NCBI GenBank assembly: GCA_018241665.1
Contig: JAFEDK010000007.1
Coordinates: 1-64,000, forward strand
Source of the DNA: Pseudomonadota bacterium
GTDB lineage: Bacteria; Pseudomonadota; Gammaproteobacteria; Burkholderiales; Rhodocyclaceae
Reading direction: 5' to 3'
DNA length: 64,000 bases
In this document: positions 1 through 64,000 of the stretch, in pieces
How the letters are laid out: each line of letters begins with the position of its first letter
Numbering within the stretch: position 1 is the stretch's first letter
Position numbers and translations under genes: made by a program
The notes under the pieces: model-generated
What the model was told of the DNA's origin: nothing
The model's input: only the letters and a program-made list of their open reading frames with translations
Databases searched by the model: none

Positions 1-112
1 GACGAAATTCGGGGGGCAGCTCAGACCGTCCTCCATCCCACCCACATTCAACGTCCCTCAGCTGCACCTGGCCTCACACTCCCCAACCAACACCTTTCAC
101 CACCCCAAACTT

Positions 113-385
113 CTCCGTGCACCGGTGCACGAAGATCTTTGGAGCGTGCACGAAGACCTCACACCCGTGCTCGCTCAACGTGCACGGATGAACATTGAGC
201 GTGCACCGCTGTTACCTCTTCGTGCACGGCTGTGAGATCAACTCTCACGCGTGCACGAAGAGGTAACACGCCTGAAAGTTCTTCTCACACGCGCCAATGT
301 TGATCTCACGGCCGTGTTAGTTGAGTTCACACGCGCTGTATCTCTTGTTCACGCCGCCGTACATCAACTTCGCAGCGCTGTAGCA
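113..385. repeat. degenerate 21-bp tandem repeat array
   Basis: About a dozen degenerate units follow each other with a 21-bp period. The triplet CAC (or a one-base variant) recurs at 128, 149, 170 (CTC), 183, 204, 225, 246, 267, 286/288, 307, 328, 350 and 371 (CGC). The first half carries GTGCAC (at 117, 125, 146, 180, 201, 222 and 251); in the second half this decays to CACGCG-like words. Each unit joins a GC-rich part to a variable AT-richer part built from words such as GTTGA, ATCAAC and CTCTT. No convincing reading frame runs through it. Function is unknown. Confidence 0.7.
211..267. repeat. nested inverted repeat inside the array
   Basis: A 17-bp perfect inverted repeat has arms at 211-227 (GTTACCTCTTCGTGCAC) and 251-267. 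Inside it lies a second inverted pair, GTGAGA at 232-237 and TCTCAC at 243-248, around a 5-base loop. The whole could extrude as a cruciform or fold as a long hairpin in RNA. There is no T-run after it, so an intrinsic terminator is unlikely. Confidence 0.7.
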
Positions 386-391
386 CACCCC

Positions 392-435
392 TAGTCCCAT
401 CGGACGATGGTTGCGCCGTCCATCCCTAATAGGCT
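392..435 (+). promoter_or_regulatory. operator 1 and promoter of SDR-OYE-LuxR operon
   Basis: The 18-mer TAGTCCCATCGGACGATG (392-409) contains the palindrome GTCC-N4-GGAC. Twenty bases later comes a -10-like TAGGCT (430-435). The same arrangement recurs before nine other promoters in the window. The site is centred near -42.5 relative to the inferred start, a class II activator position. The inferred leader to the start codon at 552 is about 110 bases. Confidence 0.7.
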
Positions 436-551
436 GCGTCTCGCAGGCTGGGCCGGGGTGGGCTGGGCTTGTGCCGTCCGGGCGCGGCTTGAGCTTCCAA
501 TTACGCACCGTCCGTCGTCCGGGGCGGGTGGGCTGGTTCAGGAGACAGACA

Positions 552-1319
552 ATGGCTTTTCGCTTGCAGGACAAGGTCGCTTTCGTGACGGGGGGTGGTA
601 CGGGCATTGGCGCGGCAACCGCGATCCGCTTTGCGCAGGAGGGGGCGACGGTGGTGATCTGTGGTCGCCGCCGCGAGCCGCTGGATGCGGTGGTGGCGTC
701 CATCGTGGCGGCCGGTGGCAAGGCCGAGGCGGTGGTGGCGGACGTGAGCGACGAGGCGGGCTTTACCGCTGCGCTGGCCGATTGCGCGGCGCGCCACGGG
801 CGGCTCGACATCCTGGTGAACAATGCGATGGCCTATACCTGGGGCTCCATCGAGGAGACGTCCACCGCCGATTGGCACGCCAATTTCAGCACCTCGGTGG
901 ATGGCACTTTCTGGGGCACCCGCAGCGCGATGAAGCTGATGAAGGGGAAGGGCGGTTCGATCATCAATCTGTCGTCCATCTGCGGCACGCTGGGTACGCC
1001 GTGGATGTCCGGCTATTCCGCGGCCAAGGCGGCGGTGATCAATTTCTCCCGCGCGGCGGCGGCGGAGGGCGCGCCCCACGGTATCCGCGTGAATGTGGTG
1101 ATTCCGGCGGTGGTCGAGACGCCCGCCACGGCCGGCATGCTGGCCGACGAGGCTTCACGCAAGAACACCGAAAAGCTGATTCCCATGGGCCGCGTCGGGC
1201 AGCCGGACGAGCTGGCCAATGCGATCCTCTTCCTGGCCAGCGATGAGGCGTCCTACATCACCGGTGCGGCCTTGCCGGTGGATGGCGGGCGTTCGTCGGT
1301 GCTGGTGACGGCGCTGTAA
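552..1319 (+). CDS. SDR family oxidoreductase
   Basis: A 255-residue classical short-chain dehydrogenase/reductase. The N-terminal Rossmann motif is TGGGTGIG (about residues 12-19), followed by the NNA motif near residue 87, a catalytic serine in NLSSICG and the YSAAK catalytic pair. An upstream in-frame ATG at 411 is possible, but the ATG at 552 is preceded by AGGAGA at good spacing and gives the normal family length. It is the first gene after operator 1 and lies 16 bases before an old-yellow-enzyme homologue. The likely role is NAD(P)-dependent oxidation or reduction of a hydroxy/keto group on a steroid or an acyl-CoA intermediate; which one cannot be told from sequence. Confidence 0.9.
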   Translation: MAFRLQDKVAFVTGGGTGIGAATAIRFAQEGATVVICGRRREPLDAVVASIVAAGGKAEAVVADVSDEAGFTAALADCAARHGRLDILVNNAMAYTWGSIEETSTADWHANFSTSVDGTFWGTRSAMKLMKGKGGSIINLSSICGTLGTPWMSGYSAAKAAVINFSRAAAAEGAPHGIRVNVVIPAVVETPATAGMLADEASRKNTEKLIPMGRVGQPDELANAILFLASDEASYITGAALPVDGGRSSVLVTAL

Positions 1320-1335
1320 ACGGGGGAGCCTGCAG

Positions 1336-2433
1336 ATGGAACGTGCCAGCCTTGCCGCGCTCGCCGTGGCGCCCTTGTTCGAGCCCGTGCAGCTGGGCGA
1401 GCTGCGTCTCGCCAACCGCATCGTGATGGCGCCGATGACCCGCAACCGGGCGGATTCGGACGGCGTGCCCGGCGATCTGATGGTCGAGCACTACGCGGCC
1501 CGCGCGGCGGCGGGCCTGATCGTTGCCGAAGGCTGCTGGCCGAGCGTGACCGGCCAGGCCTACTGCCGGCAGCCGGGCATCGAGACAGCCGCCCAGGTGG
1601 CCGGCTGGCGGCGCGTGACGGATGCAGTGCATGCCCGCGGCGGCCGCATCGTGCTGCAGCTGATGCACGCTGGCCGCATCGGTAGCCGGCACATCAAGCC
1701 GGCAGGGGTCGATACGGTGGCCCCGTCCGCCGTGCAGGCGTCCGGCGAGATCTACACCGACAGCGCCGGCATGCAGCCCTTCGACCTGCCGCGCGCGCTG
1801 GAGACCGACGAGGTGGCCGCGGTGGTGGAGGAATTCCGCCGCGCCGCGCTGAATGCCATCGAGGCGGGCTTCGACGGCGTGGAGCTGCACTGCACCAGCG
1901 GCTACCTGCCGATGCAGTTCATGTGCTCGGGCACCAATACCCGCACGGACCAATATGGCGGCAGCGCCGCCAACCGGGTGCGCTTCGCGGTGGCGTGCCT
2001 GCAGGCCATGGCGGCAGCGGTGGGCGCCGGGCGGGTGGGCTTCCGCATCAATCCGGGCAACACCTACAACGACACCCGCGACGAGGATTCCGCCGCCACC
2101 CACGCGGAGCTGCTGCGCCAGGCCAATCCCCTGGGGCTGGCCTACGCCCACGTGATGCGCGCGCCGGCGGACGTGCCGGGGCTGGACGCCTTCGCGCTGG
2201 CGCGGGCCAATTTCGACGGGCCGCTGATCCTCAACGACGGTTTCGATGCGCCGTCTGCCGCCGCGGCGCTGGAGGCCGGCGCCGGCGAGGCGGTGTCCTT
2301 CGCGCGGCATTTCATCGCCAATCCGGATCTGGTGGCGCGCCTGCGCGACGGGCTGGATCTGGCCCGTTTCGACCGGCGCACGCTGTACACCGCCGGCGCG
2401 GCGGGCTACAACGACTACCCGGCCGTGGCCTGA
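1336..2433 (+). CDS. old yellow enzyme family flavin oxidoreductase
   Basis: A 365-residue protein with the FMN-binding TIM barrel of the OYE/NemA family: APMTRNR near residue 32, LQLMHAGR near 107, the active-site strand ELHCTSGYL (183-191) and TDQYGGS. These enzymes reduce the C=C bond of enones with NAD(P)H. H185 and Y190 align with the substrate-binding His and the catalytic Tyr, but the usual second ligand (Asn or His) is Ser188. It sits between an SDR and a LuxR regulator in operon 1. A role in reducing an unsaturated keto-steroid is plausible but inferred. Confidence 0.9.
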   Translation: MERASLAALAVAPLFEPVQLGELRLANRIVMAPMTRNRADSDGVPGDLMVEHYAARAAAGLIVAEGCWPSVTGQAYCRQPGIETAAQVAGWRRVTDAVHARGGRIVLQLMHAGRIGSRHIKPAGVDTVAPSAVQASGEIYTDSAGMQPFDLPRALETDEVAAVVEEFRRAALNAIEAGFDGVELHCTSGYLPMQFMCSGTNTRTDQYGGSAANRVRFAVACLQAMAAAVGAGRVGFRINPGNTYNDTRDEDSAATHAELLRQANPLGLAYAHVMRAPADVPGLDAFALARANFDGPLILNDGFDAPSAAAALEAGAGEAVSFARHFIANPDLVARLRDGLDLARFDRRTLYTAGAAGYNDYPAVA

Positions 2434-2475
2434 CGGCGGCGGGGGCGTGGCGATGCCAATCACGGAGACGCAGGA

Positions 2476-3621
2476 ATGGCGACGATAGACCTCGACGTGG
2501 TGGACTACGACCGGCTGGTGGCGGCCCTCTACGCAGCGGCGCTGGACAGCAAGCGCTGGGGGCTGGCACTGAGCCAGTTCCAGCAGATTTTCGGGGCCAA
2601 CTATGTGACGTTGATCCTGCGCATGCCGGAGTATTCCGACACGGGGCTGATGATCGCCGTCGGCGACGCGGAGGGCGTGAACAGCGGGGAGCTGAGCTAC
2701 ATGGCCTACCCGTATGCGTCCACGCCCTTTGTGGACATGCCCGCCGACCGGGTGTTTACGGTGGACGACGTGATGCGCGAGCCGGAGTGGCGCGGCAGTG
2801 CCTATTACCGGGACTGGTGCATGAACCATGACGTGTTTCATGTGATGGGCGCCGACATCTCCATGCCGGACGCGGGGCGCCTGCGCTTCCGCATCACCCG
2901 GCCGGAGAGCGCGCCGCGTTTCTCGGCGACGGAAAAGGCGCGCTGCGAGGCCTTGCTGCCGCATTTGCGGCAGGCGCTGCTGATCAACAACAAGCTCGGC
3001 CGCCGCGAGCACATCGGCGCGCTCTACGCGCGGGCCATGGGCCGGCTGGCAGTGGGCACGGTGGTGCTCGACGAGAGCGGCCAGATCATCGAGCAGAACC
3101 TGGCCGCCCGCGAGGTGCTGGCCCGCGCCGATGGCCTGAAGGTGGTGGGCAACCGCCTGGAGGCGTCCTACCCGAGCATCAACCGGGAGCTGCAGCAGCT
3201 GATCCGCAAGGTGCTCACCCACCGGGGCGCGGCCGGCGCGAGCCTTGCCGAGGCGATGTCGGTGTCGCGCCCGTCCGGCCAGCACAGCCTGGGGCTGGTG
3301 GTGGAGTCGGTGGTGTCGGCGGAGTGGGCCGAAGGGCGCGGCCAGCCGGCCGCGGTGGTGTACATCCGCGACGCGGCGGGCAAGTCGATGACCAGCATCA
3401 CCGCGGCCAAGCAGCTGTTCAACCTGACGCCGTCCGAAACCGCGCTGGCGATGGAGCTGGCCAACGGCCTGTCGCTGGAAGAGGCGGCGGAGGCCCTCGA
3501 CATCCGCCGCAACACGGCCCGCGCCCACCTGCGCTCGATCTTCTCCAAGACCGGGGTGCGCCGGCAGACGGAGCTGGTGCGCATCATGCTCAACAGCGTG
3601 GCGGCGCTCAGTGGGCGCTGA
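2476..3621 (+). CDS. LuxR-type transcriptional regulator (LuxR1)
   Basis: A 381-residue protein with a long N-terminal region of unrecognised fold and a C-terminal GerE/LuxR helix-turn-helix (about 311-378). The HTH contains LTPSETALAMELANG and the recognition helix RRNTARAHLRSIF. There is no response-regulator receiver or autoinducer-type domain that I recognise. Similar architecture occurs in regulators of steroid catabolism such as TeiR of Comamonas. It is the third gene after operator 1, so it would be autoregulated if it binds that operator. The second regulator in the window (60962-62104) shares the architecture and a closely similar HTH. Binding to the repeated GTCC-N4-GGAC site is inferred. 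Confidence 0.88.
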   Translation: MATIDLDVVDYDRLVAALYAAALDSKRWGLALSQFQQIFGANYVTLILRMPEYSDTGLMIAVGDAEGVNSGELSYMAYPYASTPFVDMPADRVFTVDDVMREPEWRGSAYYRDWCMNHDVFHVMGADISMPDAGRLRFRITRPESAPRFSATEKARCEALLPHLRQALLINNKLGRREHIGALYARAMGRLAVGTVVLDESGQIIEQNLAAREVLARADGLKVVGNRLEASYPSINRELQQLIRKVLTHRGAAGASLAEAMSVSRPSGQHSLGLVVESVVSAEWAEGRGQPAAVVYIRDAAGKSMTSITAAKQLFNLTPSETALAMELANGLSLEEAAEALDIRRNTARAHLRSIFSKTGVRRQTELVRIMLNSVAALSGR

Positions 3622-3663
3622 CGTTTGTCCTTAAAACTGCACGTGACCGCGGCCTCTGCTGCC

Positions 3664-3749
3664 GTAGGGGCGAACTTGTTCGCCCGTCACGGGCAAAAAT
3701 GGGGAAACATCCATTGATCGCCGCCTCGGGCGAATGAATTCGCCCCTAC
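3664..3749. repeat. REP/BIME-like pair of inverted palindromes
   Basis: Two related hairpins face each other. GGGCGAAC-TT-GTTCGCCC is at 3668-3685, preceded by GTAG. GGGCGAAT-GA-ATTCGCCC is at 3728-3745, followed by CTAC. The outer ends GTAGGGG and CCCCTAC are themselves inverted. This is the layout of a bacterial interspersed mosaic element lying between the ends of two converging genes. It may affect transcript termination or stability. Confidence 0.7.
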
Positions 3750-3797
3750 ATTCAAGGGCTTTGGCGCCTTCGGCTCCGGCCGATGAGACCTACTTGC

Positions 3798-3825
3798 GCG
3801 GCACCGGGAAGCCTTCCGGTGCCGC
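3798..3825. terminator. possible terminator hairpin between converging genes
   Basis: GCGGCACCGG (3798-3807) pairs with CCGGTGCCGC (3816-3825) around an 8-base loop. It lies ten bases past the stop of the minus-strand SDR and about 180 bases past the LuxR1 stop. The plus side is followed by the moderately T-rich GTTGTCGTTTC; the minus side has no T-run. Confidence 0.45.
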
Positions 3826-3834
3826 GTTGTCGTT

Positions 3835-4695
3835 TCAGGCGGCGCTGGCGGCGGGTTCTGCGCTGCGCCAGTCGGCCACGATGCCGTGTTCCAGCGCGAA
3901 GGGCTGGGCGTGGATGGTGCGTTTCTGGAAGCGCGGGGCCTCCGCTGCGGTGGCGAGCCACAGCATCACGGCGGCGGGCACCTCGGGCGGCGCGGCGCCG
4001 TTGCGCAGGGCCAGCACGCCCTTGTCGCCGATGGTGGCCTTGAGCGCCTCGGTGGTGACGACGCCCGGATTGACGGTGTAGGCCTGGATGCCCTCGTCAC
4101 CCAGCTCGGTGGCGAGGATGCCGGACAGGCGCGACACGGCGGCCTTGCCGGCGCCGTAGGCGTAGCCCCAGCCACCGCGCCCGGCGGCCACCGGCGGATC
4201 GCTCTCGCCGGCGCCGGAGGTGACGTTGATGACCACGCCGCCGCCCTGGGCCTGCATGCCGGCGACGATGGCGCGGGTGAGCAGGAAGGGGGCCATCACA
4301 TAACCCTGGAAGACGCGCTTGAGGGTGGCGGGCTCCAGCTCCATGAAGGGCAGGTTGAGGTCGCTGCCCTGGTAGATGGCGTTGTTCACCAGCACGTCCA
4401 CCCGCTCGAAGGCGCGCAGCACCACGTCGGCGGCTGAGAGCACCGAGGTGTCGTCGAGCAGGTCCATGCGCACTTCGCGCACCTGGCGGCCGAGGGCGCG
4501 GATTTCCGCGGCAACGGATTCGAGGCTGCCGGGCAGGGCGCTGCCGTCCGGGCGGCGCAGGGCGTGGGAATGGGCTTCGCCTTCGCGCAGGGTGCGCGCG
4601 CTGATCGCCACGTCGTAGCCGGCGCGGGCGAAGGCGAGGGCCGTCTCGCGGCCGATGCCGCGGCTGGCACCGGTGATGAAAGCCACTTTGTTCAT
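3835..4695 (-). CDS. SDR family oxidoreductase
   Basis: A 286-residue short-chain dehydrogenase. TGASRGIG sits at residues 9-16, the NNAI motif near 109, VTSGAG with the catalytic Ser near 160 and YGAGK as the Tyr-Lys pair. An insertion after the second beta strand (REGEAHSHALRRPDG) makes it longer than the usual 250 residues. The start is supported by AGGAGA upstream of the ATG. It is transcribed alone, divergently from the 4826 operon, from a promoter sharing operator 2. Substrate unknown; co-regulation with steroid genes is inferred. Confidence 0.88.
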   Translation of the reverse strand: MNKVAFITGASRGIGRETALAFARAGYDVAISARTLREGEAHSHALRRPDGSALPGSLESVAAEIRALGRQVREVRMDLLDDTSVLSAADVVLRAFERVDVLVNNAIYQGSDLNLPFMELEPATLKRVFQGYVMAPFLLTRAIVAGMQAQGGGVVINVTSGAGESDPPVAAGRGGWGYAYGAGKAAVSRLSGILATELGDEGIQAYTVNPGVVTTEALKATIGDKGVLALRNGAAPPEVPAAVMLWLATAAEAPRFQKRTIHAQPFALEHGIVADWRSAEPAASAA

Positions 4696-4725
4696 GGGGT
4701 TCTCCTGAATGGATTGGGCGCTGCC

Positions 4726-4797
4726 AGTCTAGGGAGGGGGCGCGGTGCGCCCATCGTCCGTACGGACGACGAGGGCCGGGCGGGCTCTCCCTAGACT
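4726..4797. promoter_or_regulatory. operator 2, shared by two symmetric divergent promoters
   Basis: The centre is the palindrome TCGTCCGTACGGACGA (4754-4769), the best-matching operator in the window. On each side, 20 bases beyond the 18-mer, stands the identical -10-like TAGACT: 4792-4797 on plus and 4726-4731 on minus. The flanks CAGTCTAGGGAG and CTCCCTAGACTG mirror each other. Inferred leaders are only about 22-24 bases in both directions. Confidence 0.78.
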
Positions 4798-4825
4798 GCG
4801 TTCCAAGATCAAACGCAGGAGAACG

Positions 4826-5620
4826 ATGATGGCGGGTCCCGTAGCGCCGCAGGCGGCATTCGATTACCGGGGCAAGGTGGTGCTGGTGACCGGCGGCACC
4901 AAGGGCGTCGGCGCGGGCATTGCCCGCTCCTTCCTGGCGGCCGGCGCCCATGTGGTGGTGTGCGGGCGCAATGCGCCGGAGAGCCTGCCCGCGGGGGGCG
5001 ACGCGGTGGCGGAGTTCATCCCGGCGGACGTGCGCGCGGCGGAATCCCTCGACGCGCTGTTCGCGGCGATCCGTGAGCGCCACGGCCGCCTCGACGTGCT
5101 CATCAACAATGCCGGCGGCGCGCCCTTCGCGCTGGCCGACAAGGCTTCGCCGCGTTTCCACGAGGGGATCATCCGCCTCAACCTGATTGCGCCCCTCAAC
5201 GTGGCCCAGCAGGCCAACGCCCTGATGCAGGACGGGGAGGGCGGCACCATCGTCTTCATCGGCAGCATCAGTGCGCTGCGTGCCTCGCCGGGCACGGCGG
5301 CCTACGGCGCGGCCAAGGCGGGCGTGCTGTCCCTGGCCAAGTCGCTGGCGGTGGAGTGGGCGCCGAAGGTGCGCGTGGTGGCGATCAGCCCGGGCCTGGT
5401 GCACACCGAGCAGTCGCACCTGCACTACGGGGACGATGCCGGCATTGCCGCCGTGGCAGCGACGATTCCGGCCGGCCGCCTGGCCAGCCCTGAAGACATC
5501 GGCAACGCCTGCCTCTTCATCGCCTCGCCGCTGGCCAGCTACGCGGGCGGCAGCAACCTGCTGCTCGACGGCGGCGGCGAGCGGCCGGCTTTCCTCGCGG
5601 CGACGGCCGCCCACAACTGA
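4826..5620 (+). CDS. SDR family oxidoreductase
   Basis: A 264-residue classical SDR. TGGTKGVG is the cofactor loop, NNAGG the structural motif, IGSIS carries the catalytic serine and YGAAK is the active-site pair. The ATG at 4826 follows GCAGGAGAACG and lies just after the inferred transcription start; a longer frame from 4745 would run through the promoter. It is the first gene of a long operon with the side-chain module. A hydroxyacyl-CoA or hydroxysteroid dehydrogenase role fits the context but the substrate is not readable from sequence. Confidence 0.88.
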   Translation: MMAGPVAPQAAFDYRGKVVLVTGGTKGVGAGIARSFLAAGAHVVVCGRNAPESLPAGGDAVAEFIPADVRAAESLDALFAAIRERHGRLDVLINNAGGAPFALADKASPRFHEGIIRLNLIAPLNVAQQANALMQDGEGGTIVFIGSISALRASPGTAAYGAAKAGVLSLAKSLAVEWAPKVRVVAISPGLVHTEQSHLHYGDDAGIAAVAATIPAGRLASPEDIGNACLFIASPLASYAGGSNLLLDGGGERPAFLAATAAHN

Positions 5621-5695
5621 ATACGCCGGATGCCGCGTCCATTGCCCTCGGCTGCGGACGCGCCGGCACACCCTCAACACGAGCAGGAGACGAAC

Positions 5696-6676
5696 TTGGC
5701 TGAACAGGAATGGATGTCCGAAGTGCGTGCCAAGGTGGGTCGCGAGTACGGTCGCGTCTACGCCTGGGACGAAGTCAATGCACCGATGATCCGGCAATGG
5801 TGCGAGGTGATGGGGGTCGATAACCCCCTCTACACCGACCCGGCCTTCGCCGCGACCACCGAGCACGGCGGCATCGTGGCACCGCCGGCGATGCTGCAGG
5901 CCTGGTGCCTCGAAGGCCTGCACATGAACAACTACCCGCCGGGCTCCACCAGCGAGAACCCCTACGAGGTGCTCAAGCTGATGGAGGCCCATGGCTACGG
6001 CTCGGTGGTGGCGGTCAATTCCGACCTGAGCTTCGAGCGCTACGTGAAGCCGGGCGAGCGCCTGTACTACACCACCCGCCTCGACGCGGTGGGCGAGGAG
6101 AAGACCACCGCGCTCGGCACTGGCTACTTCGTGACCCTGGTGATGAGCTTCTTCTCCGAGAAGCCGGCGGGGGACGAAAAGGTCGGCTCGCTGCTGTTCC
6201 GGGTCTTCAAGTTCCGGCCGGCCAACCCGGTCAAGCCGGCGAAGGAGGGCGACGCTGCACCGGCCGTGCCGAAGTACAAGCGCGCCAAGCCCGGCATCAG
6301 CGACGACACCCGCTTCTTCTGGGACGGCTGCAAGGCCGGCAAGCTGCTGATCCAGCGCTGCACCGGCTGCGGCACCCTGCGCCATCCGCCGGGACCGGTG
6401 TGCGTGAAGTGCCATTCCTTCGAGTGGGACAGCGTGGAGGTGGCCGGCACCGGCGCGATCCATTCCTTCGTGGTGATGCACTACCCGGAGGTGCCGCCCT
6501 TCGACTACCCGAACCCCATCGGCCTCATCGACCTGGACGAGGGCGTGCGCCTGGTGGCCGGCCTGGTTGGCGTGAAGCGCGACGAGATCCGCATCGGCCA
6601 GCGGGTGAAGGTGGAGTTCAACAGCTTCGACGACGGGGAGCTGACGCTGCCCCAGTTCCGTCCCGTCGAGCCCTGA
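5696..6676 (+). CDS. MaoC-DUF35 fusion, ChsH2-like hydratase/aldolase subunit
   Basis: A 326-residue two-domain protein. Residues 1-175 form a MaoC hotdog fold. Residues 200-326 form a DUF35 module with a zinc ribbon (C222, C225, C236, C239) and an OB-fold. This is the order of mycobacterial ChsH2, which pairs with ChsH1 to hydrate the steroid side-chain enoyl-CoA and lends its DUF35 domain to the aldolase Ltp2. The hydratase motif reads VDNPLYTDP, with Tyr46 where a catalytic His is expected. That matches an inactive partner half. I chose the TTG at 5696, seven bases after AGGAGA; ATG 5714 is the alternative. Its ChsH1-like and Ltp2-like partners are nearby at 7794 and 8232. Confidence 0.88.
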   Translation: MAEQEWMSEVRAKVGREYGRVYAWDEVNAPMIRQWCEVMGVDNPLYTDPAFAATTEHGGIVAPPAMLQAWCLEGLHMNNYPPGSTSENPYEVLKLMEAHGYGSVVAVNSDLSFERYVKPGERLYYTTRLDAVGEEKTTALGTGYFVTLVMSFFSEKPAGDEKVGSLLFRVFKFRPANPVKPAKEGDAAPAVPKYKRAKPGISDDTRFFWDGCKAGKLLIQRCTGCGTLRHPPGPVCVKCHSFEWDSVEVAGTGAIHSFVVMHYPEVPPFDYPNPIGLIDLDEGVRLVAGLVGVKRDEIRIGQRVKVEFNSFDDGELTLPQFRPVEP

Positions 6677-6685
6677 GGAGCCGCC

Positions 6686-7822
6686 ATGGACTTTCAACTG
6701 AACGAGGACCAGCGCGCCATCGCCGACATGGCCGGCGGACTGTTCGCCGACTTCTGCACCGACGAGCGGATGCGCGCCTTCGACACCGCCGGCCAGCCAT
6801 TCATGGCCGATCTGTGGGGTCAGTGCGTGGAGACCGGCCTGCATGGGCTGGCGATTCCCGAAGAGGCCGGCGGCCTCGGCCTCGGCATGACCGAGCTGAT
6901 GCTGGTGCTGGAAGCCCAGGGCCGCGCGCTGGCGCCGGTGCCCCTGTGGCGGCATCAGCTGGCCGCGGCCACGCTGGCGCGCTTCGGCGGCGCGCCGGGT
7001 GTCGAAACGGCCCAGGCGGCGGCGTCCAACAGCCTGCTGGTGACGCTGGCGCTGGACGGCTTGGCGTCGTCCCGCCCGGTAGGCCTGCGGCTGTCCCGCA
7101 GCGGTGACGCTTTCCGCCTCGACGGGGTGGCCAGCGTGGTGCCGCTGGGCGCCGAGGTCTGCCGTGCGCTGCTGCTTGCGCAGGGTGAGGCGGGCGTGTG
7201 CCTGGTGAGCGTGGATCTGCGCGCGCCGGCCGGTATCGACAAGGTTTCGGGCGTGTTCACCCACGGCGAGCCGGTGGCCGATCTGCGCTTCGACGGCTTT
7301 CAAGTCGGCGCCGACGCGGTGTTGCCGCCGGCTGCGCTGGCCTGGCTGGAGCCGCGCGCCATCGCCGCGCTGGCGGCGCTGCAACTGGGCGTCAGCACGG
7401 AGCAGGTGCGCCGCACGGTGGGCTATGTGAGCGAGCGGCGCCAGTTCGACCGGGCCATCGGCAGCTTCCAGGCGGTGCAGATGAGCCTCGCCGATGCGCA
7501 CATCGCCATCGAGGCGCTGCGTTCGGCCCTGTGGCAGCTCGTCTATCGCCTCGACACCGGCCTGCCGACGGCGCCGGAAGCCCTGGCCACGCGCTACCTC
7601 GCCTGCGAGACCGGCCATTCGGTCGGCCACAAGGCGCAGCACGTGCATGGGGGCATCGGCGTCGACCTGACCTACCCGATCCACCGCTACCTGTACTGGA
7701 GCCGCGCGCTGGGCCTGGCCCTCGGCGGCCCGGCCGCGACCCTCGAACGCCTTGGCGACTGGCTCGCCGACAACGACACGCTGGGATGGAAATATGACCT
7801 CGAAGAAAACCCGACGCTTTGA
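6686..7822 (+). CDS. acyl-CoA dehydrogenase, R-QF type subunit
   Basis: A 378-residue acyl-CoA dehydrogenase. The C-terminal helical domain carries RRQFDRAIGSFQ (near 250) and HVHGGIGVD (near 322). The mid-domain flavin loop SEPxAGSD of ordinary family members is missing. This pattern marks one half of the heteromeric (alpha2beta2) steroid dehydrogenases such as ChsE1-ChsE2. The likely partner is the 9420 gene, which has the complementary motif. The likely reaction is alpha,beta-dehydrogenation of a steroid side-chain CoA ester. Its 3' end overlaps the next gene by 29 bases. Confidence 0.87.
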   Translation: MDFQLNEDQRAIADMAGGLFADFCTDERMRAFDTAGQPFMADLWGQCVETGLHGLAIPEEAGGLGLGMTELMLVLEAQGRALAPVPLWRHQLAAATLARFGGAPGVETAQAAASNSLLVTLALDGLASSRPVGLRLSRSGDAFRLDGVASVVPLGAEVCRALLLAQGEAGVCLVSVDLRAPAGIDKVSGVFTHGEPVADLRFDGFQVGADAVLPPAALAWLEPRAIAALAALQLGVSTEQVRRTVGYVSERRQFDRAIGSFQAVQMSLADAHIAIEALRSALWQLVYRLDTGLPTAPEALATRYLACETGHSVGHKAQHVHGGIGVDLTYPIHRYLYWSRALGLALGGPAATLERLGDWLADNDTLGWKYDLEENPTL

Positions 7823-8213
7823 CGAAGTGCGCCCCGGCGAAAGCCTGCCGGACCTGGCGATCCCGATCACCGTGGCGCTGGTGGCCTCCGGCGCCATCGC
7901 GACCCGCGACTACTTTCCCGGTCACCACGATCTGCAGGCCGCCCGCGAGCTGGGCTCGCCGCACATCTTCATGAACATCCTGACCACCAGCGGCCTGGCG
8001 CAGCGTTACGTGGAAGCGTGGGCCGGCCCGCTGGCCTGCTTCAAGGACCTGAAGATCAAGCTCGGCGCGCCCAACTATCCGGGCGACACGATGACCTTCA
8101 GCGGCGAGGTGCTGGCCACCGATCCGGCGCGCCGCACGGTGGACGTGGCGCTGAAGGGCAAGAACTCCATGGGCAACCACGTGACCGGCACGGCCACGCT
8201 GGTGCTGCCCTGA
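7794..8213 (+). CDS. MaoC-like enoyl-CoA hydratase, ChsH1-like
   Basis: A 139-residue single hotdog domain of the MaoC family. The catalytic pair is D39 and H44 in RDYFPGHHD, the equivalent of D-x4-H in (R)-specific hydratases. The ATG at 7794 lies inside the upstream dehydrogenase gene; a longer start at 7752 would extend without any domain. In the ChsH1-ChsH2 system the small MaoC protein carries the catalytic residues while the fused protein does not. The same division is seen here with the 5696 gene. It would hydrate the C17 side-chain enoyl-CoA before retro-aldol cleavage. Confidence 0.85.
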   Translation: MTSKKTRRFDEVRPGESLPDLAIPITVALVASGAIATRDYFPGHHDLQAARELGSPHIFMNILTTSGLAQRYVEAWAGPLACFKDLKIKLGAPNYPGDTMTFSGEVLATDPARRTVDVALKGKNSMGNHVTGTATLVLP

Positions 8214-8231
8214 TCCGCGGGAGCACAGCAG

Positions 8232-9407
8232 ATGAACGATATGTCGATTTCCGGCCGCGCCGCCATCGTTGGCCTGGGCGCCACCGAATTCTCCAAGAAC
8301 TCCGGCCGCACCGAGCTGCGCCTGGCCATGGAGGCCACGCTGGCGGCCCTCGCCGACGCGGGCATCGAGCCTTCGGAGGTGGACGGCTTCAGCTCCTACA
8401 CCATGGACAAGGTGCCCGATTACGAGATCGCGCGCCTCCTGGGCAGCAAGAACGTGCGCTTCTTCTCGCAGATTCCCCATGGCGGCGGCGCGGCCTGCGC
8501 GCCGGTGGTGCATGCGGCGATGGCGGTGGCCACCGGCCTCGCCAAGACGGTGGTGGTGTGGCGCGCGATGAACGAGCGCTCCTGGTACCGCTTCGGCGCG
8601 CCCCATGACTTCGGCGGGGCGCCGGTGTTCGATGCGGTGAACTACGGCTGGTACATGCCCCACGGTTTCCACACGCCGGCGGCGTGGGTCGGCATGTTTG
8701 CGCAGCGTTACATGCACACCTACGGCGCCACGTCGGAGGACTTCGGCCGGGTGGCGGTGGCGGTGCGGGATTTTGCGGCGACGAACCCGGCGGCCTTCTT
8801 CTACGGCAAGCCGATCACGCTGGAAGAGCACCAGGCCTCGCGCTGGATTGCCGAGCCGCTGCACCTGCTCGACTGCTGCCAGGAATCCGACGGCGCGGTG
8901 GCGATGGTGATCACCTCCGCCGAGCGCGCGAAGGACCTGCGCCAGAAGCCGGTGATCGTGAAAGCGGGCTCCCAGGGCATCACCGAGGGCCAGCAGAGCA
9001 TGACCTCCTTCTACCGCGACGACATCACCGGCCTGCCGGAGATGGGCGTGGTGGCGAAGGAGCTGTATGCCCAGTCCGGCCTTGGCCCGGACGCCTTCCA
9101 GACGGCGGTGATCTACGACCACTTCACGCCCTTCGTGCTGCCGCAGCTGGAGGAGTTCGGCTTCTGCAAGCGCGGCGAGGCGAAGGAGTTCATCCGCGCC
9201 GGCCAGCACGCCCGCGGCGGCAGGCTGCCGATCAACACCCACGGCGGCCAGCTCGGCGAGGCCTACATCCACGGCATGAACGGCGTGGCGGAGGCGGTGC
9301 GCCAGGTGCGCGGCAGCGCGGTTAACCAGGTGGCGGACGTGGAAAACGTGCTGGTGACCGCCGGCACCGGCGTGCCGACCAGCGGCCTGATTCTCGGCAC
9401 GGCCTGA
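8232..9407 (+). CDS. thiolase-fold retro-aldolase, Ltp2/Sal-like
   Basis: A 391-residue thiolase-superfamily protein of the lipid-transfer/SCP2 branch. It lacks the nucleophilic Cys motif of true thiolases. Instead it has YDHF (Y295, H297) and GEAYIHG (near 345), the kind of Tyr/His residues proposed as catalytic in the steroid aldolase Ltp2. Such enzymes cleave a 22-hydroxy (or equivalent) side-chain CoA ester to a 17-keto steroid and propionyl- or acetyl-CoA, in complex with a DUF35 protein. The DUF35 partner is the C-terminal half of the 5696 product. It starts 18 bases after the MaoC gene. Confidence 0.88.
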   Translation: MNDMSISGRAAIVGLGATEFSKNSGRTELRLAMEATLAALADAGIEPSEVDGFSSYTMDKVPDYEIARLLGSKNVRFFSQIPHGGGAACAPVVHAAMAVATGLAKTVVVWRAMNERSWYRFGAPHDFGGAPVFDAVNYGWYMPHGFHTPAAWVGMFAQRYMHTYGATSEDFGRVAVAVRDFAATNPAAFFYGKPITLEEHQASRWIAEPLHLLDCCQESDGAVAMVITSAERAKDLRQKPVIVKAGSQGITEGQQSMTSFYRDDITGLPEMGVVAKELYAQSGLGPDAFQTAVIYDHFTPFVLPQLEEFGFCKRGEAKEFIRAGQHARGGRLPINTHGGQLGEAYIHGMNGVAEAVRQVRGSAVNQVADVENVLVTAGTGVPTSGLILGTA

Positions 9408-9419
9408 GGAGGAAGCACG

Positions 9420-10586
9420 ATGTTCGTCGATCTGACCCCCGAACAGCGGGCCCTGCGCCTCAAGGTGCGGGACTATTTCCAGAACCTCATGACGCCGGAA
9501 CTGCGCGCCAGCCTGCGCGGCAAGGAAGGCGGCGACGAGTACCGCGCCACCATCCGCCAGATGGGGCGCGACGGCTGGCTGGCGGTGGGCTGGCCCAAGG
9601 CCCATGGCGGCCAGGGCTACGCGGCCACCGAGCAGCTGATCTTCTTCGAGGAGGCCAACATCGCCGGGGCGCCGCTGCCCTTCGTGACGATCAGTACCGT
9701 CGGCCCGGCGTTGATGGAATACGGCACCGAGGCGCAGAAGCGCAAGTTCCTGCCGGGCATCGCCGCCGGCGAGATCATCTTCGCGATCGGTTACTCCGAG
9801 CCGGGCGCCGGCAGCGACCTGGCTGCGCTCAAGACGACCGCGCGGCCCGAGGGTGATCACTTCGTGGTGAACGGCAACAAGCTGTGGACCTCCGGCGCCG
9901 AGGCGGCGGACTTCATCTGGCTGGCCGCCCGCAGTGATGCGGACTTGCCGCGCCACAAGGGCGTGTCGATCCTGATCCTCGACACCACGCTGCCCGGCTT
10001 CTCCCATACGGTGATCCCGACCTGCAGCAATCCCACCGCCGCCACCTATTACGATAACGTGCGGGTGCCGGCCGACATGCTGGTGGGCGAGCTGAACGGC
10101 GGCTGGAAGCTGATCACCGCCCAGCTCAACCACGAGCGCCTGGGTCTGGGCTCGTGGTCCGACAAGGTGGCCGGGCTGTTCCGTCGGGTGTACCTGTGGG
10201 CGCGCAGCCAGGACGAGGCGGGCGCCCGCGCGGCGGACAAGCCCTGGGTGCGCAGCCTGCTCGCCGAGTGCTACGCACGCCTGGAGGCGATGCGGCTGAT
10301 CAACTTCCGCATCGCGGCGGACCTGGAGCGCGGCCAGATGGAAGTGGCGCTGGCGTCCACGACCAAGGTCTACGGCTCCGAGTCGTCCATCGAGATCCTG
10401 CGCAAGCTGTCGGAAGTGGTCGGCAACAGCGGCTTGGTGCGGGCGGGCTCGGCCGCCGCGGCGCTGCTTGGTGAGCTGGAATATGAACTGCGTGCATCGG
10501 TGACGTTGACCTTCGGCGGCGGCACCAACGAGATCCAGCGCGGGCTGATTGCCCAGTTCGGTCTCGGCATGCCCCGCGCCATGTGA
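9420..10586 (+). CDS. acyl-CoA dehydrogenase, SEP-AGSD type subunit
   Basis: A 388-residue acyl-CoA dehydrogenase with the flavin-contacting GYSEPGAGSDLAAL loop (near 123) and a C-terminal TFGGGTNEIQRGLIAQ. It lacks the R-QF motif in the C-terminal domain. It complements the 6686 product, and together they would form a ChsE1-ChsE2-like heterotetramer. A strong GAGGAGGAA ribosome binding site precedes the ATG. It lies in the operator 2 operon behind the aldolase gene. Confidence 0.88.
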   Translation: MFVDLTPEQRALRLKVRDYFQNLMTPELRASLRGKEGGDEYRATIRQMGRDGWLAVGWPKAHGGQGYAATEQLIFFEEANIAGAPLPFVTISTVGPALMEYGTEAQKRKFLPGIAAGEIIFAIGYSEPGAGSDLAALKTTARPEGDHFVVNGNKLWTSGAEAADFIWLAARSDADLPRHKGVSILILDTTLPGFSHTVIPTCSNPTAATYYDNVRVPADMLVGELNGGWKLITAQLNHERLGLGSWSDKVAGLFRRVYLWARSQDEAGARAADKPWVRSLLAECYARLEAMRLINFRIAADLERGQMEVALASTTKVYGSESSIEILRKLSEVVGNSGLVRAGSAAAALLGELEYELRASVTLTFGGGTNEIQRGLIAQFGLGMPRAM

Positions 10587-10613
10587 TGGCGCGGTGGATG
10601 AGAGGAGAGAGCG

Positions 10614-11822
10614 ATGAGTGAGATGGACGCGTTCCGCGCGGAAACCCGCGCCTGGCTGGACGCCAACTGCCCGCCGTCCATGCGCACCCCGACGCCGGAT
10701 GGCGGGCTGGTGTGGGGTGGCCGCCAGGTGGATTTCCAGTCGGAAGAGCAGCGCCTGTGGTTCGAGCGCATGCGCGACAAGGGCTGGTTCTGCCCGGACT
10801 GGCCGGAGGCCTACGGCGGCGGAGGGCTGAGCCCGGAGCAGAACGCCATTCTGGAGGCCGAGATGCGGCGCCTGCGCTGCCGGCCGCCGCAGATCAACCT
10901 GGGCATCTGGATGCTCGGGCCGGTGCTGCTGGAGTACGGCAGCGAGGAGCAGAAGCAGCGCTTCCTGACGCCGATGGCGCGCGGCGAGATCCGCTGGTGC
11001 CAGGGCTTCTCGGAGCCCAACGCCGGCTCGGATCTGGCCAGCCTGAAGACCACCGCCCGCGACGCCGGCGACCATTACGTGATCGACGGCAGCAAGATCT
11101 GGACGTCCTACGGCGACAAGTCGGACTGGATGTACGCGCTGGTGCGCACCGATACGGCCGCGCCGAAGCACCTGGGCATCAGCCTGATCGTGCTCGACAT
11201 GCGTTCGCCGGGCGTCAGCGTGGCGCCGATCGACCTGATCAGCGGCAAGTCGGCCTTCTGCCAGGTGTTCTTCGACGGTGTGAAGGTGCCCAAGGACCAG
11301 CTGATCGGCCCCCTCAACGGCGGCTGGACGCTGGCCAAGCGGCTGCTGCAGCACGAACGCAAGGCGATGTCCAAGTTCGGCGAGATCAGCTTGCCGACGC
11401 ACTTCCACCTGCTGCCGCTGATCGAGCGCTACGTGCCGGCGTCCACGCGCCCGGCCGACGTGGCGCTGCGCGCCCGCGCCAGCGCGGTGGCGATGGACGA
11501 GCACGCCTACACGCTCACCGTGCAGCGGATGGGCGAGGAAGCCCGTGTCGGCCGCGACGTGTCGGGCCTGATGGCGATCATGAAGCTGGTGCACACCGAG
11601 CAGGAGCGCGACAAGTTCGAGGTGCTGCTAGACGCCCTTGGCCACCGCGCGCTGGGCTGGGAGTGTGATGAATTCACTGAACAGGAAAAGGCCATCACCA
11701 AGGGCTGGCTGGGCAGCTTCGCGCTGACGATTTCCGGCGGCGCCTCCGAGATCCAGCTCAACGTCATCGCCAAGCGGGTGCTCGGATTGCCCGATGGCAA
11801 ACAGGGAGACAAGCAGTCATGA
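10614..11822 (+). CDS. acyl-CoA dehydrogenase, SEP-AGSD type subunit
   Basis: A 402-residue acyl-CoA dehydrogenase with GFSEPNAGSDLASL (near 138) and SGGASEIQLNVIAKRVLG at the C-terminus. The R-QF motif is absent. It overlaps the next gene by ATGA, which suggests translational coupling with its partner subunit (11819). The pair could act in an earlier beta-oxidation round, like ChsE4-ChsE5 for longer side chains; the round is not decidable from sequence. Confidence 0.88.
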   Translation: MSEMDAFRAETRAWLDANCPPSMRTPTPDGGLVWGGRQVDFQSEEQRLWFERMRDKGWFCPDWPEAYGGGGLSPEQNAILEAEMRRLRCRPPQINLGIWMLGPVLLEYGSEEQKQRFLTPMARGEIRWCQGFSEPNAGSDLASLKTTARDAGDHYVIDGSKIWTSYGDKSDWMYALVRTDTAAPKHLGISLIVLDMRSPGVSVAPIDLISGKSAFCQVFFDGVKVPKDQLIGPLNGGWTLAKRLLQHERKAMSKFGEISLPTHFHLLPLIERYVPASTRPADVALRARASAVAMDEHAYTLTVQRMGEEARVGRDVSGLMAIMKLVHTEQERDKFEVLLDALGHRALGWECDEFTEQEKAITKGWLGSFALTISGGASEIQLNVIAKRVLGLPDGKQGDKQS

Positions 11823-12952
11823 GTCTGATCCTCAACGAAGAGCAGCGCCTGCTCGCCGACACCGCGCGGGAATTCCTCTCCGCGCGCAGCCCGGTGACGG
11901 CCCAGCGCCGCCTGCGCGACGAGCGCGTGGCGGAGGGCTTCGACGCCAAGCTGTGGCAGGACATCGCAGGCCTCGGGTGGACCGGTATTCCATTCGGCGA
12001 GGAGTCCGGCGGGTTGGCTTTCGGCTACCAGGGCCTCGGCCCGGTGTTCGAGGAGATCGGCCGCAACCTGAGCGCGACGCCGCTGCTGTCGTCGGTGGTG
12101 CTGGCCGGCTCGCTGCTGGAACAGGCTGGATCGAAGGCCCAGCGCGAGGCCTGGCTGCCGGCGCTCATCGCCGGTGAAAAGCGCCTGGCGCTGGCGGTGG
12201 ACGAGCAGGTTCGCCACGATCCGTCGGCCATCGCGTTGACGGCTGTGGCCGACGGCGACGGCCTGCGGCTGGACGGCGAGAAGGTCTTCGTCGTCGATGG
12301 CGTGGGTGCGGATGGCTGGCTGGTGGCGGCCCGCGAAGGCGCGGATCTCGGCCTGTTCCTGGTGGAAGCCGGTACGCCGGGTGTCACCGTGATGCCGACC
12401 GGCCTGGTGGACTCGCGCAACCATGCGCGCCTGCGTCTGGACGGCGTGAAGCTGCCGGCGTCGGCGCGGATCGGCGCGGCGGGAGAAGCGGCGGCGGTGC
12501 TCGATGCGGCCCTCGACCGTGGGCGCCTGTGCCTGGCGGCGGAGCTGCTCGGTGCGTCGGCGAAGCTCTTTGAGCTGACGGTGGAGTATCTGAAGACCCG
12601 CGTGCAGTTCGATGCGCCCATCGGCTCCTTCCAGGCCCTGCAGCATCGGGCGGCCTGGTGCCATGTGCACCTGGAACTGGCGCGCAGCACCGTGATGGCC
12701 GGCTTCGCGGCCCTCGACGACGCGCAATGCGGCGCGGACGAACGGGCGCGGCTGGCCAGCCTGGCCAAGTGGAAGGCCGGCGAGACGGCTCATCGGGTCA
12801 GCAACGAGGCGGTGCAGATGCACGGCGGCATCGGCGTCACCGACGAGCTGGATGTGGGCCTGTACCTGAAGCGCATCCGCGTCGCCCAGGCCTGCCTGGG
12901 GGATGGGGACTTCCACAGCCAGCGCTACGCGGCGCTCACCGGCGAGGGCTGA
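11819..12952 (+). CDS. acyl-CoA dehydrogenase, R-QF type subunit
   Basis: A 377-residue acyl-CoA dehydrogenase. The C-terminal domain has TRVQFDAPIGSFQALQ (near 260) and MHGGIGVTDELDV (near 335). The SEPxAGSD loop is missing. It is coupled by a 4-base overlap to the 10614 gene and most likely forms a heteromer with it. Confidence 0.87.
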   Translation: MSLILNEEQRLLADTAREFLSARSPVTAQRRLRDERVAEGFDAKLWQDIAGLGWTGIPFGEESGGLAFGYQGLGPVFEEIGRNLSATPLLSSVVLAGSLLEQAGSKAQREAWLPALIAGEKRLALAVDEQVRHDPSAIALTAVADGDGLRLDGEKVFVVDGVGADGWLVAAREGADLGLFLVEAGTPGVTVMPTGLVDSRNHARLRLDGVKLPASARIGAAGEAAAVLDAALDRGRLCLAAELLGASAKLFELTVEYLKTRVQFDAPIGSFQALQHRAAWCHVHLELARSTVMAGFAALDDAQCGADERARLASLAKWKAGETAHRVSNEAVQMHGGIGVTDELDVGLYLKRIRVAQACLGDGDFHSQRYAALTGEG

Positions 12953-12997
12953 GATGAACCGGCGCGGCGCAGCAGTAATGGCGACAAGGAGCAGACC

Positions 12998-14443
12998 ATG
13001 AGCCGACTCGCAGCCGCGCTGCTGCCGCCCGCGCCGAGCCGGGATGCGCTGCTGGAGCGCCACGGCGAGCGCTACAAGTGGTGGGCGCTGGCGGTGGTGG
13101 CTTGCGGCATCGTCGCGGCGGTGTTCTCCACCACCAGCTTCAGCGTGGCGGTGCCGGCGATGGGGGCCTACTTCGGCATGGGCCAGGACCGGGTCCAGTG
13201 GGTCATCACCGGCTACATGGCGGCGATGACCGTCGCCATGCTGCCGACGCCGTGGCTGCTCGACCGCTACGGCTTCCGGCAGGTTTTCCTGGGCACGGTG
13301 CTGTTCCTGGCGGTGAGCAGCGTGGCGGGCTTCCTCGCCACGGACTTCGCGACGACGGTGGCGATCCGCATCGTGCAGGGCGCGGCGGCGGGCATCCAGC
13401 AGCCGCTGGCGATGATCGTGGTGATGCGCCTGTTTCCGCCCGGCAGCCAGGGCAGGGCGTCGGGGTTGCTGAGCTTCGGCATCGTGCTGGCGCCGGCGGT
13501 GGCGCCGACCCTGGCCGGCATGCTGCTTGACCGCTACGGCTGGCAGGCGATCTTCCTGCTCAACGTGCCGTTCTGCCTGATTGCCGGCGTGCTGGCCATG
13601 CATTTGCTGGCCCGTGCCGACGAGACCCTGCGGCGGCCCTTCGACTGGTACGGCGTGGTGCTGCTCAGCGTGATGACGCTGGTGCTGATCGAATGGGTGG
13701 CCGGCCTGCGCGAGGCGGGGCCGCTGGCGATCGCGAGCCTCATTGAAGCCGCGGTGGTGGCCTTGAGCGGCACGCTGTTCGTGCGCCACGCGGCGCGGGC
13801 CAAGGCGCCGATCTTCGCGCTGAGCCTGTTCCATGAGCGCTCGTTCGCGATGGGCATCGTGGTGTCCTTCGCCTACGGTGTCGGCGTGTATGCGTCCACC
13901 TACCTGATTCCGGTGTTTCTGCAGAACGCGCTGGGCTACCAGGCGACACCGGCTGGCCTGGCGCTGATGCCGTCCGGCTTCGCGCTGGCGGTGACGATTC
14001 CGCTGGCCGGCATCCTCGCCGACCGTCATTCGCCGCGCTGGATCACCGTCGGCGGCCTGCTGCTGTTCGGCCTGTCCTTCCTGTTCTTCGCGGTACGCGG
14101 CAAGGCCATCAGCTACGCCGAACTGTTGTGGGTGACGGTGGCCGGGCGCATCGGCCTGGGGCTGATCATTCCGGCGCTGACGCTGGCCACGTTGCGCCAC
14201 CTGCAGCCGCGCCAGCTCGGCGAGGCGTCGATGGTCAACAACTACATCCGCCAGCTCGGCGGCGTGCTGGGCATCGCGATCGTCGCGGTGTTCGTCGAAT
14301 GGCGGCTGGCCGTGCATGGGCCCGGCCCGGCGGGGGTGGATGCGGCCTATTCGGAGGCCTTCCTGTTTCTTACGGTGACTTTCCTGGTGGCGACGGTGGC
14401 CGCCTTGCGCATGAAGCCGCGGCAGGGCCTTGCGGCAGCGTGA
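12998..14443 (+). CDS. MFS transporter, DHA2 (EmrB/QacA) family
   Basis: A 481-residue integral membrane protein with about 12-14 hydrophobic segments. It has the MFS loop LLDRYGFRQVF after the second helix, and the motif RIVQGAAAGIQQPLAM typical of drug:H+ antiporters. It is the last gene of the operator 2 operon and has its own AAGGAG site. It could export toxic intermediates or carry steroid acids; direction is not readable. It ends 12 bases from the converging sensor kinase gene, with no obvious terminator between. Confidence 0.87.
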   Translation: MSRLAAALLPPAPSRDALLERHGERYKWWALAVVACGIVAAVFSTTSFSVAVPAMGAYFGMGQDRVQWVITGYMAAMTVAMLPTPWLLDRYGFRQVFLGTVLFLAVSSVAGFLATDFATTVAIRIVQGAAAGIQQPLAMIVVMRLFPPGSQGRASGLLSFGIVLAPAVAPTLAGMLLDRYGWQAIFLLNVPFCLIAGVLAMHLLARADETLRRPFDWYGVVLLSVMTLVLIEWVAGLREAGPLAIASLIEAAVVALSGTLFVRHAARAKAPIFALSLFHERSFAMGIVVSFAYGVGVYASTYLIPVFLQNALGYQATPAGLALMPSGFALAVTIPLAGILADRHSPRWITVGGLLLFGLSFLFFAVRGKAISYAELLWVTVAGRIGLGLIIPALTLATLRHLQPRQLGEASMVNNYIRQLGGVLGIAIVAVFVEWRLAVHGPGPAGVDAAYSEAFLFLTVTFLVATVAALRMKPRQGLAAA

Positions 14444-14455
14444 AGGGCTTCGGGC

Positions 14456-17059
14456 TCAGGGTTTTGGTGCGGACAGCCAGCGGAGCACGGCGGCGTAGAG
14501 CGCAGCCGGCTCGACCGGTTTGGCCAGGTGGTCGTTCATGCCGGCCTCCAGGCAGCGCTGGCGGTCCTCGTCGAAGGCATTGGCGGTCATCGCGATGATC
14601 GGTGTCGAGCCGTGGCCGGGCAGGCGGCGGATCGCGCGGGTGGCGTCGAGGCCGTTCAGGCGCGGCATCTGCATGTCCATCAGGATCAGTGCGTAGGCTG
14701 TCGCGCCGGCCAGTGCCACCGCCTGTTCCCCGTCGGCCGCCAGGTCGATGCACAGGCCGGCTTCCTCCAGCATCTCGCGGGCGACTTCCTGGGTGACCGG
14801 TTCGTCCTCCACCAGCATCACCCGGGCGCCGGCGTAGCCGGCACGGATCTGTGCCTCGGCGTCGTGATTCGGCACCGGTACGGCGGTACTGCCTTCGGCC
14901 AGCGTGTCGAGGGGCAGCACGAGCCAGAAGGTGCTGCCCTCGCCCGTGCGGCTGTCGACGCCGAGCAGTCCGCCCATCAGGTGGGCGAGGCGCCGGCTGA
15001 TGGCCAGGCCGAGGCCGGTGCCGCCATACTTGCGGGTCATCGAGCCGTCGGCCTGCTCGAAGGCCTTGAAAAGCCGCTCGTGGTCTTCCGGAGCGATGCC
15101 GATGCCGGTGTCCGTAACCGAGAAACGCAGGCGGGCGTGCTCGGTCGTCTGCTCGATGCAGTGCACGCCGATCGTGACGCTGCCTTGCTCGGTGAACTTG
15201 ACCGCGTTGCTGGCCAGGTTGAGGAGGATCTGACCGATGCGCAGCGGGTCGCCCTGGCAGCGCAACTCGCCAAGCGCCGGCGCCATGTCGATGTGCAACT
15301 GCAGGCCCTTGTCCTTGGCTTGCCGGTCGATCAGCGCGAGCAGGCTGTCCATCACGTCGCGCACCGTGAACGGCATGTGCTCCAGTACCAGGCGGTCGGC
15401 TTCGATCTTTGAGAGGTCGAGGATGTCGTTGATGACCTGCAGCAGGTGCCGCGAGGCCTGGCTGATCTTTGCCAGGCGGTCGCGCAGGCGTGGGGTGGCC
15501 GCGTCGCGCAGGGCCAGGCTGGTCAAGCCGAGGATGGCGTTCATCGGCGTGCGCAGCTCGTGGCTCATGTTGGCGAGGAACATGCTCTTGGCGCGGCTCG
15601 CCGCTTCGGCGGCCTCCCGCTGGTCGCGGGTGCGCAGGGTTTCGATGCCGAAGCTGAGGTTGCGGGCCAGCTCTTCCAGCAGCACTACTTCCTGCGGGTT
15701 GAACATGTCGCGGTCGGCCGCGTACAGGGTCAGCGCGCCGATGGTCGAGCGGGAGACATTGAGGGGCAGGCCGATGCTGGAACGGAAGCCGGCCCGGCTG
15801 CCCTGGTCATGCCACGGCGCCATCCGCGGGTTGGTCTGGAAATGCTGGATGAGCTGGGTGGTGCCGGTGCGAACGGCGGTGCCGGTCGGACCGCGTCCGA
15901 TGGGGAGGGCTTCGTCCCACGACACGCGGATGTTCGACAGGTATTCGTCGGCGTGCTCGCCGAACTGGGCGACCGGGCGTACGCTCCGCCCTTCGTCCTG
16001 CTCGCGGAGCCCGACCCACACCATCTGGTAGCCGCCGGTTTCGACGATCAGGCGGCACACGTCGGACAGGAGTTGCGCCTCGCTCTGGGCAGAGAACAAG
16101 GCCAGGTTGCAGTCGCCCAGCAGGCGCAGGGCCCGGTTGAGGCGGAATTGCTCGCGGACCGAGTCGCTGCGTTCCTGGTCGAGCTGGCACAGGCGCTCCT
16201 GGGTGTCGGCCAGACGGTCGAGCACGCTGCCTTCCGCTCCGGCCGGGCGGGGCAAGGGGCCGCGGGAAGGGCTGCGGCCGAGTTCCGCGATGGCGGTATA
16301 GACCTCGAGGGCCGAGCCTCCGAGGATCTTCTTCTGGCGGCGATGGACGCTGTGCACCAGGGCCACGAGCAGGATCAGCATCAGGCCGAAGGCGGAGCGG
16401 ACCTGGATGGCCTGGTCCTGAGCGGCTTGGACGTCCTCCAGCGTGCGCTGGTCGAGCATTTTTTCGAATTCGCCGATCGGCGTCATGATCCCCGCCTTGG
16501 CCCGGTGGTAGGCCGCGTCGTAGAGCATGGCGATGGCCCGTTCGCGCCGGGCCGCCAGGTCGGGCGTGTCAGCCTCGATCAGGGTTATCGCGGCGATTTC
16601 GGTGCGGGTCAGCGCGTCGGACTTGGTCTTGGCTTCCTGCAGTTTGGCGAACTCCTCGTCGGAGACGCCGGCGCGGCGCATCAGGCTCAGCAATGGCACC
16701 GCTTCGCCGCGGGAGCGGGGGCGGTGGTCGTCGGCCAGGACCAGGTCCCAGTAGATGTTCTCGTAATTTGCCGGACGGGCGCGGCGGCCATCCCGGATGT
16801 CGAGGATTTCCTGGTAGTGAGCCTTGTAGAGCGGGTTGCCGGTGACCACGTAGGTCCGCACCATGCGCGTCAGATCGTCGGAGGACTGGCGCAGCTCCTC
16901 GGCCAGCTGAAAGGACTGCTGGCGCAGCTCGTTGGCCCGGTCGACCTGCTTTTCAGCCCTTACATAGACCACGAAGGTCATCACCATCACGACGAACAGG
17001 CCGAGCGTCAGCCAGATGTGGCTGGAGAACCGGGGCAGGGCGCCTTGGGCTGACGGCAT
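14456..17059 (-). CDS. hybrid sensor histidine kinase/response regulator
   Basis: An 867-residue membrane kinase. It has a transmembrane helix at about 15-33, a periplasmic region to about 222, a second helix at 223-238 and a GAF domain at about 325-475. These are followed by HisKA with phospho-accepting H500 in MSHELRTP, a HATPase domain with N, G1 (TDTGIG) and G2 (GGTGLGLAI) boxes, and a C-terminal receiver (VEDEP, LMDMQMP). The start at 17059 places the first helix correctly; frame upstream of it has no domain and no clear ribosome site is visible. No separate response regulator is adjacent. Signal unknown; no operator of the steroid type precedes it. Confidence 0.88.
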
Positions 17060-17164
17060 ACGGGTGACGGCGTGCGCGATGGATCGGTCTGGGCAAGGGA
17101 CAAAGCCATTATCACCGATATGGGCATGCCGACGCTGTGCCGGAATGTGTCCCGCGACGGGGTC

Positions 17165-17194
17165 GGGCGGTGCGGTCCATCCTCCGCACCGCCC
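17165..17194 (-). terminator. hairpin downstream of FadH-like gene
   Basis: GGGCGGTGCGG (17165-17175) pairs with CCGCACCGCCC (17184-17194), an 11-bp stem with an 8-base loop. It lies 23 bases past the stop of the minus-strand flavoprotein gene. No T-run follows, so factor-independent termination is uncertain. Confidence 0.5.
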
Positions 17195-17216
17195 CTTGAG
17201 GCCGGGACGACCCCGC

Positions 17217-19349
17217 TCAGACTGCCAGGCCGGCCTTGAAGCCCGAGGCGAGGGCGCCTTCGATGTAGCCGATGGCGGCACCGTCGCCGATGGCGGTGAC
17301 CGGGATACCGGTCTCTTCCAGCGCGCGGGCCAGCCGGTCGTCCGGGCGGGCGCCGACGGCAAGCACCACCGATTCGGCGGCCAGGCTGTGCTCGGCCCCG
17401 TCCGCGTCGGTGTAGCGCAGGGCCTTGCGATCGATGGCGTTCACCTTGGCGTTGGTCAGCAGCTCCGCGCCGTGCTGGCGCAGGCCGTCGAGCACGCGCC
17501 AGCGGCGCACAATAGACAGCTCGCGGCCCAGGTTCGGGCCTTCTTCCAGCACCGTCACGTGGCGGCCCCGATCTACCAGGAACTCGGCCAGCTCCAGCCC
17601 GACCAGCCCGCCGCCGATGATGGCGACGCGCTTGCCGAGGGGCATCCACAGGCGCGACAGGTTCTGGATGGCGTCGCTGCTGTCGGTGACGCCGGCCAGG
17701 CTGCCGGCCTTCATCAGTGCGCGCTGGGCGAAGGACAGCTTGCGCTTGGCGATCTCGTCGGCGCGGTCGTCGGTCATCAGGCGGCGCAGCTCGTCGCCGG
17801 ACCACACGTGGTCCTGCTCGGCGCCGGGGATGTCTGGCGCGTTGCGCTCGGCGCCTGCGGCGACGATCACCGCGTCCGCTTGCAGGCTGCGCAGCAGCTC
17901 GGGCGTGGCGGCGGTGTTGAGGCGGACCTCTATGGGCAGCCGGCGCACCTGCTCGACCAGGTAGTCGAGCAGCACGCCGTTTTCGGCGTAGGCCAGGCCG
18001 GCGAAGAACAAGGTGCCGCCGAGGCGCGCGCTGCGTTCCACGAGGGTGACCCGATGCCCGCGTAACGCTGCCACGCGGGCGGCCTCCATGCCGGCCGGGC
18101 CGCCGCCGACCACCACCACGTGACGCGGTGTGGCGGCCGGTTCGATGCGGGTCTCGAACTCATGGCCGGTGAGGGGATTGACCGCGCATTTGACGCGCTG
18201 GTTGATGAAGATCTGGCTGACGCAGGCGTAGCAGTAGATGCACGGGCGGATGTCCTGCGGCCGGCCGGCGACCAGCTTTTTGGGCAGCTCCGGGTCGGCC
18301 AGCAGCTTGCGCGCCATGGCGACGAAGTCGCACTGGCCGGCGCCGATGGCGGTGTCGGCCACCTCCGGCTCCAGGCGCCCGACGGCGATCACCGGGATGC
18401 GCAGCTCGGCCTTGATCTCGGCGGTCCAGTGCAGGAAACCGGCCTTCTGCTGGACCAGCGGCGCCTCGGTGAAGGCCACGCCGGTGCTGGTGTTGGCATA
18501 GGCCGACACGCTGACCGCGTCGGCGCCGGCGGCTTCCGCGAGGCGGGCCACCGCCTTGGCGTCGTCCAGCGTGATGCCGCCCGGCGTGCGCATCTCCTCT
18601 GCGTCGATGCGCAGCCACACCGGGAAGTCGGTGCCGACGCGGGCGCGCACCGCGGCGATCACCTCCAGCAGCAGGCGGGCGCGGTTCTCCAGCGGGCCGC
18701 CGTAGTCATCATCGCGGCGGTTGTAGTAGGGCGACAGGAAGCCGGCGAGGATGTAGCCGTGGCCCGCATGGAGTTCGACGCCGTCCATGCCGGCGCGCTT
18801 GGCGCGCTCTGCGGCGGCCGCGAACCATTCGACCATCTGCGCGATGTCGGCGCGGTCCATCACGCGGATCTTCACGCCGCCGGACTCGCGGCTCTTGCTG
18901 GAGCTGATGAAGGCGCCGAGTTCCTCGCGGGTGAGGGCGTTCATCATGTCGGTCTTGAAGGCCGGCGGGATGGACGGCACCCACAACTCGCGCCCTTCGG
19001 CCATGTCGCGCACCGAGGTCTTGCCGGCGTGCTGGAGCTGCATGGCGATCCTGGCGCCGTGGTGGTGGACCCGCTCGGCAAGGGCTGCCAGGCCGGGGAT
19101 GAACTTGTCGTCGGAGACGCCGACCTGGAAGGGCTCGGCGGTACCGGCCGGGTAGGCGATGGCGCACACGCCCATGATCAGCAGGCCGGAGCCGCCGGCC
19201 GCGCGGGCTTCGTAGTAGGCCTGGATGCGCTCGCCGCAGAAGCCGCCGGGCTCGGCGAAGTTGGAGCCCATCGGCGCCATCACGATGCGGTTGCGCAGCG
19301 TCAGCCCGCCGATGCGGCCGGGTTGCAGCAGGTTGTCGAAATCAGCCAT
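17217..19349 (-). CDS. FadH/BaiH-like NADH:flavin oxidoreductase with Fe-S cluster
   Basis: A 710-residue flavoprotein of the 2,4-dienoyl-CoA reductase type. An OYE-like TIM barrel (1-360) has HAGK near 108 and HAGHGY at 194-199. It is followed by a 4Fe-4S site (C370, C373, C376, C388), an FAD-binding GGGPAG at 415-420 and a second dinucleotide-binding IGGGLVGLE. Family members reduce dienoyl-CoA or enone groups; the bile-acid enzymes BaiCD/BaiH also belong here. It lies 7 bases behind the hydrolase gene and under operator 3. A role in removing a ring or side-chain double bond is likely but unproven. Confidence 0.9.
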
Positions 19350-19355
19350 GGCGGA

Positions 19356-20186
19356 TCAGCCCTTGTTCAGGAAGTCGAGGCAGCTGCGGTTGAACAGCTC
19401 GGTGTGCTCCACCTGCACCCAGTGGCCGCAGCGGTTCAGCATGATGATGCGGGCGTTCGGCGCGTGGGCGAGGATCTTCAGCGCGCCGGAGGCCGGGTTG
19501 AAGTTGTCGTCGGTGCCCCAGAAGCCGAACACCGGGCAGCGCAGCTCGTGCAGGCGCTCGGTCATGTTGGGCACCATCATCGTCGAGAACAGGTTGGCCG
19601 GCTGGGTCACCGCCACGGCGGCCCGTTCGGCGAGCATGGCTTCGTCCAGCTGGCTGGCGTCGTGGAGCTGCAGGCTCATCACGTGGCGCATCTCTTCGAC
19701 GCCCATCGGGCCCGCATTGTAGGTCTCCACCATGCGGACGATGCCCGGCATGCGGAAGTAGGTCTCGCGCTCCTCGACACCGCCGGGCGCCATCAGGATC
19801 AGCTTTTCCACGCGCTCCGGGTGGGCCAGCGCCGCGCCGAGGGCGATGGCACCGCCGAGGGAGTTGCCGAGCAGCGTGCAGCGGTCGACGCCGAGGGCGT
19901 CGAGGAAGCCGCGCAGGCAGGACACGAAGAAGTCCAGGTCGTAGCGGACGTCCGACGGCTTGTCGGAGCGGCCGAAGCCCGGCAGGTCCAGCACCAGGTT
20001 GCGGAATCCCGCTTCCGCGAATGCCGGGTAGTTTCCCTTGAAATTGCTGTAGCCGCTGGCGCCGGGACCGCTGCCGTGCAGCCACACGACCACCGGGCCG
20101 TGGCCGATGTCCAGGTAGTGCAGGCGCAGGCCGCCGGGTAGCTCGGCGAAGCGGTCGAGGGGAAGCGGAAGGTCGTGGGATGTCAT
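19356..20186 (-). CDS. tesD: alpha/beta hydrolase, TesD/HsaD-like meta-cleavage product hydrolase
   Basis: A 276-residue alpha/beta hydrolase of the BphD/HsaD/TesD group. The oxyanion stretch is HGSGPGASGYSNF near residue 37, the nucleophile S109 is in GNSLGG, the acid is Asp226 or 227 in GTDDN and the base is H255 in CGHW. Family members hydrolyse the C-C bond of the ring-fission product made by an extradiol dioxygenase. A matching dioxygenase is encoded at 36468. AGGAGA precedes the ATG, and the gene is first behind operator 3. Another vinylogous-diketone substrate cannot be excluded, so the symbol is tentative. Confidence 0.75.
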   Translation of the reverse strand: MTSHDLPLPLDRFAELPGGLRLHYLDIGHGPVVVWLHGSGPGASGYSNFKGNYPAFAEAGFRNLVLDLPGFGRSDKPSDVRYDLDFFVSCLRGFLDALGVDRCTLLGNSLGGAIALGAALAHPERVEKLILMAPGGVEERETYFRMPGIVRMVETYNAGPMGVEEMRHVMSLQLHDASQLDEAMLAERAAVAVTQPANLFSTMMVPNMTERLHELRCPVFGFWGTDDNFNPASGALKILAHAPNARIIMLNRCGHWVQVEHTELFNRSCLDFLNKG

Positions 20187-20252
20187 CGGTGTGGGTCTCC
20201 TGTTGGCGCCGCCGATGGGCCGGACTGCGGCCCTGGGCGGAGGTCTGCGCGG

Positions 20253-20296
20253 ATGCTGCGCCCGCCATGCGGGGCGGGCATCGTCCGTTCAGACCA
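20253..20296 (-). promoter_or_regulatory. operator 3 and promoter of hydrolase-FadH operon
   Basis: On the minus strand TGGTCTGAACGGACGATG (20279-20296) matches the shared operator, with GTCT-N4-GGAC as the palindrome. Twenty bases downstream is a -10-like CAGCAT (20253-20258). It faces away from operator 4 in the same intergenic region. Confidence 0.65.
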
Positions 20297-20327
20297 GCCG
20301 TGCCATGAGGGATGAAGCCGGCGTGAT

Positions 20328-20371
20328 TAGTCTTTCCGGACGATGTTCGCGGCATGGGGCGCGGGAATGAT
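20328..20371 (+). promoter_or_regulatory. operator 4 and promoter of acyl-CoA synthetase gene
   Basis: TAGTCTTTCCGGACGATG (20328-20345) is followed after 20 bases by a -10-like AATGAT (20366-20371). The left half-site is GTCT rather than GTCC. The divergent intergenic region 20187-20453 thus carries two separate operators, one per direction. Confidence 0.68.
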
Positions 20372-20453
20372 GGGCACCGACGGAGCGGTCGCAGATACCG
20401 CTCCCGCATCAAGACCAACCACACCAAGCTCGACTTGACCGGGGAGACCGTGC

Positions 20454-22301
20454 ATGAACGCTTCCGATGCACACCACAACAGCGCTGACCCACGGGGAAC
20501 CCTCGTTTCCCGGGATGTCACGCAGGCCAAGCTCGATCGTCGCGCCGCCGCCGGCGCCCTGATCAAGCCCCGCGACCTGTACACCATCGCCGACCGCCTG
20601 GAGGAACAGGCAGACCGCCACGGCGAGCGGCCCTTTATCATCTACGGCGGCCAGCGCTTCAGCTACGCGGAGGTGGACGCCCGCAGCAACCAGGTGGCCC
20701 ATGCGGCGTACGCCCATGGCCTGCGTACCGGCGACGTGTGCGCGCTGGCACTGGAGAACCGGCCGGAGTTCTTCTTCAACTGGTTCGGCCTGGTCAAGCT
20801 CGGCGTGGTGGTGGCCTTCATCAACACCCAGGTGAGCGGGCGGCCGCTGGTGCATGCGCTGGAAAGCACGGCTGCGCGGGCGGTGCTGGTCGGCGACGAG
20901 TGCCTGGCCAACTTCGTGGCCACCGAGGGGCTGCCGGACCTGCTGCTGTGGCGCGTGCCGGATGCCGAGAAGCCGTTTGTGGGCGAAGGTGGCGCGATCG
21001 CCGACGCGGGCTTTGCGGAATCCGTGGCGGCCGCGCCGCGCGCGCGCTTCGAACGTAGCCAGCGGGCGGCGACCACTGCCGAGACGCCGACGCTGCTGAT
21101 CTTCACGTCCGGCACCACTGGCCTGCCGAAGGCGGCGCGCTACAGCCACATGCGCTGGATGTCCTCTGGCGATGTAATGGTGGTGACCATCGCCGCGACG
21201 CCGGACGACGTCTTCTACTGCTGCCTGCCGCTCTATCACGGGGCGGCGGCCACGTCGGTGACATCCACGGCGCTGAAGGCCGGCGCGGCCATCGTGGTGC
21301 GCCGCAAGTTCAGCGTGCGGGAGTTCTGGCTCGATGTGCAGCGCAACGGGATCACCGTCTGCCAGTACATCGGCGAGATCTGTCGCTACCTCATCAACCA
21401 GCCGCCGAGTGCTGCCGAGCGTGACAACAGCGTGCGCTGCATGATGGGTGCCGGGCTGACGCCGGAGATCTGGCAGCGCTGGGTCGAGCGCTTCGGCCCG
21501 GTGCAGATCTTCGAGGGCTGGGGTTCCACCGAGGCCAACACCGCGCTGATCAACCTGGACGACCGCCTGGGTTCCTGCGGCCGCGTGCCCTACTGGGAGA
21601 AGACCAACTTCCGGCTGGTGCGCTACGACGTGGAAAGCGACGCCCACCCCCGCGACGACCGGGGCTTCTACATCCTGTGCCAACCGGGTGAGGTGGGCGA
21701 GGGCATCGGCTTCATCGTGGATCACCCGGACATCGGCGGCGGGCGCTTCGAGGGCTATACGGCGGCGGAGGCCACCGAGAAGAAGATCCTCCGCGACGTG
21801 TTTACCAAGGGCGATGCCTACTGGAGCTCCGGCGACCTGCTGCGCTACGACGAGGACGGCTATTTCTACTTCGTGGACCGTATCGGCGACACCTTCCGCT
21901 GGAAGAGCGAGAACGTGTCCACCCAGGAAGTGGCCGACGCGCTGTCCGACTACCCCGGCGCCGAGCTGATCAACATCTACGGCGTGCAGGTGCCCGAGCA
22001 TGAAGGGCGGGCCGGGATGGCGGCGATACTGATGCAGGACGGCCAGGCCTTCGATGCGGAGGCGTTTTATGCGCTGACCGAAGAGCGCCTGCCGCGCTAC
22101 GCCGCGCCGCAATTTGTACGCGTGGCGCAGACCGCCGACCTGACCGCGTCCTTCAAGCTGCGCAAAGTGGACCTGCAGCGCCAGGGCTATGACCCGACCG
22201 CCTTCAACGACCCGCTCTACGTGCGCGACGAAGGCGGGCGCACCTATCGACCCTATTCGCCCGAAGCCCTGGCGAGCGCTGGTTTTCCTCCCTTCCGCTG
22301 A
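20454..22301 (+). CDS. acyl-CoA synthetase, FATP/FadD6-like
   Basis: A 615-residue AMP-forming ligase. The P-loop LLIFTSGTTGLPKAA lies at 214-228, the adenine-binding EGWGSTEAN near 360 and the YWSSGDLLRYDEDGYFYFVDR hinge region near 460 (shown only in outline). The overall pattern matches very-long-chain/FATP-type synthetases, which include steroid side-chain ligases. It would activate a steroid carboxylic acid with CoA and ATP. GGGGAGA precedes the ATG. It is a single-gene transcript between operator 4 and a strong terminator. Confidence 0.86.
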   Translation: MNASDAHHNSADPRGTLVSRDVTQAKLDRRAAAGALIKPRDLYTIADRLEEQADRHGERPFIIYGGQRFSYAEVDARSNQVAHAAYAHGLRTGDVCALALENRPEFFFNWFGLVKLGVVVAFINTQVSGRPLVHALESTAARAVLVGDECLANFVATEGLPDLLLWRVPDAEKPFVGEGGAIADAGFAESVAAAPRARFERSQRAATTAETPTLLIFTSGTTGLPKAARYSHMRWMSSGDVMVVTIAATPDDVFYCCLPLYHGAAATSVTSTALKAGAAIVVRRKFSVREFWLDVQRNGITVCQYIGEICRYLINQPPSAAERDNSVRCMMGAGLTPEIWQRWVERFGPVQIFEGWGSTEANTALINLDDRLGSCGRVPYWEKTNFRLVRYDVESDAHPRDDRGFYILCQPGEVGEGIGFIVDHPDIGGGRFEGYTAAEATEKKILRDVFTKGDAYWSSGDLLRYDEDGYFYFVDRIGDTFRWKSENVSTQEVADALSDYPGAELINIYGVQVPEHEGRAGMAAILMQDGQAFDAEAFYALTEERLPRYAAPQFVRVAQTADLTASFKLRKVDLQRQGYDPTAFNDPLYVRDEGGRTYRPYSPEALASAGFPPFR

Positions 22302-22322
22302 TCCGATTTCGGCGGTGCTCTA

Positions 22323-22357
22323 CGGAACGCCTCTTCGGGGGCGTTCCGCTTTTTTTC
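22323..22357 (+). terminator. intrinsic terminator after acyl-CoA synthetase gene
   Basis: CGGAACGCC (22323-22331) pairs with GGCGTTCCG (22340-22348), followed by CTTTTTTT. This is a classical rho-independent terminator, 22 bases past the stop codon and just before operator 5. Confidence 0.9.
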
Positions 22358-22360
22358 ATC

Positions 22361-22409
22361 TAGTCCATTTGGACGATGTGAGCAGTGAAAGCGCGGCGCA
22401 AGGTATGCT
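22361..22409 (+). promoter_or_regulatory. operator 5, upstream of the 64-aa gene
   Basis: TAGTCCATTTGGACGATG (22361-22378) has a perfect GTCC-N4-GGAC core. At the usual 20-base distance the sequence is a poor CAAGGT; a better -10-like TATGCT lies at 22404-22409, 25 bases away. The promoter geometry is therefore less certain than at the other sites. Confidence 0.6.
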
Positions 22410-22533
22410 CCATCGAGCCCGGAGGAGACCAGCAGGCGAGTGATGCGCATAGACGCGTTGCCGTACCGGCTGTCCGGCTTGAGAAGGTAGTTCCACATCA
22501 AGACAGGCCCCGCGAGGGCCGGAGGAGAAGACC

Positions 22534-22728
22534 ATGATCACCAAATTCTGCGTACTGAGCCTGATCTGCGGCGCACTGGGCGCGCTCGGCAGCCTGTTCG
22601 GCGAGCGCGACGGTGCCGTCGGGGTGCAGGCCGGCGCCTGTACCGGCCCGTCCAGCCACTGTCCGCAGCAGATCGCGATGGCCAGCGTGTCGGCCGGACA
22701 GTTTTTCTCGATGCTGGCGCATCGCTGA
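22534..22728 (+). CDS. small protein with N-terminal hydrophobic segment (64 aa)
   Basis: A 64-residue protein I do not recognise. Residues 5-22 are hydrophobic (VLSLICGALGALGSLFG), like a signal or membrane anchor. A short polar tail follows, with two cysteines (C36, C43) in ACTGPSSHCPQQ. GGAGGAGA stands at good distance before the ATG. It is the only gene between a perfect operator 5 and the converging thioesterase gene, with an inferred leader of about 120-150 bases. It may be a secreted or membrane peptide, or the transcript may act as RNA. Confidence 0.6.
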   Translation: MITKFCVLSLICGALGALGSLFGERDGAVGVQAGACTGPSSHCPQQIAMASVSAGQFFSMLAHR

Positions 22729-22773
22729 AACTGCGATATTTCTGGGGCCCGGTGCAGGCCCCGGTGCAGGGCG

Positions 22774-23217
22774 TTATTTTTCTGCCTTGCCGTGCATGAC
22801 CATGATGGTCTGCTGCATCAAGGCGCATAGGGTTTCCTTGCCATCCTTCAGCGCGAAGACTTCGGCCTTGGTGACGATCAGGGTTCGACCCGGACGAACG
22901 ACCTGACCCCTGGCAACCAGCTTTTCGCCATCCGCCGGCGCGAGCAGGTTCATCTTGTACTCCACCGTCAGCACCGAGGCGCTGGGCGGCACCATGCTCA
23001 TCGCCGCGTAGCCGGCGGCGGAGTCGGCGATCATGCCGACCACGCCGCCGTGCACGAAGCCGTGCTGCTGCTCGATGCCGCTCCAGTGCGGCACGTGGAT
23101 CTCCGTCAGACCATGCTCGACGACGGGCAGGCTCGCTTTCACCAGATGCATGGCGTTCTGCTTGTCGAAACTGGCGCGCACGCGTTCGGCGAAGTGCGGG
23201 TCGGAAATAGGGGTCAC
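22774..23217 (-). CDS. PaaI-type hotdog thioesterase
   Basis: A 147-residue single hotdog domain. The PaaI/YdiI-type motif is HGFVHGGVVGMIADSAAGYAA (about 52-72; the core is HGG...D). Members hydrolyse acyl-CoA thioesters. The start codon is GTG with AGGAGA upstream. It is divergent from the LysR gene and may be its target. It could recycle CoA trapped in dead-end esters; this is inference. Confidence 0.85.
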   Translation of the reverse strand: MTPISDPHFAERVRASFDKQNAMHLVKASLPVVEHGLTEIHVPHWSGIEQQHGFVHGGVVGMIADSAAGYAAMSMVPPSASVLTVEYKMNLLAPADGEKLVARGQVVRPGRTLIVTKAEVFALKDGKETLCALMQQTIMVMHGKAEK

Positions 23218-23384
23218 TGAACTGTCTCCTGTGTTTATCGGCTGGGCGATCGGGCAGGTTTATCCTGTCGTCGCATGCTCCGCGCTCATGTTGGTCTGGT
23301 GGCTGATTGGCGGGTTCGCCCATTAGAATGCAGCAATACGGTGCGTTCAAATGAGTTTTTCGGCGCCCAGCATGAGGAAATGGA

Positions 23385-24305
23385 ATGTCAGTCAGCCTGT
23401 CGAGGATTCCGTCGGTCGATCTGCTTCGGGGCTTCGTCGCCGTGGGGCGGCGGATGAGCATTACCTTGGCGGCGGGCGACCTGTTTCTCACCCAGTCGGC
23501 AGTCAGCCGCCAGATCCATACGCTGGAGGCGGCCCTTGGCGTCAAGCTGTTCGAACGGGGCCACCGCTCCATCCGCTTCACGGCAGAAGGCGAGCAGCTT
23601 TTCCTGGCCGCGGATGCCGCCATGCAGACCCTGCAGGACGCCCTCGGTGCGCTGGAAGACGGCCTGCGCCGCCGTCCGGTGACGATCACCGCCAGCATCG
23701 GATTCGTCAGCCTGTGGCTGCTGCCGCGGCTGCGGGAGTTCCAGAGCCTGCACCCGGACGTGGAGGTGCGCCTGTCGGCGAACAACGAGGTGGTGGATCT
23801 GCGCCAGGACGGGCTGGACATCGCGATCCGCTATTGCGCTGAATCCGCAATGCCGGCGGGGGCGAGCCGCCTGTTCGGCGAGACGCTTTTCCCGGTGGCC
23901 CACCCTAGCCTCGGGCTGACCCGCCTCGACAGCCCCGCGCTGATCGAAGGCGTCACGCTGCTGGAATTCGAGGGCGAGCCGTCGCCCTGGTGGCAGTGGA
24001 GCCGTTGGCTGGAATCCCAGGGCTGGGCCGGGGTGAAGCCGAAGGGCGTGCTGCGCTTCAATCTATACGACCAGGTCATCCATGCAGCCGTCGCCGGCCA
24101 GGGCATCGCGCTGGGCCGGGGGCAGCTGATTGCACCGATGCTGGCCGACGGCCGCCTGGTCGCGCTCTCGATGCCGCTGCCAGGGCCGCAGTCCGACAAG
24201 GCCCACTACCTGATCCAGCGGGACGCCGAGCCGAGCAAGCAGGTGCGGGCGCTGATCGACTGGATCCGTGCCGAGGCGAGGCTTACCGACGTGGCTCCAG
24301 CCTGA
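23385..24305 (+). CDS. LysR family transcriptional regulator
   Basis: A 306-residue LysR-type regulator. The winged HTH at about 10-68 has LTQSAVSRQIHTLEAALGVKLF-like features (outline only). The effector domain from about 95 resembles the GcvA/AmpR subgroup. It is transcribed divergently from the thioesterase gene over a 167-base region, the usual arrangement for control of a neighbour. Its 3' end overlaps the converging hydrolase gene by 23 bases. Confidence 0.88.
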   Translation: MSVSLSRIPSVDLLRGFVAVGRRMSITLAAGDLFLTQSAVSRQIHTLEAALGVKLFERGHRSIRFTAEGEQLFLAADAAMQTLQDALGALEDGLRRRPVTITASIGFVSLWLLPRLREFQSLHPDVEVRLSANNEVVDLRQDGLDIAIRYCAESAMPAGASRLFGETLFPVAHPSLGLTRLDSPALIEGVTLLEFEGEPSPWWQWSRWLESQGWAGVKPKGVLRFNLYDQVIHAAVAGQGIALGRGQLIAPMLADGRLVALSMPLPGPQSDKAHYLIQRDAEPSKQVRALIDWIRAEARLTDVAPA

Positions 24306-25251
24306 TCTGCCGGTAGGGCAGGTCGTCCGTCAGCGCGCCATCGCGCAGCCAGTCCAGTGGGATGCGCCACAGGGAGTCGGCGAAACGGGCGTTGAAGAAG
24401 GCGAAGTGCCCGATCGCATCGAGCCCGAGGGCCTCCGGCTCGATGCGCAGGTGGGTGGACGGGCTGCGTTCGTAATAGCGGAGCAGCCGGTGGATGGCCG
24501 GCACGGTGCCGAACTCGTCGTCGCTGGTCGATAGGGCCAGCGTGGGCGCGGTGACGCGGGCGAAGGATTCGACCAGTTGTGTGCGCGCTTCGGCCGACAG
24601 CGCCTGTGGGCCAGAGCGGTAGATGTCCTCGAAGCGCGGGTGGGGTGCGATCCAGTCGCGCACGACGCCCCGCGGCGTATCCTCCAGCCAGCCGAGCCGC
24701 TTGCCCGGAAAGTAGCCGAACAGGGCGGTCAGGGCCGGCATCAGCACATGCCAGCGCAGGTACATCGCCAGCCGCTTGTGCTCGGCGTAGTCCCGCCAGT
24801 AGGCAAACTGCGAGCCCATCGTGAAGACGCGCTCGATCAGGTGGTTCGACGATGCCATGCCGACCAGGAAGCCGCCGACGCTGTGGGCCACGACATGGAT
24901 GGGATGTCCCGCGAAGCGCTGGCTGGCGAAGCGGAGCACGCCCTCGAAGTCCTTGCTGCCCCAGTCCAGCCAGCTGGCCTCGAAGCCGCGCATCCTGTCC
25001 GGCCGCGAGCCGCCGATGCCCCGGTAGTCGTAGGTGATGACGTTGAATCCCCAGCCATGCAGAAAATCGGCAAAGCGGCTGTAGTAGCGGCTATGGACGG
25101 AGGTGGCCGGGTTGATGATGACGACCGGCGCCCGACCGTGGCCCGCTGCCGGTTCGTGGGCCCAGATATGGGCGTGGAGGCGGAAGCCATCCACTGCGGG
25201 AACGTCCATCCGTAGAGGTTTGGCAGGCATCGCTTGCATGACGGCAGCCAT
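24283..25251 (-). CDS. alpha/beta hydrolase, serine aminopeptidase S33-like
   Basis: A 322-residue alpha/beta hydrolase. The nucleophile elbow is HSVGGF (near 128), YDYRGIGGSRP marks the strand before it, and TSDDEFGT and GHFAFF supply the probable Asp and His. It resembles predicted lipases/esterases of the S33 group, not the TesD group. No clear ribosome site is seen; an internal ATG at 25230 is an alternative start. The substrate is unknown. Confidence 0.8.
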   Translation of the reverse strand: MAAVMQAMPAKPLRMDVPAVDGFRLHAHIWAHEPAAGHGRAPVVIINPATSVHSRYYSRFADFLHGWGFNVITYDYRGIGGSRPDRMRGFEASWLDWGSKDFEGVLRFASQRFAGHPIHVVAHSVGGFLVGMASSNHLIERVFTMGSQFAYWRDYAEHKRLAMYLRWHVLMPALTALFGYFPGKRLGWLEDTPRGVVRDWIAPHPRFEDIYRSGPQALSAEARTQLVESFARVTAPTLALSTSDDEFGTVPAIHRLLRYYERSPSTHLRIEPEALGLDAIGHFAFFNARFADSLWRIPLDWLRDGALTDDLPYRQIRLEPRR

Positions 25252-25374
25252 GGTTGTGGATCGGGATGGCCTTGAGCCTACGGCTGAGTGCCAAGGGTCT
25301 CAACCGAGTTTTTGGTCGCGACGCATTCCTGTGCGGAATGCAGGAGCTGGCACGTGGTGGAAAAATCCGCTACG

Positions 25375-26367
25375 TCACGGTGCCCCGTTGATCTGGAAGC
25401 GGTTGCGGTAGGCGCCGGGGCTCATGCCGATGCGTTGGCGGAAAAGGCGCGAGAAGGAGCTGGTGTCGGTGTAGCCGACTTCGCCGGCGATCAGGTCCAC
25501 GCTCAGGGCGCCGGTTTCGAGCAGGCGGCGGGCGGCCTCGAGGCGCAGATCCTGCAGGTAGGTTAGCGGCGTCTGCTGCAGCGCGGCCTTGAAGCGCCGG
25601 ATCAGCGTGCGGTCGCTGACCGCCAGCGCGGCAGCCAGCTCCGAGATGCGGAGCTCTTGCGTCATGTGGCGCTGCAGCCACTGCTGGGCGCGCTCCACCA
25701 GCGCATCGGCGTGGTCGCGCTCGGCCAGCAGCGGCAGGTAGGGCACCTGGCTGGTCTGGCTGACGTCGATCAGCATGCTGCGGGCCACCTGGGAGGCGAT
25801 GGCCTGTCCGACGAAGCGCTCGATGACGCGGATCACCTGCAGCAGGTAGGAGGCGGACGCGCCGGCGCAGACCAGCCGCTCCGCCTCGGTGATCACCGAG
25901 CGCAGTTGCAGGTCCACCCGCGGGTAGCGGGCACGGAATTGCTGCTCCAGCCACCAGGTGGTGGTTGCGGCCTTACCGTCGAGCAGGCCGGTTTGCGCCA
26001 GGATGAAGGTGCCGGTGCAGTTGGCCGCGACCCAAGCGCCGGCCTGCCACTGGGCTGCCACCCAGGCGCAGGTGTCGGCCTGGGCGGCGAGGAACTGCTC
26101 GAAGGCTTGCCGCCCGCCGTAGTGCAGGCTGGGAACGAAGACGAGGTCGTAGCGCTCGCCGGGCTCCAGCCGGCGCGTCGCCAATGGCAGCCCGTTGCTG
26201 GCCACGGCGGGCTGCCCCGAGATCGACACGAACTGCCACTCGAACTGTTCCGCCGCCGCGCCTTGCCGGCGCCGCAGGTGGGCGTTGGCGACCTGCAGGA
26301 TGTCGGCAAAGCCGCCGACGCTGGAGGCGTGGCATTCGTCGAAGGCGAGGATCGCGGCGCGGATCAT
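25375..26367 (-). CDS. GlxA-type transcriptional regulator (DJ-1/PfpI + AraC HTH)
   Basis: A 330-residue regulator. The N-terminal 190 residues form a DJ-1/PfpI-like domain with NCTGTFILAQTGLLDG. The C-terminal 100 residues form an AraC double HTH with LRISELAAALAVSDRTLIRRFK (outline) and VGYTDTSSFSRLFRQ. It is divergent from the quinone oxidoreductase gene across a 114-base region and may control it. Confidence 0.88.
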   Translation of the reverse strand: MIRAAILAFDECHASSVGGFADILQVANAHLRRRQGAAAEQFEWQFVSISGQPAVASNGLPLATRRLEPGERYDLVFVPSLHYGGRQAFEQFLAAQADTCAWVAAQWQAGAWVAANCTGTFILAQTGLLDGKAATTTWWLEQQFRARYPRVDLQLRSVITEAERLVCAGASASYLLQVIRVIERFVGQAIASQVARSMLIDVSQTSQVPYLPLLAERDHADALVERAQQWLQRHMTQELRISELAAALAVSDRTLIRRFKAALQQTPLTYLQDLRLEAARRLLETGALSVDLIAGEVGYTDTSSFSRLFRQRIGMSPGAYRNRFQINGAP

Positions 26368-26481
26368 GGGGTGGCGGATATCGCACAGAAATAGTCAGTT
26401 TCGCCACTCTACACGCTGGGCTCCGGTTTCTAAACTGCGTCCGTACTCATCAATACCTATCCATAGAAACGGAGCCCGTTC

Positions 26482-27213
26482 ATGAAAGTGTTCATCGTCC
26501 ACGCCCACCCCGAGCCGAAGTCCTTCTGCACAGCGATGAAGTCGACGGCCGTCGAGGAATTCCAGCGCCAGGGCCACGAGGTACAAGTCTCGGACCTTTA
26601 TTCGATGGGTTTCCAGCCGGTGGCCTCGGCGGCGGACTTCGGCGAACGCGCGAACCCCGACTACTGCGTCTATGCCCTCGAACAACGCCACGGGGCCGGC
26701 AATGGCACGCTCAGCGCGGACATCCAGGCCGAGCTCGACAAGCTGCTGTGGTGCGACCTGCTGGTGCTGGTCTTCCCGGTCTTCTGGTTCTCGACGCCGG
26801 CCATGCTGAAGGGCTGGATCGACCGGGTCTTCGTGTCGGGCCAGGTCTATGGCGGCAAGCGCGTCTACGACCGGGGCGGGCTGGTCGGCCGCCGTGCGCT
26901 GGTTGGCTTCACGCTGGGCGGGCAGGAGCACATGTTCGGGGCGGAAGGCATCCACGGCCCGCTGGACGGCATGCTGCGCCACCTGCTGCAGGGCACGCTG
27001 GGCTACGCGGGGCTGGAGGTGCTGCCGCCCTTCGTCGGCTGGCACATTCCGTATATCAGCGAGGAGGCGCGCAACGGCATCATGGACGACTGGAAGACTC
27101 GCCTCCAGACGATCGAGGGCGACGTGCCGCTGCAGTTTCCGAGCCTCTCCGATTACGACGATCGGCTGCGGCCCCTCGCCACGGCCTCTCAGCGCGCCTC
27201 GGCCGGGTCGTAG
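26482..27213 (+). CDS. NAD(P)H dehydrogenase (quinone), flavodoxin-like fold
   Basis: A 243-residue flavoprotein of the NQO1/MdaB/KefF family. HAHPEPKSFC near residue 7 is the phosphate loop of the flavin site; VFPVFWFSTPAMLKGWIDR near 95 is the typical central motif. It would carry out two-electron reduction of quinones or related electrophiles. It is divergent from a GlxA-type regulator. Its 3' end overlaps the converging cupin gene by 25 bases. Confidence 0.87.
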   Translation: MKVFIVHAHPEPKSFCTAMKSTAVEEFQRQGHEVQVSDLYSMGFQPVASAADFGERANPDYCVYALEQRHGAGNGTLSADIQAELDKLLWCDLLVLVFPVFWFSTPAMLKGWIDRVFVSGQVYGGKRVYDRGGLVGRRALVGFTLGGQEHMFGAEGIHGPLDGMLRHLLQGTLGYAGLEVLPPFVGWHIPYISEEARNGIMDDWKTRLQTIEGDVPLQFPSLSDYDDRLRPLATASQRASAGS

Positions 27214-27599
27214 GGCACGACCTTGTCCTGCTCGGCCGGATCGTTGCGGGCGACGATCGCGCGGGCCGGTTCATCGTTGCTGAGGTTGATGGCCTGATGG
27301 GGCACGTCCGGCGGAATGAACAGGAAGTCGCCGGCGTTGCTGATCACGCTGTCGCGCAGCCCCGGGCCGTAGCGTGTCTCGACGCGCCCGGCGAGGACGT
27401 AGATCGCCGTCTCGTGCCCATGGTGCAGGTGAGGGGCGGACATGCCGCCCGGCGGAATCACCACCAGATGCATGGACAGGCCGCCACTGCCGGCCGTGGC
27501 GCCGGAAATACCGACAAAATAGGGCAGCCGCTGGCTGGTGAGGACTTCACTGTCGGGGCGCACCGCGACGAGGGTCTGGGCTGGACGAAGGGGTGACAT
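27189..27599 (-). CDS. cupin domain protein
   Basis: A 136-residue single cupin. Metal ligands H57, H59 and E63 are in HLHHGHE, and a later His is in PPDVPHQ. AAGGAG precedes the ATG at 27599; an in-frame start 36 bases further up would add residues without any domain. The function (sensor, isomerase or dioxygenase) is not decidable. Confidence 0.82.
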   Translation of the reverse strand: MSPLRPAQTLVAVRPDSEVLTSQRLPYFVGISGATAGSGGLSMHLVVIPPGGMSAPHLHHGHETAIYVLAGRVETRYGPGLRDSVISNAGDFLFIPPDVPHQAINLSNDEPARAIVARNDPAEQDKVVPYDPAEAR

Positions 27600-27753
27600 G
27601 CCGGGCTCCTTGCGGGGGCACCACGGCGGACGCATGGTGCTGCTGTAAAGCTAGCCAAGGGGAGGGGGAATCGCCAGGCGCTGCGGAAGAATCGTTCGTC
27701 GGCCCCGAGTGGGTTATATTGCGACGCGACAAAATCAACCGCCTGGTGCTCCC

Positions 27754-28344
27754 ATGTCTCAAACCCCGCTTTCCTTCCCGCGTCGCATCGCGCTGGCCTG
27801 CGGCAGCTTCCTGTCCATACTGACCGATCCCGGTTTTGCCGCACGGATCGTCGGCTTGCGGGACGGCCATGGTCATGCCCCGCAGCCGGCGCCGGTTGCT
27901 CCGGTAGAGCCGGCTGCGCCCGCCGCGCCGGTGGCCCCTGCAGCCCCCGCCGTGCTGCAACGCGCCCCCCACGAGGCGGCGCAGCAGCTCCTGGGCCTGC
28001 TGCAGCGGGATGCGCGCCTCATCGACTTCGTGCAGGAGGATATCGCCGCGTATTCCGACGCCGACATCGGCGCCGCCGCGCGGGTCGTGCATGAAGGCTG
28101 CCGCAAGGTACTGAACGAACACTTCCGCATCGAGCCGGTGCGCAAGGAGAGCGAGGGCAGCCGCGTGACGCTGGCCGAAGGCTTCGATGCCGCCGCGGTG
28201 CGCCTCACCGGCAATGTCGTCGGCAGCGCTCCCTTTACCGGTAGCCTCAGCCACCGGGGCTGGCGGGTCACCGAGAGCCGCCTCCCCAGCCTGGCCGACG
28301 GCCACGATACGTCCATCATCGCCCAGGCCGAGGTGGAGCTGTGA
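27754..28344 (+). CDS. DUF2760 family protein
   Basis: A 196-residue protein with a short hydrophobic N-terminal stretch, an Ala/Pro-rich linker (about 41-70) and a conserved C-terminal domain matching DUF2760. Families of this kind sit next to Hsp70-like genes, as here. Its stop overlaps the GTG start of the first Hsp70 gene. The ATG at 27754 was chosen over an ATG at 27709 because the family begins near MSQTPLSFPRR. Function unknown. Confidence 0.78.
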   Translation: MSQTPLSFPRRIALACGSFLSILTDPGFAARIVGLRDGHGHAPQPAPVAPVEPAAPAAPVAPAAPAVLQRAPHEAAQQLLGLLQRDARLIDFVQEDIAAYSDADIGAAARVVHEGCRKVLNEHFRIEPVRKESEGSRVTLAEGFDAAAVRLTGNVVGSAPFTGSLSHRGWRVTESRLPSLADGHDTSIIAQAEVEL

Positions 28345-30185
28345 GCGCCCGCTACACGATCGGCATCGATCTCGGCACGACCCACTGCGCCCTGTCCTAC
28401 GTGGACATCGAGGCCAGCGACGGCGAGAAGGCCATCCAGCAGGTGTTGGCGATTCCGCAGCTCAGCGGTCCGGGCACGGTGGATGAACGCCCGCTGCTGC
28501 CGTCCTTCCTGTATTTGCCCCACGCCGACGAGCTCGCCGAGGGCGATCTCCATCTGCCGTGGTCGCGCAGCCAGGATTTCGCGGTTGGTGAGTTCGCGCG
28601 CAGCCGCGGCGCCGCCACTCCGATCCGTCTGGTGTCGAGCGCGAAGAGCTGGCTGTGCCACGCGGGCGTGGACCGCCGGGCGGCGATCCTGCCGGCCGAA
28701 GCCTCGGCCGACGTGCCGCGCATCTCGCCGCTCACCGCGTCGATCCGCTACCTGTCCCATCTGCGTGACGCCTGGAACCTGGCCCACCCGGAAGCGCCCT
28801 TCGCCGAGCAGGACGTGACCGTCACGATCCCGGCGTCCTTCGATCCGGCGGCCCGCGAGCTCACCGCCGAGGCGGCCCAGGCCGCCGGCTACGGTCCGAT
28901 GACGCTCCTCGAGGAACCGCAGGCCGCGCTCTACAGCTGGATTCAGAAGAGCGGCGGGCAATGGCGCAAGGACGTGCGCAAGGGCGATCTGATCCTGGTG
29001 GTGGACGTCGGCGGTGGCACCACCGACCTGTCGCTGATCGCGGTGCTGGAGCAGGAAGGCAACCTGGAACTGCATCGGGTGGCGGTGGGCGAACACATCC
29101 TGCTCGGCGGCGACAACATGGACCTGGCGCTGGCCTACGGCGTCGCACGCAAGCTTGCAGCCCAGGGCTCCCAGCTCGACCCGTGGCAGACGCGGGCGCT
29201 GGCCCACGCCTGTCGCGGGGCGAAGGAGACGCTGCTGTCCGACTCTACGGTGGGGGGCGTGCCCATCGTCGTGCCGAGCCGTGGTTCGAAACTGATCGGC
29301 GGCTCGATCCGCACCGAGCTCACCCGCGACGAACTGACAGCCAGCCTGGTCAACGGCTTCTTCCCGCAGGTCGCCGCCACCGACCGGCCGCAGACGCGGG
29401 CGCGCGGCGCCTTGACCCAGTTGGGCCTGCCCTATGCGCAGGACGCGGCGATCACGCGCCATCTGGCCGCCTTCCTGGGCCGCCAGCTCGACGCGACGGC
29501 AGAACTGGAAGGTTTTGCGGGTGCGCAGGCAGCCAACGCGAGCTTCCTGCACCCGACCGCGGTGCTCTTCAACGGCGGCGTGCTCAAGTCCGAGCTCATC
29601 GCCGGCCGCGTGCTGGACATCCTCAACGGCTGGCTGGCGTCTGAAGGCGCAGCGCCGGCCCGGCTGCTCGGCGGTGCCGACCTGGATCTGGCCGTCGCGC
29701 GCGGGGCCGCCTATTACGGCTATGTCCGGCGCGGGCGCGGCGTGCGTATCCGCGGCGGCACGGCGCGGGCCTACTACGTGGCGGTGGAGTCGGCGATGCC
29801 GGCGATCCCCGGCATGGAGCCGCCGGTGCAGGCCCTGTGCCTGGCCCCTTTCGGCATGGAGGAGGGCACCGACGCGGCGCTGCCCGAGCAGGAGTTCGGC
29901 CTGGTCGTCGGCGAGCCGGTGCGCTTCCGCTTCTTCGGCTCGTCCGTGCGTCGTCAGGACCAGGTCGGCAGCACGCTGGATTTCTGGGCGCCGGATGAAT
30001 TGCAGGAGCTGGAGGAGATCGAGGCCACGCTGCCCGCCGAAGGCCGCGTGCCCGGCGAGGTCGTGCGGGTGAAGCTGCACGCCCGCATCACCGAAACCGG
30101 CACGCTGGAGCTCGAGGCACTGCCGGTCGGCGGCCATGAGCGCTGGAAGGTGCAGTTCGACGTGCGCGGTGAAGGTGGCGTCTGA
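28341..30185 (+). CDS. Hsp70/DnaK-like chaperone
   Basis: A 614-residue Hsp70-family protein. The nucleotide-binding domain has GIDLGTTHCAL at about 7-17, VVDVGGGTTDLSL near 218 and the usual insert LLGGDNMDL. The C-terminal part is shorter and unlike DnaK's substrate domain. It starts with GTG overlapping the DUF2760 stop and is followed at once by a second Hsp70-like gene. No DnaJ or GrpE is nearby. This is a specialised, non-housekeeping Hsp70; the client is unknown. Confidence 0.87.
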   Translation: MSARYTIGIDLGTTHCALSYVDIEASDGEKAIQQVLAIPQLSGPGTVDERPLLPSFLYLPHADELAEGDLHLPWSRSQDFAVGEFARSRGAATPIRLVSSAKSWLCHAGVDRRAAILPAEASADVPRISPLTASIRYLSHLRDAWNLAHPEAPFAEQDVTVTIPASFDPAARELTAEAAQAAGYGPMTLLEEPQAALYSWIQKSGGQWRKDVRKGDLILVVDVGGGTTDLSLIAVLEQEGNLELHRVAVGEHILLGGDNMDLALAYGVARKLAAQGSQLDPWQTRALAHACRGAKETLLSDSTVGGVPIVVPSRGSKLIGGSIRTELTRDELTASLVNGFFPQVAATDRPQTRARGALTQLGLPYAQDAAITRHLAAFLGRQLDATAELEGFAGAQAANASFLHPTAVLFNGGVLKSELIAGRVLDILNGWLASEGAAPARLLGGADLDLAVARGAAYYGYVRRGRGVRIRGGTARAYYVAVESAMPAIPGMEPPVQALCLAPFGMEEGTDAALPEQEFGLVVGEPVRFRFFGSSVRRQDQVGSTLDFWAPDELQELEEIEATLPAEGRVPGEVVRVKLHARITETGTLELEALPVGGHERWKVQFDVRGEGGV

Positions 30186-30195
30186 GCGGGAGGCC

Positions 30196-32949
30196 GTGGG
30201 CCGCTACACCGTAGGCATCGACCTCGGCACCAGCAACACGGTCGTCGCCTATGCGGCGCCGGGCGACGCACGCATCGAGTTGCTGGCCATCGAGCAGTTC
30301 GTCGGCCGCGGCGAGGTCGCGGCCCGGCCGCTGCTGCCCTCGCTGCGCTACCACCCGGCGCCCGGCGAGCTGGATACGGCCTCGTTGAGCCTGCCATGGC
30401 AGGCGGCCTCGGACGGGGATGAGGGCCCGCCGGCGATCATCGGCAGTTACGCCCGCGATCTGGGCGCCCAGGTGCCGGGGCGCCTGGTGGCCAGTGCCAA
30501 AAGCTGGCTGTCCCACGCGGGCGTCGACCGCAGCGCGCCCATCCTGCCGTGGGGGGCCGGCGATGATGTGCCTCGTGTGTCCCCGGTGGCGGCCAGCGCC
30601 AGCTATCTTGCCCATGTGCGTGCCGCGTGGGATGCGCGCTTTCCGGATGCTCCGCTGGCGGCCCAGGACATCGTCCTCACGGTGCCGGCATCCTTCGACG
30701 AAGGCGCCCGTGCCTTTACCGTTGAGGCTGCGCGGTTGGCCGGGCTGCCACAGCTACGCCTCGTCGAAGAGCCCCAGGCGGCCTTTCACGACTGGCTGTT
30801 CCGCCACCGCGAACAGCTCGCCAGCGAACTCGACGGGTCGCGTCTGGTGCTGGTCTGCGACGTGGGCGGCGGTACCACCGACCTCACCCTGGTCCAGGTG
30901 GAGGCGGGTGAGGGCGGCGTACCGCGTCTGACCCGCATCGGTGTCGGCGACCATCTGATGCTCGGCGGCGACAACATGGACATGGCGCTCGCCCATCTTG
31001 CCGAGCGCCGCCTGGGGAGCACCGAGCGCCTGTCTGCGGCGCGCTTTGCGCAGCTGGTGCAGCGCTGCCGGATGGCCAAGGAACAGCTGCTGGCGGCCGA
31101 CGGGCCGGAGCAGCTCAGCGTGACCTTGCTCGGCGAGGGCTCCCGGCTGATCGGCGCGGCGCGCTCCGTCGTGCTGACCCGCGCCGAGGTCGAGGCGCTG
31201 GTCGTCGATGGCTTTCTGCCCGTCGGTGGCGCCGACGACAAGCCGCAGCGGCGCCGGGCGGCGATCGTCGAGTTCGGCCTGCCTTATCCGGCCGACCCGG
31301 CGATCACCCGCCATCTGGCGGCCTTCCTGCAGCGCCATGCGAGTGCGGCAAGAGCGGCCCTGGGGCCCGACGCGCCGCCTGGCGGCGGGCTCCCGGTGCC
31401 GGATACCGTATTGCTCAATGGCGGCGTGTTCCGCGCTGATGCGCTGAGCCGGCGGCTGGTGGACGTGCTCACCGCCTGGCGTGGCCGCGCACCGCGCGTG
31501 CTGCACAACGACGCCCCCGATGTGGCCGTCGCCCGGGGGGCTGTCGCCTTCGCCCTGGTGCGAGAGGCCCGCACTGGCCTGGGCCCGGCGATCGGTGGCG
31601 GTTCGGCACGCAGCTATTTCCTGGTGCTGGAGGAGGACGGGCGGCGGAGCGCGATCTGCGTGCTGCCGCGGGGCACGGAATCCGGCCGCGAAGTGGTATT
31701 GCCGGAGCGCCGCTTTGCGCTGCAACTGGGCCGGCCGGTGCGTTTCCACCTGGTCTCGACCAGTGGTGACAGTCCCTGGCAGGCCGGTGATCTGGTCGAT
31801 CCGGACCAGGCGGATTTCATTCACCTGCCCCCCGTCGCCGCGCTGCTGCCTGCCTCACATGGCGGCCGCAGCAGCGTGGTCGTGAGCCTGAGTGCCACGA
31901 TGACTGAAGTCGGCACCCTGGAGATGAACTGCGTCGGCACCGGCGAGAACCCTCCACGCTGGAAGCTGGACTTTGCGTTGCGCGGCGAGGCCGCCGAAGT
32001 CCCGCTGCCGGCCGCTCCCGGTCTCGCCGAGGCCATCGCGCTTATCGATACGGTCTTCGGCAGCCAGGGCAAGGACGCAGACCCAAGAGGGGGGCGCCAG
32101 CTGCGGACCCGCCTTGAGCGGCTTCTCGGCCCCCGGGATGAGTGGGACACGGCGCTGCTGCGCCCCCTCTTCGACGCTCTCCTCGAGCGGGCCCGGCGTC
32201 GGCGCCGTTCTGCGGAGCACGAGCGAGTGTGGCTGAATCTGGCGGGCTACTGCCTGCGCCCGGGGCTCGGCGCGGCCCTCGACGAGTGGCGTATCGAGCG
32301 GTTGTGGGCGCTGTTTGGTGAAGGCATCCAATACGCCAACGAGGGCCGCAACTGGAGCGCCTGGTGGACCTTGTGGCGCCGTGTGGCGGGAGGCCTGCCT
32401 GAAGCCGCGCAATTGCAGGTGCTGGAGGTGCTGGCCGGCCATCTGGAGCCCGCCGCGGAGGGGCGGGCCCGTGCGCCGCTGCAGGCCAGCTATGAGGATA
32501 TGGTGCGTCTGGCCGCGGTGCTGGAGGACGTGCCGGCGATGCACCGTATCGAGGTTGGCAAGTGGCTGGTGGGGCGCCTGCAGCGCCCGGCCGAAAGGGC
32601 GCAGGCGTGCTGGGCGCTTGGCCGCGTCGGCGCGCGCGCGTCGCTGTACGGCAGCGCACACCAGGTGGTGCCCCCCGATATCGGCGCCGAGTGGCTGGCG
32701 GCCGTGCTGGCCCTCGACTGGAAGGCCGTGCCGCAGGCCGGTTTTGCGGCCGCGCAGATCGCCCGCCTGACCGGCGACCGCAGCCTCGATCTGCCCGATG
32801 CGCTGCGCGAGGATGTGGTTCGGCGTCTCACCGCGATCCGCGCGCCCCAGGGCTGGATCACGATGCTGCGGGAAGTTGTCCGGCTGGATGAAGCTGAAAG
32901 CCGCCTCAGCTTCGGTGAGGCCTTGCCGGCGGGGCTGCGCCTGATCTAG
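30196..32949 (+). CDS. Hsp70-like protein with DUF3731-type C-terminal extension
   Basis: About 917 residues. The N-terminal ATPase domain has GIDLGTSNTVV, VCDVGGGTTDLTL and LGGDNMDMA. About 350-400 extra residues follow, matching the DnaK-related DUF3731 family in outline (helical, WSAWWTLWRRVAGG and AQACWALGRVGAR). The start is uncertain. GTG 30196 aligns with the first Hsp70 and avoids overlap, but its ribosome site is very close. GTG 30169 or 30175 and ATG 30136 are alternatives. Together with DUF2760 and the first Hsp70 it forms a three-gene unit. Confidence 0.83.
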   Translation: MGRYTVGIDLGTSNTVVAYAAPGDARIELLAIEQFVGRGEVAARPLLPSLRYHPAPGELDTASLSLPWQAASDGDEGPPAIIGSYARDLGAQVPGRLVASAKSWLSHAGVDRSAPILPWGAGDDVPRVSPVAASASYLAHVRAAWDARFPDAPLAAQDIVLTVPASFDEGARAFTVEAARLAGLPQLRLVEEPQAAFHDWLFRHREQLASELDGSRLVLVCDVGGGTTDLTLVQVEAGEGGVPRLTRIGVGDHLMLGGDNMDMALAHLAERRLGSTERLSAARFAQLVQRCRMAKEQLLAADGPEQLSVTLLGEGSRLIGAARSVVLTRAEVEALVVDGFLPVGGADDKPQRRRAAIVEFGLPYPADPAITRHLAAFLQRHASAARAALGPDAPPGGGLPVPDTVLLNGGVFRADALSRRLVDVLTAWRGRAPRVLHNDAPDVAVARGAVAFALVREARTGLGPAIGGGSARSYFLVLEEDGRRSAICVLPRGTESGREVVLPERRFALQLGRPVRFHLVSTSGDSPWQAGDLVDPDQADFIHLPPVAALLPASHGGRSSVVVSLSATMTEVGTLEMNCVGTGENPPRWKLDFALRGEAAEVPLPAAPGLAEAIALIDTVFGSQGKDADPRGGRQLRTRLERLLGPRDEWDTALLRPLFDALLERARRRRRSAEHERVWLNLAGYCLRPGLGAALDEWRIERLWALFGEGIQYANEGRNWSAWWTLWRRVAGGLPEAAQLQVLEVLAGHLEPAAEGRARAPLQASYEDMVRLAAVLEDVPAMHRIEVGKWLVGRLQRPAERAQACWALGRVGARASLYGSAHQVVPPDIGAEWLAAVLALDWKAVPQAGFAAAQIARLTGDRSLDLPDALREDVVRRLTAIRAPQGWITMLREVVRLDEAESRLSFGEALPAGLRLI

Positions 32950-32982
32950 CGCCATCGCCGCGCTTCCCACGCCCGGCCGGCC

Positions 32983-33026
32983 TAGTCGATTTGAACGATT
33001 GCCGCGCCGGGCCCGTGTGGCATCTT
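32983..33026 (+). promoter_or_regulatory. operator 6 and promoter of thiolase/DUF35-MaoC operon
   Basis: TAGTCGATTTGAACGATT (32983-33000) is the most degenerate plus-strand copy of the shared operator. A -10-like CATCTT follows after exactly 20 bases (33021-33026). The start codon is at 33078. Confidence 0.55.
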
Positions 33027-33077
33027 GCGTCCATGGCCGCCGCGTGGCGCGCCCAATCATCGGAGCCGAGAGAACAC

Positions 33078-34289
33078 ATGGGACTGAAAGGAAACGCTGC
33101 AATCGTGGGCGCGGCCCAGTACAGGCCGGAGAAGTACACGACGGCCCCGCGCATGTTTCACCTGGAGCAGGTGGCCGATCTGGCGGCGCAGGCGCTGGCG
33201 GATGCCGGCCTCAAGGCCACGGACATCGACGGGCTGGTGATCAACGGCCCGCAGTTTCACGAGGCGTCGGTGTTCGTGCCGGCGATGGCCGCCGAATACC
33301 TGGGGCTGAGCGTCAATTTCGCCGAGGTCGTGGACCTGGGCGGCTGTACCTCGGTGGGCATGGTGTGGCGGGCCGCCGCAGCCATCGAGCTGGGCCTGTG
33401 CCAGGCGGTGCTGTGTGTGCTGCCGGCGCGCATGGCGCCCTTTGGCCCTGACGAAGATCCGTCCTGGATGGCCCGCGCGATGCGCTTCGGCGGCCACAGC
33501 ACGGCCTTCGGCGCGCCGGAGGCGGAGTTCGACCTGCCTTACGGGCACATGGGCCAGAATACCGGCTACGCGATGATCGCCCAGCGCTACGCGGCCCAGT
33601 ACGGCTACGACCCGCTGGCGATGGCCAAGATCGCGGTGGACCAGCGTACCAACGCGCTGGCCAATCCGGATGCGATGTTCTTCGGCAAGCCGCTGACCGC
33701 CGACGAAGTGCTGGCGAGCAAGATGGTCGCCGATCCGCTGCACGTGCTGGAGATCGTCATGCCGGTGGCCGGCGGTGCCGCGGTGATCGTCGCCTCGCCG
33801 GAAGTGGCGGCCAAGGCGCGCAACCGCGGCGCCCGCATCACCGGCTTCGGCGAGCATCTGGCCTTCAAGTCGCCGACCTACGCGGCGGACATGACCCGCA
33901 CGCCCATCGGGCCGGCAGCGGCGCGCGCCTTCGCGATGGCCGGTCTGAAGCCGGCCGACATGGACGCGGCGCAGATCTACGACTGCTACACCATCACGGT
34001 GCTGCTGACCCTCGAAGACGCGGGCTTCGCACCGAAGGGCGAGGGCATGCGCTGGGTGCGCGAGCACGACCTGACCTGGCGTGGCGACTTCCCGATGAAC
34101 ACCCACGGCGGCCAGCTCAGCTTCGGCCAGTCCGGCTCGGCGGGCGGCATGTCGCAGGTCATCGAGGCCTTCACGCAGATTGCCGGCAAGGCCGGCGACC
34201 GCCAGCTGAAGCGCTGCGACACGGTCTTCGTGTCCGGCACCGGCGGCGTGATGAGCGAGCAGGGCGCACTGATTCTCCAGGGAGCATGA
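33078..34289 (+). CDS. Ltp-type thiolase-fold protein (second aldolase/thiolase)
   Basis: A 403-residue thiolase-superfamily protein of the lipid-transfer branch. It has NTHGGQLSFGQSGSAGG near 350, and YDCYT where the 8232 protein has YDHF. It is followed, with an ATGA overlap, by a DUF35-MaoC fusion, the kind of partner that Ltp-type aldolases need. A second side-chain cleaving step is likely, on a different chain length or stereoisomer. The start 33078 gives the normal N-terminus (GLKGNAAIVG) after a GAGAGAA site. Confidence 0.85.
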   Translation: MGLKGNAAIVGAAQYRPEKYTTAPRMFHLEQVADLAAQALADAGLKATDIDGLVINGPQFHEASVFVPAMAAEYLGLSVNFAEVVDLGGCTSVGMVWRAAAAIELGLCQAVLCVLPARMAPFGPDEDPSWMARAMRFGGHSTAFGAPEAEFDLPYGHMGQNTGYAMIAQRYAAQYGYDPLAMAKIAVDQRTNALANPDAMFFGKPLTADEVLASKMVADPLHVLEIVMPVAGGAAVIVASPEVAAKARNRGARITGFGEHLAFKSPTYAADMTRTPIGPAAARAFAMAGLKPADMDAAQIYDCYTITVLLTLEDAGFAPKGEGMRWVREHDLTWRGDFPMNTHGGQLSFGQSGSAGGMSQVIEAFTQIAGKAGDRQLKRCDTVFVSGTGGVMSEQGALILQGA

Positions 34290-35236
34290 CGAGCATGTCC
34301 ACCAACAAACCGATGCCCGTGCCGACCGAGATCTCGGCACCTTTCTGGGACGGCCTGAAAGCCGGCCGGCTCAACCTGCAGCGCTGCAACAGCTGTGGCC
34401 ACTGGATCTTTTTTCCGCGCCGGCACTGCGACAAGTGCTGGTCCCACGACGTGGAGTGGCGCGAGGTGGCCGGCACCGGCACGCTGTACACCTACACGCT
34501 GACACGCATCCCGACGCTGCCGGATTTCGCCGACGAGATGCCGCAGAAGATGGCGGTGGTCGAACTGGACGAAGGCGTGCGCATCAACACCACGCTGGTC
34601 GGCCTGGACGAAGACGAGATCCGCGTCGGCATGCGCGTGAAGCCGGTGTTCGACAAGGTGAAGCCCGACGGCACGACGCTGCTGCGTTTCACCGGCCTCG
34701 ACAAGACCGTGGCGCCGCGCCGCTTCGACGACCCGGAAGCCGCCGCCGCTCCGGAAGAAGCGGCCGTGCCGCTGCGCCAGATTCCCGTCGGCGACGAAGC
34801 TGCGCTGCAGGCCCTGGTCAGCGATGAATTCACGTCATGGAGCAACCAGATCGTCGTGGATCAGGCGCTGATCGACGAATTCGCCCGCCTGTCCGGCGAC
34901 GACTACTGGATCCACACCGACCCGGAGAAGGCCCGCAAGCAGGGGCCCTTTGGCGGCACCATCGCCCACGGGGCGCTGGTCCAGGTGCTGCAGTCGCGGC
35001 TGAAGATCCCCCTCGGCTTCGAGGTCATCGGCTTCAGCAACATGGTGAACTACGGCTCTGACCGCCTGCGCTTCCCGTCACCTGTTCCGGCCGGCGCGCG
35101 CATCCATGCGCGGGCGCGGGTCAAGCGGGTCGAAAAGGTACGCAGCGGCACCCAGCTGACGCTGGAGGTGAACATCCACGTGGTCGGTGCCGAGCGTCCG
35201 TCGGTGATCAACGACCTGGTGATCCTCTACATGTGA
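34286..35236 (+). CDS. DUF35-MaoC fusion (domain order reversed)
   Basis: A 316-residue fusion. Residues 15-140 are a DUF35 module with zinc ligands C34, C37, C48 and C51. Residues 183-316 are a MaoC hydratase with an intact catalytic pair, D205 and H210 in SGDDYWIHTDP, and GPFGGTIAHG. This is the opposite order to the 5696 fusion, and here the hydratase motif looks active. One protein may therefore hydrate the enoyl-CoA and help the 33078 aldolase cleave it. A strong terminator follows. Confidence 0.87.
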   Translation: MTSMSTNKPMPVPTEISAPFWDGLKAGRLNLQRCNSCGHWIFFPRRHCDKCWSHDVEWREVAGTGTLYTYTLTRIPTLPDFADEMPQKMAVVELDEGVRINTTLVGLDEDEIRVGMRVKPVFDKVKPDGTTLLRFTGLDKTVAPRRFDDPEAAAAPEEAAVPLRQIPVGDEAALQALVSDEFTSWSNQIVVDQALIDEFARLSGDDYWIHTDPEKARKQGPFGGTIAHGALVQVLQSRLKIPLGFEVIGFSNMVNYGSDRLRFPSPVPAGARIHARARVKRVEKVRSGTQLTLEVNIHVVGAERPSVINDLVILYM

Positions 35237-35295
35237 TCGTCCCGCCGGGGCGCGTTGCCCCGGTCAGCTTTACCCCTCCTTGTCTCCACTTGGTT

Positions 35296-35326
35296 AGCCA
35301 ACCCTCGCGGGTTGGCTCTTTTTTTG
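35296..35326 (+). terminator. intrinsic terminator after DUF35-MaoC gene
   Basis: AGCCAACCC (35296-35304) pairs with GGGTTGGCT (35309-35317) around the loop TCGC, followed by CTTTTTTTT. It is a classical rho-independent terminator. Confidence 0.92.
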
Positions 35327-35339
35327 GGGCGAGGGAGGC

Positions 35340-35819
35340 TCACGCCTGCCGGCCAAGATTGCGCAGCAGGCGGGTATCGGTCTGCAGTGACTGGGGCTCG
35401 CCCACCGTGATAAGGCCGAAATCCCGATGGCGGGGGTTAAGCAGGTAGTTCCGCTCGGCCGGAAGCACCGCGCTGGGAACGCTCAGAACCGCGGTTTGCA
35501 TGTTCTGCAGCCACGCCTGCCCCAGGGCTTGCAGGACGTCGCGGGCGTCGATGGTGCGCCAGTCGTCCGGCAACTGCGCAACGTCGATGCGGGTTTCGGG
35601 CAGGTCCGCAGGCAGGTGGGCGGGGATCAGCACGTAATGGGCGCGCAGCGGGCCGTCCTGCACCATCAGCTCGAGCAAGGCCAGGGATTGGGATTCGGCG
35701 GTGTAGACCACCTCCCAGCCTTTCGGATTCCAGCGCCCGCCGTAGAGCCGGGCGCCTTCACCGCTGAATGCCGTCTGCGCAAACCGGGCGGTGGTGATGC
35801 GCCAGACGGTGCGGGTCAA
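35340..35819 (-). CDS. RES domain toxin
   Basis: A 159-residue RES-domain protein: GARLYGGRWNPKG near 22, VVYTAESQSLALLEL near 37 and RNYLLNPRH near 123. RES toxins degrade NAD or ADP-ribosylate targets. Its start overlaps the stop of the antitoxin gene by ATGA, the usual order of antitoxin first. The unit lies between two steroid operons and has no operator of the shared type. Confidence 0.85.
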   Translation of the reverse strand: MTRTVWRITTARFAQTAFSGEGARLYGGRWNPKGWEVVYTAESQSLALLELMVQDGPLRAHYVLIPAHLPADLPETRIDVAQLPDDWRTIDARDVLQALGQAWLQNMQTAVLSVPSAVLPAERNYLLNPRHRDFGLITVGEPQSLQTDTRLLRNLGRQA

Positions 35820-36268
35820 GCAAACACTCCGTGCTCGATGCGCCCGAGGGTGTCCATGACGCTGTCGGCGCCGATGTCGGTGTCCAGCAGCGACAGCGGG
35901 GTGACGCCGCCCAGCGCTGCATTGGGGCTCTGGAGCCAGTCCAGCGCAGCATCGGCATCCTCGAAGACGACCTCGGCGCGTTCGACCACGCGGGCAAAGC
36001 GCACGAACTTGGCCGACTCTTCGGGGGACAGGGCGCCTTCGCGTTTGCGCCTGGCCAGCGTGCGTTCGGGGATGGCCAGGGCATGGGCCAGATCGCTCTG
36101 CGTGATGCGCGTGATGCGCACTACCGCGTCCACACAGGCCGACGGCAGGCCCCGGCGCACCAGGGGAATCCAGTCCATGATGACCCGGGGCCGGGCGTGC
36201 AGCACGCCTTCGCCGCCGAGCAGCGTTACGGCTGAAACGGGAGAGACATTCAGGCTGGCGGTCGTCAT
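35816..36268 (-). CDS. Xre/MbcA/ParS-type antitoxin
   Basis: A 150-residue antitoxin of the RES-linked Xre family. An HTH lies at about 50-75 (TQSDLAHALAIPERTLARR), and the C-terminal domain fits the MbcA/ParS toxin-binding type (FEDADAALDWLQSPNAALGG in outline). The start at 36268 has AGGAG six bases upstream; frame above it lacks a domain. An inverted repeat (36310-36323) upstream may be its own operator. Confidence 0.83.
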   Translation of the reverse strand: MTTASLNVSPVSAVTLLGGEGVLHARPRVIMDWIPLVRRGLPSACVDAVVRITRITQSDLAHALAIPERTLARRKREGALSPEESAKFVRFARVVERAEVVFEDADAALDWLQSPNAALGGVTPLSLLDTDIGADSVMDTLGRIEHGVFA

Positions 36269-36309
36269 CGGTGGCTCCTGCGGCATAAGCGCCATTTGGC
36301 AGTCATTTT

Positions 36310-36323
36310 GGTCAAAATTGACC
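36310..36323. promoter_or_regulatory. inverted repeat upstream of antitoxin gene
   Basis: GGTCAA-AA-TTGACC is a perfect 6-bp inverted repeat about 42 bases upstream of the antitoxin start. It is a good candidate for autoregulation by the Xre-type antitoxin. Confidence 0.5.
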
Positions 36324-36385
36324 GCAAAGTCCATGCGGACCTGTTTCATCGAGGTCAATCGCGCGCCGCGCCCCTGACAAGTGCT

Positions 36386-36429
36386 TAGTCTCAACGGACG
36401 ATGAACGCCGCCCGCGCTGTTCGCACAAT
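36386..36429 (+). promoter_or_regulatory. operator 7 and promoter of tesB-ipd operon
   Basis: TAGTCTCAACGGACGATG (36386-36403) is followed after 20 bases by a -10-like CACAAT (36424-36429). The start codon of the first gene is at 36468. This single promoter may serve fourteen genes up to 50382. Confidence 0.7.
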
Positions 36430-36467
36430 GCTCCCGACACATCAGGATTCTTCAAAGGGGAGCAGAC

Positions 36468-37364
36468 ATGATCGACATTCGCGGTTTGGGCTATTTCGTT
36501 GCCGAGACCCCCGACCTCGCCGAGTGGCAGCGCTACGCCGAAGACGTGCTCGGCATGATGACTTCGAGCGCGCCCGGCGGCGGCCTTTACGTGAAGATGG
36601 ACGAGCGGCCCTTCCGCGTGCTGGTGGTGCAGGGCGAGCAGCGCCGCTACGTCGCTTCCGGCTGGGAGCTGGCGGGCGAGGGCGCCTTCAAGGATGCACT
36701 CGCTACGCTGGAAAAGGCCGGCGTCGGCTACGAGCTGGCCCCGCAGGCCCTGTGCGCCCAGCGCGGCATGCAGGCCATCGCGCTCGTCACCGACCCGTCC
36801 GGCAACCGCCACGAGCTCGGCTGGGGACATCGTTCCGACTGCCAGCCCTTCGTGTCTCCGCAGGGCGTGCCGCGCTTCCTGACCGGCGCGATGGGCCTCG
36901 GCCACACGGTGCTGCCGTCGCCCAACTTCGACGCGTCGGTGGCCTTCTTCCGCGACGTGCTCGGTTTCGGGCTGTCGGACATCTTCAACTTCCGTCCCGA
37001 TCCCAACGGCCCGGCGATCCGCATCCACTTCCTGCACTGCGGCAACGAGCGCCACCACAGCCTGGCCATCGCCGAATACCCGGTGCCCAGCGGCTGCGTG
37101 CACGTGATGGTGGAAGTCGACTCGATGACCGAAGTCGGCCGCGCCCACGACCGCATGGTGGCCCACAAGGTGCCCCTGTCGGCCACCCTCGGCCAGCACC
37201 TCAACGACCGCATGATCTCCTTCTACATGAAGACGCCGTCGGGCTTCGACCTGGAGTACGGCTGCGGCGGCCTGCAGGTGGATTGGGAACACCACAACAC
37301 CTTCGAATTCACCCGCGTGAGCCTGTGGGGCCACGACTTCAGCGCCGGCCAGAAGGCCGCCTGA
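36468..37364 (+). CDS. tesB: extradiol dioxygenase, TesB/HsaC-like
   Basis: A 298-residue two-domain glyoxalase-fold dioxygenase, the length of the BphC/HsaC/TesB family. The Fe(II) ligands are H146, H212 and E263; catalytic His196/197 and Tyr253 are also present. In steroid catabolism the enzyme cleaves the aromatised ring A of 3,4-dihydroxy-9,10-seco steroids (meta cleavage), which requires oxygen. The matching C-C hydrolase candidate is at 19356. AAGGGGAGC precedes the ATG. It heads the ring C/D operon behind operator 7. Another catechol substrate is possible but the neighbours argue for a steroid. Confidence 0.85.
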   Translation: MIDIRGLGYFVAETPDLAEWQRYAEDVLGMMTSSAPGGGLYVKMDERPFRVLVVQGEQRRYVASGWELAGEGAFKDALATLEKAGVGYELAPQALCAQRGMQAIALVTDPSGNRHELGWGHRSDCQPFVSPQGVPRFLTGAMGLGHTVLPSPNFDASVAFFRDVLGFGLSDIFNFRPDPNGPAIRIHFLHCGNERHHSLAIAEYPVPSGCVHVMVEVDSMTEVGRAHDRMVAHKVPLSATLGQHLNDRMISFYMKTPSGFDLEYGCGGLQVDWEHHNTFEFTRVSLWGHDFSAGQKAA

Positions 37365-37384
37365 TCCGCCGGAGACAGCCATCC

Positions 37385-38260
37385 ATGAACAAGCAGATGA
37401 CGGCGGCGGAAGTCGTCGCCCAGCTCCGTGACGGCATGACCGTGGGCTTTGGCGGCTGGGGCCCGCGGCGCAAGCCGATGGCCCTGGTCCGCGAGATCCT
37501 GCGCTCGGACCTGAAGGACCTCACCGTGGTGGCCTACGGCGGCCCGGAGGTCGGCATGCTGTGTGCGGCCGGCAAGGTGAAGAAGCTCGTCTTCGGCTTC
37601 GCCACCCTCGATGCGATCCCGCTCGAGCCCTGGTATCGCAAGGTTCGGGAGAGCGGGGCGCTGGAGCTGATGGAGCTCGACGAGGGCATGTTCCAGTGGG
37701 GCCTGCGCGCCGCCGGCATGCGCCTGCCTTTCCTGCCGACCCGCTGTGGCCTGGCCACCGACATCGTCAAGCTCAACCCCGAGTTGCAGACGGTGCGCTC
37801 CCCGTACGCCGACGGCGAAGTCCTGCTGGCGATGCCGGCCCTCAAGCTGGACGTGGCGCTGCTGCACGTGAATGTCGCCGACCGGCTCGGCAATACGCTG
37901 GTCACCGGCCCCGATCCCTATTTCGACCACCTGTTCGCCCGCGCCGCCGAGCGCTGCTTCGTGTCCACCGAGCGGCTGGAGCCGCGGCTGGAGCTGGACG
38001 CCCAGCAGGCGCGCTTCAACACCTTCGAGCGCTACCTGGTGAGTGGCGTGGTGGATGCGCCCTGCGGCGCCCATCCCACGTCCTGCCCGTCCGACTACGG
38101 CTGGGACATGACCCACTTCAAGCGCTACGCGGCAAGCGCCGCCGAGGACGGCGGCTGGCAGGCCTACATGGACGAATTCGTGCGGCCCGGCGAAGCCGCC
38201 TACCAGGACCGCAACGGCGGCACCGCCCGCATGGGCAGCCTGCCCCTGCCGGTGTTCTGA
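37385..38260 (+). CDS. ipdA: IpdA, CoA-transferase-like ring C hydrolase subunit
   Basis: A 291-residue class I CoA-transferase-fold protein that matches IpdA (ScdL1 of Comamonas). N-terminal GMTVGFGGWGPRRKPMAL and FGFATLDAIPLEPW are typical. With IpdB it opens ring C of COCHEA-CoA by hydrolysis. The order ipdA-ipdB with ipdC and echA20 near matches the KstR2-controlled cluster of actinobacteria. It starts 20 bases after the tesB-like gene. Confidence 0.92.
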   Translation: MNKQMTAAEVVAQLRDGMTVGFGGWGPRRKPMALVREILRSDLKDLTVVAYGGPEVGMLCAAGKVKKLVFGFATLDAIPLEPWYRKVRESGALELMELDEGMFQWGLRAAGMRLPFLPTRCGLATDIVKLNPELQTVRSPYADGEVLLAMPALKLDVALLHVNVADRLGNTLVTGPDPYFDHLFARAAERCFVSTERLEPRLELDAQQARFNTFERYLVSGVVDAPCGAHPTSCPSDYGWDMTHFKRYAASAAEDGGWQAYMDEFVRPGEAAYQDRNGGTARMGSLPLPVF

Positions 38261-38277
38261 CGAGAGGCTGAGGAAAC

Positions 38278-39081
38278 ATGGCAATGAGCGACAAACCCGA
38301 TTTCACCCTGGCCGAGTTGATGATCGTCGCGGCCTCGGAAGCCTGGCGCGGCAACGGCGAGGTGCTGGCCTCCGGCCTCGGCATCATCCCGCGCCTGGGC
38401 GCCAGCCTGGCCAAGCTGACCCACAGCCCCGAGCTGCTGATGACCGACAGCGAGGCTTTCCTCGTCGAGGAACCGATCCCCGTCGGTCCGCGTGGCGACT
38501 TCGTGCCGCGCTACGCCGGCTACATGTCCTTCGAGCGGGTCTTCGAGTGCGTGTGGGGCGGCCGCCGCCACGCGATGATCGGTCCGACCCAGATCGACCG
38601 CTGGGCGCAGACCAACCTGTCGGTGATCGGCGACTACCGCAAGCCGAAGTCGGCCATCCTTGGCGTGCGCGGCCTGCCGGGCAACAGCATCAACCACATC
38701 AACTCCTTCTTCGTGCCCAGCCACAGCCCGCGCGTCTTCGTGGCTGGCGAGGTGGACATGGTGTCCGGCGTCGGCTTCAAACCCGAGCGCTGGGACGACG
38801 GCGTGCGCCGCGACCTGATGCAGGTGTGCATCGTCCTCACCGACCTGTGCGTGATGGACTTCGGGGGCCCCGGCCGCGCGGCCCGCGTGCGCTCGCTGCA
38901 TCCCGGCGTGAGCTTCGAGGAGGTGCAGGAGAAAACCGGCTTCCCGCTGCTGAAGGCCGAGGACATGGGAGAGACGCCCCATCCCACCGCCGCCCAGCTG
39001 GACATCATCCGCCGCCTCGACCCCCACGACCTGCGCGCCACGCAGCTCAAGGGCAACCCGCCCGGCATCCGTGCCGCCTGA
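38278..39081 (+). CDS. ipdB: IpdB, CoA-transferase-like ring C hydrolase subunit
   Basis: A 267-residue partner of IpdA. The sequence from LAELMIVAASEAWRGNGEV through LGIIPRLGA to GVRGLPGNSINH is that of the IpdB (ScdL2) family. IpdAB forms a heteromer with the fold of a CoA-transferase that acts as a C-C hydrolase. Two starts (38278, 38284) are possible; GAGGAAAC is before the first. Very high confidence because both subunits and their neighbours agree. Confidence 0.92.
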   Translation: MAMSDKPDFTLAELMIVAASEAWRGNGEVLASGLGIIPRLGASLAKLTHSPELLMTDSEAFLVEEPIPVGPRGDFVPRYAGYMSFERVFECVWGGRRHAMIGPTQIDRWAQTNLSVIGDYRKPKSAILGVRGLPGNSINHINSFFVPSHSPRVFVAGEVDMVSGVGFKPERWDDGVRRDLMQVCIVLTDLCVMDFGGPGRAARVRSLHPGVSFEEVQEKTGFPLLKAEDMGETPHPTAAQLDIIRRLDPHDLRATQLKGNPPGIRAA

Positions 39082-39099
39082 CCGACCAGGGAGCCCACC

Positions 39100-40017
39100 A
39101 TGACCGCCCCGATCAGCGATCCGCACTTCGTCAGCCGACCCGACGGCGCGGTGTACGAAACCGACGAACCGGTGACCTACAGCGTGGCCGACGGCATCGC
39201 CAGCGTGACGATGAACCGGCCGAGCTTCAACAATGCGCAGAACTCGCAGATGACCTACGCCCTCGACTCGGCCTTCCGCCGCGCAGTGGACGACGACGCG
39301 GTGAAGGTGATCGTGCTGCGCGGGGAAGGCCGGCATTTCTCTGCCGGCCACGACATCGGCACGCCGGGGCGCGACATCAACAAGCCCTTCGAGCGGACCC
39401 AGCTGTGGTGGGACCACAGCAACAAGCCCGGCGGCGAGTTCCTCTACGCCCGCGAGCAGGAGGTGTACCTGGGCATGTGCCGGCGCTGGCGCGAGCTGCC
39501 CAAGCCGACCATCGCCATGGTGCAGGGCGCCTGCGTGGCCGGCGGCCTGATGCTGGCCTGGGTGTGCGACCTGATCGTCGCCAGCGACGACGCCTTCTTC
39601 CAGGACCCGGTGGTGCGCATGGGTATTCCCGGCGTCGAGTACTTCGCCCATCCCTACGAGCTGAATCCGCGCATCGCCAAGGAGTTTTTGTTCACCGGCG
39701 AGCGCATGGGTGCCGAGCGGGCCTTCCAGCTGGGCATGGTGAACCGCGTCGTGCCGCGGGACGCGCTGGAGAGCGCCACCTACGCGCTGGCGGCGCGCAT
39801 CGCCAGTCAGCCGCGCATGGGCCTGGCCCTCACCAAGCAGGCCATCAACCATGTGGAGGACCTGCAGGGCAAGCGCAGCGCGATGGACGCCGCCTTCGCC
39901 TGGCACCACTTCGCCCACGCCCACAACGAACTGCTGTCCGGCGACCGCCTGGGCGGCTTCGACGGACGCGCGATGGCCGAGGCCAACAAGCGCGCCGAAG
40001 CGGGAGAGCAGGCATGA
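39100..40017 (+). CDS. enoyl-CoA hydratase/isomerase family protein
   Basis: A 305-residue crotonase-fold protein. The oxyanion region is GRHFSAGHDIGTPGRD (near 80), and AWVCDLIVASDDAFFQDP follows. It is longer than EchA20 and clearly distinct from it. In Comamonas a hydratase of ring C intermediates (ScdY) is part of this pathway and might be this gene; I could not confirm that. Its stop overlaps the ipdC start by ATGA. Confidence 0.85.
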   Translation: MTAPISDPHFVSRPDGAVYETDEPVTYSVADGIASVTMNRPSFNNAQNSQMTYALDSAFRRAVDDDAVKVIVLRGEGRHFSAGHDIGTPGRDINKPFERTQLWWDHSNKPGGEFLYAREQEVYLGMCRRWRELPKPTIAMVQGACVAGGLMLAWVCDLIVASDDAFFQDPVVRMGIPGVEYFAHPYELNPRIAKEFLFTGERMGAERAFQLGMVNRVVPRDALESATYALAARIASQPRMGLALTKQAINHVEDLQGKRSAMDAAFAWHHFAHAHNELLSGDRLGGFDGRAMAEANKRAEAGEQA

Positions 40018-41198
40018 GCCGCGATACCTCCGCGCTGCTGCGCACGCCGCTGACCGAGAGGCTCGGCTGCCGCTACCCGATCGTGCAGACCGCGATGGGC
40101 TGGGTGGCCGACGCCAATCTGGTCATCGCCACCACCCGCGCCGGCGGCTTCGGCTTCCTGGCCGGCGCGACCATCGCCGCCGAGCGGCTGGAAGGCGAGA
40201 TCCAGAAGGTGATCGCCGCCACCGGGGGCAGCAACTTCGGTCTCAACTTCCATATGTTCCAGGACAACGCCGCCCAGTGCGTGGACCTGGCCATCCAGTA
40301 CCGCCTGAAGGCCGTCAGCTACGGCCGCGGGCCGGACAAGAAGACCATCGCCCGCTTCAAGGCCGCCGGCGTGCTGTGCATCCCGACCGTCGGCGCGTTG
40401 AAGCATGCGGTGAAGGCCGTCGAGCTGGGCGCCGACATGCTCACCATCCAGGGCGGGGAGGGCGGCGGCCACACCGGCGGTGTGCCCACCACCATCCTGC
40501 TGCCCCAGGTGCTCGACGCGGTGAAGGTGCCGGTGATCGCCGCCGGCGGCTACTCCACCGGGCGGGGCCTGGCTGCCGCGCTGGCCGCCGGTGCGGCCGG
40601 CATCGCGATGGGCACCCGCTTCATGATGACCACCGATTCGCCCACGCCGCCGGCCACGCTGCAGCGCTACGTGGCGGTGGACGACCCGCAGAAGATCCGC
40701 GTGACCCTGGCGGTGGACGGCATGCGCCACCGCATGATCGACAACCCCTTCATCCGCCGGCTGGAAGCCGCCAGCCCCTTCGGCCGTCTGGCCATCGCGC
40801 TGAAAAGCGCCTGGCACTGGAAGCGCCAGACCGGCATGAGCGCCGGCCACATGCTCGGCGTGCTGCGCCGGGCCATCAAGGAAGACCCGTCCACGGTTTC
40901 GCAGACCGTGATGTCGGCCAATCAGCCGGTGCTGCTGCAGCGCTCGATGGTCGAGGGCTTTCCCGACGAGGGCATCCTGCCCAGCGGCCAGGTGGCCGCC
41001 GCCATCGGCGAGCTGCAGAGCTGCCGGCAGGTCATCGAAGGCATTGCCGGCGAGGCCGAAGCCTGCCTCGCAGCGCTGCTGGCGCGTGCCAGCGACGCAG
41101 CGCCGGACGGCGGGCCGGGCAAGCCCTTCGTGCGCTGGCCGGAAGTCGTGCCCGCCTCATCCTCCCCCAATCCCATTCCCCTGGAGACTGCCCCGTGA
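40014..41198 (+). CDS. ipdC: IpdC, nitronate monooxygenase-like flavoprotein
   Basis: A 394-residue FMN TIM-barrel protein of the nitronate monooxygenase superfamily. Typical segments are GCRYPIVQTAMGWV at the N-terminus, GGEGGGHTGGVPTT near 143 and AAGGYSTGRGLAAALAAGAAG near 179. In IpdC (ScdK) this fold oxidises the hydroxy-ring CoA intermediate before ring opening. The ATG at 40014 overlaps the stop of the upstream hydratase; the frame is open far upstream, but that is a shadow. Confidence 0.9.
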   Translation: MSRDTSALLRTPLTERLGCRYPIVQTAMGWVADANLVIATTRAGGFGFLAGATIAAERLEGEIQKVIAATGGSNFGLNFHMFQDNAAQCVDLAIQYRLKAVSYGRGPDKKTIARFKAAGVLCIPTVGALKHAVKAVELGADMLTIQGGEGGGHTGGVPTTILLPQVLDAVKVPVIAAGGYSTGRGLAAALAAGAAGIAMGTRFMMTTDSPTPPATLQRYVAVDDPQKIRVTLAVDGMRHRMIDNPFIRRLEAASPFGRLAIALKSAWHWKRQTGMSAGHMLGVLRRAIKEDPSTVSQTVMSANQPVLLQRSMVEGFPDEGILPSGQVAAAIGELQSCRQVIEGIAGEAEACLAALLARASDAAPDGGPGKPFVRWPEVVPASSSPNPIPLETAP

Positions 41199-41947
41199 CG
41201 CAGGCCTTTCGTACCCTCATCGACGCCGGCATCGCCGAGCTGATCATCGACAAACCGCCGGTCAATGCCCTCGACAGCGAGGAATGGCTGGCCCTGGCCC
41301 GTCGCCTGGAAGAACTGGGTGACGACCCGCAGGTGCGCGTCATCGTCGTCCGCGCCGAGGGGCGCGGCTTCTGCGCCGGCGTGGACATCAAGGAGCTGGA
41401 CGCCCACCCGGAGCGCATCGTGGCGGTGAATGCCGGCAACTACGCCACCTTCAAGGCGGTGCACCGCAACCCGGTGCCGGTCATCGTCGCGGTGCACGGC
41501 TTCGTGCTCGGCGGCGGCATCGGCATCACCGGCGCAGCGGATGTCGTCGTCGCCTCCGAGTGTGCAACCTTCGCGCTGCCCGAGGTGGACCGCGGGGCGA
41601 TGGGCGGCGGCGCCCACCTGCAGCGCCTGTTCCCGGTGCAGAAGGTGCGTTACCTGTTCTTCACCGGCGAGAAGATCGGCGCCCGCGAGGCGGAGCGCTA
41701 CGGCTTCATCGAACGCGTCGTGCCAAAGGCGGAACTGCGCGATGCGGCGCTGGAGATCGCCCGCAAGATCGCCGCCAAGAGCCCGGCGATGATCCGCATC
41801 GCCAAGGAAGCCCTGAACGGCATCGAGGACGGCAACCTGGAAGACAAGTACCGCTGGGAGCAGGGCTTCACGCTGCAGGCCTACACCAGCCCCGATTCCG
41901 CCGAAACCCGTCGCGCCTTCGTCGAAAAGCGCGACGCCAAGTTCTGA
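41195..41947 (+). CDS. echA20: EchA20, ring D-opening crotonase-family hydrolase
   Basis: A 250-residue crotonase-family protein with GRGFCAGVDIKELDAH near 55 and FVLGGGIGITGAADVVVASE (outline), the signature of EchA20 (ScdN). EchA20 hydrolyses ring D of HIEC-CoA before IpdAB opens ring C. The start is GTG overlapping the ipdC stop (GTGA), with GGAG upstream. Adjacent ipdA, ipdB and ipdC support the identification. Confidence 0.9.
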   Translation: MTQAFRTLIDAGIAELIIDKPPVNALDSEEWLALARRLEELGDDPQVRVIVVRAEGRGFCAGVDIKELDAHPERIVAVNAGNYATFKAVHRNPVPVIVAVHGFVLGGGIGITGAADVVVASECATFALPEVDRGAMGGGAHLQRLFPVQKVRYLFFTGEKIGAREAERYGFIERVVPKAELRDAALEIARKIAAKSPAMIRIAKEALNGIEDGNLEDKYRWEQGFTLQAYTSPDSAETRRAFVEKRDAKF

Positions 41948-41954
41948 GGACGCC

Positions 41955-43130
41955 ATGGATCTTGCCTACACCCCCAAGCAGAAAGCCTTCCGCGCCGAGG
42001 TGCGGGACTGGCTGGCGCGCAACCTGCCGCGCCATCCGCTGGCCAGCTACGACACCCGCGAGGGCTTCGAGCAGCACCGTGACTGGGAGCGCCGCCTTTT
42101 CGAGAGCCGCCTGTCGATGGTCATGTGGCCGGAAGAACTGGGCGGCCGCGGCTGCGACCTCATCGAGTGGCTGATCTTCGAGGAGGAGTACTACGGTGCC
42201 GGTGCCCCGATGCGCGTCAACCAGAACGGCCAGCTGCTGCTCGGCCCGACGCTGATGGAGTTCGGCACCGAGGCGCAGAAACGCCGCTTCCTGCCGCGCA
42301 TGGCGGCCAGCGACGACATGTGGGCGCAGGGCTGGTCCGAGCCCAACGCCGGCTCCGACATGGCGGCCATCACCAGCCGCGCGATCCTGTCGGACGACGG
42401 CAGCCACTACGTGCTCAACGGCCAGAAGACCTGGTCCACCCGCGCTATCTTCGCCGACTGGCTGTTCGGCCTGTTCCGCTCCGAGCCGGGTTCGACGCGC
42501 CACCACGGCCTGTCTTATCTGCTGGTGCCCCTGAACGCGCCGGGCGTAACGATCCGCCCGATCCTGGCCCTCAACGGCAAGCAGGCCTTCGCCGAAATCT
42601 TCCTCGACGACGTGAAGGTGCCGGTGGACAACCGCATCGGCGACGAAGGGCAGGGCTGGCACGTGGCGATGGCCACCGCCGGCTTCGAGCGCGGCCTGCT
42701 GCTGCGCTCCCCGGCCCGTTTCCAGGCCACCGCGCGGAAGCTGGTGGAGTTGTACAAGGCCAACCGGGCCAGCGCCGACCGCGACCCCGGCCTGCGCGAA
42801 GCGGTCTGCGAAGCCTGGATGGGCGCCGAAGCCTACGCGCTGTCGGCCTACCACACGGTCGGCCGGCTGGCGAAGGGCGCGCGCATCGGTGCGGAGGCCA
42901 GCACCAACAAGATCGTGTGGTCCGAACTGGACCTGAAGATGCACGAGACCGCGATGCGCATCCTCGGTGCCCGCGGCGAGCTGCTGGCTGACGCCCCGGA
43001 CGCCGGCAGCGATGCCGCCGGCTGGCTGGACGGCTTCCTGTTCGCCCAGGCCGGGCCGATCTACGCCGGCACCAACGAGATCCAGCGCAACATCATCGCC
43101 GAGCGGATGCTCGGCTTGCCCAAATCCTGA
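41955..43130 (+). CDS. acyl-CoA dehydrogenase, SEP-AGSD type subunit
   Basis: A 391-residue acyl-CoA dehydrogenase with GWSEPNAGSDMAAI (near 125) and AGTNEIQRNIIAERMLGLP at the C-terminus (outline). It resembles the FadE30 group of HIP catabolism and lacks R-QF. The partner is the next gene (43139), eight bases away. It would introduce a double bond into the propionyl side chain of HIP-CoA or a later ring intermediate. Confidence 0.87.
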   Translation: MDLAYTPKQKAFRAEVRDWLARNLPRHPLASYDTREGFEQHRDWERRLFESRLSMVMWPEELGGRGCDLIEWLIFEEEYYGAGAPMRVNQNGQLLLGPTLMEFGTEAQKRRFLPRMAASDDMWAQGWSEPNAGSDMAAITSRAILSDDGSHYVLNGQKTWSTRAIFADWLFGLFRSEPGSTRHHGLSYLLVPLNAPGVTIRPILALNGKQAFAEIFLDDVKVPVDNRIGDEGQGWHVAMATAGFERGLLLRSPARFQATARKLVELYKANRASADRDPGLREAVCEAWMGAEAYALSAYHTVGRLAKGARIGAEASTNKIVWSELDLKMHETAMRILGARGELLADAPDAGSDAAGWLDGFLFAQAGPIYAGTNEIQRNIIAERMLGLPKS

Positions 43131-43138
43131 GGCCGGCC

Positions 43139-44197
43139 ATGGACTTCACCTTTACCGACGACCAACTCAGCTTCCGGGAGGCGGTGAGCCGCTTCCTGAT
43201 GACCGAAGCGGCCCCCGAAATGCTCCGCGAGATCTGGGAGACCGACCCCGGCCGCTCGCCGGCCCTGCGCGGCAAGCTCGCCGCGCAGGGGCTCACCGCC
43301 CTGTCGGTGCCCGAGGACTGCGGCGGGCTCGGCATGGACGACGTGGCCTGGGCGCTGATGAGCCAGGAGCTGGGCTACTACGCGATCCCCGACTCCCTCG
43401 CCGACGCCGCCTACGTGGCGGCCGGCCTGATCGCCAGCCTGCCGGCCGGCTGCGCCGGGCGCGAGGACTGGCTGGCCCGCATCGCCGACGGCAGCGCCCG
43501 CGTGGCAGTGGGGCATGCCGTCAATCCGCTGGTGGCCGATGCCCAGTCCGCCGACCTGCTGCTGCTGCCCCACGGCGACGAGGTGCACCTGGTGCCGCGG
43601 GCGCTGGTGGATGTGATCGCCAACCCGAGCATCGACCTGTCCCGCCGCCTCAGCCGCGTGATGTGGGAGCCCAGCTCGGCCACCGTCGCCGCGAGCGGCG
43701 AAGCCGGGCGCCGCCTGTGGGCGGACACCCTCAACCGCGGCGTGCTGGCGGTGGCCGGGCAACTGCTCGGCCTGGCCCAGCGCATGCTCGACCTGTCGGT
43801 GGACTACGCCGCCCAGCGCAAGCAGTTCGGCAAGCCCATCGGCAGCTTCCAGGCCGTCAAGCACCACCTGGCCGACGTGGCCACCCGCATCGAGTTCGCC
43901 AAGCCGGTGCTGTACCGGGCCGCCCACGCGCTGGCCCACGGCCGGGCCGACGCGGACGTCCATGCCTCCCACGCCAAGCTGGCCTGCGGCGAGGCCGCCT
44001 GGCTGGCGGCGCGCCACGGCATCCAGGTGCACGGCGCCATGGGCTACACCTGGGAGGTGGATCTGCAGATGTTCATGAAGCGGACCTGGGCCCTCGATGC
44101 GGCCTGGGGCGACCGCGGTTTCCACAAATCCCGCGTGGCCGACGCCGTCCTCGCCGACGGCGCCGAACTCGGCCCCGGCCACACCTTCAAGGAGTAA
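43139..44197 (+). CDS. acyl-CoA dehydrogenase, R-QF type subunit
   Basis: A short 352-residue acyl-CoA dehydrogenase. It carries QRKQFGKPIGSFQAVKHHLA (near 223) and VHGAMGYTWEVD (near 300), but has no SEPxAGSD loop and a shortened middle domain. It matches the second subunit of a heteromer with the 41955 product. It ends two bases before fadA6. Confidence 0.87.
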   Translation: MDFTFTDDQLSFREAVSRFLMTEAAPEMLREIWETDPGRSPALRGKLAAQGLTALSVPEDCGGLGMDDVAWALMSQELGYYAIPDSLADAAYVAAGLIASLPAGCAGREDWLARIADGSARVAVGHAVNPLVADAQSADLLLLPHGDEVHLVPRALVDVIANPSIDLSRRLSRVMWEPSSATVAASGEAGRRLWADTLNRGVLAVAGQLLGLAQRMLDLSVDYAAQRKQFGKPIGSFQAVKHHLADVATRIEFAKPVLYRAAHALAHGRADADVHASHAKLACGEAAWLAARHGIQVHGAMGYTWEVDLQMFMKRTWALDAAWGDRGFHKSRVADAVLADGAELGPGHTFKE

Positions 44198-44199
44198 GC

Positions 44200-45351
44200 A
44201 TGGCCCAGGCCTACATCGTGGACGCCCTGCGCAGCCCCACCGGCAAGCGCAAGGGCGGCCTGTCTCACCTCCACGCCATCGATCTCGGCGCCCATGTGCT
44301 GAAGGCGCTGGTGGAACGCAACGCCATCCCTGCCGAGGACTACGACGACGTGATCTTCGGCTGTGTGGACACCATCGGCTCCCAGGCCGGCGACATCGCC
44401 CGCACCGCCTGGCTGGCCGCTGGCCTGCCGCTCAACGTCCCCGGCACGACGGTGGACCGCCAGTGCGGATCGAGCCAGCAGGCCATCCACTTCGCCGCCC
44501 AGGCGGTGATGAGCGGCACCCAGGACGTGGTGGCGGTCGGCGGCGTGCAGACGATGACGCAGATCCCCATCTCGTCGGCGATGCTGGCCGGTCAGCCGCT
44601 GGGCTTTCCCGACCCGTTCTCGGGCAGCAAGGGCTGGCAGGCGCGCTTCGGCGGCCAGCCGGTGAACCAGTTCTACGCTGCGCAGCGCATCGCCGACCAC
44701 TGGCAGATCAGCCGCGCCGACATGGAGGCCTACGCGCTGGAGAGCCATCGCCGGGCGCTGGCAGCCATCGAGGCCGGCCGCTTCGAGCGGGAGATCGTGC
44801 CGCTCGAAGGCGTGCTCCGCGACGAGACGCCGCGCCAGACCACGCTGCACAAGATGGCCGAGCTGGAGCCGGTCGGGCCGGAGTTCCCGGCCATCACCGC
44901 CGCCGTGTCGAGCCAGACCTGCGATGCGTCGGCGGCCCTGCTGGTGGTGTCGGAAGCCGCGCTGAAGCGCTACGGCCTCACGCCGAGGGCGCGCATCCAT
45001 CACCTCAGCGTGCTCGGCGACGACCCGATCTGGCACCTCACCGCACCGATCCCGGCCACTCGGGCGGCCCTGCGCAAGACCGGCATGAGCCTGTCCGACA
45101 TCGACTGCGTGGAGATCAACGAGGCCTTCGCCTCGGTGGTGATGGCCTGGCTCAAGGAGACCGGCTACGACCCGGCCCGCACCAACCCCAACGGCGGCGC
45201 CATCGCCCTCGGCCATCCGCTCGGCGCCACCGGCGCGCGCCTGATGACCGGGCTACTGCACGAGCTGGAACGCACGGGCGGCCGCTTCGGGCTGCAGACC
45301 ATGTGTGAAGGCGGCGGGCAGGCCAACGTAACGATCATCGAACGCTTGTGA
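44200..45351 (+). CDS. fadA6: FadA6-like steroid thiolase
   Basis: A 383-residue thiolase with all three catalytic residues: C89 in DRQCGSSQQ, H339 in GHPLG and C369 in CEGGG. GCVDTIGSQAGDIAR and MTQIPISSAM match FadA6 of the KstR2 regulon. It would cleave the beta-keto CoA ester formed from HIP-CoA, releasing acetyl-CoA. AAGGAG, from the end of the preceding gene, precedes the ATG. Confidence 0.88.
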   Translation: MAQAYIVDALRSPTGKRKGGLSHLHAIDLGAHVLKALVERNAIPAEDYDDVIFGCVDTIGSQAGDIARTAWLAAGLPLNVPGTTVDRQCGSSQQAIHFAAQAVMSGTQDVVAVGGVQTMTQIPISSAMLAGQPLGFPDPFSGSKGWQARFGGQPVNQFYAAQRIADHWQISRADMEAYALESHRRALAAIEAGRFEREIVPLEGVLRDETPRQTTLHKMAELEPVGPEFPAITAAVSSQTCDASAALLVVSEAALKRYGLTPRARIHHLSVLGDDPIWHLTAPIPATRAALRKTGMSLSDIDCVEINEAFASVVMAWLKETGYDPARTNPNGGAIALGHPLGATGARLMTGLLHELERTGGRFGLQTMCEGGGQANVTIIERL

Positions 45352-45414
45352 GGCGGCGGCGCATCGCCGCCTGCACCACCGCGAACCATAGAGAAGAATA
45401 TTCTGGAGACAGCA

Positions 45415-46290
45415 ATGGGTATTTGTGAGGGACGTACCGTCATCATCACCGGCGCCGGTGGCGGCTTGGGGCGGGCGTACGCGCTGGCCTTTGCGGCCGA
45501 GGGGGCCAACGTGGTGGTGAACGACATCCGCCTGGCAGCTGCCGAGGCGGTGGTGGACCAGATCGTCACCGGCGGCGGCAAGGCCATCGCGAACGCGGAC
45601 GACATCACCTGCAGCGAGTCGGCCCAGCGCATCGTGGATGCGGCGCTGGCGGCCTTCGGCGAGGTGCACGTGGTGGTGAACAACGCCGGCATCCTGCGCG
45701 ACCGCATGTTCATCAGCCTCAGCGAAGAGGACTGGGACGAGGTGATGCGGGTGCATCTGAAGGGGCATTTCTGCCTTGCCAACATCCTCGGCCGGCGCTG
45801 GCGCGACCAGGCCAAGGCCGGTAACAAGGTCGATGCGCGGATCATCAACACCAGTTCCGGTGCCGGCCTGCAGGGCTCGGTGGGGCAGTCCAACTACTCG
45901 GCGGCGAAGGGCGGCATCGCCGCGCTGACCCTGGTGCAGGCGGCGGAGCTGGCCCGTTATGGCGTCACCGCCAACGCGCTGGCGCCGGCGGCCCGCACGG
46001 CGATGACTGAGAGCGCAATGCCCGATGTGGTGAAGGCGCCGGAAAGCGGCTTCGACGCCTGGGCGGCGGAGAACGTCGCGCCGCTGGTGGTGTGGCTGGG
46101 CAGCGCCCTGTCCGCCCACGTGAGCGGGCAGGTCTTCGAGAGCCAGGGCGGGCGCATCTCCGTTTGCGACGGCTGGCGTACCGGCCCGCAGCGGGACAAG
46201 GGCGCCCGCTGGCTGCCCGCCGAAATCGGCGCGGTGGTGGACGAGCTGATGGGCCAGGCCGTGCCGGCCCAGAAAGTGTGGGGGAGCTGA
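45415..46290 (+). CDS. SDR family dehydrogenase (17beta-HSD4/ChsB1-like)
   Basis: A 291-residue SDR with TGAGGGLG, NNAGILRD, NTSSGAGLQG and the YSAAK pair. ILRDRMFISLSEEDWDEVM resembles the 3-hydroxyacyl-CoA dehydrogenase domains of MFE-2/17beta-HSD4 and mycobacterial ChsB1. A hydroxyacyl-CoA oxidation step is likely. A 63-base gap separates it from fadA6, with a GC-rich hairpin at 45351-45372 and no shared operator. It is probably still in the same transcript. Confidence 0.85.
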   Translation: MGICEGRTVIITGAGGGLGRAYALAFAAEGANVVVNDIRLAAAEAVVDQIVTGGGKAIANADDITCSESAQRIVDAALAAFGEVHVVVNNAGILRDRMFISLSEEDWDEVMRVHLKGHFCLANILGRRWRDQAKAGNKVDARIINTSSGAGLQGSVGQSNYSAAKGGIAALTLVQAAELARYGVTANALAPAARTAMTESAMPDVVKAPESGFDAWAAENVAPLVVWLGSALSAHVSGQVFESQGGRISVCDGWRTGPQRDKGARWLPAEIGAVVDELMGQAVPAQKVWGS

Positions 46291-46291
46291 C

Positions 46292-47854
46292 ATGGAAAAC
46301 GCGCCTGACAAACCCGGCCGGCGCCGCTTCGTGCAGGGCGGCGTGGCCCTCGGTGCCGCCGCGCTGATCGGCCGCGCGCAGGCGGCGACTCCGGGGGCAA
46401 CCAAAGCGCTGCCACTGCCCGAATACGAGGGTTTTGACGCCCACGACCTGGCGGCCCACATCCGCGACGGCCGGCTGACGCCGCTGGAAGTGGTGGACGC
46501 CGCCATCGCCCGCGCCGAGGCGCGCGGCGCGCTCAATGCGGTGGTGCTGCGCCACTACGAGCTGGCCCGCGAAACCGCCTCCGCCTTCGGCCGCGCCGGG
46601 CGTGCCGAGCGGCAGGCGAGGGCGGCCAAGGCGCCGCTGGCCGGCGTACCCTTCGCGCTGAAGGACCTCAACGTCGCCCTGAAGGGCACCATCACCACCA
46701 ACGGCTGCGCCTTCTTCAAGGACGCGGTGGCCGACCACGATTCCACGCTGGTCCAGCGCTACCAGGCGGCCGGCCTCAACATCTTCGCCAAGCTGGCCTC
46801 GCCGGAGTTCGGCCAGACCGGCACCACCGAATCCCGCCTGTGGGGGCAGACCCATAACCCGTGGAACACCGCCCACAGTGCCGGTGGCTCGTCGGGCGGT
46901 TCAGCCGCGGCGGTGGCGGCGGGCATCCTGCCGGCGGCCCACGCCAGCGACGGCGGCGGCTCGATCCGCATCCCGTCGTCCCACTGCGGGGTGTTCGGCC
47001 TCAAGCCCAGCCGCGGCCGCGTGCCGGCGGGGCCGAAAGCCCTGGAAGGCTGGATGGGGCTGTCGGTGAACAACGTGATCACCCGCAGCGTGCGCGACTC
47101 GGCACGGCTGCTGCAACTCACCCAGGGGCCGGAGGCCGGCTCCCGCGTCGGGCCGCCACCGGCCGACTTGATGGCCGCGCTACGCCAGCCGCCGAAAGGC
47201 CTGCGCATCGCGCTGATGGACGTCAATCCCTTCGGGATGGGCGTGCACGCCGACTGCCTGGATGCGGTGAAGCAGGCCGCCCGCCTGTGCACCGATCTCG
47301 GCCACAAGGTGGAGGTCGCTGCGCCGCATCTGCCGATCCAGGAGATGTTCGCCGGCATGGGCGTGGTCACCGCCACCGGCATGCTGACCAGCGTGCAGGC
47401 CCGCGAGAAGCTGCTCGGCCGGGCGGTGCGCGAGGACGAGATGGAGCCGATCAACTGGCGCAGCCTGCAGCTCGCCAAGGGCTACAGCGCCGAGCAGGTG
47501 TTCCGCGCCCGCGCCGCGTTCGACCAGGCAGGCCGCATCCTCGACGAATTCTTCGCGCGCTACGACCTGATCCTCTCGCCGGTCACCGCGGCGCCGCCGC
47601 CGCTACTCGGCGCGCTGTCCCTCGACCAGCCCTACGAGGACTTCGTGAAGAACGCGATGCTGGCCTCACCCTTCACTGCGATGTTCAACATGAGCGGCCA
47701 GCCGGCCATGTCTGTGCCGCTGCACTGGAACGCCGCCGGCCTGCCGATCGGCGTGCAGTTCGCCGGCCCCTTCGGCGGCGAGGCGCGCCTGCTGGCCCTG
47801 GCTGCGCAGCTGGAACAGGCCGCACCGTGGAAACACCGCCGGCCGCCGCTGTAA
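46292..47854 (+). CDS. Tat-exported amidase signature hydrolase
   Basis: A 520-residue amidase-signature enzyme. The twin-arginine signal is GRRRFVQGG followed by a hydrophobic stretch to about residue 32. The catalytic triad is K124 (FALKDLN), S200 in GGSSGGS and nucleophile S224 in GGGSIR. The enzyme would act in the periplasm on an amide or ester. In this operon a glycine- or taurine-conjugated bile acid is an attractive but unproven substrate. It follows the SDR by one base. Confidence 0.85.
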   Translation: MENAPDKPGRRRFVQGGVALGAAALIGRAQAATPGATKALPLPEYEGFDAHDLAAHIRDGRLTPLEVVDAAIARAEARGALNAVVLRHYELARETASAFGRAGRAERQARAAKAPLAGVPFALKDLNVALKGTITTNGCAFFKDAVADHDSTLVQRYQAAGLNIFAKLASPEFGQTGTTESRLWGQTHNPWNTAHSAGGSSGGSAAAVAAGILPAAHASDGGGSIRIPSSHCGVFGLKPSRGRVPAGPKALEGWMGLSVNNVITRSVRDSARLLQLTQGPEAGSRVGPPPADLMAALRQPPKGLRIALMDVNPFGMGVHADCLDAVKQAARLCTDLGHKVEVAAPHLPIQEMFAGMGVVTATGMLTSVQAREKLLGRAVREDEMEPINWRSLQLAKGYSAEQVFRARAAFDQAGRILDEFFARYDLILSPVTAAPPPLLGALSLDQPYEDFVKNAMLASPFTAMFNMSGQPAMSVPLHWNAAGLPIGVQFAGPFGGEARLLALAAQLEQAAPWKHRRPPL

Positions 47855-47889
47855 GCGCCCGACAACGACAAGAACGACTGGAGACTCCC

Positions 47890-48675
47890 ATGAGCAAGAT
47901 CCCCGAATACGTGCCCGGGCACGGCCTGCTGAAGGGCAAGTCCGTGCTGATCACCGCCGCCGCCGGCGCCGGCATCGGCTTTTCCGCCGCCCGCCGCTGC
48001 GTGGAGGAGGGCTGCCGCGCCCTGATGATTTCCGACATCCACCCGCGCCGGCTCGAAGAGGCCGTCGCCACGCTGAAGGCGGAAAGCGGCCTCACCGAGG
48101 TGTATGGCCAGCTGTGCAACGTGACCGTCGAAGAGGATGTCCGCGCGCTGGTGTCCGCCGCCGAGGAACGCCTGGGCGGCGTGGACGTGCTGATCAACAA
48201 CGCCGGCCTCGGCGGCCAGAAGCGCGTCACCGAGATGAGCGACGAGGAGTGGAACCGGGTGCTGGACATCACGCTGACCGGCACCTTCCGCATGACCCGC
48301 GCGATGCTGCCGCACATGGAAGCGCGCGGCAGCGGCGCCATCGTCAATAACGCCTCTGTGCTCGGCTGGCGCGCCCAGAAGGAGCAGGCCCACTACGCCG
48401 CGGCCAAGGCCGGCGTGATGGCGTTGACCCGCTGCGCGGCTCTCGAAGCCGCCGAGCACGGCGTGCGCATCAACGCCGTGTCGCCGTCCATCGCGCTGCA
48501 CGACTTCCTCAAGAAGGCTTCCAGCGAGGAACTCCTCGCCCAGCTGGCCAGCCGCGAAGCCTTCGGCCGCGCCGCCGAAGTGTGGGAGGTGGCCAACGTG
48601 ATGGTCTTCCTGGCCAGCGACTACGCCTCCTACATGACCGGCGAAGTGCTGTCGGTCAGCTCCCAGCACGCCTGA
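47890..48675 (+). CDS. ipdF: IpdF, 5-hydroxy HIP-CoA dehydrogenase (SDR)
   Basis: A 261-residue SDR. YVPGHGLLKGKSVLITAAAG at the N-terminus and NNASVLGWRAQKEQAHYAAAK around the active site match IpdF (Rv3559c type) closely; the C-terminus LSVSSQHA also fits. IpdF oxidises the 5-hydroxyl of 5-OH-HIP-CoA. GGAGA precedes the ATG. The longer frame upstream is a shadow of the amidase gene. Confidence 0.87.
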   Translation: MSKIPEYVPGHGLLKGKSVLITAAAGAGIGFSAARRCVEEGCRALMISDIHPRRLEEAVATLKAESGLTEVYGQLCNVTVEEDVRALVSAAEERLGGVDVLINNAGLGGQKRVTEMSDEEWNRVLDITLTGTFRMTRAMLPHMEARGSGAIVNNASVLGWRAQKEQAHYAAAKAGVMALTRCAALEAAEHGVRINAVSPSIALHDFLKKASSEELLAQLASREAFGRAAEVWEVANVMVFLASDYASYMTGEVLSVSSQHA

Positions 48676-48687
48676 GCGGAGCCGCCG

Positions 48688-49167
48688 ATGACCAGCACCT
48701 TTTCCAGCGCCGACGCGTTGCTGGCTGCCGCCGGCCGTGAGCTTGGCACCACCGACTGGCTCGAGATCACCCAGGAGCGGGTGAACCAGTTTGCCGATGC
48801 GACGGGCGACCACCAGTGGATCCACGTGGACCCGGAGCGGGCCAAGGACGGGCCGTTTGGCGGCTGCATCGCCCACGGCTACCTGACCCTGTCCCTCGCC
48901 AACTTCTTCCTGCCGCAGCTGATCCACATCGACAACATGAAGATGGGCGTCAACGTCGGCGCCGACCGGGTGCGCTTTCCGGCACCGGTCCGCGTCGGGG
49001 CGCGCATCCGCGGGCGCGGCGAGATCCTCAAGGTGGAGGCCGTCGGCGAGGCGGTGCAATCCACCGTCCGCGTCAGCATTGAGATCGAGGGCGAAACGCG
49101 CCCCGGCTGCGTGATCGACACCATCAGCCGCTACACCTTCCACTCCGCCGCCGAGGCGATTTCCTGA
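48688..49167 (+). CDS. MaoC family (R)-specific enoyl-CoA hydratase
   Basis: A 159-residue single MaoC domain with D41 and H46 in TGDHQWIHVDPERA and the following GPFGGCIAHGY. It should be an active hydratase without a partner. In the context it would hydrate an enoyl-CoA derived from the ring C/D residue. It is 12 bases after ipdF. Confidence 0.86.
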   Translation: MTSTFSSADALLAAAGRELGTTDWLEITQERVNQFADATGDHQWIHVDPERAKDGPFGGCIAHGYLTLSLANFFLPQLIHIDNMKMGVNVGADRVRFPAPVRVGARIRGRGEILKVEAVGEAVQSTVRVSIEIEGETRPGCVIDTISRYTFHSAAEAIS

Positions 49168-49170
49168 GAG

Positions 49171-50382
49171 ATGTCCGTCATGACCGAAGCCGTCATCGTT
49201 TCCACCGCGCGTACCGCGCTGACCAAATCCTTCCGCGGCGCCTTCAATGACACCGAGGCGCCGGTGCTCGGCGGCCACGTGGTGCGAGCTGTCGTCGAAC
49301 GGGCCGGCATCGAGCCGGCCGCCGTCGAGGACGTGATCATGGGCGCCGCCGTGCAGCAGGGCACCCAGGGCTACAACATCGGGCGCCTGTGCGCCTACAC
49401 CGGCGGTCTGCCGCAGAGCGTGGCGGGCATGGCGGTGGACCGCATGTGCGCGTCCGGCCTGATGAGCATCGGCATCGCTGCCAAGAACATCCTGGCTGGC
49501 GAGATGAAGATTGCCATCGCCGGCGGCGTCGAGTCCCTGTCGCTGACCCAGACCAAGCACAAGAACAGCTATCGTGCCCAGTCGGAAGCCGCCATCGCGG
49601 CGATGCCCAGCGCCTACATCCCGATGCTCGAGACGGCCGAGATCGTCTCCCGCCGCTACGGCATCAGCCGCACCGCGCAGGACGCCTATGCGCTGCAGAG
49701 CCAGCAGCGCACCGCCGCCGCGCAGGAAGCCGGCCTCTTCGACGACGAGATCGTGCCGCTGGCGGCGCGCCGCCTGCTGCTCGACAAGGAAGGCAAGCCG
49801 CTCGGCCACGAGGACGTGGTGGCCCGCAAGGACGAATGCAACCGGCCGTCCACCACGCTGGACGACCTGGCCGCGCTGAAGCCGGTGTGGAAGGACGGCA
49901 AGTGGGTGCAGCAGGGCGAGTTCGTCACCGCCGGCAACGCCTCGCAGTTCTCCGACGGTGCCGCCGCCGCGCTGCTGATGAGCCGCGCCGAGGCCGAGCG
50001 CCGCGGGCTGGCGCCGCTGGGCATCTACCGCGGCATTGCGGTGGCCGGCTGCGCGCCGGACGAGATGGGCATCGGCCCGGTCTTCGCGATTCCGAAACTG
50101 CTGGAGCGTTTCGGCCTCAGCGTCGGCGACGTGGGCCTGTGGGAGATCAACGAGGCCTTCGCCTGCCAGGTGATCCATTGCCGCGACACGCTGGGCATCC
50201 CCAATAATCGCCTCAACGTGAATGGCGGCGCGATCTCCATCGGCCACCCCTTCGGCATGTCGGGGGCCCGCATGGTCGGCCACGCGCTGGCCGAAGGCCG
50301 CCGGCGCGGCGTGCGCTACGTGGTGGTGTCGATGTGCATCGGCGGCGGCATGGGCGCAGCGGGGCTGTTCGAGGTGGCCTGA
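49171..50382 (+). CDS. acetyl-CoA C-acyltransferase (thiolase)
   Basis: A 403-residue thiolase with C93 in DRMCASGL, H359 in GHPFG and C389 in CIGGG. It belongs to the AtoB/FadA type and is clearly different from the fadA6 product. It is the last gene of the long operon and would carry out a late thiolytic step of the C/D-ring residue or of the side chain. A second in-frame ATG (49180) is possible. Confidence 0.86.
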
Positions 50383-50398
50383 GCGGCCCTGAACAGGA

Positions 50399-50899
50399 CT
50401 ATTTCTTCGGTACGCCGCGTCCGTCCTCCAGGGGCGCGGTCGACGCCGACAGCGTGAGAGCCTTGCAGCTCTCAAGCGGAATCGTCACGCGGGCCCGTGC
50501 CTCGGTGAAACCGGTGAGCTGCACGGGCTTGCCATCCACGCGCACGCGGACGAAACCCGGCCCCTGGTAGTCCGGGTTGCGCAGTTCGAGGGTGGCTTTC
50601 GCAAAGCCGTCCGGCTTCGCCTTGGCGGACGGCATCCGGATCGCCGCCACCTGGGCCAGCTGGAGCGTGCTCGCCGCTGCGTTGCCGATGCGCAGCTCGA
50701 TCATTGGGGAGGCCTCGTCGGCAGCCAGCCGGGCCCGTTGCAGCGTGGTGGTTTCCCCGCTGTCGCGGTCGGTGCAGCGCGCCTCGATGGTCTGGGAGCC
50801 GCTGGGCCGCGGCGGGTTGATGCCGTTGCCGAAGGCCGGCTCGCCGAGCAGGCCGCACAGCAGCAAGGCAATCGCGTATCCGTAGCGGGTCGGCTTCAT
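50399..50899 (-). CDS. hypothetical secreted protein
   Basis: A 166-residue protein I do not recognise. Residues 1-24 form a signal peptide (AIALLLCGLLGEPAFG), and the mature part has two cysteines in ARCTDRD and ESCKAL. GAGGTG stands before the ATG. It lies directly downstream of the 50908 gene on the same strand and converges on the thiolase gene, 16 bases away. Confidence 0.65.
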   Translation of the reverse strand: MKPTRYGYAIALLLCGLLGEPAFGNGINPPRPSGSQTIEARCTDRDSGETTTLQRARLAADEASPMIELRIGNAAASTLQLAQVAAIRMPSAKAKPDGFAKATLELRNPDYQGPGFVRVRVDGKPVQLTGFTEARARVTIPLESCKALTLSASTAPLEDGRGVPKK

Positions 50900-50907
50900 C
50901 GTACACC

Positions 50908-51636
50908 TCATTGCTGGTTGATCCGCCGGACGATCATCGCTGCCACGTCGTCCGTGCCCCGATTGCCGATCTCCACCGCCTGGGCCTTGATCTTCGCGTG
51001 TTCGTCGAAGGCATCGAAAGTTGGGTCGAACTGGGCGCAGGGGCTGTGGCTGCGGGTGGTCGGCGTGCAGTACAGGCCGGTGAGCCAGCGGTCGATCGAG
51101 GCCGAGACGATGTTCAGCCGGATCGCGTAGTCCTTCAGGGCCTTGTCGACGGTCGGCGTGGCGGCGGCAGTGGCGTCGTCCTGGAACACCACCGACAGGG
51201 CGACGACCTTGGCGTAGGCGTCGTAGCGGCGCAGCTTGATTTCGGCGATCCGGCTGACGTATTGCAGATAGACATCTTCGTCGATCTCCACCCGCTGGGT
51301 CAGCGGCAGCACCGCGTAGTACTCCTGCCACAGCGTGTTGCTGTAGAGCAGGAACTGGGCGAGGCAGTCCTGCATCAGCGCCACCTGCTGCTTGCGGTTG
51401 TCGTAACGGCGCTGGAAGTCGGGCACCAGCACCGAGGTGATCAGCGAGCCCACCAGCAACAGCACGAAGCCGTTGGAGAGAAAGTCGAGCACCTGGGCCA
51501 GGCGGCCCCTGGGGGCTGCCGGTGCTTCCGGTGGACGCGCCTCTCGCGCCGCGATCAGGGCGTAGCGAACCTCCGCGCGGATCTTCGCCTGCTCGGATTC
51601 GGAAAGCTCCGGCACCTCATCCGCTTCCTTCGTCAT
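50908..51636 (-). CDS. hypothetical membrane-anchored protein
   Basis: A 242-residue protein with a charged N-terminus, one transmembrane helix at about 50-73 (NGFVLLLVGSLITSVLVP) and a long helical region with two cysteines. No domain is recognised. The start at 51636 was chosen since the frame upstream reaches into the promoter of the next operon. It forms a two-gene unit with 50399. Confidence 0.65.
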   Translation of the reverse strand: MTKEADEVPELSESEQAKIRAEVRYALIAAREARPPEAPAAPRGRLAQVLDFLSNGFVLLLVGSLITSVLVPDFQRRYDNRKQQVALMQDCLAQFLLYSNTLWQEYYAVLPLTQRVEIDEDVYLQYVSRIAEIKLRRYDAYAKVVALSVVFQDDATAAATPTVDKALKDYAIRLNIVSASIDRWLTGLYCTPTTRSHSPCAQFDPTFDAFDEHAKIKAQAVEIGNRGTDDVAAMIVRRINQQ

Positions 51637-51718
51637 CGGCCCTGGCCTCGTTCTTGTTGGAATCCCTCGTTCCCAGTGTAGGAAACGGGAGCCTGGAGCG
51701 CCGACCCGGCGATCCATC

Positions 51719-51763
51719 TAGGCCTTACGGACGATGCCGCCCGAATCGCGCCTCCCGCACCAT
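51719..51763 (+). promoter_or_regulatory. operator 8 and promoter of SDR-dehydrogenase operon
   Basis: TAGGCCTTACGGACGATG (51719-51736) keeps the right half GGACGATG and a weaker left half. A -10-like CACCAT lies 21 bases on (51758-51763). The start codon is at 51799. Confidence 0.6.
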
Positions 51764-51798
51764 CCTCTCCACACCCATACAAAACGTGAGGAGATGCA

Positions 51799-52563
51799 AT
51801 GAGCAATACCAGCAAGCGCCTGTTCGACCTGGACGGCCGGGTCGCCGTAGTTACCGGTTCGGGGCAGGGCATGGGGCTCGGCGTGGTGCGGGCGCTGGCC
51901 CGCCAGGGCGCGCGGGTGGTGGTCAACGACTATTACCCCGAGCGCGCCGCCCAGGCGGTGGAAACGCTGCTGGCCGAGGGCTTCCAGGTGTGCGCGGCGC
52001 CGGGCGACATCACCCGGCCGGAAGTGCGCGAGGCCATCGTCGCCACCGCCCGCGAGGCCTTCGGCGAGATCGACATCCTGGTCAATAACGCCGGTGTTCC
52101 GCCGGGCATGCCGGAATCCCTGACCCGCTTCGAGAACCTGCAGGACGCGGACTTCGAGCGCCAGCTGGACCTCAACCTGCGCGCCATCGTCGGCCTGACC
52201 CGGCTGGTGCTGCCGGGCATGTGTGAGCGCGGCTTCGGGCGCATCGTCATCATCAGCTCCGAATCGTGGCGCGCCGGCAACCGCATGGGTCTCAGCAACT
52301 ACGCAGCGGCCAAGGCGGCGGCGCTGGGTTTCATGCGCCACCTGGCCCACGAGGTGGGCCGCCAGGGCGTGACGGCGAACGCGGTGTCCCTCGGCGCGAT
52401 GAACAACTTCGGTTACGACGACATCGCCAAGGCCACCACCGCCGTCGGCCGCGCCGGCACGCCGGACGACGTGGGCGCGGCGGTAAGCTACCTCGTTTCC
52501 GACGAGGCCTCCTGGATGTGCGGCCAGACGCTGCCGCTCAATGGCGGCTCCTTCACGATCTGA
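51799..52563 (+). CDS. SDR family oxidoreductase
   Basis: A 254-residue SDR with TGSGQGMG, NNAGVP, ISSESW and the YAAAK pair. GAGGAGA precedes the ATG. It leads an operon with an acyl-CoA dehydrogenase pair and is probably a hydroxyacyl-CoA or hydroxysteroid dehydrogenase. Confidence 0.87.
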   Translation: MSNTSKRLFDLDGRVAVVTGSGQGMGLGVVRALARQGARVVVNDYYPERAAQAVETLLAEGFQVCAAPGDITRPEVREAIVATAREAFGEIDILVNNAGVPPGMPESLTRFENLQDADFERQLDLNLRAIVGLTRLVLPGMCERGFGRIVIISSESWRAGNRMGLSNYAAAKAAALGFMRHLAHEVGRQGVTANAVSLGAMNNFGYDDIAKATTAVGRAGTPDDVGAAVSYLVSDEASWMCGQTLPLNGGSFTI

Positions 52564-52581
52564 GCGGACGAGGGCAGGCTG

Positions 52582-53703
52582 ATGAACTTCGATTTTTCCG
52601 ACGACCAGAAGCTGCTGCGCGACGCGCTGCGCAAGTTCCTGGTCAATGAGTCGCCGCTGGGCGAGGCCCGCCGCGTGATGGACCAGGGCCTCAGCCATAG
52701 CTCGGCGGTCTGGTCCGGACTGGGCGGCATGGCGGTCAATACGCTGATGCTGCCGGAAAGCTGCGGCGGGCATGGGCTGGGGGCGCTGGAGCTGTGCGTG
52801 GTGGCGGAAGAGGCCGGGCGTCAGCTGGCCCCGGTGCCGCTGGCGTCGACGCTGTACCTGGCGGTGCAGGCGCTGCTGTTGGGCGCCGGCGAGGCCCAGC
52901 AACTACGCTGGTTGCCGCGCGTTGCCGACGGGCAGATCGCCACGCTGGTGGCGCCGCTGGATGGCAGTGCGATGGCGCGCCCGCGCTTCGACGGCACGGC
53001 CCTGCACGGCACCGCGCCGCTGGTGATGGATGGCGAGGCCGCCCATTTCGCGGTGGTGCTGGCCGACGGCCCCGACGGCCGGCCGGTGCTGGTCGTCGCC
53101 GAGCTGGGCGCCAGCGTGGCGCGCCGCCGCCTGGCCACCATCGACCCGAGCCGGGGCTTTGCGGCGCTGGCTTTCGATGCCACGCCGGCCGAGGCGCTGA
53201 ATGCGGTGGACGACGCAGAGGCGCTGCTCGACACGCTGCGCAGCCGGGCAGCGATCCTGCTCGCCTTCGAGCAGCTCGGCGGCGCCGACAGCGCGCTGGC
53301 GATGGCCGCCGGCTACGCCCGAGAGCGCAAGGCCTTCGGGCGGGCCATCGGCTCCTACCAGGGCATCAAGCACAAGCTGGCCGACATCTACACCCGCAAC
53401 GAGATGGCTCGCGCCCATTGCTACTACGGCGCCTGGGCCCTGTCCTGCGACGCGCCGGAGCTGGGGCTGGCGGCGGCCGGTGCGCGCATCGCCGCCACCG
53501 ACGCCTTCGGCTACGCCGCCCAGGAGAACATCCAGACCCACGGCGGCATGGGCTACACGTGGGAGATGGACTGCCACCTCTACTACCGCCGCGCCCGCCA
53601 GCTGGCCGTGGCGCTGGGCAGCCGCCACGCCTGGAACGAGCGCCTGGTGCGCGAGCTGGAAGCCCGCCTGGACGACACGCCGTCGCAGGATCACAAGGAG
53701 TAA
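52582..53703 (+). CDS. acyl-CoA dehydrogenase, R-QF type subunit
   Basis: A 373-residue acyl-CoA dehydrogenase. RERKAFGRAIGSYQGIKHK (near 248) and THGGMGYTWEMD (near 320) are present; the SEPxAGSD loop is not. Its partner is the next gene, four bases downstream. Confidence 0.87.
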   Translation: MNFDFSDDQKLLRDALRKFLVNESPLGEARRVMDQGLSHSSAVWSGLGGMAVNTLMLPESCGGHGLGALELCVVAEEAGRQLAPVPLASTLYLAVQALLLGAGEAQQLRWLPRVADGQIATLVAPLDGSAMARPRFDGTALHGTAPLVMDGEAAHFAVVLADGPDGRPVLVVAELGASVARRRLATIDPSRGFAALAFDATPAEALNAVDDAEALLDTLRSRAAILLAFEQLGGADSALAMAAGYARERKAFGRAIGSYQGIKHKLADIYTRNEMARAHCYYGAWALSCDAPELGLAAAGARIAATDAFGYAAQENIQTHGGMGYTWEMDCHLYYRRARQLAVALGSRHAWNERLVRELEARLDDTPSQDHKE

Positions 53704-53707
53704 TCGC

Positions 53708-54943
53708 ATGGATTTCAAGGACTCTCCCGACGAAGCCGCCTTCCGCGCCGAATGCCGCGCCTGGCTGGAGGCCAACGCCACGCGCAAGACGCGCCCCGAC
53801 CAGGTCTATGGCCGCGGCCTTAACGCCGAACAATTGATGGCCGCCTCGCGGGAATGGCAGGGCCGCAAGGCGGCCGCCGGCTACGGCGCGATCACCTGGC
53901 CGGCAGCCTTTGGCGGACGCGGCGGCACGCCGATGCAGGAAGTGATCTACCGGGAGGAAGAAGGGCAGTTCGAGGTGCCGCCCAACGCCTTCGCGGTGAG
54001 CCTCGGCATGGTGATCCCGTCCCTCTTCGTGCATGCCAACGATGAAGTACGGGCGCGCTACGTAGGCCCGGCGCTGCACGGCACGGAGCTGTGGTGCCAG
54101 CTGCTGTCCGAACCGGGCGCCGGCTCCGACCTGGGCATGGTGCGGACCCGCGCCGAACGCTGCACCGACGGGCGCGACGGCTGGATCCTCAACGGCCAGA
54201 AGGTGTGGACCACCTACGCCCAGTTCGCCCAGTTCGGCATGGTGCTGGCGCGCACCGACCCGAACGTGCCGAAGTTCGACGGCCTGACCAGCTTCTTCAT
54301 CGACATGCGGGCAGAAGGCGTCGAGGTGCGGCCGATCCGCCAGGCCAGCGGTGAGGCGGAGTTCAACGAGGTGTTCTTCAACGAGGTCTTCGTTCCCGAC
54401 GCGCAGCGGGTCGGCGCGGTGGGCGCCGGCTGGAAGGTGACTGTGACGGCGCTGATGAACGAGCGCCTGTCCATCGGCGGGGTGATGCCGCCGGGCCTGT
54501 GGAAGACCGCCGCCGGCATGATGCGCGAAGCCCAGCTGAATGGCGCCAGCGCACTGGCCGACGGCCGCATGCGCGAGCGCCTGGCCGACCTCTACCTCAA
54601 CGCCCACGGCTTGTGGCTGCTGCAGGCCCGCGGTCTGACCGCCCTCGGCAAGGGCCGCGAGCCCGGGCCGGAGCTGTCCATCGCCAAGATCGTCGGCGCC
54701 CGCACGCTGCAGGACTTCGGCTACCTGGCCATCGACCTGCAGGGCGAACGCGGCGTGCTCGCTGCCGAGGAGCAGGGCGAAGCCTGGCGCCTGGTGGAAC
54801 AGCTGTGGTTCGGCGCGGCCGGCATGCGCATTGCCGGCGGCACCGACGAGATCGTCAAGAACAGCGTCGGCGAACGCGTGCTCGGTCTGCCACCGGAACC
54901 GCGCAGCGACAGGGGCGTTCCGTTCAGCCAGTTGGCAGGTTGA
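53708..54943 (+). CDS. acyl-CoA dehydrogenase, SEP-AGSD type subunit
   Basis: A 411-residue acyl-CoA dehydrogenase with LLSEPGAGSDLGMV (near 135) and IAGGTDEIVKNSVGERVLG at the C-terminus (outline). It lacks R-QF and therefore fits as partner of 52582. AAGGAG overlaps the end of the preceding gene. Its 3' end overlaps a converging minus-strand gene by 20 bases. Confidence 0.87.
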   Translation: MDFKDSPDEAAFRAECRAWLEANATRKTRPDQVYGRGLNAEQLMAASREWQGRKAAAGYGAITWPAAFGGRGGTPMQEVIYREEEGQFEVPPNAFAVSLGMVIPSLFVHANDEVRARYVGPALHGTELWCQLLSEPGAGSDLGMVRTRAERCTDGRDGWILNGQKVWTTYAQFAQFGMVLARTDPNVPKFDGLTSFFIDMRAEGVEVRPIRQASGEAEFNEVFFNEVFVPDAQRVGAVGAGWKVTVTALMNERLSIGGVMPPGLWKTAAGMMREAQLNGASALADGRMRERLADLYLNAHGLWLLQARGLTALGKGREPGPELSIAKIVGARTLQDFGYLAIDLQGERGVLAAEEQGEAWRLVEQLWFGAAGMRIAGGTDEIVKNSVGERVLGLPPEPRSDRGVPFSQLAG

Positions 54944-55598
54944 GATGTGATTCGGAGCCCGCTGCAGCCGGGGCGGGCTCCGGAGCCTGGTGCTGGTGAG
55001 CAGCATAGGGTTCCTGGCCCGTGATTTGGGGCGGAGAGCCATCCTCCAGGAGCCCCGCCACCAAGGCGTAGGCCTGGGACAGTGGCATTGCTCCGCGCTC
55101 TACCGTGTCAATGAGCTGAAATGCCGTCTTGGGGGAGATGGCATCCTTGTCAATCACTTCACGCAGAGAGGTAATGAATTGATTTCTGTCCGGTACGGTG
55201 ATGTCTTGCGCCTGCTCACGGTGCTGCATTTCCCGAAGACGTTCCTTGTAGATCTGAAGTAATTCGCGCTTCCTGCCTTCGGACATTCCTCCGTCACGAA
55301 TCAGGCGGGAAACGCCATAGGCCAGAGCGCCACCGGCCAGCGCTGCGCCGACAATCCAGCCGACAGGTGTAGCGGCAACAGCGGTTACGCCCAGCCATGA
55401 TGCGGCGGTCGTAACCACGGGAATCGCCGTTGCCCCGGCAATGGTCGCCATGGTGCCTGCGGCTGCAGCCCCGAGACCAAGTCCGACGGAAGTGACGCCT
55501 AGGTCCCCGAGAATCCGCACACGATCTGAAGGCGCCGTCTCAAGGTCATCGATGACCTTGAGCAGCTGTTCCTTGGTGACTTCCTGTTGTTCTGCCAT
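54924..55598 (-). CDS. hypothetical protein with glycine/alanine-rich hydrophobic segment
   Basis: A 224-residue protein. Residues 38-100 are rich in Gly, Ala, Thr and Val (LGLGAAAAGTMATIAGA), resembling a glycine-zipper membrane segment. The C-terminal half is charged and helical, ending in an Ala/Pro-rich tail. The ATG at 55598 lies eight bases after the upstream stop; a TTG at 55622 is possible. The DNA here is AT-richer than its neighbours. No family is recognised. Confidence 0.65.
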   Translation of the reverse strand: MAEQQEVTKEQLLKVIDDLETAPSDRVRILGDLGVTSVGLGLGAAAAGTMATIAGATAIPVVTTAASWLGVTAVAATPVGWIVGAALAGGALAYGVSRLIRDGGMSEGRKRELLQIYKERLREMQHREQAQDITVPDRNQFITSLREVIDKDAISPKTAFQLIDTVERGAMPLSQAYALVAGLLEDGSPPQITGQEPYAAHQHQAPEPAPAAAGSESHLNLPTG

Positions 55599-55605
55599 CT
55601 CGGAG

Positions 55606-56118
55606 TTATTGATCGAATTCAACGAAAATTGCCATCAAGGTATCGATGAACAACTGTAAAAAAACACGGCCGGCCTCGATCACGTCCTGGGTAACGTCAA
55701 TCAGCCCCAGTCCGTCGTGCATCCTGTCGCCCTGTGCCTTGTCCACACGATGGCCCGCGATCGCACCTACCGTGACTCCTAGAGGCAAGGCGAGGGAGGC
55801 CAGGATAGGGCCAAGGAAGGGAACCGAACCGACCAGCAGGGAAACGACGACTCCCAGTGCGACGCCGGTAGCCAGGTTGGGGTGCTTGTCGATGAAGCCG
55901 ATGAGTTTGAGAACAATGATCTTGCCGATGCTGATCACCTTGTCACCGATTGGCTTGACGGCGCCCACTAGCTCCTTTAGCCGGATGGCGATTTCCGGGG
56001 GAAAGCCCATTTCCGTCAAACGGATGTAGAGATCGCTACTGCTCGTCATTTCAGCTTCGGCCTGCCACAGCGCCAGTTCCAGTCTCGCTTGTGGCTGAGT
56101 CATTGTCGTTGTGCTCAT
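55606..56118 (-). CDS. hypothetical membrane protein
   Basis: A 170-residue protein with two hydrophobic stretches around residues 86-125 (GVALGVVVSLLVGSVPFLG then ILASLALPLGVTVGAIAG), likely a hairpin in the membrane, and a polar N-terminal half. It is the first gene of a two-gene unit with 54924. The start at 56118 is uncertain; an ATG lies further up at 56190. No family recognised. Confidence 0.62.
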   Translation of the reverse strand: MSTTTMTQPQARLELALWQAEAEMTSSSDLYIRLTEMGFPPEIAIRLKELVGAVKPIGDKVISIGKIIVLKLIGFIDKHPNLATGVALGVVVSLLVGSVPFLGPILASLALPLGVTVGAIAGHRVDKAQGDRMHDGLGLIDVTQDVIEAGRVFLQLFIDTLMAIFVEFDQ

Positions 56119-56318
56119 GTGAATGGGATTCCCAATTGTGTGCGAGTAAGCATACTCGTTGAGCAGTGCGGCCGAGCATTTTGATGACATTTAACGATTG
56201 CCATCGTGGCGTTCGAATTTACAGCGTCGTGCCTGAAAGAAGGGGACGTCCGGGACTGTATCGGTCGAAAGGGTAGGCTTTCCGGTAAGCCAATTATGGG
56301 ACGCGTAGGGGTTAAGGC

Positions 56319-57566
56319 TCAGAACGCATTGCCCGGCACACGCACCCAGCCCTCCATCAGGATGCGGGCGCTGCGGCTCATGGAGGCGCGGGTTACGACC
56401 CAGCCGCCGTCGGTGGGGCGCGCCTCGGCGCCGACGCGCAGGGTGCCGGACGGGTGGCCGAAGCGCACGCTGTTGCGTTCGCCGCCGCCAGCGGCGAGAT
56501 TGACCAGGGTGCCAGGGATGGCGGCGGCGGTGCCGATGGCCACTGCGGCGGTGCCCATCATCGCGTGATGCAACTTGCCCATCGACAGGGCACGCACCAG
56601 CAGGTCGATGTCGGCCGCGGCGACGGCCTTGCCGCTGGAGGCGACGTAATCGGCCGGCGGGGCGACGAAGGCGATCTTGGGGGTGTGCTGCCGCGTCGCC
56701 GCTTCGGCGAGACTGCGGATCAGGCCCATGCGCAGCGCGCCGTGGGCGCGGATGGCTTCGAGGCGGGACAGCGCGGCGGCGTCACCGTTGATGGCGTCCT
56801 GCAGTTCGGTGCCCCGGTAGCCCAGGTCGGCGGCGTTCACGAAGATCGTCGGGATGCCGGCGTTGATCAGCGTGGCGCGCAGGCGTCCGCCGGCGATGAC
56901 GGTTTCGGGTAGTTCCAGCTCGTCCACCGGCTGGCCGGTCGGGAAGAGGGCGCCGCCTGCACCCTCGCCGTCACTCTCGTCGGCCGGATCGAGGAACTCC
57001 AGCGCGATCTCGGCGGCCGGGAAACTCACGCCGTCCAGCTCGAAATCCCCAGTCTCCTGCACGTGCCCATTGCGCAGCGGGACGTGGGCGATGATGGTCT
57101 TGCCGATGTTGGCCTGCCAGATCCGCACAGCGCACAGGCCATCCGTCGGGACGCGGGCGGCATCCACGAGACCGGCCGTGATCGCGAAGGGGCCGACCGC
57201 CGCCGACAGGTTGCCGCAGTTGCCGGACCAGTCCACGAAGTCGCCGTCGATGGCGACCTGGCCGAACAGGTAGTCCACGTCGTGGTCGGGCCGGCTGCTC
57301 TTCGCCAGGATCACCACCTTGCTGGTGCTGGAGGTGGCGCCGCCCATGCCGTCGATCTGCTTGCCGTAGGGGTCGGGGCTGCCGATTACCCGCTGCAGCA
57401 GGCGGTCGCGGGCCGGGCCCGGCGTGCGGCAGGCTTCGGGCAGGTCGTCGAGACGGAAGAACACTCCCTTGCTGGTGCCGCCGCGCATGTAGGTGGCGGG
57501 GATGCGGATCTGCGCCGGGAAGGCGGGCGGCAGATCGGCGGGAGACGGGGTGATGCTGCGGGTCAT
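56319..57566 (-). CDS. prpF: PrpF-like isomerase/tautomerase
   Basis: A 415-residue protein of the PrpF/GalD family with the two-domain diaminopimelate-epimerase fold. Typical segments are ATYMRGGTSKGVFF near the N-terminus, DWSGNCGNLSAAVG near 90 and MGKLHHAMMGTAAVA near 345. Members isomerise aconitate-like or 4-oxalomesaconate-type acids. The start 57566 has AGGAG upstream; an earlier start would lack homology. It lies downstream of the DUF1329 gene, behind a 197-base gap with a hairpin. The real substrate here is unknown. Confidence 0.82.
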   Translation of the reverse strand: MTRSITPSPADLPPAFPAQIRIPATYMRGGTSKGVFFRLDDLPEACRTPGPARDRLLQRVIGSPDPYGKQIDGMGGATSSTSKVVILAKSSRPDHDVDYLFGQVAIDGDFVDWSGNCGNLSAAVGPFAITAGLVDAARVPTDGLCAVRIWQANIGKTIIAHVPLRNGHVQETGDFELDGVSFPAAEIALEFLDPADESDGEGAGGALFPTGQPVDELELPETVIAGGRLRATLINAGIPTIFVNAADLGYRGTELQDAINGDAAALSRLEAIRAHGALRMGLIRSLAEAATRQHTPKIAFVAPPADYVASSGKAVAAADIDLLVRALSMGKLHHAMMGTAAVAIGTAAAIPGTLVNLAAGGGERNSVRFGHPSGTLRVGAEARPTDGGWVVTRASMSRSARILMEGWVRVPGNAF

Positions 57567-57717
57567 GTGGGGCTCCTGGCCGGCGCGGGGCGGGAAATCG
57601 TCAGCGCGGCATTGTAGGACGTGCGGCGCGTTGTAAGCCGGCAGGAGCGAGGTGGAAAGCGCGGCGCTAGCGGTGGACCGGGGTGGGTGCGACTTTCCCG
57701 GTCCGTCCGGCACGGAT

Positions 57718-57754
57718 GGCGACGGCTGCCGAAAGCGTCTCGGCGGCCGTCGCC
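57718..57754. terminator. hairpin between DUF1329 and prpF-like genes
   Basis: GGCGACGGC (57718-57726) pairs with GCCGTCGCC (57746-57754) across a GC-rich loop that itself can pair. It lies ten bases beyond the DUF1329 stop on the minus strand. There is no T-run, so partial termination or mRNA protection is possible. Confidence 0.4.
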
Positions 57755-57763
57755 CCGGCGGGC

Positions 57764-59137
57764 TCAGAGCCCCGCGCGGCGCGCGGCTTCCGGGCCGAAA
57801 TCGCGCTCGCTGAACTTGCCTTCGTTGAGCCTGTAGGCGCCGGGCTGTTCGTTGATGAGGTTGAAGGCCAGGTAGGTGCCGGCATTCAGGTCATGGTAGA
57901 GGCCCACCCCGGCCTGCCAGGTGTTCATCTCATAGGCGTAAAAGTAGTTGAGCATGGAGGTGCGCCACAGCTCGCCGCGGGTGTCGTAGTTGTCCGCCAT
58001 CACCATGAACCAGGTGTCCTCGTCCAGGTACATCACGCGCTTGCCGTACAGGTGGCGGAAGCCCGGCTTGAGCTCGGCTTCGAGCACCCATACCCGGTGC
58101 AGCTCGTAGCGCATGTGCTCCGGGTTCACGTGGCCGGGGCGGATGATGTCGCTGTACTTGAGCTTGCCGGAGTGGAAGCGGTAGGCGTTGTACGGGATGT
58201 ACAGCTCTTTCTTGCCGACGATCTTCCAGTTGAAACGCTCCGGCGAGCCGTTGAAGAGGCGCACCTCGTCCACCGTGATGGAGCCGCCGGTACCGGGGAA
58301 GGACATGTCGTAGCCGTAGCCGGGCGATTGCCGGACCCGCCGCGTGCCCGGATCGTAGCGCCAGCTCTGGCGCGGTTCCTTGGCGAAGTTCCAGTACTCG
58401 GTGCCGGTGTTCACCTCGCCCTTGTCGCGCTCGGGCAGCAGGGTCTCGTTCATGTAGAAGGACGAGTGGCCGAGGGTCTTGCCGCGCTTGCCCGGTTCGC
58501 TGGGGGGCGCGAAGTTGCGCGATTTGACGCGGCCCCAGTTCACCTTGCCGTCGGCCAGCACGTAGGCGTTGTCGGAGACGAGCTCCTCGGTCCATGCGCG
58601 GTACGGGGCGTTGGCGTTCCACAACAGCTCGAGGCCGGACTTGGGCAGCGGGAACAGCGGGCCGCCGCCGGTGCCGGCGACGCCCTCGCCGCCTTCGATC
58701 AGCTCGGCGTTGGCGGCGTTGTCCAGGGCGGTCTTGCAGACGCCGTCGGGGAAGCGGAAGTCCCGGTGGGACGGATACACCGGCATGCGGAAGGTGCTCG
58801 GGTAGCGGGCGAACAGCGCCTTCTGGCCCGGCGACAGGCGGTTGGCGTACTGGGCCAGGTTGGCGGCGGTGATGACGAACAGCGGCTTTTCGGCGGGATA
58901 GGGATCCACCGGGTGGTGGCCGGTGCCCTTGAAGTCCACGCCTGGCGGCACGCCGAGCCACTTGCCGCTGAAGGCGGGAATGCTGCCGTCGGCGTTGGCG
59001 GCCTTCTCGGCGCCGACGCAGGTGAGGTCCTTGCCGAGGCGGGCGATCTCGTCGGGGGGCGCCTTGGCCAGCACGGCGTGGGCCGGCAGCAGCGCCGCGG
59101 CAGCGCCGAGGACCAGGCCGGTGATCTTCTTGCTCAT
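57764..59137 (-). CDS. DUF1329 family periplasmic protein
   Basis: A 457-residue protein with a clear signal peptide (first 24 residues, ending AHAVLA) followed by the DUF1329 domain. Segments include LGKDLTCVGAEKAAN and NPEHMRYELHRVWVLEAELKPG (outline). DUF1329 proteins are lipoprotein-like, LolA-fold periplasmic factors that accompany DUF1302 proteins in clusters for hydrophobic substrates. It starts 23 bases after the DUF1302 stop and is presumably co-transcribed. Confidence 0.86.
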   Translation of the reverse strand: MSKKITGLVLGAAAALLPAHAVLAKAPPDEIARLGKDLTCVGAEKAANADGSIPAFSGKWLGVPPGVDFKGTGHHPVDPYPAEKPLFVITAANLAQYANRLSPGQKALFARYPSTFRMPVYPSHRDFRFPDGVCKTALDNAANAELIEGGEGVAGTGGGPLFPLPKSGLELLWNANAPYRAWTEELVSDNAYVLADGKVNWGRVKSRNFAPPSEPGKRGKTLGHSSFYMNETLLPERDKGEVNTGTEYWNFAKEPRQSWRYDPGTRRVRQSPGYGYDMSFPGTGGSITVDEVRLFNGSPERFNWKIVGKKELYIPYNAYRFHSGKLKYSDIIRPGHVNPEHMRYELHRVWVLEAELKPGFRHLYGKRVMYLDEDTWFMVMADNYDTRGELWRTSMLNYFYAYEMNTWQAGVGLYHDLNAGTYLAFNLINEQPGAYRLNEGKFSERDFGPEAARRAGL

Positions 59138-59160
59138 GGTGCTTTCCTTGTTATCGGGCA

Positions 59161-60816
59161 TCAGAAGGTGTACTTGGCGTTGAAGGAGAGGTAGTCGCGG
59201 TCGGCAAGCGTGCGGCCGTCGCGCAGGCTCGGCGAGCCGATGTAGCCCACGTAGGTGAGGCCCAGCTGGAGGTTGCCGAGGTACTTGAAGTCGGCGCCGA
59301 GGGTCAGGCGCCGTTCGTCGCGGCCCATGCCGGAGAAGCTGCTGCCGGCCAGGTTCTGGGTCCAGATCACCTTGGTGCTGAGGTCCCAGCCGCTGAACAG
59401 GTTGGGGTAGTCGAACAGCGCGCCGAAGCCGCCGACGGTGGTGCTGCGGGTCTGGCCGTCATAGACGAAGCGGTTGAAGTCGCCGTTCTGGGTGGGCAGG
59501 CCGCCGCTGATGGTCAGCGTGTCGGCGCCGATGATGCGCTGGTGGGCCACTTCGCCCATCAGCGTGGTCTGGTGGGCGATGGCGCTGGGGCCGAGCATGT
59601 AGACGAAGTTGCCGTTGCCCTGCGCGTAACGGCCGCGGGTCGGAGCGCCGTTGTCCAGGTAGACCGGCGCACCGTCGCGGTAGCTGAGGTCGCCGCCGAG
59701 CTGCACGGAGTCGCCGATCTTGGTGCTCAGGCTGAGGCCGGTGAGCTTGATGTCCTCGAAGTAAGCGAGCTGGAAGTAAGGCGCGCTGCCCCCCAGGCCG
59801 CCGAAGCGGGGCACCGACGAATAACGGGTGCTGCCGGTGAAGTCGAACAGCAGCGCGCCGACCCGGTCGTGATAGCGGTAGTGGAACAGGCCCAGCTCTG
59901 TGGTGTCGCTGAGCTGGTAGCGGGTGCCGAGGCCCCACTGGCCGGAGTCGCGGGCGCTCAGCTCGCCGGCGAAGTTGGCGGCGGTGAAGCTGTGGTCGGG
60001 CAGGCTCGACACCGTGCCGGCCGCCAGGCGAAAGAACTGGGCGCCGGGGCCGAAGTAATCGCTGCCGAAATAGTCGCCGACCGGGTTGAGGCGGCTCTTT
60101 TCCCACTTGTACTGGTAGTAGCCGGTAACCGTCAGGGCGTCCGTCAGGCCGAGGCTGGCGGACAGTTGGCCGACTGGCAGGTAGGCTTCCTTGGCCTCGG
60201 TGCCGGGCACGTTGAACTTGGTGGCATCCACCGGCACCTGGCCCTGGCTGATGTTGGGCCAGAACATGCTCTCGCCCCACACCACGGCGTGGCGACCGAG
60301 CTTGACCGACAGTGGGTGCTCGCCGCCGAGCAGCCAGTTGCCGTACACGAAGGCTTCGAGCAGGCGGGAGTTCTGGCCGCTGAGGCGGCGGGTGTCATGG
60401 ACGAACTCGTCGGCCGGCCCGGTCTTGTTGACGGTGGCGGACGAGTCGTTGTCGTTGCTGCCCCGGTACACGCTGTCGTAGAAGGCGCTGCCGCGCAGCA
60501 TGCCGCCCAGGTTGTCGTGCTTGAACTTGACCTCTCCGAGCAGGTTCACCCGGTTGTTGATGAGGCCGTAGCGCTTGAAGTTGCGCGTGCCGTCGTCGTT
60601 GTTGAGGTCGGCCAGGTATTCGCTCGCCGGCTTGGCGGTGCGCATCGAGCTGGTGTAGGACAGGGTCAGGGACGTATCGACGGTGGTGGTGTCGTCCAGC
60701 GTGAAGCTGGGGCCGGCCCAGGCGGGGCCGCAGGCCAGGGCGACCAGCAGGGCGAGCCGGCGCGGTCGCGGACGGAGCGCGCGGACATGGGGCGGACGGA
60801 TGTCCAGGTGGGGCAT
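59161..60816 (-). CDS. DUF1302 family outer-membrane protein
   Basis: A 551-residue outer-membrane protein of the DUF1302 family. A basic N-terminus and hydrophobic stretch (about 12-35) form the signal peptide. Alternating strands follow, and the last residue is Phe, typical of beta-barrels. It is likely an uptake channel for steroid or another hydrophobic substrate. The start 60816 has GAGGAAG upstream; an earlier frame reaches 60897 but would overlap the promoter. It is preceded by the variant operator. Confidence 0.86.
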   Translation of the reverse strand: MPHLDIRPPHVRALRPRPRRLALLVALACGPAWAGPSFTLDDTTTVDTSLTLSYTSSMRTAKPASEYLADLNNDDGTRNFKRYGLINNRVNLLGEVKFKHDNLGGMLRGSAFYDSVYRGSNDNDSSATVNKTGPADEFVHDTRRLSGQNSRLLEAFVYGNWLLGGEHPLSVKLGRHAVVWGESMFWPNISQGQVPVDATKFNVPGTEAKEAYLPVGQLSASLGLTDALTVTGYYQYKWEKSRLNPVGDYFGSDYFGPGAQFFRLAAGTVSSLPDHSFTAANFAGELSARDSGQWGLGTRYQLSDTTELGLFHYRYHDRVGALLFDFTGSTRYSSVPRFGGLGGSAPYFQLAYFEDIKLTGLSLSTKIGDSVQLGGDLSYRDGAPVYLDNGAPTRGRYAQGNGNFVYMLGPSAIAHQTTLMGEVAHQRIIGADTLTISGGLPTQNGDFNRFVYDGQTRSTTVGGFGALFDYPNLFSGWDLSTKVIWTQNLAGSSFSGMGRDERRLTLGADFKYLGNLQLGLTYVGYIGSPSLRDGRTLADRDYLSFNAKYTF

Positions 60817-60880
60817 GGGTCTTCCTCGGATGTGGGTCTGTCGGTCTTGTTGTGTTCGCCGTGCCAGGCACGGCCAGGCC

Positions 60881-60925
60881 ATGGTGCCGACGGGCATGGC
60901 GTGGCCGCATCACCCATACGGGTGA
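60881..60925 (-). promoter_or_regulatory. variant operator 10 and promoter of DUF1302 operon
   Basis: On the minus strand TCACCCGTATGGGTGATG (60908-60925) has the palindrome TCACCC-N4-GGGTGA. It keeps the 6-4-6 geometry and the final GATG of the common operator. A -10-like CACCAT follows after 21 bases (60881-60886). The core bases differ (CCC/GGG for TCC/GGA), suggesting a related but different regulator. Confidence 0.6.
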
Positions 60926-60961
60926 TAGGGGTATGAAAAATGGGATGGATCGGCGGAAGCG

Positions 60962-62104
60962 TCAGCCCAGCGGCGCGACGCTGCGCAGGATCAGCCGCAC
61001 CAGCTCGGTCTGGCAGGTGACGCCGGTCTTGGCGAAGATGCTGCGCAACTGGCTGCGCACGGTGTGGCGGCTGCTGCCGAGGCGCACGGCGGCCTCCTCC
61101 AGCGTGATGCCGTCGGCGAGCAGCAGGGCCAGGCCGGCCTCGGCCGGCGTGAGGTTGAACAGCGCGCGGATCACCGCCGGCGATGCGCCGACCTGGCGTT
61201 CCGGGTCGCTGATGTGCAGCACGGCCACCGGCCGCGCGCCATAGACCAGGCCGTCTGCCGGGCGCAGGGGGCGGACCAGCACGCCGTAGGGGCTGCGCCC
61301 GGATGGGCGGCTGAGGGTCAGGCCGGCGACCAGCCCCGGCTGGTCGGCTTCGCTGCCTGCCGCCTGGGCGATGAGGTCGGACAGGGCCTGGCGTTCGCGG
61401 CGCAGGTGGGGGCGCAGCGCGTCGTTGATCAGCTGCAGGCCGTCGTCGCCGGAAAGGATGTCCTGCGCGACGCGGTTGGCGGCCACGACCTTGCCGCGTC
61501 CGTCGAGGAGCAGGGTGCCCACCGCGAGGCGTTCGACGGTGCCGCAGTGGAGCTGGCGCTCGGTCTCCAGCGCCTCGACGGTGGAATGGATGCGCACCGC
61601 CCGGCGCAGGTGCGGCAGCAGCAGCGTGCACAGCGCGCGCTCGGCTGTGCCGAAGCGGCCGTCGCCCGCTCCGCGGCTGACCCGGAAGCGGCACACGCGG
61701 CCGTCCGCCAGCGCCAGGTCGGCGCCGATCAGGTAGCGCACGCCGAGAGGCGCCAGGTAGGACTGATAGACCGCGCTGGCCAGCCAGTCCGGTTCGTCGA
61801 TGAGCTCCTCGACAGCCATGATGCGGTCGCGGGGCAGGTTCACGAAGGGGTCCAGCGCGTGCAGCGAGCCGGTGTAGCGGGCGGTCAGGTCCGGCTCGGC
61901 CCGCCCGGCGAAGAGCGCCGACCAGCCACCGTCGGACAGGGCCGGCGGGAGCAGCAGGGACACGTAGCTGGCGCCCAGGCGCAGGCGCATGGCGTCCAGC
62001 CAGCCCTGCCACGGGCGGTCCTCGAAGGGACCGTCCTGCAGCAGGGCGAGGAGCGCATCGAAATCGGCGAAACGGATGTCCGCCTGCCGGAAGAGGGCAT
62101 CCAC
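60962..62104 (-). CDS. LuxR-type transcriptional regulator (LuxR2)
   Basis: A 380-residue regulator with the architecture of LuxR1. The N-terminal region of about 300 residues starts with ADIRFADFDALLALLQDG, and the C-terminal GerE HTH has LTPAEAGLALLLADG and recognition helix SRHTVRSQLRSIF. LFNLTPxE, LEEAA and TELVR are shared with LuxR1. It lies 28 bases after the Rieske gene and shares its promoter. Control of the variant operator upstream of DUF1302 is a natural hypothesis. Confidence 0.87.
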   Translation of the reverse strand: MDALFRQADIRFADFDALLALLQDGPFEDRPWQGWLDAMRLRLGASYVSLLLPPALSDGGWSALFAGRAEPDLTARYTGSLHALDPFVNLPRDRIMAVEELIDEPDWLASAVYQSYLAPLGVRYLIGADLALADGRVCRFRVSRGAGDGRFGTAERALCTLLLPHLRRAVRIHSTVEALETERQLHCGTVERLAVGTLLLDGRGKVVAANRVAQDILSGDDGLQLINDALRPHLRRERQALSDLIAQAAGSEADQPGLVAGLTLSRPSGRSPYGVLVRPLRPADGLVYGARPVAVLHISDPERQVGASPAVIRALFNLTPAEAGLALLLADGITLEEAAVRLGSSRHTVRSQLRSIFAKTGVTCQTELVRLILRSVAPLG

Positions 62105-62132
62105 GTCGCCGACCGGGAAGCTGCGTGCGAGG

Positions 62133-63236
62133 TCAGGCCGTCACGGGCTCGCTGTACGCCACTGCGCCCTTGGGCACATAGACGCCCTCGCACTGGTCGA
62201 GGAATTCCTGCTTTTTGGCGCGCGGGTTGTAGAACTGCTTGTACCAGATGCGGGCCTTCATGAAGGGGCCGTCGCTGGGGATGAACAGGCCATTCAGGCA
62301 CGGCCCCTTGTTGGTCCACACCTCGAAATCCTGGGCGAAGGCGAGGCGGCTGGATTCCTGGAACTGGCGCGCGGCGACCGTATCGGCGATGGTGACCACG
62401 TCGTTGTCGCCCGGCGATTTGACCAGCAGGGAATGCCAGACCTTGACGCTGCCGTCGTCCACCGGGGTGTGGGTGATCATCAGCACCGATTCGTAGAGGC
62501 CGGTCAGCTCGGACAGCAGCACGCCGGGGCCGTGATAGGTGGTCAGCGTGTGCAGGATCGGGCTGATGCCGTCGGCGCCCACCAGGGTGCGGTGCGGGCC
62601 GCACTGGCGCTGGGTGGCGGTGTGGCCGGCGAATTCGTTCTCGTACTTCTGCACGGTGGAGCCGTGGATCGGGCTCAGGTGGCCGTAGTCGCAGATGTTG
62701 TCGATGACTTCCTGCGGGTGCTGGTTGAGGATGCCCAGGTGGTCGAACTTCCAGCGCACCCAGGAGGGGTCGTCCCACTGGGGCAGGCTGGGGTGGGACC
62801 ATTCCGGCTCGCCGCCTTCCGGGTCGTGCCACACCCAGATGGCGCCGAGGCTCTCGACGACGGTCCACGACTTGACGCAGGCCGACGCCGGGATGGTGCC
62901 GGTGTGATACGGGATGTCGTCGCACTTGCCGTTGGCGTCGAAGCGCCAGGCGTGGTACGGGCAGCGGATGCCGTCGCCTTCCACGTTGCTGCCGCCGCCG
63001 TCGAGCACCACGTAGGAGGTGTTGTTGGGCGCCGCGAGGTGGGTCTTCATGTGCGGGCAGTAGGCGTCCAGCAGGACCACCTTGCCGCTGGCGCGGCCGC
63101 GGTAGAGCGCGAAGTCCATGCCGAAAAAGCGTACCGCCAGCGGCTTGTGGGTATTCAGTTCTTCCGCGTCGGCGATCATGAACCAGCCGCGGGGGAAGGT
63201 GTATTCGCCCAGCCGGTAATCCTTGGATGTGGCCAT
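62133..63236 (-). CDS. Rieske non-haem iron oxygenase, KshA-like
   Basis: A 367-residue Rieske oxygenase alpha subunit. The 2Fe-2S ligands are C60, H62, C92 and H95. The mononuclear iron site is DNICDYGHLSPIH, with D183, H186 and H191. The overall form resembles the KshA/DAF-36 group, which hydroxylates or desaturates sterols, including 3-ketosteroid 9alpha-hydroxylase. The gap between the two Rieske pairs (29 residues) is clearly longer than in typical members (about 16-17). No reductase is adjacent. It is first behind operator 9. Confidence 0.85.
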   Translation of the reverse strand: MATSKDYRLGEYTFPRGWFMIADAEELNTHKPLAVRFFGMDFALYRGRASGKVVLLDAYCPHMKTHLAAPNNTSYVVLDGGGSNVEGDGIRCPYHAWRFDANGKCDDIPYHTGTIPASACVKSWTVVESLGAIWVWHDPEGGEPEWSHPSLPQWDDPSWVRWKFDHLGILNQHPQEVIDNICDYGHLSPIHGSTVQKYENEFAGHTATQRQCGPHRTLVGADGISPILHTLTTYHGPGVLLSELTGLYESVLMITHTPVDDGSVKVWHSLLVKSPGDNDVVTIADTVAARQFQESSRLAFAQDFEVWTNKGPCLNGLFIPSDGPFMKARIWYKQFYNPRAKKQEFLDQCEGVYVPKGAVAYSEPVTA

Positions 63237-63275
63237 GTGTCCTCCTTGTATTGGTGTGTGTGGGTGTCCCCAAAG

Positions 63276-63319
63276 ATTGTGTGGATTTGCTTCCGGCGCC
63301 GCATACCCTGTTCGGACGA
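63276..63319 (-). promoter_or_regulatory. operator 9 and promoter of Rieske-LuxR2 operon
   Basis: Read on the minus strand, TCGTCCGAACAGGGTATG (63302-63319) keeps the half-site TCGTCC with a degenerate second half. A -10-like CACAAT (63276-63281) follows after exactly 20 bases. This is the same hexamer and distance as in the tesB promoter. Confidence 0.6.
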
Positions 63320-63344
63320 TGGGCGCCGGCGCTTTCCGCTTTCT

Positions 63345-64000
63345 TCAACTGGCGGCGGTGGCGAGGGCGCCGAGGCGCGCCTCGTAGGGCCGCACCGCGC
63401 GCCAGAACAGCAGCAGCGTGGCGAGCATCACCAGCAAGGTGGCGACCAGCGCGTAGCGCAGGCCGGCCGCGCCGAGGCTGGCGGTGAACAGATCGCTGAG
63501 GGCGCCGGACAGCAGTGGGCCGAAGCCGGCGCCGAAGAGGGTCAGGAACAGGTTGAGGATGGCGGCGCCCATGGCCCGCTGGTGGGACGCCATCATGTGG
63601 CTGGTCGCGGCGTAGGACAGTGGCGGCCACCAGCTGTTGAAGAAGCCGAAGCCGACCGCGAAGAGCATGGCGTGGGGTACGTGCAGGGCGCCGATGGCCC
63701 ATTGCCCTTCCGCCGGCCACAGCAGGAAGGCGATGCCCATCGGCAGGCTGGCGGCGACGCCGCCGAGGGGGAGCAGGATCTGCCAGCGCACGTGGCGGCG
63801 GGTCAGGCGGTCGCAGTACCAGCCGCTGAAGATCGCCCCGGCCGCGGCGCCCAGACCGCTGGCGAGGCCGAACAGCAGGCCGGCCTGGGCCAGCGGCAGG
63901 CCGTGGCTGCGCACCAGGAAGGTCGGCACCCAGATCCCATAGCCGTAGCCGGCCACACCGGCCAGCCCGCAGCCCAGGCACACGTAGCGGAAGGCCGGGA
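63345..64000 (-). CDS. MFS transporter (C-terminal part, runs off the window)
   Basis: The frame stays open to the window edge; about 218 codons of the C-terminal half are visible. The first segment (AGVAGYGYGIWVPTFLV) and the later loop YCDRLTRRHVRW are typical for the second half of an MFS transporter, with about six helices. The N-terminal half must lie beyond 64000. Its stop is 24 bases from operator 9. Confidence 0.8.
   Translation of the reverse strand, partial: PAFRYVCLGCGLAGVAGYGYGIWVPTFLVRSHGLPLAQAGLLFGLASGLGAAAGAIFSGWYCDRLTRRHVRWQILLPLGGVAASLPMGIAFLLWPAEGQWAIGALHVPHAMLFAVGFGFFNSWWPPLSYAATSHMMASHQRAMGAAILNLFLTLFGAGFGPLLSGALSDLFTASLGAAGLRYALVATLLVMLATLLLFWRAVRPYEARLGALATAAS

Follow-up and report, generated by a model that had tools for sequence, protein, structure and literature searches.

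In Comamonas testosteroni, TeiR/TesR is a LuxR-type positive regulator of the steroid gene clusters whose gene lies within the cluster, according to the accessible portions of the papers describing it (PMC6678751, PMC6895838, PMC13101464). The same portions of one of these sources describe TeiR as a polar membrane kinase and one C. testosteroni LuxR as a repressor (PMC6678751). The LuxR1 and LuxR2 proteins considered here resemble TeiR/TesR in being LuxR-type and located in a steroid cluster, a likeness by description. They differ in that they are two paralogs with one HTH, while no operator or promoter architecture is described for TeiR/TesR in those portions, and the membrane-kinase nature of TeiR is not something that our reading of LuxR1 and LuxR2 would predict.

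Palindromic operators have been described for other steroid regulators, again as judged from the accessible parts of the sources. In actinobacteria, KstR/KstR2 use a palindromic operator for steroid catabolism that is also found upstream of the regulator gene (PMC6678751, PMC8700777), but these are TetR-type repressors and the mechanism is different. For EdcR of Caenibius tardaugens, likewise a repressor, the operator proposed is TnnCnnTACnAnTnGTAnnGnnA, which lies over the −10 box (PMC8700777); it is similar to the present, putatively steroid-responsive, operator in being a steroid-responsive palindrome within a catabolic cluster. The Caenibius progesterone cluster also includes a LuxR-family gene, EGO55_13855, that is upregulated with progesterone (FC of 3), and as a LuxR-family gene within a steroid cluster it resembles LuxR1/LuxR2; no operator is described in the accessible part of that paper (PMC12239570). 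Nor is the operator reported below described in the titles and abstract openings of the largely open-access literature searched.

Operator Sites Precede Steroid Gene Runs

The DNA analyzed is from a Zoogloea-type bacterium (Rhodocyclaceae; genome G000), and the window is a 64,000-nt stretch of its contig C53, with gene starts from a custom-built gene caller. The first-pass annotation had proposed nine sites serving ten promoters. Eight of these sites (392, 4752/4754, 20279, 20328, 22361, 32983, 36386, and 51719) were upheld and serve nine promoters, whereas that assigned to 63302 was rejected. This last sequence, actually at 63304 on the plus strand (TACCCTGTTCGGACGATG, 15.4 bits), lacks a −10 signature, its neighbors are on the minus strand and the next plus-strand gene call comes only at 64818. 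The features are as follows, offsets being counted from the operator:

392–409, plus: operator upstream of the SDR, OYE-like, LuxR1 run; matches the consensus exactly
430–435, plus: −10 box TAGGCT, offset 20
552–3621, plus: likely operon of SDR (552–1319), NADH:flavin oxidoreductase (OYE-like, 1336–2433) and LuxR1
2476–3621, plus: LuxR1, 381 aa, C-terminal GerE-type HTH, predicted GAF-like and PAS-like parts
4752–4771, both strands: single near-perfect palindromic operator, 4752(−)/4754(+), common to two divergent promoters
4726–4731, minus: −10 box TAGACT, leftward promoter, SDR 3835–4695
4792–4797, plus: −10 box TAGACT, rightward promoter, side-chain type genes 4826 to 12952
20279–20296, minus: operator upstream of HsaD-like hydrolase 19356–20186
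20253–20258, minus: −10 box CAGCAT, offset 20 from 20279
20328–20345, plus: operator upstream of AMP-binding (CoA ligase-like) gene 20454–22301
20366–20371, plus: −10 box AATGAT, offset 20 from 20328
22361–22378, plus: operator upstream of a small ORF
22399–22404, plus: −10-like CAAGGT, offset 20
22534–22728, plus: 64-aa small ORF, first gene call downstream of 22361
32983–33000, plus: weaker operator upstream of thiolase-like 33105–34289 and ChsH2/MaoC-like 34295–35236
33021–33026, plus: −10 box CATCTT, offset 20
36386–36403, plus: operator upstream of HsaC-like dioxygenase and run 36468–50382 (ring C/D type genes)
36424–36429, plus: −10 box CACAAT, offset 20
51719–51736, plus: operator upstream of SDR and two acyl-CoA dehydrogenases, 51799–54943
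51758–51763, plus: −10 box CACCAT, offset 21
60962–62104, minus: LuxR3, behind KshA (62133–63236) in a run starting after the operator C53:64747
C53:89881–91026: LuxR2, paralog of LuxR1

An 18-mer identical to the 392 operator is present at scar loci in two other genomes, G020 and G021. The 32983 site is weak (TAGTCGATTTGAACGATT) and is identical in all four Zoogloea relatives in which it was located in the stretches examined. The 64-aa ORF has no match in NCBIfam, and relatives have short ORFs resembling it. Genes behind the operators are of side-chain, ring A/B, and ring C/D types, together with uptake, electron transfer, and regulator genes, in keeping with the regulon proposed earlier across the three catabolic classes.

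The Operator Is Genuine and Extends Beyond the First-Pass Sites

Compared with the consensus TAGTCCNNNNGGACGATG, which was derived from the first-pass sites themselves, the window contains two, four, and two places with 0, 1, and 2 mismatches, respectively, while 100 simulations that kept trinucleotide frequencies gave means of 0.0, 0.0, and 0.28. Genome-wide searching was done by patterns. The pattern TMGTCYNNNNGGACGATG has 10 exact matches across the whole own genome, all on the two contigs that carry steroid genes (eight in C53:392–91215 and two on C45); five of the 10 are beyond the window, and the reversed-pattern control gave none. At places with one mismatch outside the two steroid regions, the −10 signature was found in 1 of 20 (20 of 24 places were examined, two of the 20 being both strands of one place).

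A matrix scan covered contigs C53 and C45. An initial matrix had been built from sites that it had found itself; the one used here was trained on nine window sites alone, with the spacer unscored. It located 18 intergenic sites of at least 17 bits on the two contigs, the nine beyond the window being the out-of-sample part. Two of the 20 matches at this threshold are in coding DNA (66152 and 85172), both beyond the window; the earlier statement that the motif is solely intergenic holds for the window at 17 bits or more but not across the two contigs. In all, about 20 gene sets on these contigs, mostly for steroid degradation, have the operator in front of them.

The Operator Lies at a Fixed Distance from the −10 Box

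In all nine window promoters a hexamer of the form NANNNT begins 20 or 21 bases past the 18-mer, including the 22361 promoter with its CAAGGT; the first-pass annotation had described a −10-like hexamer at this distance in nine of ten promoters. The same is observed at every one of the 18 own intergenic sites scoring at least 17 bits, including all nine beyond the window, compared with a background rate of 2.6–3.4%. As counted from the inferred −10 boxes, the sites are centered at −41.5 in 14 of the 18 and at −42.5 in the other four, so that all 18 have the class II geometry of a σ70 promoter. The type of position claimed earlier is therefore retained, while the usual center is −41.5 instead of −42.5. 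The lux box of Vibrio fischeri LuxR is at −42.5 and the sites of CRP class II promoters are at −41.5, the palindrome in each overlapping the −35 element; the palindromes described here lie over the −35 place at the same distance.

The −10 boxes are poor, only A−11 and T−7 being constant throughout, and there is weak −35 likeness at spacers of 16–18 (a mean of 2.7 of 6 matches vs. 2.16 in the flanks). In relatives, the signature is absent at offsets 20–21 from 8 of 67 Zoogloea sites and 18 of 82 others, part of these misses being accounted for by palindromic sites that were counted on both strands.

LuxR1 and LuxR2 Have Near-Identical HTH Motifs and Diverged Sensor Parts

The GerE HTH scores 27.7 bits in LuxR1 and 28.2 bits in LuxR2 (Pfam cut-off 23.5), the two weakest of 23 GerE matches in the genome. 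GerE and HTH_30 alone were listed by Pfam for these proteins, with no AHL autoinducer-binding domain, in which they differ from V. fischeri LuxR, and no receiver (Response_reg) or kinase domain at E ≤ 1e-3 for LuxR1 or E ≤ 1e-4 for LuxR2. By alignment the paralogs have near-identical HTH motifs (64 of 66 core residues) and sensor parts that have diverged (101 of the first 178 residues identical). Because synonymous differences occur in the HTH and the sensor part alike (21 of 69 and 38 of 101 same-residue codons, respectively), recent gene conversion is ruled out as the source of the common HTH.

Residues 4–176 are predicted to adopt a GAF-like fold, as in GAF-sensor proteins, in a structure model of middling confidence (pLDDT 68, pTM 0.46); whole-chain Foldseek TM-scores were low, at 0.18–0.36 among the matches listed. 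Such a fold fits a small-molecule pocket and does not prove one. The PAS-like label for residues 179–300 follows predicted elements. LuxR3 is 37% identical to LuxR1; with its different recognition helix, it is unlikely to read the operator.

Sites and LuxR Proteins Co-Occur in Relatives

Relatives' genomes were covered in parts, centered for the most part on exact sites or on LuxR genes, and presence or absence is given per stretch; coding status was judged solely by homology to the C53 and C45 gene calls. Among 48 ortholog pairs in 13 groups, comparing G000 with other Zoogloea at sites that are not independent of each other, identity is 0.86 for the spacer, which the matrix leaves unscored, and 0.92 for the −11 A, compared with 0.39–0.49 for the flanks. 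Half-site identity is 0.95–1.00, partly by construction, as half-sites were the basis of selection.

LuxR2-like proteins co-occur with sites in Zoogloea, Azoarcus, Aromatoleum, Thauera, and a Vibrio plasmid, and in the first four genera LuxR2 orthologs (75–88%) adjoin sites. On the Vibrio plasmid the recognition-helix stretch is identical and the sites precede steroid genes. A search with LuxR gave 12 loci, and in the eight genomes scanned (one of which, G440, duplicates G012) each has 7–12 exact sites, with none in the control. In the order sample of 399 genomes, LuxR1 (E ≤ 1e-60) and HsaC-like proteins (E ≤ 1e-70) occur in the same four, including G000. Of 14 other genomes with the operator, 12 have a LuxR1/2-type protein in the stretches examined; eight of the 14 had been picked through LuxR. 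Two genomes suit the assignment to LuxR1/LuxR2 imperfectly: G013 has four exact sites, but its assembly yielded no LuxR1/2-like protein, and G320 has LuxR homologs but one exact site, with 11 matrix matches (two coding) in the 140 kb examined.

Other regulators of the window fit less well as readers. Its AraC and kinase genes have a match in none of the 14 genomes and its LysR gene has one, of 33%, in the stretches examined. AraC and LysR were rejected as readers, as they are without a close match there and in G012 the 22361-type and 32983-type operators, which in the window lie on either side of this stretch, are ∼400 bases apart.

A Class II Activator Model and Its Alternatives

Very probably, a single operator serves two paralogous, steroid-responsive activators of the LuxR type, through which, in class II fashion, they control the pathway and themselves. 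The 18-mer T(A/C)GTCY-N4-GGACGATG would be the binding site of LuxR1 and LuxR2, presumably as a dimer, and with its center at −41.5 or −42.5 would take the place of a −35 box, from which the bound LuxR could recruit σ70 RNA polymerase. The signal, possibly a steroid or an intermediate of its degradation, would be perceived through the GAF-like and PAS-like parts, and two diverged sensors would converge on one DNA specificity; regulator-containing gene runs among the targets suggest positive feedback. The assignment to these regulators and the activator role are read from sequence, and the first-pass proposal of a regulon-wide activator site read by two LuxR proteins gains support from the genome-wide and comparative evidence.

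An artefact of base composition or of coding sequence, given a genome with 69% GC, has a negligible probability as the source of these repeats. At least one exact match is indeed found in 85 of 399 genomes and similar TCGTC words occur singly in many, but the simulations, the genome-wide counts and distribution of exact matches, the −10 signature, ortholog conservation, and the one-mismatch control all argue against chance or GC bias, and the Vibrio plasmid stretch with the operator is 45% GC. A repressor of the TetR, GntR, or LysR type, blocking −35 until released by steroid as KstR does, would account for a pathway-wide palindrome over the −35 place and has precedent in known steroid-gene repressors, as described in the accessible parts of two sources (PMC6678751, PMC8700777). 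We regard it as highly improbable: repression needs no fixed spacing, yet 18 of 18 own sites keep 20–21 bases to a −10 box, these boxes are poor, the likeness to a −35 element is weak, 80 proteins run against Pfam (of 127 gene calls) include no TetR or GntR match, and the window LysR and AraC proteins are unmatched in operator-bearing relatives' stretches save for the one LysR.

Two further alternatives keep the operator and alter its reader or its signal. Another GerE-type regulator, LuxR3 or a further match, is suggested by the 23 GerE proteins, of which LuxR1 and LuxR2 score lowest, and by the location of LuxR3 behind the C53:64747 operator; its different recognition helix, its lack of a separate match in the examined stretches of G010, G008, G004, Thauera, A. 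toluclasticum, and Vibrio, and the adjoining of sites by LuxR2 orthologs make such a reader improbable. Signaling to the same regulators through partner phosphorylation instead of direct steroid binding would follow the steroid-sensing kinase reported for Comamonas TeiR in the accessible parts of the sources (PMC6678751, PMC8399759). Neither LuxR1 nor LuxR2 has a receiver or kinase domain at the thresholds used and the predicted GAF-like fold suits a pocket, and we consider this route unlikely.

A broader proposal can be made tentatively. The 18-mer may be a proteobacterial steroid response element, extending from Beta- to Gammaproteobacteria and a plasmid, that is read by a GAF/PAS-like LuxR family with one HTH and different ligand pockets, such that several steroid signals feed one regulon. 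The four spacer bases, conserved between species at each promoter, might set promoter strength or order.

Regulation of steroid degradation has been described as largely unknown, hence the interest of an operator that gives a testable account of the way these bacteria switch on steroid breakdown. Its fixed geometry relative to the promoter defines specific sites to target in Azoarcus sp. Aa7, Aromatoleum, Thauera, Zoogloea, and the Vibrio plasmid, the pattern allows a search for unlinked steroid genes, and the system could supply parts for steroid biosensors. One HTH combined with two diverged sensors would, if true, mean that one pathway answers more than one signal.

Operator Sites in the Window and across the Genome

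The first-pass annotation had placed the pattern T(A/C)GTCC-N4-GGACGATG at nine sites in the window. Eight of these stand, one being a palindrome that serves two promoters; the ninth, at 63302, was rejected. Its true reading is TACCCTGTTCGGACGATG at 63304(+), it lacks the −10 signature (a hexamer N-A-N-N-N-T starting 20 or 21 bases after the 18-mer), no gene call in the same direction follows for 1.5 kb, and its neighbors lie on the opposite strand. Both strands of the window were scanned for TAGTCCNNNNGGACGATG: there are two exact matches, four sites with one mismatch, and two with two mismatches, compared with means of 0.0, 0.0, and 0.28, respectively, in 100 simulated sequences with the window's trinucleotide make-up.

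The whole assembly, which contains the window as C53:1-64000, comprises 5,425,507 bases and harbors 10 exact matches to TMGTCYNNNNGGACGATG, eight within C53:392 to C53:91215 and two on C45, the second steroid-gene contig (37.8 kb); five of the 10 lie outside the window. The reversed pattern has no exact match in this genome. At up to two mismatches the pattern gives 429 matches and the reversed control 269, and thus only near-exact matches are informative. One-mismatch places number 33, with 24 outside both steroid regions; among the 20 of these 24 with loci, a single one carries the −10 signature.

Promoter Geometry

A matrix built from nine window sites, with the spacer unscored, was used to scan C53:1-124000, C45, and stretches of 14 other genomes. 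This yielded 172 matches of at least 17 bits, five of which were classed as coding under the scan's own criteria. The other 167 were searched for N-A-N-N-N-T beginning 8 to 35 bases past the 18-mer (the offset). As the first-pass annotation had proposed, a −10-like hexamer lies at offset 20 or 21, in this genome at all 18 sites (14 at 20, four at 21), compared with a mean of 2.6% for other offset pairs. The nine of these sites outside the window all have the signature, which is also present at 59 of 67 sites in Zoogloea relatives and 64 of 82 in the other genomes (72 of 82 if offset 19 is counted). Lowering the threshold to 15 bits and excluding 63304 gives 20 intergenic sites in this genome; 19 have the signature at 20 or 21, and 85463(−) has it at offset 19. 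In the −10 boxes of this genome, the only fixed bases are A at −11 and T at −7; the first T is found in five of 18. If the hexamer spans −12 to −7, the palindrome center falls at −41.5 or −42.5, so that the single value near −42.5 suggested earlier becomes one of two.

Conservation of the Operator and Its Spacer

Sites were grouped by downstream ortholog and compared using one site per genome and group. Between this genome and other Zoogloea (48 pairs, 13 groups), identity is 0.97 and 1.00 in the half-sites (values that partly reflect the use of the half-sites to select the sites), 0.86 in the spacer, 0.92 at the −11 A, and 0.73 at the −7 T, the last lowered by the mix of offsets 20 and 21. 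The upstream flank is 0.39 identical and the first 18 bases past the site 0.49. A wider comparison with Azoarcus, Aromatoleum, Thauera, a related MAG, and a Vibrio plasmid (32 pairs, 12 groups) gave 0.95 and 0.99 for the half-sites (again partly by construction), 0.66 for the spacer, 0.91 and 0.72 for the −11 A and −7 T, and 0.36 and 0.37 for the two flanks. Among different promoters of this genome, spacer identity (positions 7-10) is 0.37 (210 pairs from 21 matches, 63304 included). The spacer is thus alike between species and unlike between promoters, which indicates that it is a conserved property of the individual promoter. We have no explanation for this promoter-specific conservation other than affinity tuning.

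Co-occurrence with LuxR Proteins

Seven of 45 scanned genomes stand out in exact sites: this genome (G000, 10), G012 (10), G010 (9), G007 (8), G008 (8), G013 (4), and G004 (3); the remaining 38 have 0 to 3, G022 having three. A LuxR1-like protein is encoded in five of the seven, G000 itself and, at 65-69%, G004, G008, G010, and G012. The G007 contig stops 112 bases past the ETF genes, exactly where LuxR2 is expected to start; a LuxR3-type match is present. No LuxR1/2-like protein was found in the G013 assembly, which is either a true exception or an assembly gap.

A LuxR protein search yielded 12 loci. In the eight whole genomes scanned from these, exact sites number 12, 11, 10, 10, 12, 7, 10, and 12, with none for the control. 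One of the eight is Azoarcus sp. Aa7, which is known to degrade bile acids (PMC8399759). The two scans overlap, as G012 and G440 (Zoogloea dura, L154) have identical contig numbers and site places; G000, in the same genus group, is probably also a Zoogloea. Across 399 genomes sampled from the order, matches to LuxR1 (E<=1e-60) and to the HsaC-like dioxygenase (E<=1e-70) fall in the same four, G000, G128, G280, and G320, which have 10, 6, 4, and 1 exact sites; the other 395 have at most four (G290 has four). Among 369 genomes sampled from the class, only G000 and G128 match LuxR at E<=1e-55. Considering stretches only, 12 of 14 operator-bearing genomes encode a LuxR1/2-type protein, eight of the 14 having been chosen through LuxR. 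A third LuxR-like regulator of the window, LuxR3 (60962-62104, −), is encoded behind KshA and has a different recognition helix.

Regulon Content

By family, side-chain type genes occupy 4826-12952, 33105-35236, and 51799-54943, and the run at 36468-50382 encodes ring C/D type enzymes. The HsaD-like (19356) and HsaC-like (36468) proteins both score below the NCBIfam equivalog cut-offs. Behind C53:64747 lie MFS transporter, KshA, and DUF1302/DUF1329 genes; the regulon also includes ETF genes and, on C45, a 3-ketosteroid dehydrogenase-like and a chemoreceptor gene. The pathway labels were assigned by family and by reference to the 9,10-seco pathway, and the gene runs are probably co-transcribed.

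Behind the 22361 operator, the gene calls begin with a 64-aa ORF, 22534-22728 (+), that has a GGAGGAG ribosome site and no NCBIfam match; four Zoogloea relatives have similar short ORFs in the same place, with a hydrophobic start and at least two cysteines. Between two operators, 22.5-32.9 kb contains LysR, AraC, hydrolase, flavodoxin-like, and two HSP70-like genes. Because those operators are ~400 bases apart in G012, this region appears to have been inserted into the steroid cluster. An Xre/MbcA/ParS-type antitoxin gene and its neighbor (35340-36205, −) also lie within the cluster, with 92-96% identity in G021.

Apparent Remnants in Relatives and Distant Occurrences

G020 and G021, of the same genus, gave no LuxR match. 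G021 retains the 392 operator, its promoter, and SDR residues 1-65, after which come fragments that match 1058-1113 and 1276-1350 of the window; neither LuxR1 nor the adjoining steroid genes are present within the 20 kb examined. The 51719 operator is found in G021 as TAATCCTAATAGACGATG. These elements look like fossils of the regulon:

L190 (G021), 12401 and 3533, and L159 (G020), 233: apparent fossil operators / truncated SDR gene

The steroid island seems to have been lost in both genomes.

The same operator and a LuxR also accompany a steroid degradation cluster in a 45% GC stretch of the Vibrio alfacsensis plasmid NZ_CP140104.1 (L217). On a plasmid of the alphaproteobacterium Sphingobium (L220), a lone operator-like site, TAGTCTCTTCGGACGAAG, lies at 14719 (−) immediately 5′ of a KshA gene; the LuxR there is 35% identical.

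A Pathway-Wide Steroid Regulon

Published work describes Comamonas TeiR/TesR as LuxR-type activators (PMC6678751, PMC6895838, PMC13101464), one Comamonas LuxR acting as a repressor (PMC6678751), and KstR (PMC6678751, PMC8700777) and EdcR (PMC8700777) as repressors. No operator of the present kind was found in the titles, abstract openings, and excerpts covered of the literature on steroid-degradation regulators. The motif is a genuine operator, and the steroid regulon that shares it extends across the pathway, spanning side-chain, ring A/B, and ring C/D genes as first proposed, with gene roles assigned by family. With good support, we infer that the operator is positioned for class II activation and that its readers are LuxR1 (2476-3621) and LuxR2 (C53:89881-91026).
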